A model generated the notes under the pieces. That model did not search any database, was not told where the DNA came from, and worked only from the letters and a program-made list of their open reading frames with translations. A stretch of DNA of 64,000 nt, taken from assembly GCF_900102795.1 (NCBI RefSeq), contig NZ_FMWG01000003.1, positions 248,001-312,000 of the forward strand. The letters run 5' to 3'. Both the position numbers and the translations under genes were made by a program. The DNA is from Epibacterium ulvae (GTDB lineage: Bacteria; Pseudomonadota; Alphaproteobacteria; Rhodobacterales; Rhodobacteraceae). Each line of letters begins with the position of its first letter. Within the stretch, counting starts at the first letter, position 1. This document shows, piece after piece, positions 1 to 64,000 of the stretch.

Positions 1-22
1 TCAACTGTGCCTATTTGGAACC

Positions 23-1585
23 ATGACAGAGACATCCCATGACCGCCTTCTTATTATCGACTTTGGCAGCCAGGTTACGCAGCTGATTGCGCGTCGCCTG
101 CGCGAGCTGAATGTCTATTGTGAAATCCACCCCTACCAGAATGTGACGATGGATTTTGTGCGCACATTCGCGCCCAAAGCTGTGATCTTTTCTGGTGGCC
201 CTGACAGTGTCACCCGTGAAGGAAGCCCACGCGCGCCACAAGAAATCTTTGAATATGGCGTCCCAATTCTGGGTATTTGCTATGGCCAACAAACCATGAT
301 GACCCAGCTGGGTGGTAAGGTTGAAAGCGGTCATGGCACTGCTGAATTTGGTCGGGCCTTCGTTACCCCATCCTCAGCCCAGCTTGATATTCTGGACGGC
401 TGGTTTGCTGATGGCGATGAACAGGTCTGGATGAGCCACGGCGACCATGTCTCAGAAATCGCTCCAGGTTTTGAAGTATACGGCACCTCGCCCAATGCAC
501 CCTATGCGATCACGGCAGACACCAAACGCCATTTTTATGCCGTGCAATTTCACCCTGAAGTGCACCATACCCCCAATGGCGCAAAGCTTTATGAAAACTT
601 TGTCAAACTTGCAGGGTTTGAAGGCGACTGGACCATGGGCGCCTACCGCGAGATCATGGTCGAGAAAATCCGCGAACAAGTGGGCGATAAAAAGGTCATC
701 TGCGCGCTGTCTGGCGGCGTAGATTCTTCGGTTGCAGCTGCCTTGATTCATGAAGCCATTGGCGATCAGCTGACCTGCGTTTTTGTTGACCACGGCCTTT
801 TGCGCAAGAACGAAGCAGATGAAGTTGTGGGCATGTTCCGCGACAATATGAACTTGCAAGTGATCCATGCGGACGAAACCGAATTGTTCCTTGGTGAACT
901 GGACGGCCAATCTGACCCAGAGACCAAACGCAAGATCATCGGAAAACTGTTTATCGATGTGTTCCAGAAATACGCAGATTCCATCGAGGGCGCTGAATTC
1001 CTTGCGCAGGGAACGTTGTATCCTGATGTCATTGAATCTGTGAGCTTTTCAGGCGGCCCTTCCGTTACGATCAAATCGCACCACAATGTCGGTGGCCTGC
1101 CCGAAAAGATGGGTCTGAAACTGGTCGAACCTCTGCGAGAGCTGTTCAAAGATGAAGTTCGTGCGCTCGGACGAGAGCTGGGCCTGCCCGATAGTTTCAT
1201 CGGCCGCCACCCCTTCCCCGGACCCGGCCTTGCAATTCGTTGCCCCGGTGAGATCACCCGTGAGAAACTGGAAATTCTGCGCGAAGCCGATGCGATCTAC
1301 ATCGATCAGATCCGCAAACATGGACTTTACGATGAAATCTGGCAGGCTTTTGTCGCCATTCTTCCGGTGCGCACCGTTGGTGTGATGGGAGATGGTCGAA
1401 CCTATGATTATGCCTGTGCGCTGCGCGCGGTCACGTCGGTAGATGGTATGACCGCTGATTATTATCCCTTCAGCCATGAATTCCTGGGCGAGACAGCCAC
1501 CCGGATTATCAATGAAGTCAAAGGCATCAACCGATGCACCTATGATATCACCTCCAAGCCTCCGGGCACTATTGAATGGGAATAA
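23..1585 (+). CDS. guaA: GMP synthase (glutamine-hydrolysing)
   Basis: This enzyme converts XMP to GMP in the cytoplasm, using ATP and ammonia released from glutamine. The N-terminal class I amidotransferase domain has its nucleophile in GICYGQ (Cys86) and the HPE part of the triad (His177, Glu179). The ATP pyrophosphatase P-loop SGGVDS is at residues 230-235. The C-terminal dimerisation domain ends with KPPGTIEWE, as in the family, so the 520-residue protein looks complete. A strong hairpin terminator follows directly, so the gene probably ends its transcript. guaB, which supplies XMP, is also in this window but about 48 kb away. The identification is secure. Confidence 0.98.
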
Positions 1586-1595
1586 CAGACACTCC

Positions 1596-1627
1596 AAAAA
1601 ACCCCGGCTTTCATGCCGGGGTTTTTC
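1596..1627 (+). terminator. Rho-independent terminator after guaA
   Basis: The arms CCCCGGC and GCCGGGG enclose a six-base loop and are extended by A-T pairs. A run of five T follows. It begins about 10 bases after the guaA stop codon. Confidence 0.9.
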
Positions 1628-1693
1628 TTTGCAATCTTGACGATCTTTGTGTTTTGCGCCCTGTTGCGGTGATCCCTTTTGAGAAAGCCAGAA

Positions 1694-2596
1694 ATGCCAC
1701 ACAACCAAGCCCCCGTCGGACGCGCAGCCCTTTGGATGGTTGGTGCCATTTTGTCGTTTTCTTCGATGGCTATTGCCGGACGTGAAGCCGGATCGTCTTT
1801 GGACACCTTTGAAATCATGACCTACCGGAGCTTTGTGGGCGTCATCATCGTTTGCGTTGCGCTCACACTCACCAGATCATGGAACCAGGTGCGCATCGGG
1901 TTATTCAGTTTACATATGATCCGCAACCTTGCTCATTTCACCGGGCAAAACCTTTGGTTTTATGCGGTCACAGTGATCCCTCTTGCTCAGGTCTTTGCGC
2001 TTGAATTCACCTCTCCCTTGTGGGTACTTTTGCTGTCACCACTCTTACTCGGAGAGCGGATGACAAGGCCAAAGGTCGTGGTTGCAGCGCTAGGATTTAT
2101 CGGCGCATTGGTTGTCGCACAACCCAATTCGGGTCAGTTGAATGTCGGTGTAATCACCGCGGCCGTCTCAGCGATTTTCTTTGCTTTAACGATTATAACG
2201 ACAAAAAAGCTCACGCAAAGCGAGCAAATCGGCTCCATCTTGTTTTGGCTGACGATCATGCAATTGGGGATGGGATTGGCGATGGCTGGTTGGGATGGGC
2301 AGATTTCCGTGCCAAGTGCCGCAACGTCGCGATGGCTTTTGTTAATTGGCTGTGCGGGGTTGACCGCTCATTTTTGTGTCACCAAAGCGCTGTCTTTAGC
2401 ACCTGCAACAGTTGTTGTGCCAATTGATTTTTGCCGCCTTCCAATCATCGCATTACTGGGAATAGTCCTTTATAATGAGAACCTTACATTAACTCTGATC
2501 GCTGGAAGCCTTTTGATACTTGTTGCAAACTATTTCAATATCCTCAACGCGGTTTCAACCAAAACCACACATCCGACGACCGCTAAATCGCAATAA
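1694..2596 (+). CDS. DMT-superfamily permease (EamA family)
   Basis: This is an inner-membrane transporter of the drug/metabolite superfamily, about 300 residues long. It is mostly hydrophobic, with about ten predicted membrane segments arranged as two EamA halves. A conserved LEFTSPLWVLLLSPLLLGE stretch closes the first half. An in-frame TTG lies 15 bases upstream, but the ATG at 1694 is preferred because GAGAAAG sits just before it. The gene stands alone after the guaA terminator. Substrate cannot be predicted; members of the family export amino acids, metabolites or drugs. Confidence 0.85.
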   Translation: MPHNQAPVGRAALWMVGAILSFSSMAIAGREAGSSLDTFEIMTYRSFVGVIIVCVALTLTRSWNQVRIGLFSLHMIRNLAHFTGQNLWFYAVTVIPLAQVFALEFTSPLWVLLLSPLLLGERMTRPKVVVAALGFIGALVVAQPNSGQLNVGVITAAVSAIFFALTIITTKKLTQSEQIGSILFWLTIMQLGMGLAMAGWDGQISVPSAATSRWLLLIGCAGLTAHFCVTKALSLAPATVVVPIDFCRLPIIALLGIVLYNENLTLTLIAGSLLILVANYFNILNAVSTKTTHPTTAKSQ

Positions 2597-2712
2597 ATAT
2601 ATTAACTTACGCTCCGTTTGCTTTCCCCGGCGTCAATATTGACCCGAAACACTGTCTCACTAACGTTTCTGCCAGTCACAATCAGGTGTTAGCATCTGGA
2701 CAGGGAGGAACA

Positions 2713-3819
2713 ATGAAGAATTACTTGGCGACATCAGCGGCATGCGCGTTGATCTCAGCGAGCGGAGCCTGGGCAACAGGTCTGGACCGTACAGGGCAAC
2801 CTATCGGGATACTCTTTGAAGAAGGAACCTATGTTGAATTCTCAGCAGCCACCACATCAGTGGATCTTTCGGGCAACGATCGGACATCGTTAAATCCATT
2901 TGGGTCAGCCAGCGGAGATGTGGGTGATCGCTTCAACCTGTTTGGAGCCGGTTTCAAAACTGACATCAATGAGCAACTGTCTTTTGCGTTGATCTTTGAT
3001 CAGCCATGGGGCGTTGATGTCAATTATCCGGTCGGAGGTTCTGCGTTGTTGGGAGGCACACGCGCAACCGCTGACTCAAACGCACTAACAGCATTGCTGC
3101 GTTACAAATTCAACGAGCGTTTCTCCATTCACGGAGGTTTGCGCTATCAAGAGATTGATGGCGAAATCAATCTCCAAGGTGCAGCCTATGCCAGCATTCC
3201 TGGTGGCACCTATAATGTGCAAATCCAACAGGATGGCGCCTTTGGCTGGGTGGCAGGCGTCGCTTATGAAATTCCCGAAATCGCTCTTCGCGCAGCACTC
3301 ACCTACAGCTCAGAAATCACCCATGACTTTGCATTGATTGAAAGTTTAAGCCCAACGACAACAACGTCGGCAGAGACGAAAACGCCACAGAGCGTGAACT
3401 TTGATTTTCAAACAGGTGTTGCCACCAATACGCTTTTATTTGGCGGCATTCGGTGGTCCGAAAGCAGCGTCACAGAGCTGACACCAACAACATTGGGCAG
3501 TAATCTGATCGACCTCGACGACTCGGTCACCTACACTATTGGTGTGGGGCGAAAGTTTAATGAAACATGGTCTGGATCTCTGGCCTTCATCTATTCAGAT
3601 GTAAGCGGGGACGATCTTGTCTCCCCCCTTGCCCCAACCCACGGGCGCGAGGCAATCCGCCTTGGCGTACAATACACCAAAGACAAAATGAAAGTCTCAG
3701 CTGGGGTACGCTACACCATGCTTGGCGATGCTGTCGCTTCACCAGGTGGCAATCCAGTGGCAAACTTTAGCGGAAATGATGCCATAAGTTTTGGCGTAAA
3801 GGTCGGATATAATTTCTGA
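2713..3819 (+). CDS. Outer-membrane porin of the OmpP1/FadL type
   Basis: This is a predicted outer-membrane beta-barrel of 368 residues. It has a Sec signal peptide (about residues 1-23, cleavage near GAWA), alternating hydrophobic strands through the body and a terminal aromatic residue (GVKVGYNF), as expected for BAM-dependent barrels. The overall pattern matches the OmpP1/FadL/TodX family, which takes up long-chain fatty acids and other hydrophobic compounds. The start at 2713 is chosen because GGGAGGA precedes it at good spacing and the signal peptide begins there. A strong hairpin follows the stop. Family assignment is by pattern only and the substrate is unknown. Confidence 0.75.
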   Translation: MKNYLATSAACALISASGAWATGLDRTGQPIGILFEEGTYVEFSAATTSVDLSGNDRTSLNPFGSASGDVGDRFNLFGAGFKTDINEQLSFALIFDQPWGVDVNYPVGGSALLGGTRATADSNALTALLRYKFNERFSIHGGLRYQEIDGEINLQGAAYASIPGGTYNVQIQQDGAFGWVAGVAYEIPEIALRAALTYSSEITHDFALIESLSPTTTTSAETKTPQSVNFDFQTGVATNTLLFGGIRWSESSVTELTPTTLGSNLIDLDDSVTYTIGVGRKFNETWSGSLAFIYSDVSGDDLVSPLAPTHGREAIRLGVQYTKDKMKVSAGVRYTMLGDAVASPGGNPVANFSGNDAISFGVKVGYNF

Positions 3820-3830
3820 TATACCCCTTA

Positions 3831-3862
3831 TCCCCTCTCGATGTCAGTTTATCGAGAGGGGG
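3831..3862 (+). terminator. Strong hairpin after the porin gene
   Basis: Eleven-base perfect arms (CCCCTCTCGAT / ATCGAGAGGGG) enclose an eight-base loop. No clear T run follows, so it may be a terminator or an mRNA 3'-end stabiliser. Confidence 0.6.
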
Positions 3863-3946
3863 AATACCATCTGTGCCGTTGTCTCTTGATTGACCCGTGA
3901 TGCATTGATCATTAGCTAGTCAACAAACAACGGGGGTCCTTCATCC

Positions 3947-4810
3947 ATGCTCTACTCGTCTGCGCAAGACTGGCGCGATGCTACGCAAAAGCGTATTTTG
4001 TTTTTTGGTATGTCGGGTTTGGGTAAGACCTATCTCAGCAATATGATGCGCAGCGCGGGTAGCTGGTTTCACTATTCCATCGATTACCGTATCGGCACAC
4101 GCTATATGGGTGAATTCATTGCCGACAATGCCAAAGCTGAAGCCATGAAGGTCCCGTTTCTACGGGAGCTTCTACGGTCTGATTCAATCTATATCGGGTC
4201 AAACATCAGCTTTGAAAACCTTGCACCTGTTGCCTCTTATCTGGGCAAACCTGGCGATACCTCCAAAGGAGGATTGCAGATCGAGGAATACCGCCGTCGT
4301 CAGGATCAGTTTCAGCAAGCAGAAATCAGAGCACTGATGGATACCGAATATTTCGCCGAGCGGGCAGAGCGGCTTTATGGGTATCCTAATTTTATCTGTG
4401 ATACTGGCGGATCTATCTGTGAATGGGTTGATCCAACTGATCCAAAGGACCCGATCTTAACCGAGTTATCCAAACATACGCTGATGATCTGGCTCAAAGG
4501 CGATGAAGCTCATACGCAAGAATTGGTGCGCCGCTTTGATCGCGCGCCCAAACCTATGTCATACCAACCTGAATTCCTTACGCAGGTTTGGGAAAAATAC
4601 CTATGTGAAAACAACCTTAAAGAGCATGAAGTTGATCCAGATACCTTTATACGCTGGACCTTTTCACAGGCTATGGCGCATCGCCAACCCCGATATCAGG
4701 CTATGGCCGACAATTGGGGCATTACACTGACAGCAAAAGCTGTGAGCTCTGTAAAATCTGTGGAAGATTTCGAAAACTTGATCGCAGCAGCTATTGAGGC
4801 CCGCAGCTAG
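3947..4810 (+). CDS. P-loop ATPase of unknown role
   Basis: This is a 287-residue soluble protein with a Walker A motif near the N terminus (GMSGLGKT, about residues 21-28). It has no signal peptide or membrane segment. The middle is rich in charged residues and contains [17 protein letters not shown]; the C-terminal third is helical. I do not recognise a named family beyond a P-loop NTPase. It lies 52 bases upstream of metA with no terminator between, so the two may be co-transcribed. Nothing in the sequence links it mechanistically to methionine synthesis. It could be a nucleotide or metabolite kinase or a regulatory ATPase. Confidence 0.7.
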
Positions 4811-4862
4811 ACAGACTATCTCGCTGCACTCGGCACCGTTTGTATATTTAGAAGGACATGAC

Positions 4863-5801
4863 ATGCCCATTAAGATCCCCGCTGACCTTCCTGCCTATGA
4901 CGTTCTATCGAACGAAGGCGTGATGGTTATGTCGCCGGATCAGGCGGCGCATCAAGACATACGTCCCCTTCGTATCGGGTTGCTGAACCTGATGCCGAAA
5001 AAGATCCAGACGGAAAACCAGTTTGCACGGCTGATCGGCGCGACACCCTTGCAGATCGATCTTTCTTTGATCCGTATGAGCGAGCACCGCACAAAAAACA
5101 CTGCTGCCGAGCATATGGCAGAATTTTATCGTCCTTTTCAGGAGATTAAGGACGAGAAGTTTGACGGTCTCATCATCACCGGCGCTCCAATTGAACACCT
5201 CCCGTTTGAGGATGTGACCTATTGGGATGAGCTGCGCGAGGTCATGGACTGGACTCAGACCAATGTACATTCAACCTTTGGCGTGTGTTGGGGCGGTATG
5301 GCGATGATCAACCACTTCCACGGCATTCAAAAACACCCCTTAGAGGCCAAAGCCTTTGGATGTTTCCGGCATCGTAATCTGCATGCAGCATCACCATACC
5401 TCCGAGGTTTTTCGGATGAATGTGTCATTCCGGTAAGTCGCTGGACTGAAATTCGTGACGATGACGTTTCCGAGCAAGCTGGCTTGCGCACCCTATTGGG
5501 CAGTGATGAGGTTGGGCCTTGCCTGATCGAAGACCCTTCCCACCGCGCGCTCTACATCTTTAATCACTTTGAATATGACAGTGATACGCTAAAGCAAGAA
5601 TATGATCGTGACGTGGAAAACGGCACCGAAATCAATGTGCCCTGCCATTATTATCCAGATGATGACCCCAGTCAGCCACCTTTAAACCGGTGGCGGAGCC
5701 ATGCTCATCTTCTGTATGGAAACTGGATCAGTGAGATCTATCAAACCACCCCGTTTGACAGGTCAAAGATCGGTCTAGAGACAACGGACCTTAGAGCCTA
5801 A
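4863..5801 (+). CDS. metA: Homoserine O-acetyltransferase (MetA/MetAA family)
   Basis: This enzyme activates homoserine for methionine synthesis by acylating its hydroxyl. The 312-residue protein has the MetA triad: Cys142 in FGVCWG, and His235 and Glu237 in NHFEYD. Position 111, in TGAPIEH, is Glu. In characterised MetA proteins a Glu here selects acetyl-CoA, while Gly (as in E. coli) selects succinyl-CoA, so acetylation is predicted despite the MetA fold. The ATG at 4863 is chosen because AGAAGGA precedes it and the usual MPIKIP start follows. I see no SAM riboswitch in the short leader. A terminator follows the gene. Confidence 0.95.
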
Positions 5802-5806
5802 CCAAG

Positions 5807-5839
5807 CGCCAGCAAGAATTCTCTTGTTGGCGTTTTTTT
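5807..5839 (+). terminator. Rho-independent terminator after metA
   Basis: The arms CGCCAGCAAGA and CTCTTGTTGGCG pair with one mismatch around a short AATT-centred loop. Seven T follow. Confidence 0.9.
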
Positions 5840-6011
5840 CTCTCCAGGGTGCAGATTTTACTTAGTGCATATAAGGTTACTAATCACCAAAAGTAACTAG
5901 AGATGCAAGTGACTTTAAAGATACTTAAATATTATAGTATATAAAATATGCTAGGTTGCAGTTTTCAAATCTACCCCGCATACTCGTTTCATCGAATGTA
6001 TTGACTGCGAG

Positions 6012-6890
6012 ATGGTAGATATGCCCCTGCCCTTTGACGGCGCGATAAGTAGCTATTTTAAAACCAAAGCCCCAGCGGACATAAGAACCCAGATCGAGCA
6101 GAGCGATAAAGATGATATTCTATGCCCCAGCTACCCTCATCGGAAACGTTTGGGCCGAAAAGAATATGAAAAAACCTATGCCGCTTTGCAGGTTGAGCTG
6201 GTCAAGATGCAAGCTCACATCAAATCTTGTGGCACACGTGTCGCTATCGTATTTGAAGGGCGCGATGCAGCCGGAAAAGGCGGTACAATCAAACGCTTCC
6301 GTGAAAACCTTAACCCAAGAGGGGCACGGATCGTAGCCTTAGCAAAGCCAACAGATCTAGAACGCAGCCAGTGGTATTTTCAACGCTATATCGCCCAACT
6401 CCCCTCTGCCGGAGAGCTCATCTTCTTTGATCGCAGCTGGTACAATCGCGGGGTTGTTGAAAAAGTCTTTGGGTTTTGCACCAATGCAGAACGCGAACGG
6501 TTCTTTCATCAAGTTACCGGCGTCGAGGATGCTCTGGTTGAAGACGGGGTTCAACTCATCAAATTCTGGCTAAACGTCGGACGTGGAGAGCAGTTACGCC
6601 GCTTCATGGCCCGTGAATCTGATCCTCTAAAACAGTGGAAGCTCAGCTCTATTGATGTCGAAGGATTGGCAAAGTGGGATGAATATACGCGCGCGATCAA
6701 AGAGACGTTAGAACGCAGCCATACAGAGGCAGCCCCATGGACGATCTTGCGATCAGATGATAAACGCCGCGCTCGACTGGCGGCAATCCGACATGTGCTT
6801 TGTCAGGTTGATTACGCAGAAAAGGATCATAAAATCTTGAAAGACCAAGATAACACGATCTGTGGTGGGTTAGAAATCTGGAATGCCTAA
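6012..6890 (+). CDS. ppk2: Polyphosphate kinase 2 family protein
   Basis: PPK2 enzymes transfer phosphate between polyphosphate and nucleotides, usually making ATP or GTP from the diphosphate. The single-domain 292-residue protein has a Walker A motif (GRDAAGKG, residues 83-90) and the Walker B/lid segment FFDRSWYNR with Asp140. Its length and single domain fit class I. Two starts (6012 and 6021) are nearly equivalent and neither has a strong ribosome binding site. The last eight bases overlap the start of the next gene, a TetR regulator, which suggests translational coupling. The 170-base AT-rich region upstream probably holds the promoter. Confidence 0.92.
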
Positions 6891-7500
6891 ACGCGGCTAT
6901 CACCATGGGAACCTAAGGCAAGCCTTAGTCGAAGCCGCATTGCGACTGGTCGAAATCAAAGGGCCAACAGGGTTTACTCTTTCAGAAGCAGCCAAACAGG
7001 CCGGTGTAACCCCTGCTGCCGTATACCGCCATTTTGAAGGGCGTGAAGATCTAATTGCAGAGGCCGCGCGTCAAGGGTTTGAGATGTTTGCAGATCTCAT
7101 GCAACATGCCTACGATAAATATCAGCCCTCAGCTCTTGCTGCCTTTGAAGCAACTGGCCGCGCCTATCTTGCCTTCGCCCGCAAGCATCCCGGACATTAC
7201 ATCGCAATGTTTGAAAGTGGTATCTCAGTGAATCGCACCCCCGAGCTTGCGGAAGTTGCAGCGCGAGCACGCGGTATTCTGGAACAGGCTGCTGCGGATC
7301 TAAGTCAGCATATCCCTGCAGAAAAGCGCCCTCCTGCCTCAATGTTTTCCGCACATATCATCGCCCTAAGCCATGGGGTGGTTGAACTATACGCGCGCAA
7401 TTCTCCGGGAACAGCGTCGCCTTTTGCGCCAGAAGACCTATTAGAAAGCGGCATTGGCATCTATTTGCGTGGTCTGGGATTGATTGACGCCGACACCTAA
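6883..7500 (+). CDS. TetR-family transcriptional regulator (WHG-type C-terminal domain)
   Basis: This is a 205-residue DNA-binding regulator. The N-terminal helix-turn-helix is clear ([25 protein letters not shown], quoted in parts: AAKQAGVT and AVYRHF, residues about 32-55). The C-terminal ligand domain resembles the WHG type found in many alphaproteobacterial TetR proteins. It overlaps the end of ppk2 by eight bases, with the ATG inside the last codons of ppk2, so the two are almost certainly one operon. Such pairs often encode an autoregulated operon, but its ligand and targets are unknown. It converges on rpsI. Confidence 0.9.
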
Positions 7501-7639
7501 AGCATTGTTATCCAGATACCTTTTACGGTCAAAATCGCCTAAAAGATCAATATATCAGCGTCGAACTGTATCATCAGGTGATGGGCAAACGGTTTTGCCG
7601 TTGGATGAGCATCCTTCACAAAAGCCTTGATAAAATGCG

Positions 7640-7673
7640 AAAAGGCCGCCGCAAGATTTTGCAACGGCCTTTC
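7640..7673 (-). terminator. Terminator between the TetR gene and rpsI
   Basis: GGCCG and CGGCC arms are extended by GCAA/TTGC and flanking A-T pairs, so the hairpin can act in both directions. Read leftward, a TTTT run follows, placing it just after the rpsI stop. Confidence 0.65.
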
Positions 7674-7691
7674 CCCAAAATATAGCAGCGA

Positions 7692-8177
7692 TTAACGCTT
7701 TGAGAACTGGAAAGAACGACGGGCTTTGCGGCGACCGAATTTCTTACGTTCTACAACACGGCTGTCGCGCGTCAGGAAGCCAGCGGCTTTGAGAGCGCCA
7801 CGCAGGGAGGGTTCATAAAGCTGCAGAGCTTTAGAAATACCGTGCTTAACCGCACCCGCCTGACCGGACAGGCCACCGCCTTTTACAGTTGCGATAACGT
7901 CGAATTCACCTTCAACACCTGCAACACCAAACGGCTGGCGAACGATCAACTGAAGCACAGGACGTGCAAAGTAAGCGTTCATCTCTTTGCCGTTTACGGT
8001 GATCTTGCCAGAACCTGGCTTGATCCAAACGCGTGCAACCGCATCTTTCCGTTTACCGGTCGCATAAGAGCGGCCCAATTCGTCACGAACAGGCTCACGC
8101 GGGGTGATCTCTTCTGCAACAGTTTCAACGCCTGCAACAGCGCTCAGCTCTTCGAGAGTAGTGATCTGATCAGCCAT
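7692..8177 (-). CDS. rpsI: 30S ribosomal protein S9
   Basis: This is a structural protein of the small ribosomal subunit whose basic tail reaches the P-site tRNA. The core runs from [14 protein letters not shown] to the C-terminal FQFSKR, as in all S9 proteins. An N-terminal extension of about 35 residues precedes the core, which is common in Rhodobacterales and explains the 161-residue length compared with about 130 in E. coli. It lies six bases downstream of rplM and is co-transcribed with it. Confidence 0.98.
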
Positions 8178-8183
8178 TGGTCA

Positions 8184-8642
8184 TTAGCTCCGGGTGTTTT
8201 TCTTGTTCATGGATTTCACATCCAGAACTTCGGGGCTCTGTGCTTCATGCGGGTGTGCTTCACCAGCATAAACGCGCAGGTTGGTCATGATCTGGCGAGA
8301 CAGGCGGTTGCCTGGCAGCATACGCTTAACCGCCATGGTCACAACGCGCTCGGGGTGCGCGCCATCCAGGATTTCCTGTTTGGTGCGCGACTTGATACCG
8401 CCTGGGTGGCCAGTGTGCCAGTAGAAGTTTTCATCGCGCTTCTTACCAGTCATCTGGATCTTTTCAGCATTGATTACGATGACATTGTCACCACAATCCA
8501 TGTGAGGCGTGAAAGAAGGCTTGTGCTTGCCACGCAGGCGCATGGCGACGATCGAGGCAAGACGGCCCAGCACCACGCCTTCGGCGTCGATGATGATCCA
8601 CTTCTTCTCGATGTCTGCTGGGGTAGCAGAGAAGGTTTTCAT
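8184..8642 (-). CDS. rplM: 50S ribosomal protein L13
   Basis: This is an early-assembly protein of the large ribosomal subunit. The 152-residue sequence has the family signature around [20 protein letters not shown] and the later HPGGIKSRT and [10 protein letters not shown] segments. It is the first gene of the rplM-rpsI operon, with a six-base gap to rpsI. The promoter should lie in the AT-rich stretch 8643-8821 shared with the end of the MocR-type gene. Confidence 0.98.
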
Positions 8643-8821
8643 AGCAGGTCTATCCTGTTTGTCGTGAAGGCATCACAGTTCGCACTGGTGCCTGAATTCG
8701 ATGGAGGGGTTTTAGGGAGTAGCCAGCACGCAGTCAATAACACTTTTCTCTATTTTATCGTTTAAATTCATATGCTTAAAAAATAGGTATAATGATACCC
8801 CATAATTTTCATCCCAAACCC

Positions 8822-10225
8822 TCAGCCACTGATCGTTTCTGGCGGATTATCAAGCAAATGCCGCAAACGTAACATCGCCCCTTCAAATCGCTCTAGCGAG
8901 ATATGAGCGTTGATTGCAATCCGTACTGCATGAGGCGCGCGGCCATCACGCAGCGCAAATTCATCTGCAGATCGGATCTGCACACCTTGTAATTCCGCGG
9001 CACTGGTGAATGGTCCTGCACGCCACCCTGCAGGCAAGCGCAACCACAAAAATGGTACATCTGAACTCCAAGTCACATCAAACGCCCCGAGCGCATTAAC
9101 AGCGACCTTAATGTAGCGCGCCATCTCATGACGGATATTGGTGACCAATTCCGGCGTCCGGAGATCACTCAACAATATACGCGTCACTTCCGCAATGGGT
9201 TGCGAGACACCAAAATACCCATATTCTGCAGCACGGCGCAGATCATTGCTGCGCCCATCCGGACCTACAGCAAAACCGACCCGCAGCGAGGGTGTTAACA
9301 GCTTAGAGATCGACGTCACATACCATGACAGTTCAGGTGCAAGAGAGCGATATGCAGGCGCGCGCGCTTCACCAATGCGGTAGCAATCATCCTCAATGAT
9401 CTGAACATTATGCTTACGCACAACTTCTACAATTTCCTGCCGTCGCCATTGTGGCGTGAACAATCCAGTCGGATTGTGTACTTCTGGACTGGTACAAAGC
9501 ACGGTGGCGCCTGTTTTTCGGATCATGAGTTCCAATGATTCCGGGCGGATCCCATATTCATCCATCGCAACGCCGCGCACACGTGCCCGTAGCATTTCAG
9601 CAGAGCGCCGAAATCCAGCGTAAGATAGATCTTCGACAAGTACGACGGGATCATTGCCGCGAAAGATCGCCTGCATCGCAAGCATCAATCCGTTTTGTCC
9701 ACCGTGTGTCAATACAATGTCGCGCTCTGTTACAGCTCCAATTGGCGCGGTTGCAAGCCATTGAACGACCGCCTCCCGAACAGGACGATACGCGTCACGC
9801 GTGGGGTAATTCAAAAGCGCGTGAGCTTCGCTTTGAGCCACCTGTTGCAGGGCTTGCCGCATAGCCGCCACCTGCCCCATGTCGGCCACGCGTGGACTAA
9901 AAAGACTGATATGACCGGGATCTTTCGCTTCTTTCAAGTGCAATTGGCGCGACCATACATCGTCCTGCACTGGGGTCATTTTCTCAGCCACAAAAGTGCC
10001 GCGGCCCACTTCAGCCTTTAAAATCCCCTCATCTGTCAACACAGTATAGGCACGCGCGACGGTGCCCGGCGTAATCGACAATTGATAGGCCAAATCCCGA
10101 ACGGGTGGCAGCTTTGTACCAACTGTCAGATTGCCACCTTCAATTGCGCCACGAATGGTCTCCGCCACACGTTGATATTTCGGACCGCTTTTTTTGCCGA
10201 GATCGGCGTTCCAAATTGTACCCAT
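8822..10225 (-). CDS. MocR-type regulator (GntR wHTH fused to aminotransferase fold)
   Basis: This is a 467-residue fusion of a winged-helix GntR DNA-binding domain (about residues 10-80, with KLPPVRDLAYQLSITPGTVARAY quoted in parts: PVRDLAYQL, TVARAY) and a fold-type I aminotransferase domain. The PLP-binding lysine is Lys308 in SISKLLTPSLRVGF, and the NPTG motif of PLP enzymes is present (HNPTG). Such proteins sense amino acids or PLP derivatives and control neighbouring genes. It is divergent from a DUF1127 gene across a 95-base gap with several ATTGTAT half-sites, the likely operator. Whether it is a repressor or activator cannot be told. Confidence 0.93.
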   Translation of the reverse strand: MGTIWNADLGKKSGPKYQRVAETIRGAIEGGNLTVGTKLPPVRDLAYQLSITPGTVARAYTVLTDEGILKAEVGRGTFVAEKMTPVQDDVWSRQLHLKEAKDPGHISLFSPRVADMGQVAAMRQALQQVAQSEAHALLNYPTRDAYRPVREAVVQWLATAPIGAVTERDIVLTHGGQNGLMLAMQAIFRGNDPVVLVEDLSYAGFRRSAEMLRARVRGVAMDEYGIRPESLELMIRKTGATVLCTSPEVHNPTGLFTPQWRRQEIVEVVRKHNVQIIEDDCYRIGEARAPAYRSLAPELSWYVTSISKLLTPSLRVGFAVGPDGRSNDLRRAAEYGYFGVSQPIAEVTRILLSDLRTPELVTNIRHEMARYIKVAVNALGAFDVTWSSDVPFLWLRLPAGWRAGPFTSAAELQGVQIRSADEFALRDGRAPHAVRIAINAHISLERFEGAMLRLRHLLDNPPETISG

Positions 10226-10253
10226 GACAATCCTTCCTTGGACTTAATCCCGA

Positions 10254-10306
10254 CTGTATTGTACCTCCACAATCACAGCAACAATACAGGATTGTATTAA
10301 TACAAT
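10254..10306. promoter_or_regulatory. Probable MocR operator array in a divergent promoter
   Basis: A perfect 16-base palindrome, ATTGTATTAATACAAT, occupies 10291-10306. Just upstream CTGTATTGT (10254-10262) and its inverse ACAATACAG (10281-10289) form a second spaced inverted pair. All four share the half-site ATTGTA/TACAAT. They sit between a MocR-type gene and the gene it faces, where such regulators usually bind. Confidence 0.7.
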
Positions 10307-10320
10307 ATTGGAGAGAGATC

Positions 10321-10554
10321 ATGACTTCGTATCAAGACACTGCCGAACCCCATCTGGCTTACCTCATGCGCCGCACGGCGCTGCCGATGCCTGCTCAGTT
10401 TGCAATCTCTTTCGCGGTCTTGGTCACAAAATGGTCTGTCCGTCGTCGCAGCCGACAGCATCTGGCGCAATTAAGCGCACACCAATTGAAGGATATTGGG
10501 ATCACAACGCATGACGCGTATGTAGAAAGCACTCTTCCGTTCTGGCGCTCCTGA
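10321..10554 (+). CDS. DUF1127 small protein
   Basis: This is a 77-residue protein with the DUF1127 (YjiS-like) module in its C-terminal half: an arginine-rich stretch (RRRSRQ) followed by LAQLSAHQLKDIGIT. Members of this family in alphaproteobacteria include small RNA-binding proteins, but the function of this one is unknown. The N-terminal half contains a hydrophobic segment (FAISFAVLV). GAGAGA precedes the ATG. It faces the MocR-type regulator across the operator array, so it is probably that regulator's main target. A strong terminator follows. Confidence 0.85.
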   Translation: MTSYQDTAEPHLAYLMRRTALPMPAQFAISFAVLVTKWSVRRRSRQHLAQLSAHQLKDIGITTHDAYVESTLPFWRS

Positions 10555-10579
10555 TCCCGGGGCAAAAGAACCACCTAGT

Positions 10580-10605
10580 GGCCGGGGTTCGCCCCGGCCT
10601 TTTTT
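10580..10605 (+). terminator. Rho-independent terminator after the DUF1127 gene
   Basis: Perfect eight-base arms GGCCGGGG/CCCCGGCC close a TTCG tetraloop. Six T follow. Confidence 0.95.
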
Positions 10606-10635
10606 CATTGTTTGCGCTTTTAACAAACAAATTGC

Positions 10636-10712
10636 TTGATTGAAAATTAACTCCGGCGTATCTGCCCCTCACTTTCGGTACCGATCCCAACCCCGGACTC
10701 TTATCCGGGGGG
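10636..10712 (+). promoter_or_regulatory. speD leader: near-match CtrA box and GC hairpin
   Basis: TTGA-N7-TTAAC at 10636-10651 is a one-mismatch CtrA-type box. Further on, CCCCGGA and TCCGGGG form a hairpin around 10691-10711, about 50 bases before the speD start. Either may affect speD expression, but neither is proven. I could not match the leader to a known SAM riboswitch. Confidence 0.35.
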
Positions 10713-10761
10713 GCGCTAAGGGCCGGCTGGATTGTCATCTACTGGAACGAAGGGGCTCGTC

Positions 10762-11268
10762 ATGACAGACGCCAACCTCTTCCAACTGGGGATCGGTCTG
10801 GAGACAGGCGCCCAAGAGGAAGATACCACCCGCAGCACAACTGCTGCGACCATCGAAGCTATTGCCGATGCGGAGCGTGAAGATCATTTCATTCGCCGCG
10901 ATGGTAAAATCTTTGCAGGCACACATCTTATCCTAGAAGTCACTAAAGGCACAGGGTTGGATTGCGAAACACGCATTCAAGACGCATTTCGCAAAATTGT
11001 AGAGGTGTGCGGTGCCACTTTGCTGCATATCCACACACATAAATTCTCTCCCCAAGGCGTATCCGGCGTTGCGGTTCTGGCCGAAAGCCACATCTCAGTG
11101 CACACATGGCCTGAAATCGGCTATGGCGCATTTGATGTTTTTATGTGCGGCGATGCGGAGCCTTGGAAAGCTGTTGATGTGCTAAAAGAGGCCTTTGAAA
11201 CGGATCAGGTGGACGTGCGTGAATTGCTGCGCGGCGAAGAGCTGGTCGCAAAGGAAGTTGCAGCATGA
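10762..11268 (+). CDS. speD: S-adenosylmethionine decarboxylase proenzyme
   Basis: This enzyme makes decarboxylated SAM, the aminopropyl donor for spermidine. It cleaves itself to form a pyruvoyl cofactor; the site is AESHISVHTWPE, with cleavage before Ser109. The 168-residue protein has an N-terminal extension of about 40 residues compared with the shortest bacterial class 1B enzymes. The ATG at 10762 is chosen because AAGGGG lies upstream; an in-frame TTG 30 bases earlier has no such support. The stop overlaps the speE start by four bases (ATGA), so the two genes form an operon. Confidence 0.96.
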   Translation: MTDANLFQLGIGLETGAQEEDTTRSTTAATIEAIADAEREDHFIRRDGKIFAGTHLILEVTKGTGLDCETRIQDAFRKIVEVCGATLLHIHTHKFSPQGVSGVAVLAESHISVHTWPEIGYGAFDVFMCGDAEPWKAVDVLKEAFETDQVDVRELLRGEELVAKEVAA

Positions 11269-12116
11269 GTGAGATCTGGAACACCGAGAAACTGCACGCG
11301 CACTATGCGCAATCCCTACGCGTAGATGATCTGCTTTATGACAGTAAAACTGAACATCAGCGCCTTAAAGTCTTCACCAATGGCACCTTTGGCCGAATCC
11401 TGACGTTGGATGATGTGGTACAAACCACAGAAGGTGATAACTTTATCTACCACGAGATGCTGACACACGTGCCACTACTTGCCCATGGAGCCGCAAAACG
11501 CGTGCTGATCATTGGTGGAGGCGATGGCGGCATTGCGCGCGAAGTCTTGAAGCACGAGAGCGTGGAACATGTCACTATGGTTGAGATCGACGCCGGGGTG
11601 GTGGATTTTTCCAAAGAATACCTGCCCATGCTCAGCCAAGGCGCGTTTGAAGATCCTCGCCTCAATCTGGTGATCAACGATGGCGCTGTGTTCATGAAAG
11701 AAAACACAGAAACATTTGATGTGATCATTGTAGATTCAACCGATCCAATCGGCCCGGGCGAAGTTCTATTCACAGACACATTCTATGGTCACGCCGCGCG
11801 CGCACTGTCTGAACATGGCATTATTGTGACGCAAAACGGTGTCCCCTTTATGCAAGGGGATGAACTAACAAACACAATGCGCGCCTTTCAAAGCCTGTTT
11901 GCAGATGCGACCTGTTATCTGGCGACCATTCCAACATATGCGGGCGGACCGATGGCTCTGGGCTGGGGAAGCCATTCGTCCCAATCGAGAAACGTGAACC
12001 TAGAAACAATTGAACGTCGGTTTATAGCAGCAGGCTTGAACCCTGATTACTATACACCAGAAGTTCATAAAGCGGCATTCGCCCTGCCCGGCTACGTCAA
12101 AAAATTGATGCCTTAA
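11265..12116 (+). CDS. speE: Spermidine synthase
   Basis: This enzyme transfers the aminopropyl group from decarboxylated SAM to putrescine. The 283-residue protein has the Rossmann-type motif VLIIGGGDGGIAREV, the acidic VEID that follows it, and the substrate-binding DSTDPIGPGEVLF segment. The start overlaps the speD stop by four bases, so both steps are made together. A terminator lies about 30 bases after the stop. Confidence 0.97.
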   Translation: MSEIWNTEKLHAHYAQSLRVDDLLYDSKTEHQRLKVFTNGTFGRILTLDDVVQTTEGDNFIYHEMLTHVPLLAHGAAKRVLIIGGGDGGIAREVLKHESVEHVTMVEIDAGVVDFSKEYLPMLSQGAFEDPRLNLVINDGAVFMKENTETFDVIIVDSTDPIGPGEVLFTDTFYGHAARALSEHGIIVTQNGVPFMQGDELTNTMRAFQSLFADATCYLATIPTYAGGPMALGWGSHSSQSRNVNLETIERRFIAAGLNPDYYTPEVHKAAFALPGYVKKLMP

Positions 12117-12142
12117 CAAGGAATCGACAACGCATTACACCA

Positions 12143-12177
12143 AACAACCTCGCTTTCATTGCGGGGTTGTTTCGTTT
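12143..12177 (+). terminator. Rho-independent terminator after speE
   Basis: Eleven-base arms AACAACCTCGC/GCGGGGTTGTT pair with one G-T, closing a seven-base loop. TTCGTTTT follows. Confidence 0.85.
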
Positions 12178-12517
12178 TGGAGGTGTGTATTGCGAAATAT
12201 TTTCAACTTTTCTGAAAATTTTATCGTTTGTTTACCAATTGAATTTTATTGTTTCCATGTCAGCTCTTTTAATTGGGGCACAAACATGGCAAAAACTGGA
12301 CAAGGTTAACGCGATGTTAACCACGCTCGACAGAGCACAGATTTGGGCCGCAGTTGCGGAAGGTCCCTCCATCCGGATCTCTCACCCGGACAGACGTTCC
12401 CGCAGCAGCGGCCCCAAAATCTCTTCACTCGACAATTCATAGCAATACGTGATATGGCGGCTAAATCAGGCCTCAAATCCATTGCGCAAACCGCTGCTCT
12501 GGCCTATGTCGCATTTC
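12178..12517 (+). other. Long intergenic leader before trmFO
   Basis: This 340-base stretch has no convincing gene. Its left part is AT-rich; the middle holds a perfect CtrA-type box at 12306-12320; the right part is GC-rich with short inverted repeats such as CCGGA and TCCGG-like elements near 12374-12396. A 91-codon open frame runs across it, but it starts inside the speE terminator and has no ribosome binding site. Confidence 0.5.
12306..12320 (+). promoter_or_regulatory. Predicted CtrA-binding box upstream of trmFO
   Basis: TTAA-N7-TTAA is perfect here and is followed by CC, giving TTAA-N7-TTAACC on the plus strand. The site is also a palindrome, GGTTAAC-N5-GTTAACC. It lies about 200 bases upstream of trmFO, so the transcript start would leave a long leader. 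Confidence 0.6.
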
Positions 12518-13867
12518 ATGACACAGACAGAGACATTACATATCGTCGGCGGCGGAATGGCCGGTTCTGAAGCAGCTTGGCAAGCGGCCAATATGGGCGT
12601 GAAGGTGGTAATCCATGAGATGCGCCCAAAGGTGGAAACCTTTGCTCACCAGACAGGCAATCTGGGCGAGATGGTGTGTTCTAACTCTTTTCGATCAGAT
12701 GATGATGAACAAAACGCTGTTGGCCTTTTGCATTGGGAAATGCGGGCAGCCAACGGGCTGATTATGCAAACAGCTGAGGAACACCGCCTGCCCGCCGGTG
12801 GGGCATTGGCGGTAGATCGCGAACCTTTTGCCGAAAGCATAACCGCAAAACTCAAAGCACATCCTAATGTCTCTGTTTCATATGAAGAAATCACATCCCT
12901 CCCCACAGAGGGGCATTGGATTTTTGCCACTGGGCCGCTGACCTCAACCCAGCTAGGTCAGGCCATTCAATCCGAAACAGGAGCGGAGGCGCTTGCGTTT
13001 TTTGATGCAATAGCGCCTATCGTCTATGCGGATAGCATTGATATGTCTCAGGCGTGGATGCAGTCTCGCTATGACAAGGGAGAGACGGAAGAAGAGCGCA
13101 CCGCCTACCTGAACTGCCCGATGACAAAGGAACAGCACGAAGCGTTTATAGATGCGCTTCTTGCTGCCGATAAAACTGAATTCCACGAAGGTGAAACCGC
13201 TGGCTATTTTGATGGCTGCCTGCCGATTGAAGTCATGGCAGAACGTGGACGTGAAACACTTCGCCATGGTCCAATGAAACCGGTAGGCCTGACCAATCCG
13301 CATCAGCCAGATGAAAAACCCTATGCAGTTGTACAACTGCGCCGAGACAACGCGCTAGGCACCTTGTTCAACATCGTTGGCTTTCAAACGAAGATGAAGT
13401 ACGGTGCGCAAACCGATGTTTTTCGTATGATACCGGGATTGGAAGACGCAAAGTTTGCCCGCCTGGGTGGCATACATCGCAACACCTTTCTAAATTCTCC
13501 AACGCTTCTGGATGCGCAGATGCGCCTAAAATCCAGACCCAATATTCGGTTTGCAGGACAAATTACCGGTGTTGAAGGCTACGTAGAAAGTGCTGCGATG
13601 GGCCTTCTTGCCGGTCGTATGGCCGCAGCAGAGATCCTTGGCAAAACGCTAGAAACTGTTCCGCAAGACAGCGCAATGGGCGCGTTGATCCATCATATCA
13701 CAGGGGGCGCTGAGGCAAAAACATTCCAACCAATGAATGTAAACTTTGGCCTCTTCCAACCCGTAGAAGGGCTAAAAGGTGGCCGACGCGGTCGTAAAGA
13801 TCGCTACAAGGCTTATACGGATCGCGCGAAAGCAGCCTGGTCGACATGGCTTGAACAGTTCAGCTGA
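12518..13867 (+). CDS. trmFO: Folate/FAD-dependent tRNA m5U54 methyltransferase
   Basis: TrmFO methylates U54 in the T-loop of tRNAs using methylene-tetrahydrofolate and FAD. The 449-residue protein starts with the dinucleotide-binding motif [14 protein letters not shown] and has the conserved CSNSFRSDD segment with the catalytic cysteine. The ATG at 12518 places the FAD motif right at the N terminus, as in the family; an ATG 12 bases upstream is the alternative, and neither has a good ribosome binding site. gluQ starts one base after the stop, so two tRNA-modification genes share an operon. Confidence 0.95.
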
Positions 13868-13868
13868 G

Positions 13869-14723
13869 ATGGCAGCGCGTACACGCTTTGCCCCTTCCCC
13901 AACTGGTCCCCTTCATCTGGGGCATGCTTATTCTGCGATGATAGCCGCCCATGCAGCAAAAGTGCTGGGCGGGACGTTTTTATTGCGTATAGAAGACATC
14001 GATCAATCACGTGCACGGCCCCAATGGGAAGCGCAGATTTATGATGACCTCGCCTGGCTTGGTCTAAGCTGGCCCAAGCCCGTTCTACGCCAGTCTGACC
14101 GCTTACCACGCTACAGTGAAGTCGTCAGAGAGCTCACAGAGATGGGGCTTACCTATCCCTGCCGATGTAAACGCGCAGACATAGAAGCCGCAGCGAGTGC
14201 TCCGCAAGAAGGCGTACCACAGTTTGGACCAGACGGCAGAATTTACCCCGGCACCTGCCGCACAAGATTAGATGAAGCTTCTCAGCCCGAAGATGTGCTG
14301 CGTTTGAATGTTAAGAAATCCATTGAACACATTGATAAGGCTTTATTTTTAGAAACTGGGCCGGACCATGCAGGCAGCTATCAGCTTGATCCTGACCATC
14401 TGCAAAACACCATTGGTGACATTATTTTGGTGCGCCGCAACATGGGAAGTTCTTATCACCTATCCGTTGTTCTGGATGACGCGGACCAAGGGATCACCCA
14501 TGTACATCGCGGTGCTGATCTGTTTGAAGCGACGCATATTCATGTTTTGCTACAACGGCTGCTGAAACTGCCAACACCCGTATACCATCATCATAAGCTT
14601 ATTCGGGATACCGCTGGAAAACGGCTGGCAAAACGAGACGACGCACGCGCCATAACAACCTATCGCGCAGATGGGGCCGCTCCTGAAGATATTTTTAGAC
14701 TGCTGGAACTCACACCGCTGTAG
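13869..14723 (+). CDS. gluQ: Glutamyl-Q tRNA(Asp) synthetase
   Basis: This is a truncated GluRS paralogue that attaches glutamate to queuosine in tRNA(Asp), without charging the 3' end. It has the class I motifs HLGH (in PSPTGPLHLGHAYSA) and a KMSKS-like KRLAKRD. A cysteine-containing zinc segment (YPCRCKRADI) lies in the middle. Its 284 residues are about 60% of a full GluRS and it lacks the anticodon-binding domain, which separates it from gltX. It starts one base after the trmFO stop. Confidence 0.94.
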   Translation: MAARTRFAPSPTGPLHLGHAYSAMIAAHAAKVLGGTFLLRIEDIDQSRARPQWEAQIYDDLAWLGLSWPKPVLRQSDRLPRYSEVVRELTEMGLTYPCRCKRADIEAAASAPQEGVPQFGPDGRIYPGTCRTRLDEASQPEDVLRLNVKKSIEHIDKALFLETGPDHAGSYQLDPDHLQNTIGDIILVRRNMGSSYHLSVVLDDADQGITHVHRGADLFEATHIHVLLQRLLKLPTPVYHHHKLIRDTAGKRLAKRDDARAITTYRADGAAPEDIFRLLELTPL

Positions 14724-14774
14724 AAACCTCTGACAGTTTGACAATTGGCAGCCAAATTTTGACTGCCACATTGC

Positions 14775-15161
14775 CTAGTCAGTCATCGGGGTCATCAATT
14801 CTGTTTTTTCTCCGTCACGCACCGCAGTATAAAAACAGCTGCGCCGGTGCGTGTGACACGCCGCGCCCTCCTGATGCACAAGGGCAAGCAAACAGTCCTG
14901 ATCACAATCCAATCGGAAATCTACCAATGTTTGCACATGGCCCGAACTTTCCCCTTTGACCCAAAACGACTGGCGAGACCGCGACCAATAAGTGACCCGT
15001 CCGGTTTCTAAGGTACGGACAACACTTTCAGAGTTCATCCAGGCCATCATCAGCACCTCACCATTGTCGGCATCCTGCGCGATACACGGGATCAGGCCAG
15101 CGGAATCAAATTTCAGATCTTGGACATCAAACGAACCTGAAGGCACAACATCTTTTGACAT
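14775..15161 (-). CDS. hisI: Phosphoribosyl-AMP cyclohydrolase
   Basis: This is the third enzyme of histidine synthesis; it opens the purine ring of phosphoribosyl-AMP. The 128-residue protein has the magnesium motif DCDQDC and the zinc-binding cysteines in GAACHTHRRSCF. It is a stand-alone HisI, without a fused HisE domain. The ATG at 15161 is chosen because AAAGG precedes it at suitable spacing. It converges with gluQ and is divergent from the IscU-like gene. Only a weak hairpin separates it from gluQ. Confidence 0.96.
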   Translation of the reverse strand: MSKDVVPSGSFDVQDLKFDSAGLIPCIAQDADNGEVLMMAWMNSESVVRTLETGRVTYWSRSRQSFWVKGESSGHVQTLVDFRLDCDQDCLLALVHQEGAACHTHRRSCFYTAVRDGEKTELMTPMTD

Positions 15162-15266
15162 GGTAAAAACCTTTTGCATCTGGACTTTCGCTCCCTATGT
15201 ATGGGGAACATTCACGAAGGGAAAGCCCGGTCGATCAACAGGCAGGGCCAAAATGCAGGACCGTCC

Positions 15267-15722
15267 ATGCCAGCTGATACCGATCTGATCAAACTTTATT
15301 CACAAAAGATCCTAGCTCTGGCGGCAGATATGCCACATGTGGGCCGCTTGGATACCCCGGATGCAACGGTTAAAAAACGCTCTCCGTTGTGCGGGTCAAC
15401 TGTGACGGTTGATCTTACAATCGCAGAAGGGCGCATCACCAGTTTTGCGCAAGACGTCAAAGCCTGTGCTTTGGGGCAAGCAGCCGCTTCCATTCTGGGT
15501 GCAGTGGTGATTGGATGCACATCTGACACGCTGAACCGTGCACGTCAGCAGTTAAAGACCATGTTAACAACCGAAGATGGTCCAGTTCCTCTCGAACCGT
15601 TTGATGGGTTTGAAGTACTACTACCCGCGCGGGAATTTAAAAATCGACATGCCTCTATCATGCTTGCCTTGGATGCCACGCTGGAAGCTTTTGAGCAGGC
15701 CGAGGCGCAACACTGCGCATGA
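15267..15722 (+). CDS. IscU/NifU-like iron-sulfur scaffold protein (two-cysteine variant)
   Basis: This 151-residue protein has the fold and order of the IscU/NifU N-terminal scaffold, which holds nascent Fe-S clusters. Cys42 (in SPLCGSTV) and Cys67 (in VKACALGQAAAS) match the first two cluster ligands. The third IscU cysteine, usually in LHCS, is replaced: here the site reads RHAS, with Ala129. It may therefore be a scaffold with altered ligands or a non-scaffold relative. AGGA precedes the chosen ATG. There are no isc or suf genes nearby. Confidence 0.8.
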   Translation: MPADTDLIKLYSQKILALAADMPHVGRLDTPDATVKKRSPLCGSTVTVDLTIAEGRITSFAQDVKACALGQAAASILGAVVIGCTSDTLNRARQQLKTMLTTEDGPVPLEPFDGFEVLLPAREFKNRHASIMLALDATLEAFEQAEAQHCA

Positions 15723-15738
15723 CCAAGCCACTTTTAAA

Positions 15739-15776
15739 TAAAAAACCGCCGCACGTCGGGACAGACGGCGGCGGTG
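15739..15776 (-). terminator. Rho-independent terminator for the leftward 40-residue gene
   Basis: Perfect eight-base arms ACCGCCGC/GCGGCGGT. Read leftward the hairpin is followed by six T and then ATTT, so it fits a minus-strand transcript. It also lies just after the IscU-like gene on the plus strand. Confidence 0.75.
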
Positions 15777-15919
15777 AGGCTTGTGTTCATGCGGGACCCA
15801 GACACGCGCTTGGATCAAGAGGCAGGTCCAATCGAAAATTCCATGAAACATACAGGCGGATATTTTCTATACTGTTCGGGACAGAACAGGCGTGGCTGGC
15901 ACAAACACAAATCTGAAAA

Positions 15920-16042
15920 TTATAAGAAACCAGGCGCATAAAGCGCAGCTATCAACATCACAATCAAGGCTGCGGCTCCGATTGCATCTTGCAACAAAGT
16001 GGAGTGAGCATTTTCAACGGTCTGTTTGATCTGTGCAATCAT
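15920..16042 (-). CDS. Small 40-residue membrane protein
   Basis: This short open frame has AGGACG about eight bases before its ATG and a minus-strand terminator downstream. The N-terminal half is polar (MIAQIKQTVENAH). The C-terminal half is a single predicted membrane helix (AIGAAALIVMLIAALYAPGF, about residues 20-39). I do not recognise the family with certainty, though short proteins of this layout are common in roseobacters. It lies alone between the IscU-like gene and the end of recG. A 9-base inverted repeat lies 70-115 bases upstream. Confidence 0.65.
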   Translation of the reverse strand: MIAQIKQTVENAHSTLLQDAIGAAALIVMLIAALYAPGFL

Positions 16043-16114
16043 AGCTGGCGTCCTGTCGTCTGGTAAAGCAGTCTATCGTAAGCGAAGTTTCTTGTTTTGT
16101 TCTTGTTGCCACTT

Positions 16115-16158
16115 TGTTCTCATTTAAATCGCCAGCTGTAAAGAACTTTATGAGAACA
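16115..16158. repeat. Spaced inverted repeat upstream of the 40-residue gene
   Basis: TGTTCTCAT (16115-16123) and ATGAGAACA (16150-16158) are perfect inverses 26 bases apart. It may be an operator for the leftward small gene or a weak transcript structure. Confidence 0.4.
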
Positions 16159-16163
16159 TTTTG

Positions 16164-16195
16164 CGAAAAATCGATCCTACCCTACGGGTAGAATC
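16164..16195 (-). terminator. Probable terminator after recG
   Basis: CTACCC and GGGTAG arms close a three-base loop. Read leftward, TCGATTTTT follows. It lies about 25 bases after the recG stop. Confidence 0.6.
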
Positions 16196-16218
16196 AAATT
16201 TTTCATACGTTAATCAGG

Positions 16219-20669
<4,451 letters not shown>

Positions 20670-20711
20670 ATCCCTGCGCAAGCGCATTCAATTGACGTCA
20701 GTCTCTTCCTT

Positions 20712-21431
20712 TCAGGCGCCGACCGCGATGCGATGATCTTCAGGCATCGCTTCCTCCTGCGGGTCCCGCAGAACATAGCCTCGTCCCCAAACGGTTTCGA
20801 TATAGTTGTCGCCACCTGTCGCTGTACTTAGCTTCTTGCGCAACTTACAGATGAAAACATCGATGATTTTCAGCTCAGGTTCATCCATGCCGCCATACAA
20901 ATGGTTCAGGAACATCTCCTTGGTCAGAGTTGTACCTTTGCGCAATGAAAGCAATTCAAGCATCTGGTATTCTTTGCCCGTCAGATGCACAGCTTTGTTG
21001 TCAACTTCAACGGTTTTCGCATCCAGATTAACCGAGATTTTGCCGGTTTTAATAATAGACTGCGAATGCCCTTTTGAACGACGGATAATCGCATGGATCC
21101 GTGCGACCAACTCTTCACGATGGAAAGGTTTGGTCAGATAGTCGTCCGCACCAAAGCCGAACCCTTTGATCTTGTTCTCGGTATCATCTGCACCAGACAA
21201 GATTAGGATCGGAGTCTCAATCCGCGCCATACGCAGCTGGCGCAAGACCTCATGACCATTCATATCTGGTAGACCCAGATCCAAGAGGATCAGATCATAA
21301 TCGTAAAGTTTCGCAAGATCGATACCCTCTTCACCTAGATCCGTCGTATAGACGTTCAGGTTGGCATGGGTCAGCATAAGTTCAATGCTTTTTGCTGTTG
21401 TCGGATCATCTTCAACTAGAAGAATACGCAT
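20712..21431 (-). CDS. ctrA: Cell-cycle response regulator CtrA
   Basis: CtrA is an OmpR-family regulator that, when phosphorylated through CckA and ChpT, binds TTAA-N7-TTAA boxes. In roseobacters it mainly controls motility, gene transfer agents and related functions. The 239-residue protein has a receiver domain with phosphoacceptor Asp51 and Lys in TKPFHREEL, then a winged helix with the CtrA-typical [18 protein letters not shown] (quoted in part). The spacing of its upstream box suggests autoregulation. Its inhibitor gene sciP lies directly upstream in the same direction, and its kinase gene cckA is 24 kb away in this window. Confidence 0.97.
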
Positions 21432-21493
21432 ATTCTATGTTCTCCGCCTGTACACTGTTTCCCTCAGGTTGAATTAACCGTGATCGAAAAAGG

Positions 21494-21508
21494 TTAACGC
21501 CTCGTTAC
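21494..21508 (-). promoter_or_regulatory. Imperfect CtrA box upstream of ctrA
   Basis: On the minus strand the site reads GTAA-N7-TTAA and continues CC, one mismatch from TTAA-N7-TTAA. It lies 62 bases before the ctrA start codon. Confidence 0.55.
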
Positions 21509-21568
21509 CATGTTTATTAATTCTTTCGTTTGGAACAAGTGCGCAGAGAAATCAGTTGGAAAATAGTC

Positions 21569-21847
21569 CTATGTGTCACGGAATTTCTTCAATTGTGTTG
21601 TCTTTAAGGCCTCTTCGCCATGATCGGCCACCGCAGCAACCCAACTGCGGAACTCTTCATCGCTCAACCCGTATTTTTTTAATGCCTCTGTTTGGGGAAT
21701 CAGCCCGTATAGCACGCCGCGTACAACAGCTGCTTTTCGTGACGCCACCCAACGACGCGTGTTTTCTGGCGGCAAATCCGCACGTGTCATGATGCTGCCA
21801 TCAGGCAAGGTCACCGCACGGGGGCCATCTACTTTTTTCAAAAACAT
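21569..21847 (-). CDS. sciP: CtrA inhibitor SciP (DUF1153)
   Basis: SciP is a small helix-turn-helix protein that binds CtrA and blocks activation of CtrA promoters in Caulobacter. This 92-residue protein matches the family along its length: GPRAVTLPDGSIMTRADLPP (quoted in part, residues about 8-20), RWVASRKAAVV and the helix LSDEEFRSWV. It lies 137 bases upstream of ctrA in the same direction. The pairing is a recurring alphaproteobacterial arrangement. The intergenic region between them carries the imperfect CtrA box. Confidence 0.93.
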   Translation of the reverse strand: MFLKKVDGPRAVTLPDGSIMTRADLPPENTRRWVASRKAAVVRGVLYGLIPQTEALKKYGLSDEEFRSWVAAVADHGEEALKTTQLKKFRDT

Positions 21848-21930
21848 CGCTTAATCCTTTGCGGACCTGTATTTTTTCGCTCAGCCTCAGGTTTCGGCGG
21901 CTTTCCTTAACGATCAGTAAAACCTGCCCC

Positions 21931-21958
21931 TTGAGAGTCTGTAGGATTTTCCTATATT
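21931..21958 (+). promoter_or_regulatory. Probable sigma-70 promoter of mnmA
   Basis: TTGAGA and TATATT are separated by 16 bases, about 40 bases upstream of the mnmA start. Confidence 0.45.
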
Positions 21959-21997
21959 CTGCGACGCTTATGCTCTTTGCCTGATTGGAGACGCCAC

Positions 21998-23143
21998 ATG
22001 GCGCTGGATACAAACCACCCTGTGAACCTGCTTGGCTTTGCAAAACCGCCCTCTGAGACCCGAGTCGTCGTCGCTATGTCTGGCGGCGTAGATAGCTCTG
22101 TAGTGGCTGCATACCTTGCAGATCAAGGCTTTGACGTGGTTGGCGTGACACTCCAACTTTATGATCACGGCGCGGCATTGGCTAAAAAAGGCGCTTGTTG
22201 TGCGGGCATAGATATTCATGATGCCCGCCGGGTTGCCGAAGAGCGCGGCTTTCCGCATTACGTTCTAGATTATGAGAACATTTTTAAGGATGCCGTGATA
22301 GATGAGTTCGCAGACAGCTATTTGGCGGGTGCGACTCCTGTCCCCTGTATCCGATGCAATGAGCGCGTGAAGTTCAAAGACCTTCTCGAAACCGCCAAAG
22401 ACCTGGAAGCTGACTGTATGGCGACCGGTCACTATATTCAGCGCAAAATGGGTGAGCACGGTCCTGAATTGCACAGCGCCGAAGATGCAAATCGCGATCA
22501 GAGCTATTTCTTGTTCTCGACCACGCCAGAGCAGTTAAACTTCTTGCGTTTTCCTTTAGGGCATCTGCCCTCCAAAGACGCAACCCGCGAGATGGCAGCA
22601 CAATATGGGCTGGCCGTGGCCGATAAACCTGACAGTCAGGACATCTGCTTCGTCCCAGATGGGAATTATGCCAGTGTTATTGAAAAACTACGTCCGGGGG
22701 CCGCAGAACCTGGAGACATCGTTCACCATGATGGCCGCGTTCTTGGTAAACATGAAGGTGTTATTCACTATACCATCGGTCAGCGTCGCGGCCTTGGGAT
22801 AGGTGGCTTATCAGAGCCACTTTATGTGGTGCGTTTGGATGTCGATAAAAAACATGTGGTCGTAGGTCCCAAAGAGCTGCTTGCCACGCGTAAAATCCCG
22901 GTCCGCGAAATCAACTGGCTGGGAGACCAGCCATTCACATCGCAAAAAGAATGGCACCTAAAAGTAAAAGTCCGTTCCACCCGCCCCCCAAGAGAGGCAA
23001 TCATACGACCTTTGTCAGAGACAACGGCAGAGGTGGAATTGCTCACCCCCGAAGAAGGCGTCTCCCCCGGTCAGGCCTGCGTTTTCTATGCAAATGAAGA
23101 CAGCCGTATTTTTGGCGGCGGCTGGATCTGGCGGGGGTATTAA
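21998..23143 (+). CDS. mnmA: tRNA 2-thiouridylase MnmA
   Basis: MnmA thiolates U34 of tRNA(Lys), tRNA(Glu) and tRNA(Gln). The 381-residue protein has the ATP pyrophosphatase motif SGGVDSSV, the catalytic cysteine in [13 protein letters not shown] and the second cysteine in [11 protein letters not shown]. The [10 protein letters not shown] tRNA-binding segment is present. The ATG at 21998 is chosen because TTGGAG lies nine bases upstream. It is divergent from sciP. Confidence 0.97.
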
Positions 23144-23150
23144 GTTACCT

Positions 23151-23439
23151 CCTTGAGCACGACGCTCAACCCTCCCCCATCCCACGTCTAAAGCCAAAAC
23201 TACATCACTCGCACGTACAGAATAAATTCCCAAATGAGAACTGCTCTGTTTTACAGGAGTGACAGAAGGCCCAAGAGATTTCCTGTACTGTTGGAAAATA
23301 TACCCCTTCAAAGTTACCGTAATTTTCTATTAGCGTGAAATGCAACTTTTACGGTATCTTTTCTATTTTTAAACACTTTCTTAATATTTCAAAAATTACA
23401 AGAATTTACACAATTTCACTTTAAAGACAAAGGTTTAAC
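23151..23439 (+). other. AT-rich promoter region of the RTX gene
   Basis: No gene is visible. TTGAGC/GCTCAA at 23151-23168 forms a small hairpin after mnmA. TACCGTAA (23315-23322) and TTACGGTA (23349-23356) are perfect inverses 26 bases apart. The last 100 bases are very AT-rich. Confidence 0.4.
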
Positions 23440-24450
23440 ATGCCTCAAACACCCGATAATATCCCACATATTCCTGTAGGCCATTCCTTTTACAATATCA
23501 CTGGTGATTGGACCGCTCCATACTACGGCAACTATCGCGCCTCTGCCTCTACCGAGTTTGCATATGACAATAAGTTCCATTCAGGTAACGGGCACGACAT
23601 ATTAGATGGTTGGGATGGGAATGACTCCATCTATGCAGCTGGTGGCGACGATATCGTTCAAGGAGGAGCTCATGATGATACAATTAGCGGAGGTAGTGGA
23701 GATGATTGGCTTTACGGTGACTACTCATTCGGAGAAAGTGCGCACGATGGAGCCGATTACATTGTTGGCGGTACTGGCGACGACTATATATTTGGCGGCG
23801 GCGGCAATGATACTTTACTAGGTCTACAAGACGATGACACGATCGAAGGTGGCAGTGGTAACGACTCGTTACGTGGTGATGATGGCCTAGACCTACTTAG
23901 CGGCGGCACTGGAAACGATACGCTCAATGGTGGATCCGGTAACGACACGTTACTTGGAGATGATGGTAACGACTCATTGCTTGGTGACGACGGTCTAGAC
24001 CTGCTTAGCGGCGGTACTGGAAACGATACGCTCAATGGTGGATCTGGTAACGACACGTTGCTTGGAGATGATGGTAACGACTCATTGCTTGGTGACGACG
24101 GTCTAGACCTACTTAGCGGCGGTACTGGAAACGATACGCTCAATGGCGGCTCTGGCAACGATACCCTACTTGGAGATGACGGTGATGATTTACTCTTCGG
24201 CGCTTTTGGCGACGATGTGCTAACCGGTGGGGAAGGCGCAGACTCCTTCGTGTTTATTGCGGACAACGGCGTAGATGTTGTTAGCGACTTTAGTCAAGGC
24301 GAGGATCTGCTTGTTTTTGCAGGCGCAACATCTCTATCGTTAGCCGAGTTTAATGGGGATGCGCTATTCATCCTCAATGAAAACTCCTACATCCTGCTCG
24401 AAGATATCGAGGTCCAGACAATTACCTCATCCGACTACACATTTATCTAA
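23440..24450 (+). CDS. RTX (hemolysin-type calcium-binding repeat) secreted protein
   Basis: This 336-residue protein is built mainly of GGxGxDxLx nonapeptides, from about residue 49 to 275, which fold into a calcium-binding beta-roll outside the cell. There is no Sec signal. The C-terminal 60 residues (VVSDFSQGEDLLVFAG... ending DYTFI) look like a type I secretion signal. No type I transporter gene is adjacent, so export would rely on one elsewhere. The N-terminal 45 residues have no recognisable domain, so this may be a structural or adhesive repeat protein rather than an enzyme. Three 36-residue blocks are almost identical. Confidence 0.88.
   Translation: MPQTPDNIPHIPVGHSFYNITGDWTAPYYGNYRASASTEFAYDNKFHSGNGHDILDGWDGNDSIYAAGGDDIVQGGAHDDTISGGSGDDWLYGDYSFGESAHDGADYIVGGTGDDYIFGGGGNDTLLGLQDDDTIEGGSGNDSLRGDDGLDLLSGGTGNDTLNGGSGNDTLLGDDGNDSLLGDDGLDLLSGGTGNDTLNGGSGNDTLLGDDGNDSLLGDDGLDLLSGGTGNDTLNGGSGNDTLLGDDGDDLLFGAFGDDVLTGGEGADSFVFIADNGVDVVSDFSQGEDLLVFAGATSLSLAEFNGDALFILNENSYILLEDIEVQTITSSDYTFI
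23875..24198 (+). repeat. Three tandem 108-base repeats inside the RTX gene
   Basis: Copies run 23875-23982, 23983-24090 and 24091-24198, each encoding four nonapeptides beginning GDDGLDLLS. Copies 1 and 2 encode identical residues and differ at seven codons, all synonymous. Copy 3 diverges at its 3' end. Confidence 0.95.
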
Positions 24451-24523
24451 AGATATATCAACTATTGAGGCGTTTGAACAAAGCGCCTCAGTCATCTTGT
24501 TGCGAGCGAAAGCGTCTATAGAT

Positions 24524-25681
24524 TTAGAGAGCAGCTAAAATCGCTTGAGCAGCACGAGTCCCCGGTGCAGCACCACCCTCCCCTAAACTCTGCATAGTCA
24601 ATGCCATTGCGTCCTGCTGTGCTTTGGGGTTTTGCAAAACACGCTCCAGTTCAAGAAAAATGTTCTGCGGATGGCAGTCCGGGCCCAGACATTCTGGAAC
24701 CACACGCGTATCACTGACCAAATTGACCAGTGTTGCTGTATCAATCAAAGCCATACGTTTCATCATCTGCCACGTGAGCCAATTGAAATTATACGCAATC
24801 ACCATTGGTGTGCGGGCGGCAGCCAGCTCTAACGAAACTGTTCCGGATGCTGCAAGAGCCAAATCCGCTCCAGCAAAGGCCGCACGTTTGTGACGTTTCA
24901 TTTCATCAACGGACAAGTTTGTCGGATCTAAAATGACGGTTTCAACTGGCCAGCTTTGCAATTCTTCCCGAACAAGATCCGCAACCGGACCTGCTGCAGG
25001 TACAACAACGCGAAACTCAGGGTGTTTTAGAACAAATTCCCCCAAGGCGGCACCAAACACAGGCGCAAGACGCCCCACTTCAGATCGGCGAGATCCCGGC
25101 AATGCTAAAAGAAACGGGGCATCATCAAGCCCATATGATTCACGAAAGTGCTGAATATCCTTCGGTGTTGCTGGAGGTTCTGCCACGACCGGATGCCCGA
25201 CAAAGTCGCAGCGCATGCCAGCTGCTTCCATATAAGGTGGTTCAAACGGCAAAAGCGCCAGAACATGATCGATACACCTGGCCATCTTGACGGCACGTTT
25301 AGGGCGCCAGGCCCAAACGGACGGGGCAACATAGTGCACCGTCCGTATGTCGCTGTGTTCTTTGACTATTTTCGCCACACGTAGACAAAAATCAGGACTA
25401 TCAATAGTGATCAATACGTCTGGTTTTGATGTAATAACAGCTTCCGCAGTTTCGCGAATGCGACGTTTCAGGTGGCGATACTTGGGCAGAACCTCTGCAA
25501 TCCCCATCACCGACAGCTCTGCCATTGGAAACTGGGAGACCAAGCCTTGCTCTTGCATCAATGCACCACCGATGCCAGAAAATTCCACATCAGCTTTGAG
25601 TGCGCGCAAACCTGCCATCAGTGCGCCGCCCAAACGATCGCCAGAGGGCTCTCCCGCGACAACAAAGACCCGCAGGCTCAT
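24524..25681 (-). CDS. lpxB: Lipid-A-disaccharide synthase
   Basis: LpxB joins UDP-diacylglucosamine and lipid X into the lipid A disaccharide at the inner membrane. The 385-residue protein has the GT-B family motifs VVAGEPSGDRLGG at the N terminus and SGTVSLELAAARTPMVIAYN (quoted in part) near the C terminus. The ATG at 25681 overlaps the lpxI stop by four bases. It is the last gene of the envelope cluster and converges with the RTX gene. Confidence 0.97.
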   Translation of the reverse strand: MSLRVFVVAGEPSGDRLGGALMAGLRALKADVEFSGIGGALMQEQGLVSQFPMAELSVMGIAEVLPKYRHLKRRIRETAEAVITSKPDVLITIDSPDFCLRVAKIVKEHSDIRTVHYVAPSVWAWRPKRAVKMARCIDHVLALLPFEPPYMEAAGMRCDFVGHPVVAEPPATPKDIQHFRESYGLDDAPFLLALPGSRRSEVGRLAPVFGAALGEFVLKHPEFRVVVPAAGPVADLVREELQSWPVETVILDPTNLSVDEMKRHKRAAFAGADLALAASGTVSLELAAARTPMVIAYNFNWLTWQMMKRMALIDTATLVNLVSDTRVVPECLGPDCHPQNIFLELERVLQNPKAQQDAMALTMQSLGEGGAAPGTRAAQAILAAL

Positions 25682-26466
25682 ACCTGACGCACCCAGAGGA
25701 ACAGGCCCAATCGGTCGCAAGCGTCAACAACCGCATCACGCTCTAACACAATGACGCCGCCTGCTTCGATAACGATACCTGATAATGCCGCCTGGGCCAC
25801 CTGCTCCACTGTGTCAGGACCAATTGTGGGAAGATCTGCACGTCTTTCTTGTCCAGGTTTTGGCGCCTTGTACAACAGGCCACCTTCGCCATCGGGACGT
25901 ATTGCGAGACTGTTCAGCATCCATTGCGTTCCAAACTGCCCTTCAATCGCAATAGCTTGCCTGTTGCGGATCGCACAGGATTGTCCAACATCGACAGCTG
26001 CCATTGCGGTCACCACCTCTGCACCACGTGCTGCATCTGCTTTGTCGATTTCACCGGGTTGGACAGAGGTCAGTACGCCCTCTGCCAAAAGGAGATCAGG
26101 CGCAACATCATGTGCGGCACGAACCGTAAAGCCAGATTTTTCAAAAATTTGGATGACGGCACGCAACGCCCCATCATCCCCCTGCCCTAAGGCTGCTTGT
26201 AAGATAGGTACCAAGGGCAAAGTTGCAGCATCAATTGCAGCCGGATCAATATGGGGGCGCGCGACAGCCCCCGCCATGCAAATCTCTGTTATATCCGCAG
26301 ATTTAAGACGTTCAATAAAACTGCCAAGATGCTCCAGTCGGAACACCAATTCCGCGTCAACGTAATCAGGTTCTGACCCGTGCAGAGCACATATTAAAGG
26401 CCGCGCCTTAAGCCGTCCGGCAACTTCGTGCGGCAAGCGCCCAGTCCCGGCAATAAGAGCCAACAT
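25678..26466 (-). CDS. lpxI: UDP-2,3-diacylglucosamine pyrophosphatase LpxI
   Basis: LpxI hydrolyses UDP-diacylglucosamine to lipid X, the step done by LpxH in E. coli. The 262-residue protein (DUF1009) begins with LALIAGTGRLPHEVA and has the later EGTDGTLRR-like region here as QGDDGALRAV, and the C-terminal TIGPDTVEQVAQA segment. It overlaps lpxB by four bases and follows lpxA by three, so supply and use of lipid X are coupled. Confidence 0.95.
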   Translation of the reverse strand: MLALIAGTGRLPHEVAGRLKARPLICALHGSEPDYVDAELVFRLEHLGSFIERLKSADITEICMAGAVARPHIDPAAIDAATLPLVPILQAALGQGDDGALRAVIQIFEKSGFTVRAAHDVAPDLLLAEGVLTSVQPGEIDKADAARGAEVVTAMAAVDVGQSCAIRNRQAIAIEGQFGTQWMLNSLAIRPDGEGGLLYKAPKPGQERRADLPTIGPDTVEQVAQAALSGIVIEAGGVIVLERDAVVDACDRLGLFLWVRQV

Positions 26467-26469
26467 ATT

Positions 26470-27255
26470 TTACCCTCCAGGCGTCAAGAACGAGCGATCA
26501 CTTTGACCTGTGATAAATCCAACGATTTCTTTCACATAGCTGCTATCAGTTTCATCCCCGAGGCGTCGCGCCCGTTCCTGAAAAGTGCCTTCGCCCTGTG
26601 CCAGCATCTGAAAAGCAGCCCTTAAAGCTGTAATATCAGAGCGTTGAACGCCGCGCCGCTTCAAACCAACAAGATTTAGACCGTCCAACTCTCCACGCGG
26701 TGCCTGGACAAGCCCATAGGGAATGACGTCATTGGTTACCATTGTAACGGCACCAATAATTGCGCCTTTGCCGATCCTGACCCATTGATGAATACCAGAC
26801 AATCCGCCAATGATCACATCGTCTTCCAACACACAATGACCCGCCACCGCTGCAGAATTCACGACGATCACACGATCACCGATCTGGGCATCATGGGCTA
26901 TATGACATCCGGCCATAAAGAGCCCATCATCCCCAATTTTTGTGATACCGCCGCCGCCTTCCGTCCCCGCATTTACGGTCACATGTTCCCGGATGCGATT
27001 GCGTTTGCCGATGATTGTTTGGCAGGCTTCGCCCTTAAATTTCAAATCTTGTGGAATTTCACCAAGTACAGCAAAAGAAAACACCACTGTGTCTTCCCCG
27101 ATCTGGGTATTGCCTGTCACAACCACATGGGATTTCAGCTGAACCCGATCCCCCAGCACAACATTTGCACCAACGACGCAAAACGGACCAATTTCTACAT
27201 CATCACCTAGGATTGCTCCGTCTTCGATAACTGCACTGGGGTGGATCTGGGACAT
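26470..27255 (-). CDS. lpxA: UDP-N-acetylglucosamine acyltransferase
   Basis: LpxA adds the first 3-hydroxyacyl chain to UDP-GlcNAc. The 261-residue protein is mainly a left-handed beta helix of hexapeptide repeats, from IHPSAVIEDGAILGDDVEIG onward (quoted up to 20 residues), with the catalytic His in GCHIAHDAQIGD. The helical C-terminal domain is present. It lies between fabZ (five bases upstream) and lpxI. Confidence 0.97.
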   Translation of the reverse strand: MSQIHPSAVIEDGAILGDDVEIGPFCVVGANVVLGDRVQLKSHVVVTGNTQIGEDTVVFSFAVLGEIPQDLKFKGEACQTIIGKRNRIREHVTVNAGTEGGGGITKIGDDGLFMAGCHIAHDAQIGDRVIVVNSAAVAGHCVLEDDVIIGGLSGIHQWVRIGKGAIIGAVTMVTNDVIPYGLVQAPRGELDGLNLVGLKRRGVQRSDITALRAAFQMLAQGEGTFQERARRLGDETDSSYVKEIVGFITGQSDRSFLTPGG

Positions 27256-27260
27256 GATGA

Positions 27261-27725
27261 TTACCCTTCCTGACGGTCAACCATCGCGGTGAACTCTGCC
27301 TCAGCGGCAACCTCACCTTCAACACTTGCAACGCCATGGAATTTAAAGATCTTACCACCGGGCTTACCGCGTGTGGTTGTAACCTTCATTTCTAAAACAT
27401 CCCCCGGAATTACTTTACGGCGGAACTTACATTTGTCGATGTTCATGAAATAGATCAGCAATTCTGTATCGATCATATCCATACCAACACCAAGCATCAC
27501 ACCTGCCGTCTGTGCCATCGCTTCGACAATCGTCACGCCCGGCATAATCGGAGTGCCAGGGAAATGCCCTTGGAAATGGGGTTCATTCATGGTGACGTTT
27601 TTAATGCCGCGAGCGGATGTATAGCCGTCAATATCAACAACTTTATCGACAAGAAGAAACGGATAGCGATGTGGCAGAATCCGTTGAATCAGGTGAATAT
27701 CGGCACTTTTCAGCTCTGCGCTCAT
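27261..27725 (-). CDS. fabZ: 3-hydroxyacyl-ACP dehydratase FabZ
   Basis: FabZ dehydrates 3-hydroxyacyl-ACP in fatty acid elongation and competes with LpxA for the same substrate. The 154-residue hot-dog protein has the catalytic His in [15 protein letters not shown] and the catalytic Glu in IVEAMAQ. It is next to lpxA, as in most Gram-negative bacteria. No lpxD gene separates it from skp, in contrast to the E. coli order. Confidence 0.97.
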
Positions 27726-27802
27726 GAGAAATTTCCCGTCATTTGATCTTAACTTGAGACGTGGGTATCAACTGTAACAGCTCAGAACAAGGGCACGCGC
27801 CC

Positions 27803-28408
27803 TTATTCCAACGGATCAGTCAGGCGGATACCATCGCCTAAAACAGCATTGATCCGAGCGATCGCGAGCTGTGTGATATCGGCACTGGCAGAGCTTAGGA
27901 ATACGGTAGATTTTTCAAGAATTGCCCCCGCTCCCGCCTCGATCATGATTTCTTGTAAAATTGGATCTGCAGCTTCTAAAAATTCGCGCCGAGCTGTGTC
28001 GCCGATCTCATTGATTTCGCGTAATTTTTGCTCTTGCGTGCGTCGTGTGAGTTGCACTTTTTGATCAAAGGCATCAGCCAACCGACGAAAGGCTTCCGGG
28101 TCCATCTCTCCGCGACGGGCAACCAAATCCTGCTCTTCTTCGCGAAGATCCGATTCAATACGCCGATTTTCAGCCGTAAGCACAGCGCCCTCGGCCTCGA
28201 TCTCTTGCGCGACCCGTTTACCAAAAGTGCTTTCGCGAAAAAACAAATCCGACTGGATCGTCACAACACCACTTTGTGGGACACCAAGATTCAGTACAGT
28301 TGTTGGCGCAGGTTGATAATTTTGAGCGTGAAGAGATCCGGCAAAAAATGACGCCGCCCCTAAAACAGAGGCGACGCACCAACGTATATTTGGTCGCTTA
28401 ACGTTCAA
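27803..28408 (-). CDS. skp: Periplasmic chaperone Skp/OmpH
   Basis: Skp-family proteins hold unfolded outer-membrane proteins in the periplasm for BamA. The 201-residue protein has a signal peptide (about residues 1-28) and a long charged helical middle (LREEEQDLVARR, FDQKVQLTRRTQEQKLREI) that forms the tentacle. It starts three bases after the bamA stop, so both outer-membrane assembly proteins are made together. AAGGGC/GCCCTT at its end forms a small hairpin before fabZ. Confidence 0.9.
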   Translation of the reverse strand: MNVKRPNIRWCVASVLGAASFFAGSLHAQNYQPAPTTVLNLGVPQSGVVTIQSDLFFRESTFGKRVAQEIEAEGAVLTAENRRIESDLREEEQDLVARRGEMDPEAFRRLADAFDQKVQLTRRTQEQKLREINEIGDTARREFLEAADPILQEIMIEAGAGAILEKSTVFLSSASADITQLAIARINAVLGDGIRLTDPLE

Positions 28409-28411
28409 AAT

Positions 28412-30802
28412 CTAGAACCGAGCTTGCAAAGTCAGGTCAAAGTTACGCTCGATATCAAAGTCTTCACTGCTCAGAGGTCGTGAGAAGTTAAAGCGAAGAG
28501 GACCAATTCCAGTGGTCCATAACACCGAGAACCCTACAACATGACGCAAGGAGTTTCCTCCTCCAACCACGTTGGCTCCCGCTGTATCAACGTTATCTAA
28601 TCCAAATAGGGTACCGACATCGTAAAACAGCCCCCCTCGTATACCCAATTCATCCGGTAGCCCCAGAGGGAACTCCGCATCAAAGCGCGCAACTGCGAAA
28701 TAATTCCCGCCTAAGAAATCGTTAAATGTTGTTGAACCAACTGTCGATTGATCACGTGGCCCAATACCGCCGGGATCAAAACCGCGTAAAAGATCTGGCC
28801 CAAGAACAAATCGATCAATTGTACGACTGTTGCCATTGCCCTGGAACATGAATGCGCCAGCTTCAACAGTTGCTCTTAGCGTGACTTCCTCGTTGAAGAC
28901 CTGTCTTTGCGCGACAAAACGTGCATTGGTTTTCAGGTACTCGGTATCCCCACCAAGACCTGCATAATCTGCGCCAATCTCGAACAGAAAGCTCCGGGTT
29001 GGGTCTAGCTGATTGAGTCGGCTATCGTAAGTGTATGTAAAACCAACCGAACTGGTAGATTGGCTCCCCTGCGCGATCTCACTCAGGATAACTGGACCAG
29101 CCAGCGGATCTCCAGCGCTGTTATTACCACGCGAAATCATTTCGTCGTCTTCCCAGCTGTAACGCAACTGAAGACGTGTGTTTTCGCCTGTGCTAAACGT
29201 TAGCGCGGGGCTAAAGAAAACGCGTTCAGTATCGAATTCAGAGAAGCTTGAATCACTGTTGAGCAACCCAAGGTTCAAATCAAATCGAAGATCACGCCCT
29301 AAAAGCAATGGCTCGGTAAAACCGATTGTGTAACGCTCGTTCTCTTGAGTGGTTGCAACATTCAAGGACAACCGTTGCCCACGGCCCAAAAAGTTATCTT
29401 CTGACAGGCCAATAGCAACACCAAATCCATCTTCAGCTGAGAAAGATCCACCAAGGTTCAAGGACCCTGTTGGCTGCTCTTCTACATCAACATCGACGAT
29501 AACTTGGTTTTCGCTGCTCCCATCGCGCACATTTACTGCGGCATCAGAGAAGAACCCCAACGCCCGAATACGTTCAGCAGATTCGCGGATTTCACGCGGG
29601 TTAAAGGGATCTCCTTCAACCGTTCGGAAACGCTGACGAATAACACGATCCAATGTCGTCGCATTGCCTTCGATATCGATACGTTCCACAAAAATACGCG
29701 GTCCGCGCACAAGCGCAAATTCCACATCAATCGAAAGGTCACGATCATTCCGCGTTAAGCGTGGTTCAACCCGTAAGAAGTCGACCCCTTCGCGAACACC
29801 CAAGCGCTCAAGCGCTGTTACAGCATTATCGACCACATTCGGCGAATAAGTCATGCCTGGTTTGATCCGTAAAACAGATTCATACAGATCTGGATCAATC
29901 TCAGCCAATTCGCTACTCAGCGTAATTTCACCAAAGCTGAACTGCTGGCCTTCAGTGACATCCACAACTAGGAAGACGCCATCACGTTCTTCTGTCAGTT
30001 CAGCATTCGCACTATTTACGCGAAAATCCACATATCCCCGCGACAGATAGAAATCGCTTAGCAATTGGCGATCAAAATCAATGCGATCTTGAATAAGCGT
30101 GTCCTTATTGATGAAGTCACGCAAAAGGCCTGCTTGTTTTGTTTCCAGAACACGACGTAAGCGACGGTCAGAATATGCACGGTTTCCAACAAATGAAACA
30201 CGTTCAACTTCTGTCGTATCCCCTTCAGCGATTTCAAAAATCAAATCGACACGATTGTTATCGCGGCGAATAATTCGTGGTGTCACCCGGGATGCCAGAC
30301 GCCCTTGTGCACTATAGATTTCCGCAATTTGATTTGCATCACGTTCCGCGATGGTTGGGTTAAAAACACGACGCGGTGCAGATTCGATCGCTTCCGTCAG
30401 AACGTCATCTTTGACCCGACGGTTGCCTTCAAACCCGATACGGTTGATCGTCGGAAATTCAACAACCTTAATAACAAGTGTGTTTCCATTGGGAACAATT
30501 TCAACGCTTTCAAAAACGCCGCTGTCCAAAATGCGTTGGTTGGCTGCATTCAATTGGCCGCCACTGATGGCCTGCCCGCGTTCCAACCCTGTAAACGCCA
30601 CAATAGTTGACGCTTGAATACGCTGATTGCCTTCTACGCGAACATCAGTGAACCGGAAAGCCTGCGCCATAGAAACATCTGGCAAAGCCGAAAAACCAAC
30701 AGCAACGGCGATTGACAAAGCCGAAACTTGCCGCATCAATATGTTGCTGCGTTTCTGACGCCCACCACAGGATTTACCCGCTGCATTGCCCCAAGCCATC
30801 AT
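28412..30802 (-). CDS. bamA: Outer-membrane protein assembly factor BamA
   Basis: BamA is the essential barrel that inserts other outer-membrane proteins. The 796-residue protein has an N-terminal signal peptide (MRQVSALSIAVAVGFSALP, starting at internal residue 23), five POTRA domains (first FRFTDVRVEGNQRI) and a C-terminal barrel ending LTLQARF. The start is uncertain: the ATG at 30802 gives a long charged n-region, and the internal Met23 would give a standard one. A TTGACA (30863-30858, minus strand) and a perfect CtrA-type box lie upstream. Confidence 0.96.
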   Translation of the reverse strand: MMAWGNAAGKSCGGRQKRSNILMRQVSALSIAVAVGFSALPDVSMAQAFRFTDVRVEGNQRIQASTIVAFTGLERGQAISGGQLNAANQRILDSGVFESVEIVPNGNTLVIKVVEFPTINRIGFEGNRRVKDDVLTEAIESAPRRVFNPTIAERDANQIAEIYSAQGRLASRVTPRIIRRDNNRVDLIFEIAEGDTTEVERVSFVGNRAYSDRRLRRVLETKQAGLLRDFINKDTLIQDRIDFDRQLLSDFYLSRGYVDFRVNSANAELTEERDGVFLVVDVTEGQQFSFGEITLSSELAEIDPDLYESVLRIKPGMTYSPNVVDNAVTALERLGVREGVDFLRVEPRLTRNDRDLSIDVEFALVRGPRIFVERIDIEGNATTLDRVIRQRFRTVEGDPFNPREIRESAERIRALGFFSDAAVNVRDGSSENQVIVDVDVEEQPTGSLNLGGSFSAEDGFGVAIGLSEDNFLGRGQRLSLNVATTQENERYTIGFTEPLLLGRDLRFDLNLGLLNSDSSFSEFDTERVFFSPALTFSTGENTRLQLRYSWEDDEMISRGNNSAGDPLAGPVILSEIAQGSQSTSSVGFTYTYDSRLNQLDPTRSFLFEIGADYAGLGGDTEYLKTNARFVAQRQVFNEEVTLRATVEAGAFMFQGNGNSRTIDRFVLGPDLLRGFDPGGIGPRDQSTVGSTTFNDFLGGNYFAVARFDAEFPLGLPDELGIRGGLFYDVGTLFGLDNVDTAGANVVGGGNSLRHVVGFSVLWTTGIGPLRFNFSRPLSSEDFDIERNFDLTLQARF

Positions 30803-30908
30803 TTTTAACCCACTTTATCGCAACTTTTTACATGTGCGTAACGGGTTTGAAGACCGTTGTCAAAAGCAACTCTACCGTGTCAAAGCTGTTAGCAAGAACA
30901 GGCGCATT

Positions 30909-30923
30909 TTAACAACGTTTTAA
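30909..30923 (-). promoter_or_regulatory. Predicted CtrA box between the 41-residue gene and bamA
   Basis: A perfect TTAA-N7-TTAA, starting four bases after the 41-residue gene's stop and 106 bases before bamA. The trailing C seen at other sites is absent. Confidence 0.4.
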
Positions 30924-30926
30924 GGG

Positions 30927-31052
30927 TCATTGAACGATCAGAGCCAAGCCCAAATATAGACTTCCGATGATCAAAGAGGCCGTCAAAAACAAATCAAAAT
31001 TGAGGCGAAGCAACAGATTCAGGCCTTTGTAGGAAAAATTCATCTTTTGCAT
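30927..31052 (-). CDS. Small 41-residue membrane protein between rseP and bamA
   Basis: This short frame has GGAG five bases before its ATG. The product begins MQKMNFSYKGLNLLLRLNFD, polar and basic, then has a single hydrophobic helix (LFLTASLIIGSLYLGLALIV, residues about 21-40) and ends one residue later. I know no named family for it. It sits inside the rseP-bamA interval of the envelope cluster, in the same direction, but a perfect CtrA-type box 48 bases upstream suggests its own promoter. It could be a small regulator of envelope assembly or a cell-cycle-controlled membrane peptide; this is inference. Confidence 0.65.
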   Translation of the reverse strand: MQKMNFSYKGLNLLLRLNFDLFLTASLIIGSLYLGLALIVQ

Positions 31053-31099
31053 GATATCTCCACATCAGTTTTGCACGACACACGCGAGATCTCCCCCGC

Positions 31100-31114
31100 T
31101 TAACAAAACTTTAA
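31100..31114 (-). promoter_or_regulatory. Predicted CtrA box upstream of the 41-residue gene
   Basis: A perfect TTAA-N7-TTAA lying 47 bases before the start codon, almost the same distance as the box before cckA. On the minus strand the second half continues with G rather than C. Confidence 0.5.
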
Positions 31115-31122
31115 TGGAGGAA

Positions 31123-31148
31123 TGTGGCAGCAGTTTGGCACCGCCACA
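31123..31148 (-). terminator. Possible hairpin after rseP
   Basis: TGTGGC and GCCACA arms around a 14-base loop, just after the rseP stop. There is no T run, so it may only attenuate read-through into the small gene and bamA. Confidence 0.3.
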
Positions 31149-31163
31149 CACCCTGTTGTGATA

Positions 31164-32519
31164 TCAGCAAAACAGATCGTTGCTGAGCGAGAAAACCATC
31201 ATCGACAACACCAGAGCGATACCAACGGTCATCAAAACTTGCATAACACGATCACGCGGTGGGCGACCGACCACGGCCTCATAAGCGTAAAAGACCAAAT
31301 GCCCGCCATCGAGCGCTGGGATTGGGAAGAGGTTTAACATACCGATGCCTGCAGAGATCAGAGCAACCAAACGAAAGAAGCTGTCAATTCCCTGACTGGC
31401 AACCGCGCCAGAGGTCTCAGCGATACCAATTGGACCCGAGAGATTACAGGTACTGATATTGCCTAAAATCATATGTCCCAGGCCTGATAGCGACATCTGA
31501 ATAACATTGCCAACCTGTGCAACGCCGCTCCCAATTGCAGTGCCAACACCGACGGTTTCAGTGGCAGGATCAAATGCCATTCCACCGCCAATTCCGATAC
31601 GCCATTTCACTTCGAATCCGCCACCGGGCTGCGGCTCATCCGTGCGTCGTGGCGTCAACGTTTCTTCGAACTCTGCGCCATTGCGCCAGATATCCAACAC
31701 CAAAGGGGCACCATTACCGCCTTCAACCGCTTCGCGAAGCTGGGAAAACTCATAGACGGGCGCACCATCGATAGCGGTGATAACATCACCGGGTTGCAGA
31801 TTGATATCTGAGGCCGCGCTGCGAGGGGCTACGAAACGAACCAGCGTCGGCGACAAGACTGGCCCTGCGACCTCTTGCTCAACCCCATCTCGCAACACAC
31901 GATAGCCCAAGACCTCTTGCATTGGTATGGCATCTGTAAAACGCGTCCAAGCTTCGCCATTTGCGAGACTTGGCACTTTAATACCTTCAACGGCTAGGAT
32001 TTCATCACCAGCTTGCAGGCCATAAACCTCACCGGTCGACGCCGCTGGAAGATCGATCACCTGCCCCACAGTCAACGGATCACGTGCAGCCCCAGACGAC
32101 AAAATCAACACTGTAAAAATCACAGCAGACAGCACGAAATTGAACACAGGCCCAGCGGCCACCGTTGCAGCCCGCGCCCACAATGGCGCACCATGCATTG
32201 TGCGCCGCAATTGCGCAGGATCGATTTCCGCCATAGCATCTGCATCTTTTCCCGAAGCGGCATTCGCATCGCCGAGAAATTTTACAAAACCGCCAAATGG
32301 CAAAAGCGCGATTTGCCAACGTGTGCCATGCCGATCAACGCGGCTACACAATACCGGGCCAAAACCAAGCGAGAACACCTCAGCATGGATACCCGACCAT
32401 CGGCCAACGATATAATGCCCGTATTCATGCACCGCGACGACAATCGAAATCACCGCAATAAAACTCACGATGGTAAAAGCAAAACCGCTGATTTGCGGTA
32501 AGAAGGAGGCTAGGTCCAA
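31164..32519 (-). CDS. rseP: Site-2 zinc protease RseP
   Basis: RseP cuts membrane-anchored regulators and signal peptides inside the inner membrane. The 451-residue protein has the HEYGH zinc motif in the first membrane segment, PDZ domains in the periplasmic middle (LQAGDEILAVEG and LQPGDVITAIDG) and the second catalytic motif NLFPIPALDGGHL near the C terminus. It lies nine bases after dxr. This is a standard position in the envelope cluster. Confidence 0.96.
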   Translation of the reverse strand: MDLASFLPQISGFAFTIVSFIAVISIVVAVHEYGHYIVGRWSGIHAEVFSLGFGPVLCSRVDRHGTRWQIALLPFGGFVKFLGDANAASGKDADAMAEIDPAQLRRTMHGAPLWARAATVAAGPVFNFVLSAVIFTVLILSSGAARDPLTVGQVIDLPAASTGEVYGLQAGDEILAVEGIKVPSLANGEAWTRFTDAIPMQEVLGYRVLRDGVEQEVAGPVLSPTLVRFVAPRSAASDINLQPGDVITAIDGAPVYEFSQLREAVEGGNGAPLVLDIWRNGAEFEETLTPRRTDEPQPGGGFEVKWRIGIGGGMAFDPATETVGVGTAIGSGVAQVGNVIQMSLSGLGHMILGNISTCNLSGPIGIAETSGAVASQGIDSFFRLVALISAGIGMLNLFPIPALDGGHLVFYAYEAVVGRPPRDRVMQVLMTVGIALVLSMMVFSLSNDLFC

Positions 32520-32528
32520 GGGTTTATC

Positions 32529-33695
32529 CTATATTCTCGTGACACGCTCATCGGCGGCCATTCTGGCCAGATGGTCAACATGCGCCACACTATCAAGGGT
32601 CATTGAGGCATCAATGAGGCCAGGCTCTCGGTCAAGAGCTGCCATCACCCATTCGGTCAGATCAGCCATGTCTAAAAAGCCGATACGTCCAGCGATAAAA
32701 TGATCTAACGCACGTTCTTTTGCCGCATTAAACACAGCCCCCATTAGGCCACCTCGTGCCATGGTCTCACGAGCGAGACGCAACGCTGGGTAACGCTGAT
32801 CATCCGGTGCGTGGAAGTTCAACTGGCCAATCCTGGTCAGGTCTAGACGTTCTACCGGCAAAGGCTTGCGTTCAGGCCAATGCAACGCATAACCGATCGC
32901 ATGACGCATATCAGCTGCGCCAACATGGGCCATCAGTGCGCCATCTTGAAACCCCACCAACGCGTGAACCAAAGATTCAGGATGTACCAACACCTCGATC
33001 TGCTTTGGATCTACCCCAAAGAATTCACGTGTTTCAATGACTTCCATGGCTTTGTTAAACATCGATGCACTATCGATTGTGATCCGTTGCCCCATGTCCC
33101 AGTTTGGATGCGTAGATGCTTGTTCGACTGTTGCTTTGGCAAGGTCTTCTAACGGCCAATCACGAAAAGCCCCACCAGACGCTGTGATAAGAATACGTTC
33201 AACAGCTGATAACTCTTCCCCAACAAGGCCTTGAAAGATAGCTGAATGCTCGCTGTCTACGGGGAGAATGCGCGCCTTGGATCGCGCTGCTGTGCCCAGC
33301 AGTAAACGACCAGCGCAGACCAAGGATTCCTTATTGGCAAGCGCAAGAGTCGCCCCCTGTTCAAGTGCGACGATACCGGGCTTTAGCCCCGCCGCGCCCA
33401 CAATTGCCGACATGACCCAGTCCGCAGGTCGCGCTGCAGCCTCAGCCAACGCCATCTCGCCGGCTGCAGTTTTAACACCGCTTCCGGCAAGTGCTCTCTG
33501 CAATTCCTCCAGCTTTTCTGGATAAGCAGTCACAGCTATATCGGCTTTTAGCGCAATTGCATCTTTCGCAAGTTGCGCAATATTGCTGCCACCTGTTAAT
33601 GCAACAACATCATATTCCTCAGGTGCTCGCCGAATTAGGTCAATCGTATTTTGTCCAATCGACCCTGTGGCTCCAAAAATCGAGACACGGCGCAT
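32529..33695 (-). CDS. dxr: 1-deoxy-D-xylulose 5-phosphate reductoisomerase
   Basis: DXR commits carbon to isoprenoids by making MEP, with NADPH and a divalent metal. The 388-residue protein has the nucleotide motif GATGSIG (residues 8-14), the metal-binding VDSEHSAIFQ and the loop HPNWDMGQRITIDSASM. The ATG at 33695 is two bases after the cdsA stop. Its product feeds UppS, encoded two genes upstream in the same cluster. Confidence 0.97.
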   Translation of the reverse strand: MRRVSIFGATGSIGQNTIDLIRRAPEEYDVVALTGGSNIAQLAKDAIALKADIAVTAYPEKLEELQRALAGSGVKTAAGEMALAEAAARPADWVMSAIVGAAGLKPGIVALEQGATLALANKESLVCAGRLLLGTAARSKARILPVDSEHSAIFQGLVGEELSAVERILITASGGAFRDWPLEDLAKATVEQASTHPNWDMGQRITIDSASMFNKAMEVIETREFFGVDPKQIEVLVHPESLVHALVGFQDGALMAHVGAADMRHAIGYALHWPERKPLPVERLDLTRIGQLNFHAPDDQRYPALRLARETMARGGLMGAVFNAAKERALDHFIAGRIGFLDMADLTEWVMAALDREPGLIDASMTLDSVAHVDHLARMAADERVTRI

Positions 33696-33697
33696 AC

Positions 33698-34477
33698 TTA
33701 AAGCCCCCAAAGAGCCGCTATCAGCAAAAAGACTGCAGAAGCCCCAAGCATGCCATCAAAGCGATCAAAAAGCCCACCATGACCAGGGATAATATCGGAG
33801 CTATCTTTGACACCGGCCTGGCGTTTCAGCGCGCTTTCAGCAACATCACCAGCCTGACTGGCCATCGATATGACAATGGACAACAAAACCAGCGTTCCTC
33901 CCGTATTAAGCGGCGCGGCAAAAGCCATGCCAACCCCGGCGGCAGCAATCCAACCAGAGGCGGTGCCTGACCATGTTTTCTTAGGGCTAATGCGTGGCCA
34001 GAACTTTGGGCCACCAATGATTTTTCCGGCGAAATACCCAACGACGTCCGTCGCGATCACCACAGAAACCAACCACAACAGAACACCTGTTCCATAAGAG
34101 TTGCGCAAGAAAACGAATCCCAGTGCTGCGCACATGATCCAGATTGAGAAAATCAGGAACTTTTTCTGTGTATCGCCCTTTGCCTCCCGCAGTCCGACAA
34201 TGGTCGGTAGCGCCAGAACACATATTGCAAGCCAGATCGGTGTGATGGACGCAACGATGAGTGACACAGCCCCCAACAGGCCAAATTTCAAAGACCGGAT
34301 TGATTGTCCTTGCCACAACATCCCTGAGAGCTCCCAAAGGATGCCACCGCAAACAGCCGCGATCACGACATTAAAAACCATGCCCCCTGCCCAAATGGCA
34401 AAAAAGCCAATGGCCAACATAACAACAGCTGAAAGGATACGGGGGCGCAAATCAGCCCAGCGGCTAAGACGGTTCAT
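33698..34477 (-). CDS. cdsA: Phosphatidate cytidylyltransferase
   Basis: CdsA makes CDP-diacylglycerol, the precursor of the bacterial phospholipids. The 259-residue protein is largely hydrophobic, with about seven membrane segments. The family signature region is near the C-terminal third (SPKKTWSGTASGWIAA ... DSSDIIPGHGGLFDRFDG, each below 20 residues). It overlaps uppS by four bases and precedes dxr by two. Confidence 0.96.
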   Translation of the reverse strand: MNRLSRWADLRPRILSAVVMLAIGFFAIWAGGMVFNVVIAAVCGGILWELSGMLWQGQSIRSLKFGLLGAVSLIVASITPIWLAICVLALPTIVGLREAKGDTQKKFLIFSIWIMCAALGFVFLRNSYGTGVLLWLVSVVIATDVVGYFAGKIIGGPKFWPRISPKKTWSGTASGWIAAAGVGMAFAAPLNTGGTLVLLSIVISMASQAGDVAESALKRQAGVKDSSDIIPGHGGLFDRFDGMLGASAVFLLIAALWGL

Positions 34478-35214
34478 GTTTTCACGGCACCAAAGCGGCG
34501 ATCACGGGCTCCAAATTTCCCGCAGAGACGCCCCATTTCTTCGGCCGTAAAATCAGGCCATAGCGTATCGATGAATTCATATTCCGCATAAGCTGACTGC
34601 CAAAGCAGAAAATTAGAAATTCGCGCTTCACCACTGGTTCTAATCACCAAATCTGGATCGGGCAAAACATGCGTATCCAGATATTTGGGCAGCGTCTCTT
34701 CGTCCACATTTTCGGGGTCCAAAGCACCGCTTGCGACATCTTGTGCCAAACGCTTGGTTGCGCGCGCAACCTCATCGCGACCGCCGTAATTCAGCGCAAT
34801 CGTCAAATGGGTTCCTGTATTACCGGCCGTCTTCTCTTCGAGCCGGTCCATTAACGCAATTAATTTCGCATCCAAACGTGGCCGATCTCCGATAAATCGC
34901 ACCCGCACATTTTGCTCAGCAAGGGCGTTCATCTCTTTGGAAATATATCGCCGGAACAAGCTCATCAAACCGGCGACTTCCACCTGGGTGCGCTTCCAGT
35001 TTTCCGTCGAAAAGGCAAAAATAGTGAGATATTTCACACCAAGTGCGGGACAACACTCAACCACTTCACGAACCCGGCGCGCCCCTGCGTGGTGCCCAAA
35101 CAAACGAGGCCTGCCCCGTGATTGTGCCCAACGTCCATTGCCGTCCATGATAATCGCAACATGGCGCGGGCCTTCACCCGCGCCGGTTTTGCTGTTTTTT
35201 GCAGCTACATCCAT
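34474..35214 (-). CDS. uppS: Undecaprenyl diphosphate synthase
   Basis: UppS extends farnesyl diphosphate with isopentenyl units to the C55 carrier lipid for peptidoglycan and O-antigen. The 246-residue protein has the catalytic Asp in IIMDGNGRWA, the FSTENWKR region and the C-terminal DLVIRTSGEARISNFLLWQ (quoted 19 residues). It starts eight bases after the frr stop and overlaps cdsA by four bases. Confidence 0.97.
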   Translation of the reverse strand: MDVAAKNSKTGAGEGPRHVAIIMDGNGRWAQSRGRPRLFGHHAGARRVREVVECCPALGVKYLTIFAFSTENWKRTQVEVAGLMSLFRRYISKEMNALAEQNVRVRFIGDRPRLDAKLIALMDRLEEKTAGNTGTHLTIALNYGGRDEVARATKRLAQDVASGALDPENVDEETLPKYLDTHVLPDPDLVIRTSGEARISNFLLWQSAYAEYEFIDTLWPDFTAEEMGRLCGKFGARDRRFGAVKT

Positions 35215-35222
35215 GTCAGGTG

Positions 35223-35786
35223 TCAGACCTGCATAATTTCGGCTTGTTTGGTCTCAAGCGCCTGATCAACCTGTTTGATCATGCCATCCGTCAACTCTTG
35301 CACTTCAGATTCCCACAGCTTCTGGTCGTCCTCAGACATCCCATCCGCTTTGGCTTTCTTGATCTGGTCCATCCCATCACGACGCACATTGCGAACCGCA
35401 ACACGAGCATTTTCAGCATATTGGCCAGCAACTTTGCCCAACTCACGGCGACGTTCTTCGTTCAGTTCAGGAATAGGCAACATAATAATGGTGCCGTTGA
35501 GCTGTGGATTGATCCCAAGGCCGCTTTCACGGATGGCTTTTTCCACTTTACCGACAAGTCCCTTGTCCCATACGTTGATGGTCACCATGCGAGGTTCTGG
35601 TACGTTAACAGTCCCCACCTGGTTGATTGGCGTCATGGACCCATAGGCATCAACCATAATGGGATCCAGCATAGAGCCAGACGCCCGGCCAGTACGCAGG
35701 CTTGCAAATTCAGTTTTCAGATTAGCCATGGCACCATCCATACGGCGCTGCAGGGCATCGGTATCCAGTTCAAAATCGTCAGACAT
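35223..35786 (-). CDS. frr: Ribosome recycling factor
   Basis: RRF splits post-termination ribosomes with EF-G. The 187-residue protein shows the family pattern [19 protein letters not shown] and the C-terminal helix ending in EIMQV. The ATG at 35786 is chosen because AGGGGAGAG precedes it. In most genomes frr directly follows pyrH; here a 792-base gene of unknown function lies between them. Confidence 0.97.
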
Positions 35787-35854
35787 TCTGCTCTCCCCTA
35801 TTTGAGGCATTCTGGTGAAAGCTCTTAAGGCATGGACCTTCGATTGTATAGCAA

Positions 35855-36646
35855 TCAGTTCTTATAGCTACACAAGGGCGGTCGATTGACACCTTTTTGA
35901 TTGTAACTCAGTCCTTCACGCCAACCCGCTGCAGCAGTAATCAGATAATATTCCATCCAGAACCAAGCATTTGGATTGTCTTGCTGGCCAAGTTGCGCAA
36001 CAAAATTTGGCCCATGTGGAACCCTGCTATCACACACACTGTGCTTTGAAAGAAATCGGACATAATCAGAAAACCGCTCTTCGTATCCTGCCCGAGCCAA
36101 CCGCGCTTGATTAGCGTATTCAGTCGTTGGGCAAGCGCTTTCATCAATCACCAGATACCCAGCTGGTACAGTCTGCGCCTCGTCCGAAAAGAAAGCGATA
36201 TCCCCAGCGATAAGAGCCCCTGCTACTGTGGAAAAGAAATCTTGAAATGCTTTTTCCCTTTTGAACCAAAATACATCGTATATCTGGTCTAGATCATCAA
36301 GATAGCAACCGGGTTGGTTGGGATAGGCGTCCGGTGCTGAGATGAATTTAGCTATAAATGGATCGTCAAGCGTATAACGCGGAGTGATCTTTGGCAGCCT
36401 GATCGTACATATGCTGTCATCAAGCACCACCCAATCGCGCTCTTGTTTGGCTTGACCTGCAGCCAACGAACGTTCTGTAAGGTTTTCTATTCCAGCAAGA
36501 TCAATACCTTGCGCCGCAGCTTTTTGCAGAACAGGCGCACCAATCGTGCAGCCCTCGTGTTCTAGAAATGAAATCAAATCAACATCTTCCGCCTGCCCCA
36601 AAGCAGGCAGAAGAATCAGAGCACTTAAAAGCTCTTTTAATTTCAA
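35855..36646 (-). CDS. Unknown secreted protein between pyrH and frr
   Basis: This 263-residue protein has a Sec-type signal peptide (about residues 1-19, ending ALGQAE). The mature part has six cysteines (33, 80, 114, 172, 205, 259), an even number that could form three disulfides in the periplasm. It has no membrane segment after the signal. I do not recognise its family. It begins 11 bases after the pyrH stop in the same direction, so it probably shares the pyrH transcript. Its presence between two housekeeping genes that are usually neighbours suggests an insertion. Confidence 0.7.
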
Positions 36647-36657
36647 CAGGAAACCCT

Positions 36658-37407
36658 TTACCCTTGTACGCGAGTATAGGTGCCCTGACCTGACAAAATC
36701 CCCTTGAACCCACCAGGTTCATCCAGTGAGAACACAAGCAAGGGCAGATTGTTGTCACGTGCCAACGCAATCGCCGACGCATCCATAACCTTCAAGCGTT
36801 TTGCCAGAACATCGTCATAGGTCACTGTATCATAGCGAACAGCGTCAGCATGTTCTTTTGGATCTTTGTCATAAACGCCATCAACACCGTTTTTGCCCAT
36901 CAAGATGGCCTCACATGCCATTTCATTTGCGCGCAACGTGGCGGCGGTATCAGTCGTGAAATAAGGATTGCCTGTGCCCGCAGCAAAAATGCAGACACGT
37001 TTCTTTTCAAGGTGACGCACAGCGCGGCGTCGAATGTAAGGTTCAGCCACCTCATCCATACGGATCGCAGAGATAACACGGGTAAACACGCCAAGCCCTT
37101 CAAGCGCAGACTGCATCCCCAGGGCGTTCATAACGGTTGCCAACATGCCCATATAGTCGGCGGTTGTACGTTCCATACCTTGGGCTGATCCTGAAAGGCC
37201 ACGGAAGATATTCCCACCCCCAATGACCATGCAGATCTCAACGCCCATATCATGAACCGCTTTCACCTCTTTAGCGATACGCTGAACGGTGGGCGGATGC
37301 AGGCCAAACCCCTGATCTCCCATCAGGGCTTCGCCTGAAATTTTTAACATCACGCGCTTATATTTAGCCGCGAGAATATCATCCGGCTGATCCAGGTTAA
37401 TGGGCAT
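36658..37407 (-). CDS. pyrH: UMP kinase
   Basis: PyrH phosphorylates UMP to UDP and is regulated by GTP and UTP. The 249-residue protein has the amino acid kinase fold: [19 protein letters not shown] (N terminus), [11 protein letters not shown]-type glycine loop here as [12 protein letters not shown], and the C-terminal [16 protein letters not shown]. It is the first gene of the long leftward cluster and is divergent from miaA across 120 bases. The usual rpsB-tsf neighbours are not in the window. Confidence 0.97.
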
Positions 37408-37527
37408 GTTGCGCTCCGCAATTTGTAGGGGTTATTTTGTCGGCAAAATGAAGCAAATCGCAGCTAGGATCAATCCATCGATCTTGGAAATGCTGCAAAT
37501 TGTATCGCAACAGTCAGGATTTTTAAG

Positions 37528-38394
37528 ATGAAGCTGCCCTCGATCGATCAAACATCCCCTATTTTGATCGCTGGACCAACAGCATCCGGAAAATCTGAAC
37601 TCGCTCTTCAATTGGCCGAGACCTATGGCGGCGTGATTGTGAATGCAGATGCCAGTCAAGTCTTTGATTGCTGGCGGGTGATCACTGCCCGCCCTTCGGC
37701 CGCAGACGAGGCCCGCGCCCCACATCTCCTTTATGGTCATAAACCGTTTGATGCAGCCTATTCAGCCGGTCATTGGTTACGTGAAATCAAAACCCTATTG
37801 AAATCGGAAGCTCATGAGAGGTTGATTATCGTTGGCGGAACGGGGCTTTATTTTAATACATTGACCAAAGGTATGGCCGACATCCCTGCGACGCCCCCAG
37901 AGATTCGCGCAGAAGCAGACCAAGTTTCATTATCAAAGTTGCTTGCCGATCTAGAGGAAGACACAAGGGAACGCATCGATTGTAACAATCGCATGCGCGT
38001 ACAGCGGGCTTGGGAAGTTCAACGCGCAACCGGACGAAGCCTCACATCTTGGCAAGATGGCACACCTCCGCCAACACTCCCTCTCGCACAGTGCATTCCT
38101 TTACATCTTGTCTCTGACAAAGAATGGCTGGAAGATCGCATTCGAAGACGATTTGACATGATGATTGCAGCCGGTGCGCTTGAGGAAGTGGAGCAAATGC
38201 TGTCACGCTACGACCCCTCTCTTCCATCCTGTAAAGCAATAGGTGTTCCTGAACTTATATCTTATCGTCGCAACCTCATCTCCCTTGATGAAGCACGCGA
38301 GCGCGCATCAGTGGCCACACGACAATTCGCAAAACGTCAGCGTACCTGGTTTAGATCTAAAATGCGTGATTGGCACTCGGTCCATTTACAGTAG
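37528..38394 (+). CDS. miaA: tRNA dimethylallyltransferase
   Basis: MiaA prenylates A37 of tRNAs reading UNN codons, using dimethylallyl diphosphate. The 288-residue protein has the P-loop GPTASGKS (residues 16-23), the DASQV segment and the C-terminal [17 protein letters not shown] for this step comes from the MEP pathway, whose dxr is in the divergent cluster. It is divergent from pyrH. Confidence 0.96.
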
Positions 38395-38450
38395 AGATAT
38401 TTTACAATCACAACCTTAAAGAGAAATATCTGATCATACGCACAGCTATA

Positions 38451-38465
38451 TTAAATTTTAATTAA
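38451..38465 (+). promoter_or_regulatory. TTAA-N7-TTAA in an AT-rich stretch before the AraC gene
   Basis: The match is perfect but the spacer and flanks are also almost pure A/T and the trailing C is missing. It could be chance. Confidence 0.25.
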
Positions 38466-38574
38466 AGTTTACCGATGGACCTTGAAATGCTGTAGTAACA
38501 CAGTTGTCTTTTCAGTTCGAATCACTTGCTGAGACTTGGAAAGCATCACCGTTCATTTGTATTCCGTTTGCCCT

Positions 38575-39378
38575 ATGCCTTTAACACTTCTTTCAAGTAA
38601 TTCCGTACAGGTCTTAACTTTGCCGCAGCTCAGCACTGCAGGTGATTGGCAGATAGAATTGTCGCACCACCGTCAACGCGATCTTCTGATCTGGTTATCG
38701 CAAGGCCAAGGCGATCTAATGTTTGATGGGCAGCGCATGACCGTCAATGCCAATGATGCATTGTTTATTCCGGCAGGAACGCTTTGGTCTTTAAAGACAA
38801 TGTCGCAAACATCTGGACGGTGTTTACAGCTCCCTACCCATCACCGCTCCTCTATCCTCACCCACCCTTTGGTACATAAAATGGAAGGCGCGTGGGACCG
38901 TAGATACTTGTCAGCGCTTTTTGAGCAATTACAGCGTGAACAGAATTCAAAACGCGAAGGTTGGCAAAGCGCGATGTCTTCTTTGGCGCATGTTTTGCAG
39001 ATCCACGTCAATCGAAACATACCAGCGCCCCAAACCCTGACCGCAGCACAACGATTGAGCCGCGCCTATTGTGAACGCGTTGTCGCGCATTACCGCGAGA
39101 ATATCACCATGGCGGAACATGCAAATGCGCTACAGGTCACGCCAACGCATCTTACACGCGTCTGCAAAGCAGAAACAGGCAAAACAGCTGCGATGCTTTT
39201 AACAGAGCGTCAGCTTTATTCTGCGCGTGCCCTACTGGCTTTTAGTGACCTTCCGATCCAAGATATAGCCGCGCAACTTGGGTTTGGCAGTCCCGCCTAT
39301 TTTACGCGCTTTATTTCGCAGCACACTGGAAATACGCCCAGTCGGTTGCGTAAAGTCGCACAACTGGATGTCGCATAA
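38575..39378 (+). CDS. AraC-family transcriptional regulator
   Basis: This 267-residue regulator has an N-terminal cupin-like sensing domain (GQGDLMFDGQRMTVNANDA, FIPAGTLW) and a C-terminal pair of helix-turn-helix motifs. The second ends in the AraC signature IQDIAAQLGFGSPAYFTRF and TPSRLR. The ATG at 38575 is used, but no clear ribosome binding site precedes it; an in-frame TTG 39 bases upstream is possible. It stands alone, with no obvious target gene next to it. Confidence 0.9.
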   Translation: MPLTLLSSNSVQVLTLPQLSTAGDWQIELSHHRQRDLLIWLSQGQGDLMFDGQRMTVNANDALFIPAGTLWSLKTMSQTSGRCLQLPTHHRSSILTHPLVHKMEGAWDRRYLSALFEQLQREQNSKREGWQSAMSSLAHVLQIHVNRNIPAPQTLTAAQRLSRAYCERVVAHYRENITMAEHANALQVTPTHLTRVCKAETGKTAAMLLTERQLYSARALLAFSDLPIQDIAAQLGFGSPAYFTRFISQHTGNTPSRLRKVAQLDVA

Positions 39379-39427
39379 CAGTTGACCGCGCATGTCGCCT
39401 CATATTTGACACAAGACATACTACAAG

Positions 39428-39458
39428 CAAAAAAAACCGCAGCTATAACCACTGCGGC
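39428..39458 (-). terminator. Rho-independent terminator of the alaS-DUF1330 unit
   Basis: Read leftward, CCGCAG and CTGCGG arms close a nine-base loop and are followed by eight T. It lies just after the DUF1330 stop. Confidence 0.9.
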
Positions 39459-39474
39459 CTCACCACCATAAAGA

Positions 39475-39762
39475 TTACTCTGTAACCTCTACGACAAGTA
39501 ATTCACGCTCTGATGCATCCCGCGCATGGGATAGAGCCTCTTGGTAATCCGCACTATTGTAACAGGCGACCGCAGCTTCAACGCTTGGAAATTTTGCGAC
39601 CACGTTACGTGGACGCTCTTTTCCTTCAAGCTGAACATACCGCCCACCGCGTGCAATAAAGCTGCCACCATGTTTGGCAATCGCTGGGCCTGCCAATTCT
39701 GCATATTTCCCATAAGATTCAGAATCTGTGACAGTTACATGCGCAATCCAAAGTGCACTCAT
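39475..39762 (-). CDS. DUF1330 family protein
   Basis: This is a 95-residue dimeric ferredoxin-like alpha/beta protein. Typical family segments are YGKYAELAGPAIAKHGGSFIARGG and NVVAKFPSVEAAVACYNS (shortened: AIAKHGG, FIARGG, FPSVEAA). Family members have no agreed function. It starts three bases after the alaS stop and shares its transcript, which ends at a strong terminator. Confidence 0.9.
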   Translation of the reverse strand: MSALWIAHVTVTDSESYGKYAELAGPAIAKHGGSFIARGGRYVQLEGKERPRNVVAKFPSVEAAVACYNSADYQEALSHARDASERELLVVEVTE

Positions 39763-39765
39763 ATC

Positions 39766-42417
39766 TTAACCCTCCAACAATCGTTCAGCAGCAGCAATCG
39801 CATCTGCGGCGCCTGAGAAATCTTTCCCGCCGCCTTGCGCCATATCTGGGCGGCCACCGCCACCTTTGCCACCTACAGCGGGAACCGCAGCCTTTAGTAC
39901 ATCAACCGCAGAAATCTGTTCTTTCAGATCATCTGTTACACCAGCGGCAACCGCTACTTTCCCGCCGTCATCTGCAATGAGCAGGATAACACCGGATCCG
40001 ATCTTTTGCTTATGTGCATCAATCAAGCCGCGTAGATCTTTGCCAGACACTCCTTCAAGCGCCTGCCCCAGGAAAGTCTTGCCATTGATCTCTTTGGTTT
40101 CAGCACCTGCGCCACCACTACCCCCCATCGCAACCTCACGCTTGAGGTTCGCAACTTCATTCTGCAAGGCTTTGCGCTCGTCCATCAACGCCTTTAGGCG
40201 ATCCACCACTTCAACCGGCTGCGCCTTGAGCGCACCCGCAATTTCAGCCATGCGCCCGGCTTCGGTTGCCAGATAATCAAAGGCCGCTGCACCTGTCAGC
40301 GCTTCAATCCGGCGTACCCCAGCGGAAGACGCGCTATCGCCTAGGATCACAAAGGTGCCAATGTCCCCTGTCTGTTTGACATGAGTACCGCCGCATAATT
40401 CGATTGAATAGGTTTCGCCGTCCTGACCCTTACCGGTTTCGGCACGCCCCATTGATACAACACGGACTTCTTCCCCATATTTTTCACCAAACAGGGCTTG
40501 CGCACCCAAAGCGCGTGCATCATCCGGTGTCATAATACGGGTTGTAACTGCACTGTTTTGGCGAATAAAATCATTCACTTCCCGGCTCACAATAGACAGT
40601 TCTTCGCTGCTCATCGCTTTATTGTGGCTGAAATCAAACCGCAGGCGATCGTTTGCATTCAACGATCCCTTCTGCGCCACATGATCACCTAGGGCATTGC
40701 GTAGTGCTTCATGAAGCAGGTGCGTGGCAGAGTGGTTGGCCCGGATCTGCGCACGACGCCCATGATCCACAACCATGGCTGCACCAGCCTCCACAGAAAC
40801 TTCACCCTCAGTGACCTCTGCGATATGTAAGAACAGGCCTTCAACTTTTTTGGTGTCCGTTATCGTCGCCGCACCACCTTCGATCGTCAACTGACCACTG
40901 TCACCGACTTGGCCACCGCTTTCTGCATAAAATGGCGTCTGGTTCAAAATAACCTGAACGCTATCGCCTTTGACAGCCTTATCAACCTGCAAACCATCTT
41001 TCACGATGGCCACGATTTGGCCTTCTGCTGTTTCGGTTTCATAGCCAAGAAACTCGGTTGAGCCTTTGGCATCCAGAATATCGAAGTAAACTTTTACGTC
41101 CGCGGCTTCACCCAGACCAATGCCACCTGCACGTGATTTTTCTTTCTGTTCTTTCATCGCCGCATCAAAGCCGTCCGTGTCGACCTCAATCTCTTTTGCA
41201 CGCAGCGCGTCCTGTGTCAGATCAAGCGGGAACCCATAGGTGTCATACAGTTTAAACGCAGTTTCACCCGGTAGCGTATCGCCTTTATCCAGATCTGCAG
41301 AAGCATCATCCAGCAGCTTCAACCCACGATCTAAAGTTTTCAGAAAACGGGTTTCTTCCTGTTCAAAAGTCTCTTCGATCAGCGCCTGCCCCTGTCCAAG
41401 TTCAGGATAGGCCGCCCCCATTTTCTGTACCAATGATGGCACGAGCTTGTGCATCACTGGATCTTTTGCCCCCAACAAAGACGCATGGCGCATCGCCCGG
41501 CGCATAATACGGCGCAGCACATAGCCGCGTCCTTCATTGGAGGGCAAAACACCTTCTGCAATCAGGAACGAACAAGAGCGCAAATGATCCGCAATGACCC
41601 GATGATGAACATTCTGATCGCCAAAGGGGTCAGTATTGGTTGCATCAGCAGAGGCTTCGATCAACGATTTAAACAGGTCGGTTTCATAGTTGTCATGGGT
41701 ACCTTGCAAAAGCGCCGCAATCCGCTCCAACCCCATACCGGTATCAATGGATTGCATATCCAAATCCACCATAGACCCATCTGCGAAACGCTCGTTCTGC
41801 ATGAAAACAAGGTTCCAGATCTCGATGAACCGGTCTCCGTCTTCCTCGGGGGAACCGGGAATACCGCCCCAGATATGATCGCCGTGATCGTAGAAAATTT
41901 CAGTACATGGGCCACAGGGACCGGTGTCGCCCATCTGCCAAAAGTTATCCGAGGTCGCGATACGGATAATACGGTCCTCTGGAACACCAAGTTTCTTCCA
42001 GATTTCAAAGGCTTCATCATCGGTGTGATAAACAGTGGTCAACAGGCGTGACTTATCGATCGCAAATTCTTTGGTGATTAGCTCCCACGCAAAGGGGATC
42101 GCGTCGTGTTTGAAATAATCGCCAAAGGAAAAGTTGCCGAGCATTTCGAAAAACGTGTGATGGCGCGCGGTGTAGCCGACGTTATCGAGATCGTTGTGCT
42201 TTCCGCCTGCGCGCACACATTTCTGCGAGGTTGTGGCACGCACATAGTCCCGCTTTTCGACGCCGGTAAAACAGTTCTTGAACTGCACCATCCCTGAGTT
42301 GGTGAACATCAAGGTCGGATCGTTGCGCGGCACCAAGGGGCTGGAGTCCACAACTTCATGGCCTTGTTTGGCAAAATAGTTGAGGAAGGTGGAACGAATA
42401 TCGTTAAGGCTCGGCAT
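39766..42417 (-). CDS. alaS: Alanyl-tRNA synthetase
   Basis: AlaRS charges tRNA(Ala). The 883-residue protein is full length, with the class II catalytic core at the N terminus ([17 protein letters not shown] ... [19 protein letters not shown], each below 20), the editing domain zinc motifs (NHSATHLLH and [13 protein letters not shown]) and the C-terminal oligomerisation region with a glycine-rich [19 protein letters not shown]1330 follows in the same transcript. recA is its next conserved neighbour, but two small genes lie between. Confidence 0.98.
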
Positions 42418-42661
42418 CTCGGGATCTCTTTTTCAGAGGGAATTATAGCATCTGATCCGGTGTATCCCGGCGCTGGGGTGCTGTCCACAGGGGGTGTTGT
42501 GATAAACCCCTGATGCTGTGAAATATCCACGCAAGGTCATGTGGTGGCGTCGCTTACCTGACGATGAGCTTAGGCTGTGTCTGTTATCACGCACGGGATG
42601 ACAGACACGCCGAAACTTCCCAATTGATAGAGTGAAATTGGCGTACTCTTTTACTTGTGCG

Positions 42662-43012
42662 TTACTCGCCGTCGTTTTCTTTGAAGTAATATGGTGAAAA
42701 AGGAGCGTCGAAATGTCCGTCACTGAACATATCATTCACATAATCTGGAAGCATCTCTCCCAGTAATTCATAGTACGCAGTGTGGAGCAGTTTATATGCG
42801 CGAGGATCATCAAAGCTGCCCAAAAATTCGTTCACCTGGTCGACGGTCTGATAGTGTAACGGCTGATGAAAGAAGCGGTTAAATTCGCCGAGTGTGGCGT
42901 GAACTTTCAATAGATCTCGCAATGGCACTTGTACGGTGGTGTTAGCATCAATTTTTTCGTCGATACCGTAGTTTGCGCATGCGATCAGATCTTTTGAGTA
43001 TGTCTTCGCCAT
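42662..43012 (-). CDS. Hypothetical protein, 116 residues
   Basis: This is a small soluble, acidic protein with no signal peptide or membrane segment and many aromatic residues (FNRFFHQPLHYQ, AYYELLGEML, FDAPFSPYYF). I do not recognise a family. The start at 43012 has GAGAAA just upstream; an in-frame ATG 12 bases earlier is the alternative. It faces away from the frameshifted DUF4265 gene, and together they form a small islet between alaS and recA. It may be accessory. Confidence 0.55.
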   Translation of the reverse strand: MAKTYSKDLIACANYGIDEKIDANTTVQVPLRDLLKVHATLGEFNRFFHQPLHYQTVDQVNEFLGSFDDPRAYKLLHTAYYELLGEMLPDYVNDMFSDGHFDAPFSPYYFKENDGE

Positions 43013-43163
43013 CGAGTTTCTCATTTTTGTGAAATATTGCTACATAGCTGAGCGCGTAATCAGTAATGTCTGGACGAGATGGTGAAGATACCGAATTTCC
43101 GCGTACGTTAAATTATAGGGTGAAGTTTTTATATTAGAATTCAATAGGAATTAAGGACGTTAA

Positions 43164-43258
43164 ATGGAAAAGATATTTTTGATCGACAAGATGATGCATG
43201 GCACGGGTTCGCTTCTGAAAGTGTATGGGCGACCAATCTTGGTAAAGGTTTATTCAAG
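43164..43258 (+). pseudogene. Frameshifted 5' part of the DUF4265 gene
   Basis: Starting at the ATG at 43164, with AAGGACG upstream, the frame reads MEKIF and then leaves the family pattern. The other frame, from the T run at 43176-43180 onward, reads DRQDDAWHGFASESVWA and joins the intact downstream frame. Adding one T to the run of five would fuse the two into a protein of about 147 residues. So one base is missing here, by mutation, by sequencing error, or the gene is read by slippage. Confidence 0.7.
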
Positions 43259-43606
43259 ATGGAGAACTCCCTGTTTTTCGCAAAAGGGGTTAGTTTCGAG
43301 GACATTGTTGAAACTCAGTTGATCGACGGACGAAACACCTTCGTAAAAACGATCACTAGATCGGGCCATTCAACCTATCGCATTGTGACAGTTGCAAACT
43401 GTATACCAGAGGCTTTTGAACGCTTCTGGCGGCCTTTACAGAACGCCGGCTGCCTGTTTGAGAGTGGCGATTTTGGCTTTGTTCTTTATTCGGTCGACGT
43501 ACCTGCAAACGCGGATATTAGTCTAGTATATGCTCTTCTTGAAGAAGGCGAGCGGAACGGGATTTGGGATTTTGAAGAGGCGCACTTTGGCCATTCAGTG
43601 ATATGA
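43259..43606 (+). CDS. DUF4265 family protein (in-frame portion)
   Basis: This 115-residue frame holds most of a DUF4265 domain: FFAKGVSFEDIVE, STYRIVTV, and the C-terminal ALLEEGERNGIWDFEEAHFGH. The function of the family is unknown. The expected N-terminal strand is encoded upstream in the same frame (back to 43176) but has no start codon there; the start lies in another frame because of a one-base shift. Translation may begin at the internal ATG at 43259, giving a shortened protein. It converges with recA. Confidence 0.75.
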   Translation: MENSLFFAKGVSFEDIVETQLIDGRNTFVKTITRSGHSTYRIVTVANCIPEAFERFWRPLQNAGCLFESGDFGFVLYSVDVPANADISLVYALLEEGERNGIWDFEEAHFGHSVI

Positions 43607-43637
43607 GAAGGGCGCAGCCGAAGCTGTGCCCTTCTCA
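43604..43637. terminator. Bidirectional hairpin between the DUF4265 gene and recA
   Basis: Fourteen-base arms TGAGAAGGGCGCAG/CTGTGCCCTTCTCA pair with one mismatch around a short loop. Neither side has a good T run, but its position between two converging stops fits a terminator. Confidence 0.6.
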
Positions 43638-43641
43638 TAAA

Positions 43642-44712
43642 TCACCCCTCAAGAATATCGTCATCCTCGGCGATCTCAGGCTTTTCAAACTCCAGCCCAT
43701 GTGAGGCGCGGATTTTGTCTTCGATCTCATAGGCTATGCTGGGGTTTTCCTTCAGGAAGGTCTTGGCGTTTTCACGCCCCTGCCCGATGCGTTCATCCCC
43801 ATATGAGAACCACGCCCCCGATTTATTCACAATCCCGGCGGTGACGCCCAAATCCAAGAGTTCACCCATTTTCGAGATGCCCTCGCCATACATGATATCG
43901 AATTCGACCTGTTTGAACGGGGGGGCGACCTTGTTCTTGACGATTTTCACGCGGGTGGCATTCCCTACGACCTCATCCCGGTCTTTCAATGCGCCGATAC
44001 GGCGGATATCCAACCTAACAGACGAATAGAATTTCAACGCATTCCCGCCGGTAGTCGTTTCGGGCGAGCCGAACATAACGCCGATCTTCATGCGGATCTG
44101 GTTGATGAAAATAACCATACATTTAGAGCGCGAGATGGAGCCTGTCAGCTTGCGCATAGCCTGGCTCATCAAACGGGCCTGAACGCCAACATTGCTGTCA
44201 CCCATATCGCCTTCGAGTTCAGATTTCGGCGTCAGCGCCGCAACCGAATCCACAATCACCATGTTCACCGCACCCGAGCGCACCAGCGTGTCGGTGATTT
44301 CCAGCGCTTGTTCGCCAGTGTCGGGCTGTGAAATCAACAGCTCATCGAGATCAACGCCCAGCTTGGCCGCATACTGTGGATCTAGCGCGTGCTCCGCATC
44401 AACAAAGGCACAAACACCGCCCTTTTTCTGCTGCTCTGCTATACAGTGCAGCGTCAATGTCGTCTTACCCGAGCTTTCGGGGCCGTAAATTTCAACGATA
44501 CGACCCATTGGCAAACCGCCAATGCCCAGTGCAATGTCCAACCCCAGAGAGCCGGTGGACGAGGCTTCGATCTCTTGCAACGGATTACCGTCGCCCAATT
44601 TCATGATTGAGCCCTTGCCAAATTGCCGCTCAATCTGTGCCAAAGCGCTATCGAGCGCTTTTTGCTTGCCGTCGTCGTTCTTGTTCTTTTTCATGGTCAA
44701 AAGATCCGCCAT
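43642..44712 (-). CDS. recA: Recombinase A
   Basis: RecA drives homologous recombination and triggers LexA self-cleavage in the SOS response. The 356-residue protein has Walker A (GPESSGKT, residues 77-84), [13 protein letters not shown], the L1/L2 DNA loops ([35 protein letters not shown]) and an acidic C terminus (EDDDILEG). The ATG at 44712 has GGGACAAGGGA upstream and gives the usual length. A perfect GTTC-N7-GTTC box lies 57 bases upstream. Confidence 0.98.
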
Positions 44713-44768
44713 AGTCCCTTGTCCCTTTCTATGTGTCATACCCGCGCGTCGGCGGCAATCACTGCTTT

Positions 44769-44783
44769 GTTCACCTCTTGTTC
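44769..44783. promoter_or_regulatory. LexA SOS box of recA
   Basis: GTTC-N7-GTTC is perfect. This direct repeat is the established LexA site of Rhodobacter and related alphaproteobacteria. It lies 57-71 bases before the recA start, in the gap to the divergent sulfotransferase gene. A second, one-mismatch copy (GTTC-N7-GGTC, minus strand) is at 44791-44805. Confidence 0.85.
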
Positions 44784-44905
44784 CAATATGGACCAAAAAG
44801 AGAACATTGCAAGGCAAAACTTCTACTACCCAGAACATTCTGTGACTGTTAATAAGTGATTTACATCAACCTTTGGTTTGCATTATTTACCGGGCGCTTA
44901 ACGAA

Positions 44906-45499
44906 ATGCTTGTATTTTTAAAGGAAAACTTGGTTCTTTTATCTGTGCCCAAAACGGGGACCACAGCGCTGCACGAGGCTTTAAAGGACCGCGCTGATAT
45001 CGTGATTTCCAATCCACCCGAGCTCAAACATTCTCCGGTTTATCGCTATAACCGCTGGTTCAGACCGATGTTCTCGAAAGTCTGCGACAAAGAACCTGAA
45101 CTTTGCGCGGTTGTTCGAGAGCCTATCAGTTGGCTGGGCAGCTGGTATCGGTACCGACAACGCCCTCTGATTGATGGACAGCCGACCTCAACCAAGGGAG
45201 TAAGTTTCGATGACTTTGTGCACAGCTATTGCCGCGGAAAACAATCACCTTACGCAAATGTCGGCAGTCAGGCCAAATTTCTGGAAGCACAACCAAATGG
45301 ATGTGCGGTTCAGCATTTGTTTCGCTACGAAAACATAGACGCCTATCATCAATTTCTACAGGCGCGTCTTGCGACGACACTAGACACGAAAAAAACGAAT
45401 GTCAGCCCAAGTGGTGACCTGAGCCTGAGTATGAAGACCGAAGCCCTGTTTCGTCGAAAAAAACCAGAAGAATTTGAACTTTATAATAGCGTGACCTAA
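44906..45499 (+). CDS. Sulfotransferase-family protein
   Basis: This 197-residue protein has the two PAPS-binding elements of sulfotransferases: a 5' phosphosulfate loop near the N terminus (SVPKTGTTALHEAL) and a 3' phosphate site (VVREPISWLGSWY). It is shorter than most (250-300 residues) and lacks a signal peptide. The substrate is unknown. The ATG at 44906 has no clear ribosome binding site. It is divergent from recA, and its stop overlaps the cckA stop by three bases, tail to tail. Confidence 0.8.
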   Translation: MLVFLKENLVLLSVPKTGTTALHEALKDRADIVISNPPELKHSPVYRYNRWFRPMFSKVCDKEPELCAVVREPISWLGSWYRYRQRPLIDGQPTSTKGVSFDDFVHSYCRGKQSPYANVGSQAKFLEAQPNGCAVQHLFRYENIDAYHQFLQARLATTLDTKKTNVSPSGDLSLSMKTEALFRRKKPEEFELYNSVT

Positions 45500-47823
45500 G
45501 CTGCCTCGGTCACCCCTTGCAACTGTTCATGCACCGTTTCCGTCAATTGGTTCAAAGAGAATGGTTTTGGAAGGAAGACAGAATTTGGCACTTCAGGTTC
45601 GTCTTCATCAAATGCGCCTTCCGAATATCCTGACATAAAGACCACGCGCGTCTCTGGGCGCACTTTTAAGGCCTCACGGACCCAACTGGGGCCATCCATA
45701 CCTGGCATGACCACATCGGTCACAAAAACATCAACATGCAGTGATGGATCTTCAAGTTGGCTAAGCGCATCTTCGGCGTTTTCTGCCTCTAGCACGGTAT
45801 ATCCACGCATCCTTAAAGCACGTGACGCAAAAGCACGAACGGGTGCTTCGTCTTCAACCAGCAAGACTACGCCCTCTCCATGATTTGGAGCAGTGTCTGC
45901 CGCTTTCTCAACTTTTTCGACATTGACCTCGGGCTGTGCCTTATAGACCGGGAAGTAGAGTATGAACTGCGTGCCCTGTCCTTTGACAGAATCGACAAAG
46001 ATAAAACCACCTGTCTGCTTGATAATTCCATAGGCCGTAGACAGGCCAAGACCAGTCCCTTCACCCGTGCGCTTTGTCGTGTAAAACGGCTCAAACACCT
46101 TTTCAACGCGATCGGGATCAATCCCGATCCCTTCATCTGAAACGCGAACCGTCACCCAGTCTCCCTCGGGCACAACTGCGCGGTTTCGCTGCAAAGCCTT
46201 GTGCAGGTGTACGACTTCGGTTTCCACGCGAATCTCACCGCCCTGTGGCATTGCATCACGGGCATTCACGACAAGATTCATCAAGACCTGTTCCAATTGT
46301 CGTTTGTCCGCGCGAATATTTTTCATGACTGGATCATGGCTCAGTGTGAGAGTTACTTTCTCACCGACCAGCCGGTTCAACAGGTGCGTTAGATCAGAAA
46401 GAGTATCACGTACGTCAATTACCTCAGGCTGAAGCGTTTGTTTCCGCGAGAAAGCCAGCAGCTGGCTCACAAGAGATGCAGCGCGATTCGCGTTTTCATG
46501 GATCTGAATCAGATCTCCATAATCCTGATCCCCCTGATCATGCCGCAACAAAAGCAAATCACAGTGGCCAGATATTGCTGTCAGGAGATTATTGAAATCA
46601 TGAGCAACCCCCCCCGCCAGCTGTCCAATCGCCTGCATTTTTTGGCTTTGTACAAACTGCGCTTCCAGAGTTTTCAACTCGGTCGCGTCATTAAGCACGG
46701 CAATCAGCATCGGCTCTCCGTCTTCGAGTACCCGTGAGAGAGTAACCTGGACAAAAACCTCTTTATCTCGGCGCGCTATGCGTAGAAATTCTGATTTGTG
46801 CGGCGCAACACCTTTGGCAGTGTCATCCAGCCAATCTGCCATTGGCCGACCAAGCCCCTCCATCAACTGACCCAGCTTGATACCATCGCAGTTTGCGACA
46901 CCTAACAGGCTCAAAGCCAAACGATTAGCAGATAAAACATCCCCATTTGGAGCAACTTTGACAAATGGCACTGGTAGTTTTTCAAAACTGGTTTGCCCAT
47001 TTGAAAGCTCGGAATCGTTGATTTTTGAAACGTGATAATCAACGCGCCCGTTTTCCCTACTCTGCACCGTTACTGCAACTTGGACAGGTCCCGTTTTTGT
47101 AAGGATCGTATGGATTTGCCCGCTTTCGGTCGGGAGATTCTCAAACAAATGATCCGCAGATCGGGTGCGTTCTCCAATCAGGGTACGTGCGGCTTCGTTC
47201 ATAAACCGCACCGCGCCTGTGCGTCCAACAGTGATCATCGCAACAGCAGATGTATCCTGTCGCCGGTTAGATGAGGGAACAGTATTGTTCAAATCTTCGA
47301 CACGCCACAGAAAGCTGCCACTGGCCATCTGATGCACAGCGACACGAATCTGCCCTCGGCGGGTCGTGATATCTTCGCGGGCGGTTCCTTCTGCACTTGC
47401 ACGGCTTTTTAGGCGAAACAAAACAGCTGGAGGATTGGCCAATACGGACCGCAAAGCCCCTGCTAAAGTTTCGCGCTCGGCGCTTGGAAACCGTTGTACA
47501 GCGGCGTTGTTACATGCATGAATGACGCCATCTTCGTCTGTGACAAAGCTTGGCGTTGCATCTTTCTCGATAAATCCGGTCAACAAATCTGTCGCCATGT
47601 CACGCGTGCGCCGCCGTAACCGGCTTTGTGCAAGCATGAAGCCAGACACAAGCGTAAGCGTAAGCCCAACCGCAGTCATCCCCCGCCCAAGCCAGTCCGC
47701 CAATGGAACCACCAGAGGTGTCCCAAGCATCAACGCTGAAACTGCCACTGTCGCCATAAGACGAGAGGTTTCAGGAGAAAAAATGCGCAGCTCGGGTACG
47801 TTGGTAATCTGGCGACCGATCAT
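45496..47823 (-). CDS. cckA: Hybrid histidine kinase CckA
   Basis: CckA autophosphorylates and passes phosphate via ChpT to CtrA. The 775-residue protein has two N-terminal membrane segments (about residues 22-42 and 47-66), PAS domains (about 85-180, 190-270, 280-390), the H box with His408 (GGVAHDFNN), an ATPase domain (N box NLVVNARDAM, G box GTGLGLSTAYG) and a C-terminal receiver with Asp703 in VTDVVMPGMDG. This layout matches CckA of other alphaproteobacteria. A perfect CtrA box precedes it, so CtrA may control its own kinase. Confidence 0.93.
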   Translation of the reverse strand: MIGRQITNVPELRIFSPETSRLMATVAVSALMLGTPLVVPLADWLGRGMTAVGLTLTLVSGFMLAQSRLRRRTRDMATDLLTGFIEKDATPSFVTDEDGVIHACNNAAVQRFPSAERETLAGALRSVLANPPAVLFRLKSRASAEGTAREDITTRRGQIRVAVHQMASGSFLWRVEDLNNTVPSSNRRQDTSAVAMITVGRTGAVRFMNEAARTLIGERTRSADHLFENLPTESGQIHTILTKTGPVQVAVTVQSRENGRVDYHVSKINDSELSNGQTSFEKLPVPFVKVAPNGDVLSANRLALSLLGVANCDGIKLGQLMEGLGRPMADWLDDTAKGVAPHKSEFLRIARRDKEVFVQVTLSRVLEDGEPMLIAVLNDATELKTLEAQFVQSQKMQAIGQLAGGVAHDFNNLLTAISGHCDLLLLRHDQGDQDYGDLIQIHENANRAASLVSQLLAFSRKQTLQPEVIDVRDTLSDLTHLLNRLVGEKVTLTLSHDPVMKNIRADKRQLEQVLMNLVVNARDAMPQGGEIRVETEVVHLHKALQRNRAVVPEGDWVTVRVSDEGIGIDPDRVEKVFEPFYTTKRTGEGTGLGLSTAYGIIKQTGGFIFVDSVKGQGTQFILYFPVYKAQPEVNVEKVEKAADTAPNHGEGVVLLVEDEAPVRAFASRALRMRGYTVLEAENAEDALSQLEDPSLHVDVFVTDVVMPGMDGPSWVREALKVRPETRVVFMSGYSEGAFDEDEPEVPNSVFLPKPFSLNQLTETVHEQLQGVTEAA

Positions 47824-47873
47824 TGCGGCTCCATGCGTTGGCTTAAAGGTACTTCATAAGTCAATAATCAAAG

Positions 47874-47888
47874 TTAAGGACGCGTTAA
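47874..47888 (-). promoter_or_regulatory. Predicted CtrA box upstream of cckA
   Basis: On the minus strand the site reads TTAA-N7-TTAAC, a perfect match, 50 bases before the cckA start. The trailing C lies on the gene side, as in characterised CtrA promoters. Confidence 0.65.
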
Positions 47889-47921
47889 TTTAAACAAAAA
47901 ACCAGTCAAAAGTTAATAAGA

Positions 47922-49091
47922 TTAAGAGTGCCGTTTGAGAAGCGCGACAAAAAAGCCATCTGCCCCATCCTGAACCAACCAACGTTTAGAGAGGGTTTTC
48001 TGCCATTCAGGGTTGGACTGCAGAAATCGCGTCACTTGGTTTTCATTTTCAACATCAAGCATTGAGCAGGTCGCATAGGCCAAAACGCCATCTACGGCGA
48101 CCAATTGCGCTGTCTGTTGCAAAACCTCTGCTTGTGTTTCTACAACTGCGGCAAGCCGCTCGGCTGTGAGACGCCATTTGCCCTCTGGCGCACGACGCCA
48201 GCTACCAGACCCAGAACAAGGCGCATCGCAAAACACGATATCAAAAGGAGCTTGTGCTGACAGTTCTGCAGTTCTGAGCAGTTCAATCTGGACACCAGCC
48301 CGTTCCGCCCTGGGCGACAGATCTTTCATCCTGTTCCAGTCGATGTCATGAGCATAAACTTGGCAATCAGCATGTGCGGCAATCGCAAGTGATTTGCCAC
48401 CACCCCCTGCACAATAGTCCAAAACGCGTAGGCCAGCGCGCAACGGCAAAGCTTCGACAACCGCCTGACTTGCCGCGTCCTGCAATTCTACAACACCGCT
48501 TGTATAGGCCTTGGAGTTCCTGATTTTTCGCGCACCCTCACTGACGTTCAACGCCGCAGGTGCAATCGAGAGGCGTTCAGTTACGATCCCCTCCTCTGCA
48601 AGCTGTGATTGGGCATCTGCAACATCGGAAGCACGTAGGTTAACCCGTAGGTGCACCGGCGCGCGATGACGCAATGCTTGCGCTGCAGCCGTTGCATCCG
48701 CACCAAGACTGTCAGAAAACATCGGCCAAATCCAATCCGGCAGATCATTTTCCTCTGCCGCGGTCATGCGCGGGGTTCGCGCTACACTTTCGTCCCCCGT
48801 CAATCTGCTGGGGCCATACCCATCACCGGTAAACATCAAGGCAGGATCAGCGCCTGCCTCGCGCACGGCACCAAGCATCAAGCCCCGGCCAGTTTCCGCG
48901 CCGCCCAGCGCAGCATGAGAACGCCAACACCGCAGAGCCGTGAAAACATGATCACGCACAGCTGCGCGATCCTTGGATCCTGCAAAGCGGCTGGCGCGTG
49001 CCCAGGAAGTCAACGCCTGTTCAGCAGCCGCGCCAGCAATGACACGATCAAGGATTTCAATGGCAGCCTGCAATCGCGCAGCTGGGGTCAT
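47922..49091 (-). CDS. rsmB: 16S rRNA m5C methyltransferase, RsmB/NOP2 family
   Basis: The protein methylates cytosine in rRNA using SAM. The 389-residue protein has an N-terminal NusB-like helical part and a C-terminal Rossmann methyltransferase: LDYCAGGGGKSLA, the motif IV DAPCSGSGSWRR and the motif VI catalytic cysteine in YATCSMLDVENE. The length fits RsmB, but the exact cytosine modified is not certain. The ATG at 49091 removes a spurious 15-residue extension. It lies 93 bases after guaB, beyond a hairpin. Confidence 0.85.
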   Translation of the reverse strand: MTPAARLQAAIEILDRVIAGAAAEQALTSWARASRFAGSKDRAAVRDHVFTALRCWRSHAALGGAETGRGLMLGAVREAGADPALMFTGDGYGPSRLTGDESVARTPRMTAAEENDLPDWIWPMFSDSLGADATAAAQALRHRAPVHLRVNLRASDVADAQSQLAEEGIVTERLSIAPAALNVSEGARKIRNSKAYTSGVVELQDAASQAVVEALPLRAGLRVLDYCAGGGGKSLAIAAHADCQVYAHDIDWNRMKDLSPRAERAGVQIELLRTAELSAQAPFDIVFCDAPCSGSGSWRRAPEGKWRLTAERLAAVVETQAEVLQQTAQLVAVDGVLAYATCSMLDVENENQVTRFLQSNPEWQKTLSKRWLVQDGADGFFVALLKRHS

Positions 49092-49121
49092 GTGCTTGTT
49101 CCATTCGGCAAAAGAGATGTA

Positions 49122-49145
49122 AACAAGCCCGCCCATTGGGCGGGC
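49122..49145 (-). terminator. Terminator between guaB and rsmB
   Basis: Perfect eight-base arms GCCCGCCC/GGGCGGGC around a three-base loop. Read leftward TTGTTT follows. Confidence 0.75.
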
Positions 49146-49184
49146 CTTTCATTTACTGCGTTGCTGCAGCACTGATTTTGTAGG

Positions 49185-50669
<1,485 letters not shown>

Positions 50670-50887
50670 CTATGGCATAGAAACGCATAAGGGGAAAGGC
50701 TGGAATATCAGAAAGGTGAAAATCTTTATGAGAGGATATGGATTTCACGGGCTAACCCAATGGATCACTGGAAAAATAGCCGCGGTTAGATGCCGAAAAG
50801 GCGTTTCTATACCTTTTAGCACGGATAAAAACGCCATAGTTTGCGACAAATCACAGATCATCTGCAAACAGACGTTAGGACGCCTGC

Positions 50888-52933
50888 ATGACCACCGATC
50901 CGCTCGTAGTCTTTACCCCTTCAGGCAAACGGGGAACTTTCCCAATTGGCACTCCGATCCTGACGGCCGCACGGCAATTGGGGGTTGATCTGGATTCTGT
51001 GTGCGGCGGTCGAGGCATTTGCTCCAAGTGCCAAATCACCCCCTCGTATGGTGAATTCTCCAAACTCGGTGTATCGGTCGAGCAAGATGCATTAAGCGAA
51101 TGGAACGCTGTTGAGCAACGCTACAAAGACAAACGCGGTTTGATTGATGGCCGCCGTCTTGGCTGTCAGGCCACTGTTCAAGGCGATGTAGTTATTGATG
51201 TCCCCCCCGAAAGCCAAGTGCACAAACAGGTGGTGCGTAAACGGGCTGAGGCGCGCGATATCAAGATGACCCCATCAACGCGTTTGTTCTATGTTGAGGT
51301 CGCAGAACCAGACATGCACGAACCTTCAGGCGATATGGAGCGCCTGATTGAGGCTCTTGAACAGCAGTGGACTATTACCGGAGTGCAAACAGATCTGCAC
51401 ATCCTGCAGCAAATGCAACCAATCCTGCGAAAAGGGAACTGGAAAGTCACTGTCGCTGTACATCTTGGCGACGCAGCCCATGCCCCAAAGATTATGCATA
51501 TCTGGCCCGGCTACTATGATGGAACCGTATATGGGCTGGCGGTTGATCTTGGTTCTACCACTATCGCCGCGCATCTTTGCGACCTAAAAACAGGTGAGGT
51601 CGTCGCCTCATCCGGGATCATGAATCCTCAGATCCGTTTTGGCGAAGACCTGATGAGCCGTGTCTCCTATGCGATGATGAACAGTGGTGGCGATCAGGAA
51701 ATGACGCAGGCTGTGCGCGAGGGGATGAATGCCCTTTTCACCCAAATCGCCACGGAAGCTGAGATAGACAAAGCCCTGATTGTAGATGCTGTCTTTGTCT
51801 GCAATCCCGTCATGCATCATCTGTTTTTAGGAATTGATCCATTTGAGTTGGGACAGGCCCCTTTTGCACTTGCTACGTCCAATGCACTGTCTTTGCGCGC
51901 AGCGGAGTTGGACCTGAACATCCACCCGGCCGCACGTGTTTATCTGCTGCCTTGTATCGCCGGTCATGTCGGCGCAGATGCCGCAGCTGTTGCCCTTTCT
52001 GAAGCGCCAGACAAATCCGAGGATCTTGTTCTGGTGGTAGATGTCGGAACCAACGCTGAAATCTTGTTGGGTAATAAAGAGAAAGTCCTTGCCTGCTCTT
52101 CCCCCACCGGGCCCGCGTTTGAAGGCGCACAGATCACAAACGGGCAGCGCGCGGCTCCCGGCGCCATCGAACGCGTTGAAATAAATCCCGACACCAAAGA
52201 TCCCCGTTTCCGGGTCATTGGATCTGATCTGTGGTCAGATGAAGAGGGATTTGATCTGGCCATCGCAACGTCGGGTATCACTGGTATCTGTGGATCAGGT
52301 ATCATCGAAGCCATCGCAGAAATGCGTATGGCCGGTATTTTGGACGCTTCTGGGCTCATCGGATCAGCCGAGCAAGTTGGAAGCACGCGCTGCATCGCAG
52401 ATGGACGCACAAATTCGTATTTGTTGTGGGACGGCACCGCTGAGGGCGGACCCAAAATCACTGTAACCAATCCCGATATCCGTGCCATCCAAATGGCCAA
52501 AGCAGCCCTGTATTCCGGGGCCCGTCTTTTGATGGACAAATTTGGCGTTGATCAGGTTGACCGTGTTGTCCTTGCAGGCGCTTTTGGTGCACATATTTCG
52601 GCCAAACATGCGATGGTTTTAGGCATGATCCCCGACTGCAAGCTGGAGCATGTTACCTCAGCAGGCAATGCTGCGGGCACTGGCGCACGTATCGCACTTT
52701 TAAATACAGATGCACGCAGAGAAATCGAAAACACGGTGCGCCGCATCGAGAAAATCGAGACCGCCGTAGAACCGCGCTTTCAAGAACATTTTGTCAATGC
52801 CTCTGCGATCCCTAATGCGGTAGACCCTTTCCCAATCTTAGCTGAAACAGTGACCCTGCCTTCTGCAAATTTCAACGCCGGGGCTGCCAGCTCAAACGCG
52901 TCAGGCTCACGGCGTCGCAGACGCCGCAGCTGA
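50888..52933 (+). CDS. RACo/RamA-like corrinoid activation protein (ferredoxin + ASKHA ATPase)
   Basis: This 681-residue protein has an N-terminal plant-type [2Fe-2S] domain with cysteines 39, 45, 48 and 93, and a C-terminal DUF4445 ASKHA ATPase domain (starting near YGLAVDLGSTTIAAH). Characterised relatives use ATP to reduce inactive cob(II)alamin on corrinoid proteins. In several roseobacters such a protein supports B12-dependent methionine synthase that lacks a reactivation domain (recalled, not verified here). It could serve a methyltransferase elsewhere in the genome. None is adjacent. A basic tail (SRRRRRRS) ends the protein. Confidence 0.85.
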   Translation: MTTDPLVVFTPSGKRGTFPIGTPILTAARQLGVDLDSVCGGRGICSKCQITPSYGEFSKLGVSVEQDALSEWNAVEQRYKDKRGLIDGRRLGCQATVQGDVVIDVPPESQVHKQVVRKRAEARDIKMTPSTRLFYVEVAEPDMHEPSGDMERLIEALEQQWTITGVQTDLHILQQMQPILRKGNWKVTVAVHLGDAAHAPKIMHIWPGYYDGTVYGLAVDLGSTTIAAHLCDLKTGEVVASSGIMNPQIRFGEDLMSRVSYAMMNSGGDQEMTQAVREGMNALFTQIATEAEIDKALIVDAVFVCNPVMHHLFLGIDPFELGQAPFALATSNALSLRAAELDLNIHPAARVYLLPCIAGHVGADAAAVALSEAPDKSEDLVLVVDVGTNAEILLGNKEKVLACSSPTGPAFEGAQITNGQRAAPGAIERVEINPDTKDPRFRVIGSDLWSDEEGFDLAIATSGITGICGSGIIEAIAEMRMAGILDASGLIGSAEQVGSTRCIADGRTNSYLLWDGTAEGGPKITVTNPDIRAIQMAKAALYSGARLLMDKFGVDQVDRVVLAGAFGAHISAKHAMVLGMIPDCKLEHVTSAGNAAGTGARIALLNTDARREIENTVRRIEKIETAVEPRFQEHFVNASAIPNAVDPFPILAETVTLPSANFNAGAASSNASGSRRRRRRS

Positions 52934-53007
52934 ACACTTGCCACATTATCACTCCCTGCTTAACCTCTTCTCATTTGAGTCATTTGGTTAAAGCAGGGAT
53001 TGGGTAT

Positions 53008-54210
53008 ATGTCTCGTAAATTGATTATTTGCCTAGATGGCACAGGCAACGAAGTTGAGAAGAATGAAAGCAATATTCTTCGCCTCTACAAATGCCTAAAA
53101 CATGATGATAACCAGTTGGTCTATTACGAACCTGGCGTTGGCACGCTTTCAACACGCCCCTTTGCACGGTCTTTTCTTGCAAAAACGCGTCAGGTGATGG
53201 GGCTGGCATTCGGGCATGGTTTGCATGCAAACGTCATACATGCCTATTCCTTTCTCTGTAACAATTACCAAAACGGCGACCGGATCTATTTCTTTGGGTA
53301 TTCACGCGGAGCCTACACAGCGCGCGTTCTGGCCGGGTTCATCAATGACTTTGGATTGGTTGCCTCGTATGAGCTGCACCTCATTGGCCCCGTCTTCGAA
53401 GCATGGCGAAAATTGCGCCAAGATGGTCCGCGCGAGCAATACGCCCCTTTGCGTATTTCTGAACAGTTCTTCCACGTCCGCCATGTTCCCATTCGTTTTC
53501 TTGGACTTTGGGACACCGTCAGCTCGATGATCAGAGTGGGATTTAGCCAAGGAACCTTTATCGAATATGGGACACATTCCAGCGTAGATGAAAACCCTTC
53601 GGTCGAGGCGGTCCGCCATGTCCTGTCTATCGATGAAAGACGCAGGTTTTTCCGCCCTCAAATGTGGATTGAGGGAAAAAAATTCTATGGCAATCGGTTT
53701 AAAAAACGATCGGACCCGCCGTCACAAGATGTAAAACAGGTCTGGTTTCCGGGCACACATACGGATGTGGCTGGCAGCATTCCAGAACAGGAAGCAGGTC
53801 TTTCAAAAATCACACTGCATTGGATGCGACAGGAACTCGATGCGCTTGGCGTAGATGCTCTAGAGTTCCGAGAGATTTATTATAACAGATATGCGCTTGG
53901 AAAGCGCGATAAGGTGACTGAACGCATGCAATTGGAAATCTCTGAACCCAATGCCAAAGGGCCATTGCATGACCAGCTTCAAAACCTGGCCTGGAAGGTT
54001 CTGGAATATCTTCCACGTTTGAAATCGCGCAGTGACTGGCCTGACCAATACAAGGAACCCGGTTATTATCAACCGAAAGGCCAGTACCGCTACATTCCCC
54101 CAAATGCAGACATCCATTCTTCTGCCTTTGACAGGCGTGACTGTCCCGAAACCGAATATGCCCCCCCTAATTTACGCGCGTTCACCCCCTCTCCTAAAGA
54201 GGAAACCTAA
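53008..54210 (+). CDS. DUF2235 alpha/beta-hydrolase-like protein
   Basis: This 400-residue protein has the DUF2235 fold: an N-terminal LIICLDGTGNE, the nucleophile elbow GYSRG (Ser99) and the later acidic/His site FPGTHTDVAGS. Related proteins include the Tle1 phospholipases delivered by type VI secretion, but no secretion genes or toxin context lie here, so this is more likely a housekeeping or unknown hydrolase. The ATG at 53008 is used, preceded by AGGG. It lies 74 bases after the RACo-like gene and may share its transcript. Confidence 0.82.
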   Translation: MSRKLIICLDGTGNEVEKNESNILRLYKCLKHDDNQLVYYEPGVGTLSTRPFARSFLAKTRQVMGLAFGHGLHANVIHAYSFLCNNYQNGDRIYFFGYSRGAYTARVLAGFINDFGLVASYELHLIGPVFEAWRKLRQDGPREQYAPLRISEQFFHVRHVPIRFLGLWDTVSSMIRVGFSQGTFIEYGTHSSVDENPSVEAVRHVLSIDERRRFFRPQMWIEGKKFYGNRFKKRSDPPSQDVKQVWFPGTHTDVAGSIPEQEAGLSKITLHWMRQELDALGVDALEFREIYYNRYALGKRDKVTERMQLEISEPNAKGPLHDQLQNLAWKVLEYLPRLKSRSDWPDQYKEPGYYQPKGQYRYIPPNADIHSSAFDRRDCPETEYAPPNLRAFTPSPKEET

Positions 54211-54499
54211 GATGATATTCGTTTTACGAGCAGACCAGCCCACGCTTATCCTCCCTATGTATCGATGCGCAAATCATGTGTATTGGGGGCACTTCCAAGC
54301 AATATAGTTTGAACATCAATATCTAAGTTGTTTATTGGACTGCATGGCGAAAGGGTGTTAAGCGCACAGCGTGTTGGAATGCTTATGCATTCTGGCAAGA
54401 TAGTCTTTCGTCGACATCGAATGGGGTGGCCTTGGCCTGCGCAACAGATCATTTGCCTTTATGTTTTGATAAAAATGCGCAGCAAAAGCAAAATCGATC
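54211..54499 (+). other. Intergenic region before the lipoprotein gene
   Basis: I see no gene in this 289-base stretch. A short hairpin GAATGC/GCATTC sits near 54377-54392, and the last 60 bases are AT-rich and likely hold a promoter. Confidence 0.4.
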
Positions 54500-54862
54500 A
54501 TGAATAAAAACATCGTGCGTATTGGTCTCACACTCCTGCTCGTTAGCGGTTGTGCTAAAACACCAGACCGTATCACAGCCACCTATGTCAGCCCGGCGCT
54601 CTTTCAGGAACAATCCTGCACAACACTGCTGGCTGAACGCAATCGCATCGTCACAGAGCTAGACCAGCTCGTAGCGGGACAGCAAAAAGCATCTGCAACC
54701 GACGCGGTTGCAACCGGTATCGCCTTGGTTTTGTTTTGGCCAGCGGCCCTGACGCTTGGCGTTACAAAAGATAACGCATCTGCATTGTCGTCGGCAAAAG
54801 GACACTACGATGCAATCTCTACTGCGATGCAACAAAAAGGCTGCCATATTACGGCTGCATAG
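54500..54862 (+). CDS. Small predicted lipoprotein
   Basis: The 120-residue product has a lipoprotein signal peptide: a charged start (MNKNIVRIG), a hydrophobic stretch and the lipobox LVSGC with Cys18 as the lipidated residue. The mature part has a hydrophobic segment (TGIALVLFWPAALTLGV, residues about 72-88) and two more cysteines. Similar proteins are widespread in Rhodobacterales but I know of no function. It stands alone. Confidence 0.75.
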   Translation: MNKNIVRIGLTLLLVSGCAKTPDRITATYVSPALFQEQSCTTLLAERNRIVTELDQLVAGQQKASATDAVATGIALVLFWPAALTLGVTKDNASALSSAKGHYDAISTAMQQKGCHITAA

Positions 54863-54944
54863 GCGATTTAGGCACTCTCCAACAGCTTATCTCACGCTGC
54901 GTCACAGCTTGGCGTCTAACGGGACAGTGCATTAAGATCACCCT

Positions 54945-55421
54945 ATGGCATTGCAATATCACACCCCCCTTTCCGCTGAGGCACAACTTGCTGCAGGCAT
55001 CTCGCAACCGCAAACTCTTGCAATGGCGGATCGGGTTCGGTTTTCCGAACTCGACATCTTGCAGCACGTAAACAACAAAGCCTACCTGGATTGGTTTGAA
55101 GTGTCGCGTGTTGCCTATTTCAATAGATTTTGCGCACCACATTTTGAAGGGAAAGCCCCACCCAGAAACGTCTTGCGCAACGCAAATGTGCATTATGTTA
55201 AAGAAATGACACTGGGAGAGACCTATATCGCGACCTCACATGTCATTTCATTTCGCCGGACCTCATATGTTCTTGAACAACAAATCTGGGCTGGAGATCT
55301 ACGGTGCCGCATGACAGGCGTTATGGTGCTGCGCACACCAGATGGCGCATCAGGCTATCCATTTCCAGACAGCCTGACCAACTATTGGACGCAAAGCGAA
55401 GGGGCCTGTTTCGAAGGCTAG
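54945..55421 (+). CDS. Acyl-CoA thioesterase (hot-dog fold)
   Basis: This 158-residue 4HBT-family protein has the active-site segment FSELDILQHVNNKAYLDWFE (cut to 20 residues), as in 4-hydroxybenzoyl-CoA and YbgC-type thioesterases. It hydrolyses acyl-CoA esters; the substrate is unknown. Its stop codon overlaps the pgi stop by three bases, so the two genes converge without room for a separate terminator. Confidence 0.82.
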   Translation: MALQYHTPLSAEAQLAAGISQPQTLAMADRVRFSELDILQHVNNKAYLDWFEVSRVAYFNRFCAPHFEGKAPPRNVLRNANVHYVKEMTLGETYIATSHVISFRRTSYVLEQQIWAGDLRCRMTGVMVLRTPDGASGYPFPDSLTNYWTQSEGACFEG

Positions 55422-57022
55422 GCCTGATTTAACACATAAGCCAAAAGCGCGGCGGTCGAACCATCCTTCTGGTCCGCGCTGGTTTCCCCCTTGACCATAG
55501 GTTCAAGAGATTTTGCCAATTCTTTACCAAGCTCCACCCCCCATTGATCATAGGAGTTAATACCTAAAATAACGCCCTCAACAAAAACGCGATGCTCGTA
55601 AAGCGCAATGATTTGTCCCAGAACAAAAGGTGTAAGCTGCGGATAAATCAGCGTGGTAGAAGGCCGGTTCCCTTCAAAAACACGATGCCGGGCTTGGCGT
55701 TCCAATTCATCACCAGATAGTCCCTTCGCAGCCATCAGACCACGGGCCTCATCCAGTGAACGCCCACACATCAACGCCTCTGACTGTGCAAGACAATTGG
55801 CGACAAGAAGCTGATGATGATGGTGCAGGTCAGGCTCATGCCCCTTGGCGGCAACCATGAATTCACATGGGACGATGCCTGTTCCCTGATGAATAAGCTG
55901 ATAAAACGCGTGCTGGCCATTGGTTCCGGGTTCCCCCCAGACAAGCGGACCAGAAACGTATTCCAGACGGCTGCCATCCATTGCAACGGATTTACCGTTA
56001 CTTTCCATTTCCAATTGCTGAAAATAAGCTGCAAGGCGCGAAAGACGCTGATCATAGGGCAGTACGGCTCGGCTCGGATAGCCGCAAACCTGATGATGCC
56101 AGATCCCCACCAGCGCAAGCATCAAGGGCATATTATCAACACCCTTGGCGGTACAGAAATGATCATCCATCGCCTTGCCACCTGCAAGGAACTGATCAAA
56201 CGCTTCGGGGCCGACCGCAATCAACACGCTCAACCCAATAGGGCCCCACATCGAATAACGTCCGCCCACCCAGTCTTCAAACCCAAAGACCTGCTCCGCC
56301 GGGATGCCAAATGCGGCTGTTTTCTCAGCGGCCGTTGAAAGCGCAAGGAACTGCTTGCTGCAATCGCCACCACCCTGCTCCATCCAGCCTCGGGCAGTTT
56401 CGGCATTTGTCATGGTTTCGATCGTCGTGAACGTTTTGGATGCCACAACTACCAAGGTTGTATTGGGGTTTAGGTTGCGCAATTTGTCATGGATATCTGC
56501 CCCATCAACATTTGAGACAAAGTGGCACGCTGGACCGTCGTGGTAAGGTGCAAGCGCCAAAACAGCCATGGCAGGCCCAAGATCTGATCCGCCAATTCCA
56601 ATATTGACAATGTCGGTGATCTTTCCGCCACTGCCCTTGAATTCACCAGACCGAATGCGGCGCGAGATGTCCTTCATTCGTTCCAATGTATCGCGCAAGG
56701 CTGGGCGGATATCCGCGCCTTCTACCTGCAAAGGCGGCCCATCTGGATCACGCAGGGCCGTGTGGAGCACCGCACGCCCTTCGGTATCATTGATGGCTTT
56801 GCCTGCGAACATCGCATCACGATAACTTGTGACACTACGCCTCTCAGCCAAATCCAAAAGCGCGTCTCTGACATCCGCGTCGATCTGCGTTTTGGAGTAA
56901 TCAAAATACAGATCGCCAAGCGTGGTGCTGAAATCTTCCGCGCGATCTTTTGATACGGAAAACAGCTCCAAGATCGCACGCTCTCCAATTGCAGCGCGTT
57001 TCTGTTTTAACACATCAAACAT
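55418..57022 (-). CDS. pgi: Glucose-6-phosphate isomerase
   Basis: Pgi interconverts glucose-6- and fructose-6-phosphate. The 534-residue protein carries the family motifs NIGIGGSDLGPAM, ASKTFTTIETMTNA, and the C-terminal region with GINSYDQWGVELGKELA. The ATG at 57022 is chosen because GGAG lies at good spacing. It lies 16 bases after pgl, so the two share an operon. No zwf gene precedes them in the window. Confidence 0.97.
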   Translation of the reverse strand: MFDVLKQKRAAIGERAILELFSVSKDRAEDFSTTLGDLYFDYSKTQIDADVRDALLDLAERRSVTSYRDAMFAGKAINDTEGRAVLHTALRDPDGPPLQVEGADIRPALRDTLERMKDISRRIRSGEFKGSGGKITDIVNIGIGGSDLGPAMAVLALAPYHDGPACHFVSNVDGADIHDKLRNLNPNTTLVVVASKTFTTIETMTNAETARGWMEQGGGDCSKQFLALSTAAEKTAAFGIPAEQVFGFEDWVGGRYSMWGPIGLSVLIAVGPEAFDQFLAGGKAMDDHFCTAKGVDNMPLMLALVGIWHHQVCGYPSRAVLPYDQRLSRLAAYFQQLEMESNGKSVAMDGSRLEYVSGPLVWGEPGTNGQHAFYQLIHQGTGIVPCEFMVAAKGHEPDLHHHHQLLVANCLAQSEALMCGRSLDEARGLMAAKGLSGDELERQARHRVFEGNRPSTTLIYPQLTPFVLGQIIALYEHRVFVEGVILGINSYDQWGVELGKELAKSLEPMVKGETSADQKDGSTAALLAYVLNQA

Positions 57023-57038
57023 GTTAAACTCCAATATC

Positions 57039-57710
57039 TTAAGGTGCCCAGTGAACCGTCATACCAGCTAAAACAGCCTGCACGGGTGCTTGTTCGGGCG
57101 GCAAGGATAATGCACGGTTTAGCGCATCTTTCTTAGCCTCACCATAGATCACCAGATGTTTCGAGAGCGCCCCGTTTAAAATATGTGCAGAAAGACTTAC
57201 ACGTGCCTCTGGTTGACTGTCTGGGCGCATTTCAACAAGTATTGGAGCATCTGCCGCCAGCGCTTGCTCTAGCCCTTCCACTCCAGGAAAGAGCGACGCT
57301 GTGTGCATATCCTCGCCCATCCCAAGAAGTACAACTGACAATGGCAAATGCGTATTCAACTGATCTGCCACTTTAGGAAGCGCTTCAGCCGGTGTTTCCC
57401 CATCACGATAGAAGGGAACAAATGTTGCAGCCTTGGCGTTATCTGTGATCAATCGTTGTCGGATCATCGTCGCATTGGAACGGTCAGACGTATCTGGCAC
57501 CCAGCGTTCATCACTGGCCATCACGCTGACTCGTTCCCAATCAAGATCTACGGCACACAGATCATCAAAAATTGGCGCTGGAGACGTCCCGCCCGCTACC
57601 GCAAGAGAGGCATAAGGATTTTGATCCAGATGCTGCTTCAGCGCTTCCGCCAGTTCTTTGGCAACGTCGATCGCGAGTTGATCACGGTCCGCATATTCAA
57701 CAATATTCAA
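57039..57710 (-). CDS. pgl: 6-phosphogluconolactonase
   Basis: Pgl hydrolyses 6-phosphogluconolactone in the pentose phosphate and Entner-Doudoroff pathways. The 223-residue protein has the NagB-like motifs LAVAGGTSPAPIF and the active-site region DERWVPDTSDRSN. The TTG at 57710 is preferred because GGGAG sits eight bases upstream; a GTG nine bases earlier overlaps that site. It is followed by pgi after 16 bases. In many Rhodobacterales zwf precedes pgl, but here the upstream gene is usg. Confidence 0.92.
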   Translation of the reverse strand: MNIVEYADRDQLAIDVAKELAEALKQHLDQNPYASLAVAGGTSPAPIFDDLCAVDLDWERVSVMASDERWVPDTSDRSNATMIRQRLITDNAKAATFVPFYRDGETPAEALPKVADQLNTHLPLSVVLLGMGEDMHTASLFPGVEGLEQALAADAPILVEMRPDSQPEARVSLSAHILNGALSKHLVIYGEAKKDALNRALSLPPEQAPVQAVLAGMTVHWAP

Positions 57711-57902
57711 GCTCAGCACTCCCTCATCTACGGTGACCCGCGAACTATCTATAAAATCTTTTGATACCTGAGTATTGTGACGGATTTACTGCGTCAAAAT
57801 TCAAATGATATCGCTAACATTTCTATAGAAGGTCGCGCGGGTAACTTCTACCCCGAACAGATGCGGCATGCAAAAATGAGGAAAACATCACGGTGGCGCG
57901 GG

Positions 57903-58172
57903 CTAATGGATCGGAAACTCTCCAACGACATTTCGCCATTCACCGGGGGAAATCATTTTTCGGTGCTCAAACCGCACAGAATGCAACGGACCATCAATTT
58001 CACGATGCCAGAAATCAATGAATTCAAACAATCGCGGATGGTCTGGTGCCAGATCATAGTCTTGCCAAACAAAGACATTCAAAACATGGGCATAGTCAGG
58101 CATGTGATAGGTGAATTCTGCCGTGGTCAGCCCATATCCTTTTAACAGCAGTTCAGTTTCGCTCATCTCCAT
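57903..58172 (-). CDS. usg: Usg family protein
   Basis: This 89-residue protein matches the alphaproteobacterial Usg family, with LLLKGYGLTTAEFTYHMPD, FVWQDYDLAP and EIDGPLHSVRF. Family function is unknown; in some species the name comes from a location upstream of a phosphoribosyl-related gene. The ATG at 58172 is chosen because a full AGGAGG lies six bases upstream. The gene stands alone between the start of pgl and gyrA. Confidence 0.9.
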   Translation of the reverse strand: MEMSETELLLKGYGLTTAEFTYHMPDYAHVLNVFVWQDYDLAPDHPRLFEFIDFWHREIDGPLHSVRFEHRKMISPGEWRNVVGEFPIH

Positions 58173-58365
58173 GTAGTGCCTCCTTTGATGGATGCGTTTC
58201 ACCAGACTAGCATGAAAGAGCTTAATTTTAATATAATTCCGACACTTAGCCGCTTATTTGCCACCCGCAGCGCCCTATTGAGCGCTCTTACTTGCGCATG
58301 ATATGCCCTGTCTGATAAGGTGCAGACACAAGATATAGACCCCAAAGAAAGAACGGGCAGCCAAC

Positions 58366-61107
58366 GTGAGCGATACGCCGGAAACTCCTGAAAACATGGA
58401 AGAAAACCTACCGGAACGTCCGGCATATGATGGACCTTCTGTTTCTATTGAAACCGAGATGCGTAATTCCTACCTGGATTACGCAATGTCTGTTATTGTC
58501 AGTCGGGCCATTCCTGATCTGCGCGATGGCTTGAAACCAGTGCACCGACGTATTCTTTACGCCATGCATGAAACAGGCAATACGCACGAAAAGACTTATC
58601 GAAAGTCCGCACGTCCTGTTGGTGATGTAATGGGTAAATACCACCCTCACGGGGACGGTGCGATCTATGACGCGCTTGTGCGTATGGCACAGGATTTCTC
58701 TATGTCACTGCCTCTTCTGGATGGTCAGGGCAACTTTGGTTCCATGGATGGCGACAATCCAGCGGCGATGCGCTACACCGAAGTGCGCATGGATAAACCC
58801 TCGGCCTTTATGCTGGCAGACATCGACAAAGATACCGTCGATTTTCAAGACAACTACGACGGCAAAGACAAAGAGCCGACTGTCCTCCCTGCCCGTTTCC
58901 CCAATATGCTGGTCAATGGTGCGGGTGGTATTGCGGTTGGTATGGCGACCAACATTCCACCACACAACTTGGGCGAAGTTGTTGATGCGACACTGGCCCT
59001 GATTGACGAACCCGATCTTACATCAGAACAGCTGATCGAATATGTGCCCGGTCCTGATTTCCCAACTGGAGCCACTATGCTTGGCCGGTCGGGCGCCCGC
59101 AAAGCTTATCTGGAAGGGCGCGGCAGCGTCATTATTCGCGCAAAAACCCGCGTCGAAGAGATCCGCAAAGATCGCTATGCAATCGTCGTGGATGAGATCC
59201 CCTATCAGGTCAATAAGGCCTCGATGATTGAAAAGATCGCGGAACAGGTGCGCGAAAAGCGCATTGAAGGCGTCGCTCATGTGCAAGATGAATCAGACCG
59301 CAACGGCGTGCGCGTCGTTGTCGAACTGAAGCGCGATGCAACGCCTGAAGTGGTCTTGAACCAGCTTTACCGTTTTACCCCCATGCAGACCTCTTTTGGC
59401 TGTAATATGCTGGCTTTGAACGGTGGCCGCCCAGAACAGCTAACCCTGCGTCGGTTCTTGACCTCATTCATTGATTTCCGCGAAGACGTTGTTGCACGCC
59501 GCACAGCTTATCTGCTGCGCAAGGCACGCGAACGCAGCCACATTCTGTGTGGTTTGGCTGTTGCAGTGTCGAATGTGGACGAAGTTGTTGCGACGATCCG
59601 CGCCTCTGCTGATGCCGCCGAAGCCCGTCAAAAACTGATGGAACGTCGTTGGCCTGCTGCAGATATCGCAAGTTACATTCGCCTCATTGATGATCCAACG
59701 CATACAATGAATGACGATGGCACCTATAATTTGTCTGAAACTCAGGCCCGTGCCATTCTTGAACTGCGCCTTCAACGCCTGACACAGATTGGTGTAAAAG
59801 AAGTCACGGACGAGCTGGAAGAACTGGCACGTAAGATCAAAGAATACCTTGAAATTCTGTCCTCTCGCGAACGTATCATGGGCATCATTGCCGATGAACT
59901 GCGCGAAGTGAAAGAGAATTTTGCAGTGCCCCGCCGTACCGAGATCGTCGATTGGGCTGGCGATATGGACGACGAGGACCTGATCGAGCGCGAAGATATG
60001 GTCGTGACGGTGACTTCAGGCGGGTATATCAAACGCACACCTCTGGCTGATTTCCGTCAGCAAAAACGCGGCGGCAAAGGCCTGTCGGGGATGCAGACCA
60101 AAGAAGAGGATGTGGTCACCACCCTCTTTGTCGCCAACACCCACACACAACTGTTGTTCTTCACAACGGATGGGATGGTTTACAAACTCAAGACTTGGCG
60201 CCTGCCACAGTCTGGCCGAACCGGTAAAGGTAAGGCGATTGTGAATATCCTACCAATCCCAACCGGTGTCTCGATTGCCGCAATCATGCCGGTAGATCGT
60301 GACGAGAAAGAATGGGCTGATTTGCAGATTATGTTTGCAACTTCTGCAGGGACTGTCCGGCGCAACCGCCTGTCAGATTTCACCAACGTGAAATCCAACG
60401 GTAAAATCGCGATGAAGTTTGAAGACGATAACGTTGACACCAAGCTCATCAACGCGCGCATCTGTTCAGAAGATGATGATGTTATGCTGGTCACCAATTC
60501 AGGCCGCGCCATCCGTTTCCCATCTACAGAAGTTCGCGTCTTTAACTCTCGCAATTCTGTTGGCGTGCGGGGTGTTAAACTGAATGATGGCGATGAAGTT
60601 GTGTCTATGTCGGTGATCCGTCATTCAAAATACACACCAGAACAGCGTACCGCTTACCTTAAAATGCGTCGCGCAATGGCTGGTCTCACCGATGACGATG
60701 CTTCAGATGAAGAGGCTGTGGAAGATCCAAATTTCTCAACCGAGCTTTATGCGGAAATGTCAGCAGCAGAAAACCTGATCCTGACCATCACCACAGGGGG
60801 GGCCGGAAAGCTCTCCTCCAGTCATGACTACCCAGTGCGTGGTCGTGGTGGCATGGGCGTGACAGCGATGGACAAGGCTATGCGGGGTGGTGCACTGGTC
60901 GCATCTTTCCCGGTTGAAATGGGTGATCAGATCATGTTGGCAACCTCGAAGGGGCAATCAATTCGCGTCCCCGTCGAAGGTATTTCCTTCCGGTCCCGCT
61001 CGGCAGGCGGTGTGCGTGTCTTTAATACCGGCGCTGGTGAAGAAGTTGTCTCGGTCGCTTGGATTGCAGAGCAAAACGACGAAGAAACCGAGGCGAACGA
61101 AGAGTAA
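58366..61107 (+). CDS. gyrA: DNA gyrase subunit A
   Basis: GyrA is the DNA-cleaving subunit of gyrase. The 913-residue protein has the N-terminal winged helix, the active tyrosine Tyr137 (RYTEVRM), the quinolone-resistance region and a C-terminal beta-pinwheel with the GyrA box (QQKRGGKG). Position 98, equivalent to E. coli Ser83, is Gly; Asp102 equals Asp87. It starts at GTG (58366), followed by an acidic N-terminal segment. A terminator lies 30 bases after the stop. Confidence 0.98.
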
Positions 61108-61139
61108 AACTCTTCGCTGAAACCTCTAAGATATCTAGA

Positions 61140-61166
61140 GCCGCCCAATTTGAGGGCGGCTTTTTT
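61140..61166 (+). terminator. Rho-independent terminator after gyrA
   Basis: GCCGCCC and GGGCGGC arms with a seven-base loop, followed by six T. Confidence 0.95.
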
Positions 61167-61186
61167 CATATTGCGTCGCGCCAGAA

Positions 61187-61222
61187 ACAAAAAGCGCCCC
61201 ATCTGACACCAGATGAAGCGCA
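61187..61222 (-). terminator. Rho-independent terminator after the small membrane protein gene
   Basis: Read leftward, GCGC-TT-CATCTG pairs with CAGATG-GG-GCGC around GTGT and is followed by TTTTTG. Confidence 0.85.
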
Positions 61223-61253
61223 CGAGTATTGTGAGCGATAGACCTTATCGTGA

Positions 61254-61619
61254 TCAGCTGAGCGTAATAATCGCGACCATGACCAAGTTGATCGTCGAAA
61301 ACCCAGCCCATGAGGGAACCCGTTTTTGGCGAAATATGTTAACAATCGCCAATACAACTGAGGCCACAACTGCCGCAAGGCTGAGCATGGAAAAAAGCTG
61401 GTCTAAATCGTTTTGGAAAACTGCCGTTTCTAAAATCCAAAACCCTTTAAAGGCAAAGCCAATCAAACAGCCCAAAAGTGCTCCCAAAAGAGATAGCTCA
61501 GTCAAGGGTTTACGTGTTTCGCGTGCTGCAATCACCTGATCAACCATCATTTTGGATGGTGCGGCTGTTGGGACCCAGTGAATGCCATTCAGGCGATTTT
61601 CAAAGCTACTTACGGTCAA
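61254..61619 (-). CDS. Unknown small membrane protein
   Basis: This 121-residue protein has a soluble N-terminal segment of about 45 residues and then three predicted membrane helices (LLGALLGCLIGFAF, FSMLSLAAVVASVVLAIV, TINLVMVAIITL). No family is recognised. The TTG at 61619 is used because AGGAG lies eight bases upstream; a GTG nine bases earlier overlaps that site. A perfect CtrA-type box lies 70 bases upstream with the C on the gene side. A terminator ends the unit, so it is a monocistronic, likely CtrA-regulated gene. Confidence 0.75.
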   Translation of the reverse strand: MTVSSFENRLNGIHWVPTAAPSKMMVDQVIAARETRKPLTELSLLGALLGCLIGFAFKGFWILETAVFQNDLDQLFSMLSLAAVVASVVLAIVNIFRQKRVPSWAGFSTINLVMVAIITLS

Positions 61620-61688
61620 GTTCTTCACTCCTAGAATTGGAGAAAAGTTGACAAAAGATTAAGGCGACTTAGTGGCAAACTGACGTCG

Positions 61689-61703
61689 TTAACGAGACAT
61701 TAA
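61689..61703 (-). promoter_or_regulatory. Predicted CtrA box upstream of the small membrane protein gene
   Basis: On the minus strand TTAA-N7-TTAAC is a perfect match. It is 70 bases before the start codon. Confidence 0.65.
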
Positions 61704-61752
61704 GCATTGTAAACAAATTGTTTCGAAAATTCTAACAGACTGCTCCCTGCCG

Positions 61753-62349
61753 CTAGCTGCCCCAGATTTTACGCACGTAATTCTGGGTCTCTTTATAGGG
61801 TGGAATACCACCGTGTTTCGTCACAGCATGAGGCCCTGCATTGTAGGCTGCCAAGGCCAAGCGCCAAGATCCGAAAGTGCGATATTGCTGCGCCAGATAC
61901 CGCGCGCCGCCTTCCAGATTCTGCTTGGGAATCGTTGGATCGACCCCCAGTTCCGCAGCTGTCGCGGGCATCAACTGAGCGAGGCCAAGCGCACCCTTAT
62001 GAGACTTGGCCTTTGGGTTCCAGTTACTTTCTTGTTGGATCAGTCGAAGAAATAGCTCTTCTGGTATGTTGTGTGTTCGCGCTACTGCGCGTGCAAGGCC
62101 CAGATACTCACCCCGATATTTTCCACGGTACTGGCGGGTGAAGTTAGAACTTTGCTCTGGAATTTCAATTGCATAGGTTTGAGGTTTCAAACGATCAGAA
62201 TTTTTGTACTGCGACGCAGCACGCGTATCCAGAACTTTTGCATGCGCAGAAAAGATATCTCGACGGCTTTTGCTGCCAAAAATCTCAGCCTGAACGGCAC
62301 TCGCACCAACGGACAGCGCAACCGTCGCTGCAATCACAAAAACTCTCAT
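61753..62349 (-). CDS. Lytic transglycosylase (SLT domain)
   Basis: This 198-residue protein cleaves peptidoglycan by a lytic mechanism. It has a Sec signal peptide (about residues 1-20, ending VQA) and a C-terminal soluble lytic transglycosylase domain with the catalytic Glu107 in [11 protein letters not shown], then [10 protein letters not shown] and AYNAGPHAV. The ATG at 62349 is used; an in-frame ATG 15 bases upstream would only lengthen the signal. It is divergent from ssb. Confidence 0.92.
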
Positions 62350-62570
62350 TGATCCATCCCACACTTCGCCGCTCTCGGCTCGCTACGACTATAGCCGATT
62401 TAAGAACAATTTGAACCACCTGCGTTGAACACGAATAATCTGCCGTTCAAAATCGGCAGGAACGTGCCTTCCCTCGGTCTAATCGCGCGGGTAATATGGC
62501 GCAAATCACAACACTCTGACGGCGGAGAATCGACACCTTCCGCCCAAACGACGAAGGACAGGACCATAAA

Positions 62571-63104
62571 ATGGCCGGATCACTGAACAAAGTCATGCTC
62601 ATCGGCAATCTGGGCCGCGACCCTGAGGTTCGCAGCTTCCAGAATGGCGGCAAGGTCTGCAACCTGCGCATCGCAACGTCTGAAACCTGGAAAGATCGAA
62701 ACACAGGTGAACGTCGCGAAAAAACGGAATGGCATTCTGTTGCAATCTTCAATGAAGGTTTGGTGCGTGTTGCAGAGCAGTACTTGCGCAAGGGTTCAAA
62801 AGTTTACATCGAAGGCCAGCTGCAAACCCGAAAATGGCAAGATCAAAGCGGTCAGGACCGATACAGCACCGAAGTTGTGCTCCAAGGATTTGGCTCTACG
62901 CTCACCATGCTAGATGGTCGCGGTGAAGGCGGCGGTGGCGGCTTTGGCGGTGGCCAAAGCGGTGGTGGCTACGGCGGCGGCCAAAGCGATGGCGGTTATG
63001 GCGGCGGAGGGTATGATAGCGGCCCGCAAAGCGGCGGTGGTTTTGGGGGCGGCAGCCAAAGCGGGCCGTCTCACAACATCGATGATGACGAAATTCCGTT
63101 CTAA
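62571..63104 (+). CDS. ssb: Single-stranded DNA-binding protein
   Basis: SSB coats single-stranded DNA during replication and repair. The 177-residue protein has an OB fold (residues 1-110, starting [18 protein letters not shown]), a glycine-rich linker (GGGGFGGG onward) and the acidic tail DDDEIPF that binds partner proteins. The linker repeats GGGYGGGQS-like units. I looked for a LexA box upstream and found none of perfect form. A bidirectional hairpin follows. Confidence 0.97.
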
Positions 63105-63135
63105 TCACGAACAGATCAAACGATATACACCTTTA

Positions 63136-63168
63136 GAAAGAGCCACATATGCAGGCTCTTTCTATTTT
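63136..63168. terminator. Bidirectional terminator between ssb and the nuclease-like gene
   Basis: GAAAGAGCC and GGCTCTTTC arms around a nine-base loop; T-rich on the plus side. It lies between two converging stops. Confidence 0.8.
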
Positions 63169-63171
63169 GGC

Positions 63172-63741
63172 TTATTGCAGTTGATCTCTCGCAAGCCAAA
63201 ACCCATCTGCACTGTCCCCGCCTTTAATTAAATGCCCCTGTCGTAATACTTCAGGGTAGGCTGCAATCCAGTCTCGGAACCGGTCATTGCTGACAATTTT
63301 TGCATCCAAGGTGCGCGCGAAATCCAAAATCATGGGATCCGCTTGCGTACCGCGATGCACAACTGTGACCTGTTTTTCAGGTACACCCAGTGCTTTGGCC
63401 AGTGCTCGGTTGTTTTGGTAATGCCCCGACAAAAGATAACCAGCATTCGCATCGAAAACGATGCAAGGCACAAACTGCAAACGGGTCAGTTGATCAACGA
63501 TTTCCCGAACACTGTTAACGCTGGGCACCCCATCACGCCAGTACATCACATTAGAACCATCGATGACGATATACTTGGGTTTTAATTTTCGGATGCGCGC
63601 GAAGACTGCGCGAAATAAAATAAATAAGCTGGCAGAGAATATAGCAAAGCCAATCACAACAAAATCTGACCAAGCGTCATTGATTGCCGAGAGAACCAAT
63701 ACAAGTGTTGAGAAAATCACCAAAGAAAGTGCAACAAACAT
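63172..63741 (-). CDS. Membrane-anchored PIN-like ribonuclease (NYN/Zc3h12a type)
   Basis: This 189-residue protein has two N-terminal membrane helices (about residues 2-20 and 27-47) and a cytoplasmic PIN-like domain. The domain shows the acidic sites of the Zc3h12a/NYN family: IDGSNVMYW (Asp61), FDANAGY and the later SNDRFRDW. Relatives cleave RNA. The combination with membrane anchors is unusual and suggests action on membrane-bound mRNA or stress-linked turnover; this is inference. The ATG at 63741 is used. Upstream lies the end of aroB. Confidence 0.72.
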   Translation of the reverse strand: MFVALSLVIFSTLVLVLSAINDAWSDFVVIGFAIFSASLFILFRAVFARIRKLKPKYIVIDGSNVMYWRDGVPSVNSVREIVDQLTRLQFVPCIVFDANAGYLLSGHYQNNRALAKALGVPEKQVTVVHRGTQADPMILDFARTLDAKIVSNDRFRDWIAAYPEVLRQGHLIKGGDSADGFWLARDQLQ

Positions 63742-63872
63742 ACTCGTCAAACCATCGCAAACACAAAAACCTGGCCTGCAGTCCCAAACTAGGTCGTGAA
63801 TATTATCAACTTACGCGATCACAACTGACGCCCAGTTTGGGAGAACAAATAGCAGCTAAAGGGCCGTTAAAC

Positions 63873-64000
63873 CTACCGCGCTGCGAGAGCATCCTGCAGC
63901 ACATTCAAAACAAGATTTTGGGGAACATCTGCGGTGACAAATGCCTCGCCAATGCCACGCGCGAGGATAAAGCGCAGCTGACCATCAATGACCTTTTTAT
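63873..64000 (-). CDS. aroB: 3-dehydroquinate synthase, C-terminal part
   Basis: Only the last 42 residues are in the window. They read KKVIDGQLRFILARGIGEA, then FVTADV and end LQDALAAR, matching the C terminus of AroB, the second enzyme of the shikimate pathway. The rest, including the NAD- and metal-binding regions, lies beyond the right edge. Confidence 0.8.
   Translation of the reverse strand, partial: KKVIDGQLRFILARGIGEAFVTADVPQNLVLNVLQDALAAR

Follow-up and report, generated by a model that had tools for sequence, protein, structure and literature searches.

A CtrA phosphorelay node and a separate, conserved structured RNA upstream of trmFO in Epibacterium ulvae

Small RNAs of the CcsR (cuckoo) type act in trans and carry CU-rich anti-Shine-Dalgarno loops. 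In Rhodobacter sphaeroides, CcsR1-4 are reported to adjoin ccaF1 (PMC8307010), and UpsM, reported to be an sRNA contained in an extended 5' leader, precedes the dcw cluster (PMC5089854). The Rhodobacterales also possess a CckA-ChpT-CtrA phosphorelay. CtrA sites before ctrA and cckA have been reported in Dinoroseobacter shibae and Ruegeria sp. KLH11 (PMC4046655, PMC7232146, PMC3692519) and predicted in cluster B Rhodobacterales (PMC2877005), and feedback on the two genes has been published (PMC2877005, PMC4046655, PMC7232146). Counter-evidence comes from a Ruegeria KLH11 cckA-lacZ fusion which is reported to have carried a full site and to have given no response when ctrA was added (PMC3692519).

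The stretch analysed here (the window) comprises 64,000 nt of E. ulvae contig NZ_FMWG01000003.1, in which an earlier sequence-only reading had described ctrA, sciP and cckA together with six perfect TTAA-N7-TTAA boxes as a single CtrA system. Two separate things, a CtrA node and a structured RNA, appear thereby to have been taken as one. We consider it probable that the window holds a genuine node, with CtrA boxes at ctrA and cckA and a genus-level box at 61689, and that the box at 12306 is the P1 hairpin of a structured RNA directed towards trmFO. The RNA and its surroundings are as follows.

12227-12256, plus strand: TTTAC/TTTCC element in tandem (period about 21) that may be the RNA's promoter or operator
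about 12262-12425, plus strand: structured RNA before trmFO, strongly covarying
12304-12322, plus strand: P1 hairpin GGTTAAC-GCGAT-GTTAACC, which includes box 12306 and leads into the structured RNA
12340-12419, plus strand: RNA core (model R1), covarying, with near-invariant GUCCCUCC and CUCUC
12518-13867, plus strand: trmFO (NCBIfam NF003739, 666.6 bits; predicted start, the ORF opening at 12449), the downstream neighbour of the RNA

Compensatory base-pair changes in the core exceeded both kinds of control: 320 cells were changed on both sides, against 28-68 when the pairing was slid and 125 (sd 11) after shuffling, and such changes occurred in 17 of the 21 core pairs. RNAalifold returned 12 pairs for the core, 10 of them compensatory; A4 was fitted to the model, so the model's structure is favoured there. 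The structured RNA had a fold z of -5.96. P1, scored at its anchored place in 130 sequences, reached 773 against 472 (sd 34) for shuffled sequences, and among relatives its arms vary such that the hairpin is kept and the TTAA letters are not. In single sequences P1 was mostly without significance (none was found in L094 and L103), and its free-energy z-scores were weak (mean -1.56 for 19 sequences and -0.92 for 130), which is partly explained by the loose placement of the cut-out; the 169-nt fold of the own sequence favours a different pairing at P1. A tandem similar to the TTTAC/TTTCC element precedes the RNA in 51/130 RNA-only and 5/9 peroxidase-linked loci (see below), compared with about 0.5% of shuffles. 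A Streptosporangium stretch (L250) was left out of the P1 score, the P1 z-scores and the tandem counts. Taken together, box 12306 is probably an RNA hairpin rather than a CtrA box, and the case serves as a warning: behind a CtrA box that is perfect and palindromic there can be an RNA hairpin. The plus strand is the probable one, G-U cells (64) outnumbering A-C cells (24), with the counter-sign that in 16/20 sequences the core is more stable when folded as the minus strand.

The RNA occurs in 18/18 same-genus genomes (20/61 overall in that set), in 56/394 genomes of the family and in 77/292 genomes of an order-wide draw. Ruegeria, Phaeobacter and Sulfitobacter are among the genera with carriers. 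A family-search match in G143 (22.3 bits) was dropped before counting, as the stretch (L369) has no trmFO and looks like a chance match. There is one copy per genome, beside trmFO, which lies downstream on the same strand in 39/40 and 77/80 loci (the latter being 80 listed of 116 stretches). Rfam 15 gave no match at the gathering score over the whole window and, at 12100-12520, nothing beyond chance-level families from animals and protists; on 10 relative loci it returned SorX (RF02784) alone, elsewhere in the loci and off the element, with 32.9 bits (L192) and 25.1 bits (L104) against a gathering score of 46.6. Among the papers listed by the literature searches, none could be recognised as describing such an RNA upstream of trmFO in these bacteria, and the RNA is apparently undescribed so far. 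StsR, for which the text consulted in PMC8307010 gives neither a place nor a matching sequence, may be the same RNA. The RNA may also be one of the Ruegeria pomeroyi trans-sRNAs of PMC4809877, in whose main text none of the terms speE, spermidine, trmFO and gid occurs. The weightier part of the window's content is this structured RNA, which is widespread in a major group of marine bacteria, keeps a fixed place and has no Rfam match.

As to function, the long covarying stem carries the two pyrimidine-rich stretches, and since these CU-rich loops are near-invariant they suggest an anti-Shine-Dalgarno sRNA, which would act in trans by pairing with purine-rich ribosome-binding sites; we regard the chances of this as evenly balanced. 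The likeness to the CcsR type would lie in CCUCC-like single-stranded stretches within a stable structure, and the differences lie in the single copy beside trmFO, the different fold and the lack of a match to any Rfam family searched. UpsM, compared by place, would resemble it as an sRNA of the Rhodobacteraceae lying in a 5' leader, and differs in what follows (the dcw cluster rather than trmFO). In a second reading, possible and somewhat less favoured, no free sRNA is made and the RNA acts in cis, as the 5' leader of trmFO and also of any peroxidase gene that intervenes. Nearly all loci examined have it immediately before trmFO and on the strand of that gene, which speaks for a leader, as does the core's lack of a following U-run, so that a terminator is not evident. 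The distance between RNA and trmFO, however, varies widely among loci, and in peroxidase-linked loci the element forms part of another gene, some 1.3 kb away from trmFO, which does not suit a leader.

These peroxidase-linked loci bear on the origin of the RNA. The core is homologous to a hairpin that in other genera lies beside trmFO, where the codons for the signal peptide of a di-haem peroxidase of the cytochrome c peroxidase/MauG family (PF03150) form it. At least 8 trmFO-linked members of this protein family, each in a different genome of the bacterial family, contain it, and at least 8 genomes carry trmFO-linked peroxidase genes without the hairpin; both numbers are lower bounds, as 30 loci were fetched from the 225 genomes with a peroxidase homologue. 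In three further genomes the hairpin is kept beside a broken peroxidase gene. The window has only the hairpin, and no peroxidase homologue was found in its own genome at E<=1e-70.

The core was probably retained as the peroxidase gene decayed. In the leading account, unproven and put forward tentatively at a little short of an even chance, the Roseobacter-group RNA was born in coding DNA: a MauG/CCP-type signal-peptide hairpin beside trmFO, having an RNA role, would have outlived the decay of the peroxidase in successive lineages, together with the upstream element and the two fixed CU-rich loops. The reverse order, a noncoding RNA ancestral before trmFO from which a peroxidase gene took its signal-peptide codons, we hold to be rather unlikely. 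It draws on the excess of RNA-only over intact peroxidase-linked loci in the set of the trmFO tree (57 versus 8), and on that tree itself, which does not resolve whether gene or RNA came first (41 of 83 inner branches open). Against it stand the linked peroxidase genes that have no hairpin and the three broken ones that keep it, which look like an ongoing loss of the gene in which the RNA is retained. The RNA has traceable relatives inside a protein gene. Since the intact gene, the broken gene and the free-standing RNA are all available, the question of how coding sequence gives rise to noncoding RNAs becomes testable.

The observation behind the earlier description was borne out, and its CtrA interpretation in part. 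Matches to NCBIfam, domain and PDB entries confirm ctrA, sciP and cckA (the last below its family cut-off), and the window holds a genuine CtrA phosphorelay node of the Roseobacter type, with a sciP-ctrA tandem and cckA.

20712-21431, minus strand: ctrA, response regulator (NCBIfam NF045991, 435.3 bits; cut-off 350)
21569-21847, minus strand: sciP, CtrA inhibitor (NCBIfam NF051866, 117.5 bits, cut-off 100; DUF1153 match)
45496-47823, minus strand: cckA, hybrid histidine kinase with PAS, HisKA, HATPase and receiver domains

In all 30 loci compared, sciP precedes ctrA and shares its strand; in the window it does so directly. The two best NCBIfam matches of the kinase are both CckA models (511 and 438 bits, below the cut-off of 1000 for both), by name built for Brucella- and Caulobacter-type proteins, and the only PDB matches at E<=1e-30 were 5idj ('Histidine kinase') and 5idm ('Cell cycle histidine kinase CckA'). 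From its domains, best family, best structure and conserved box it is called CckA, as a prediction.

Exactly six perfect boxes occur in the window, at the positions claimed (12306, 30909, 31100, 38451, 47874 and 61689), and none is coding in our own gene list. Their number exceeds chance: none of 100 whole-window shuffles reached six (mean 0.71, largest 5), nor did any of 3000 dinucleotide shuffles (mean 0.27) of the intergenic set, which by the same gene list amounts to 6101 bases. In this intergenic DNA, 23 other spacings between 2 and 25 gave 13 sites in total, 0-2 each. Genome-wide there are 33 N7 sites among 278 TTAA-pair sites at spacings 2-16, whereas the 14 remaining spacings average 17.5 sites each, and the window makes up 1.6% of the genome but holds 6 of the 33. 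The reversed pattern AATT-N7-AATT (72 sites) was dropped as a control, given the unequal frequencies of AATT (278) and TTAA (173) in the window, and other spacings were used instead. The near matches said to precede ctrA and speD are one-mismatch boxes at 21494 and 10636, and another lies before sciP (21907). Boxes with at most one mismatch number 30 in the window, the six perfect ones included, and one-mismatch boxes are by themselves weak evidence because they are so common. Conservation separates the boxes further.

47874-47888: perfect box, 50 nt upstream of the cckA start; perfect ahead of cckA in 28/30 family loci
21494-21508: one-mismatch box, 62 nt before the ctrA start, GTAA-N7-TTAA read towards ctrA; GTAA-N7-TTAAC in 30/30 loci
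61689-61703: perfect box before the membrane-protein ORF; 17/17 same-genus loci, 0/13 other loci at the corresponding place
61254-61628, minus strand: conserved ORF for an unnamed membrane protein (some 124 aa, with an uncertain start codon)
30909-30923: perfect box before bamA; perfect in 1/30 bamA loci (own genome)
31100-31114: perfect box before a 41-aa ORF (30927-31052); perfect in 1/30 loci (own genome), with one mismatch in L064, L065 and L066
38451-38465: perfect box within the AT-rich DNA between miaA and araC; absent from this intergene in the single relative compared (G003)

The excess of N7 boxes is real, yet six boxes are not six CtrA targets. Conservation supports CtrA-type boxes at cckA, ctrA and, within the genus, 61689, and at these the earlier reading is backed; it is not backed at the hairpin at 12306, or at 30909 and 31100. 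By eye, a homologous ORF follows the 61689 box in all 17 same-genus loci; the ORF has no Pfam or NCBIfam match.

Considering genes, boxes and conservation, we infer that CtrA very likely binds the near-box at its own gene and the box at cckA, giving feedback on regulator and kinase, and within this genus very likely also the box before the roughly 124-aa membrane protein. SciP would counter CtrA. CtrA-type sites before ctrA and cckA are as described for the Rhodobacterales phosphorelay. Differences are that cckA and ctrA here lie 24 kb apart within one window, and that the node has the extra genus-level box. Thirty loci now support a feedback so far described in few species, and the membrane-protein ORF is a new candidate target at genus level.

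A CtrA operator role for each of the six perfect boxes, even the one at 12306, by which the node and several of its targets would share the window, is improbable. The excess over shuffles and other spacings agrees with it, and the 12306 box is perfect in both the own and the sister genome, with different spacers; but those are the only 2 of 30 loci where it is perfect, the bamA boxes are private to a single locus, and relatives at 12306 preserve the pairing instead of the letters. Least credible is a small coding gene in place of the RNA, since the frame of about 30-38 codons seen by eye through the stretch in some same-genus relatives, and the signal-peptide coding in at least 8 genomes, are set against an own-genome frame that ends after seven codons and against length differences among relatives and double stem changes that fit an RNA and not codons.

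Two things were mixed in the sequence-only reading, which otherwise had seen something real: a CtrA phosphorelay node and an RNA beneath one of the boxes ascribed to it. The RNA is the find, while the node is ordinary and already known. Its three genes are present as claimed:

20712-21431 (-), ctrA, product above the curated CtrA cut-off
21569-21847 (-), sciP, product above the curated SciP cut-off
45496-47823 (-), cckA, assigned by domains and by best family and structure matches

The CckA product carries the expected domains, has CckA as its best-scoring family and as one of only two strong solved-structure matches, yet reaches the cut-off of neither CckA model. In 30/30 loci sciP lies immediately upstream of ctrA.

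Six perfect TTAA-N7-TTAA boxes occur in the window (12306, 30909, 31100, 38451, 47874 and 61689), none in coding sequence. Shuffling of the intergenic DNA (6101 bases by our own gene list) gave an expectation of 0.27 boxes, and six or more were reached in 0 of 3000 shuffles. In the same DNA, spacings of 2 to 25 other than N7 (23 in all) gave 13 sites altogether. Across the genome, 33 sites have the N7 spacing versus a mean of 17.5 per other spacing (14 spacings within 2-16; 278 sites in total at spacings 2 to 16). The excess of the N7 box is real.

The genomes compared for conservation numbered 61 (E. ulvae and 17 others of its genus, 19 of other family genera and 24 of other families), and for each of five genes the best 30 loci were taken from the genomes with a match (44 for cckA, 54 for ctrA, 55 for bamA, 48 for trmFO and 31 for slt). 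The proposal that all six boxes form one CtrA set held in part. A perfect box is kept on the upstream side of cckA in 28/30 loci (17/17 same-genus and 11/13 others; missing in L027 and L030), and that at 61689 in 17/17 same-genus loci, with none at the same place in the 13 loci outside the genus. The bamA-side boxes 30909 and 31100 are perfect only in E. ulvae (1/30), and 38451 is absent in the single genome allowing comparison. Before ctrA no perfect box was found in the 30 loci, all of which carry GTAA-N7-TTAAC 65-86 nt ahead of the start. Where the boxes are conserved, this argues that they matter. CtrA control of ctrA and cckA has been predicted for part of the Rhodobacterales (PMC2877005), and reports on D. 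shibae describe binding sites ahead of both genes (PMC4046655) and cckA transcripts lowered by loss of ctrA or chpT (PMC7232146). The report on Ruegeria KLH11 describes a full site ahead of cckA and a cckA-lacZ fusion unresponsive to ctrA (PMC3692519), a result which warns that a box alone is no proof. By predicted binding, CtrA would feed back on ctrA and cckA, with SciP opposing it, and a membrane protein (61254-61628, -) would be a genus-level target.

The ORF of this protein (about 124 aa), with the 61689 box ~45-70 nt ahead of it, was recognised by eye in 17/17 same-genus loci with uncertain start codons, and has no Pfam or NCBIfam match. The box is asymmetric (TTAATG...CGTTAAC), and its orientation towards the gene is reversed between two subclades. 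Box 31100 stands ahead of a 41-aa hydrophobic ORF (30927-31052, -) between rseP and bamA, without a Pfam match. Judged by the 19 bamA loci viewed, this ORF is conserved: its type is visible in 16, and in the other three the start lies beyond the stretch shown.

At 12306, relatives keep a hairpin with changing arms and not the box, which is perfect in 2/30 loci (E. ulvae and its sister). Asking why the box was lost revealed what is conserved there, namely a short hairpin (P1) with variable arms, then a long stem (the core) with two fixed single-stranded stretches:

12227-12256 (+), tandem TTTAC/TTTCC element, period about 21
12304-12322 (+), hairpin P1
12340-12419 (+), core stem of the structured RNA
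12518-13867 (+), trmFO, with a putative start

The P1 arms of E. ulvae are GGTTAAC and GTTAACC, and hence form a perfect box; those of relatives include AGGTT/AACCT, AGCC/GGCT and CGCC/GGCG. Summed over 130 sequences, the P1 score was 773 versus 472 in shuffles (sd 34; largest of 200, 550), with most single sequences not significant. P1 was missing in two of the first 19 sequences (L094 and L103), and the 169-nt fold of E. ulvae favours a different pairing there. The hairpin is supported by the sequence set, not by every member, and box 12306 is probably part of the structured RNA.

On its own, the segment 12325-12445 has a folding energy 6.0 sd below that of its shuffles. A covariance model of the core (R1, built from the 20 sequences of alignment A2) matched full length, at one place per genome, in 20/61 genomes, comprising 18/18 of the same genus plus G022 and G026. 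Larger searches used strict filters, so that misses are expected; they gave matches in 56/394 family genomes (E<=0.01, including one or more probable chance hits such as G143) and in 77/292 genomes of an order-wide draw (E<=0.001), every one of the latter within the family. A4, an alignment fitted to the model, contains 97 matches from 98 loci; base-pairing holds in 86.7% of its cells versus at most 53.0% when slid. Changes on both sides occur in 320 cells, versus 28-68 after sliding and 125 (sd 11) after shuffling, and 17/21 pairs show such two-sided changes. RNAalifold independently predicted the outer stem and tip hairpin, with 10/12 pairs compensatory. GUCCCUCC and CUCUC are near-invariant. 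Rfam returned no credible match for the structured RNA; elsewhere in trmFO-side loci, the SorX family (RF02784) matched under its gathering score (L192:55-112, L104:3671-3746).

Downstream of the element, trmFO is found on the same strand in 39/40 family loci (not seen in L177) and in 77/80 named loci (80 listed of 116 stretches), the exceptions being a chance match in Streptosporangium (L250) and two cut-off loci (L232, L290). Matches listed (80 of 116) include Ruegeria, Sulfitobacter, Tateyamaria, Roseobacter, Phaeobacter, Pseudophaeobacter, Epibacterium and other genera. Over the portion displayed, the element of the listed Epibacterium ulvae locus (L270) is identical to that of G008, a genome of the same genus. 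Upstream, a tandem TTT(C/A)C...TTTCC (period 21-22) occurs in 51/130 RNA-only and 5/9 peroxidase-linked loci, versus about 0.5% of shuffles. The trmFO strand is favoured by 64 G-U versus 24 A-C cells (nine of the 24 from out-of-register rows); against it, 16/20 sequences give a more stable core fold on the minus strand, with one tie. Purine-rich ribosome-binding sites can pair with single strands of the CCUCC and CUCUC type, and for this reason we read the structured RNA as a trans-acting sRNA that would block translation, a role to which we give an even chance. The main rival, that it is a trmFO leader, is a serious but lesser possibility. In L097, L098 and L101 (trmFO upstream regions from part of the genus), a frame of about 30-38 codons, started by A/GTG, was seen by eye to run through the RNA; in E. 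ulvae it ends after seven codons.

G026 and six of the 40 family loci have trmFO about 1.3 kb from the element, which there forms the start of an ORF of type MRKWVTVGILSLQASLSLAADLP... The product is a CCP/MauG-family di-haem peroxidase (PF03150, 121.8 bits for L201), and its signal peptide is encoded within the hairpin; among the six, the G287 copy is broken. Homologues occur in 225/394 family genomes (E<=1e-70), and none was found in E. ulvae at that threshold. Among 30 loci compared from the 225 genomes, eight peroxidase genes beside trmFO have the hairpin (L328-L335, matched by the model) and eight lack it, R1 giving no match there (L336, L337, L338, L340, L341, L343, L344 and L346). In three genomes the hairpin stands beside a broken gene, in separate pieces (G287), as a 65-aa stub (G302) or as fragments (G417). 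The mature-protein tree places 13/14 non-linked genes in one clade (100/100) and requires three changes for the hairpin genes among linked ones, a pattern suggesting that gene and hairpin have long gone together. From the trmFO tree no order of events emerged. The hairpin may have had an RNA role while still coding, and would have been retained with the upstream element once the peroxidase gene was lost.

Elsewhere in the window, a MocR-like regulator (8822-10225, -) is divergent from a DUF1127 ORF (10321-10554, +), and the gap contains an inverted pair, ATTGTATT/AATACAAT (10291-10306), a possible operator. The translated ORF at 23440-24450 (+) has many GGxGND-type repeats with near-identical internal copies, and is presumably an RTX-type calcium-binding protein.
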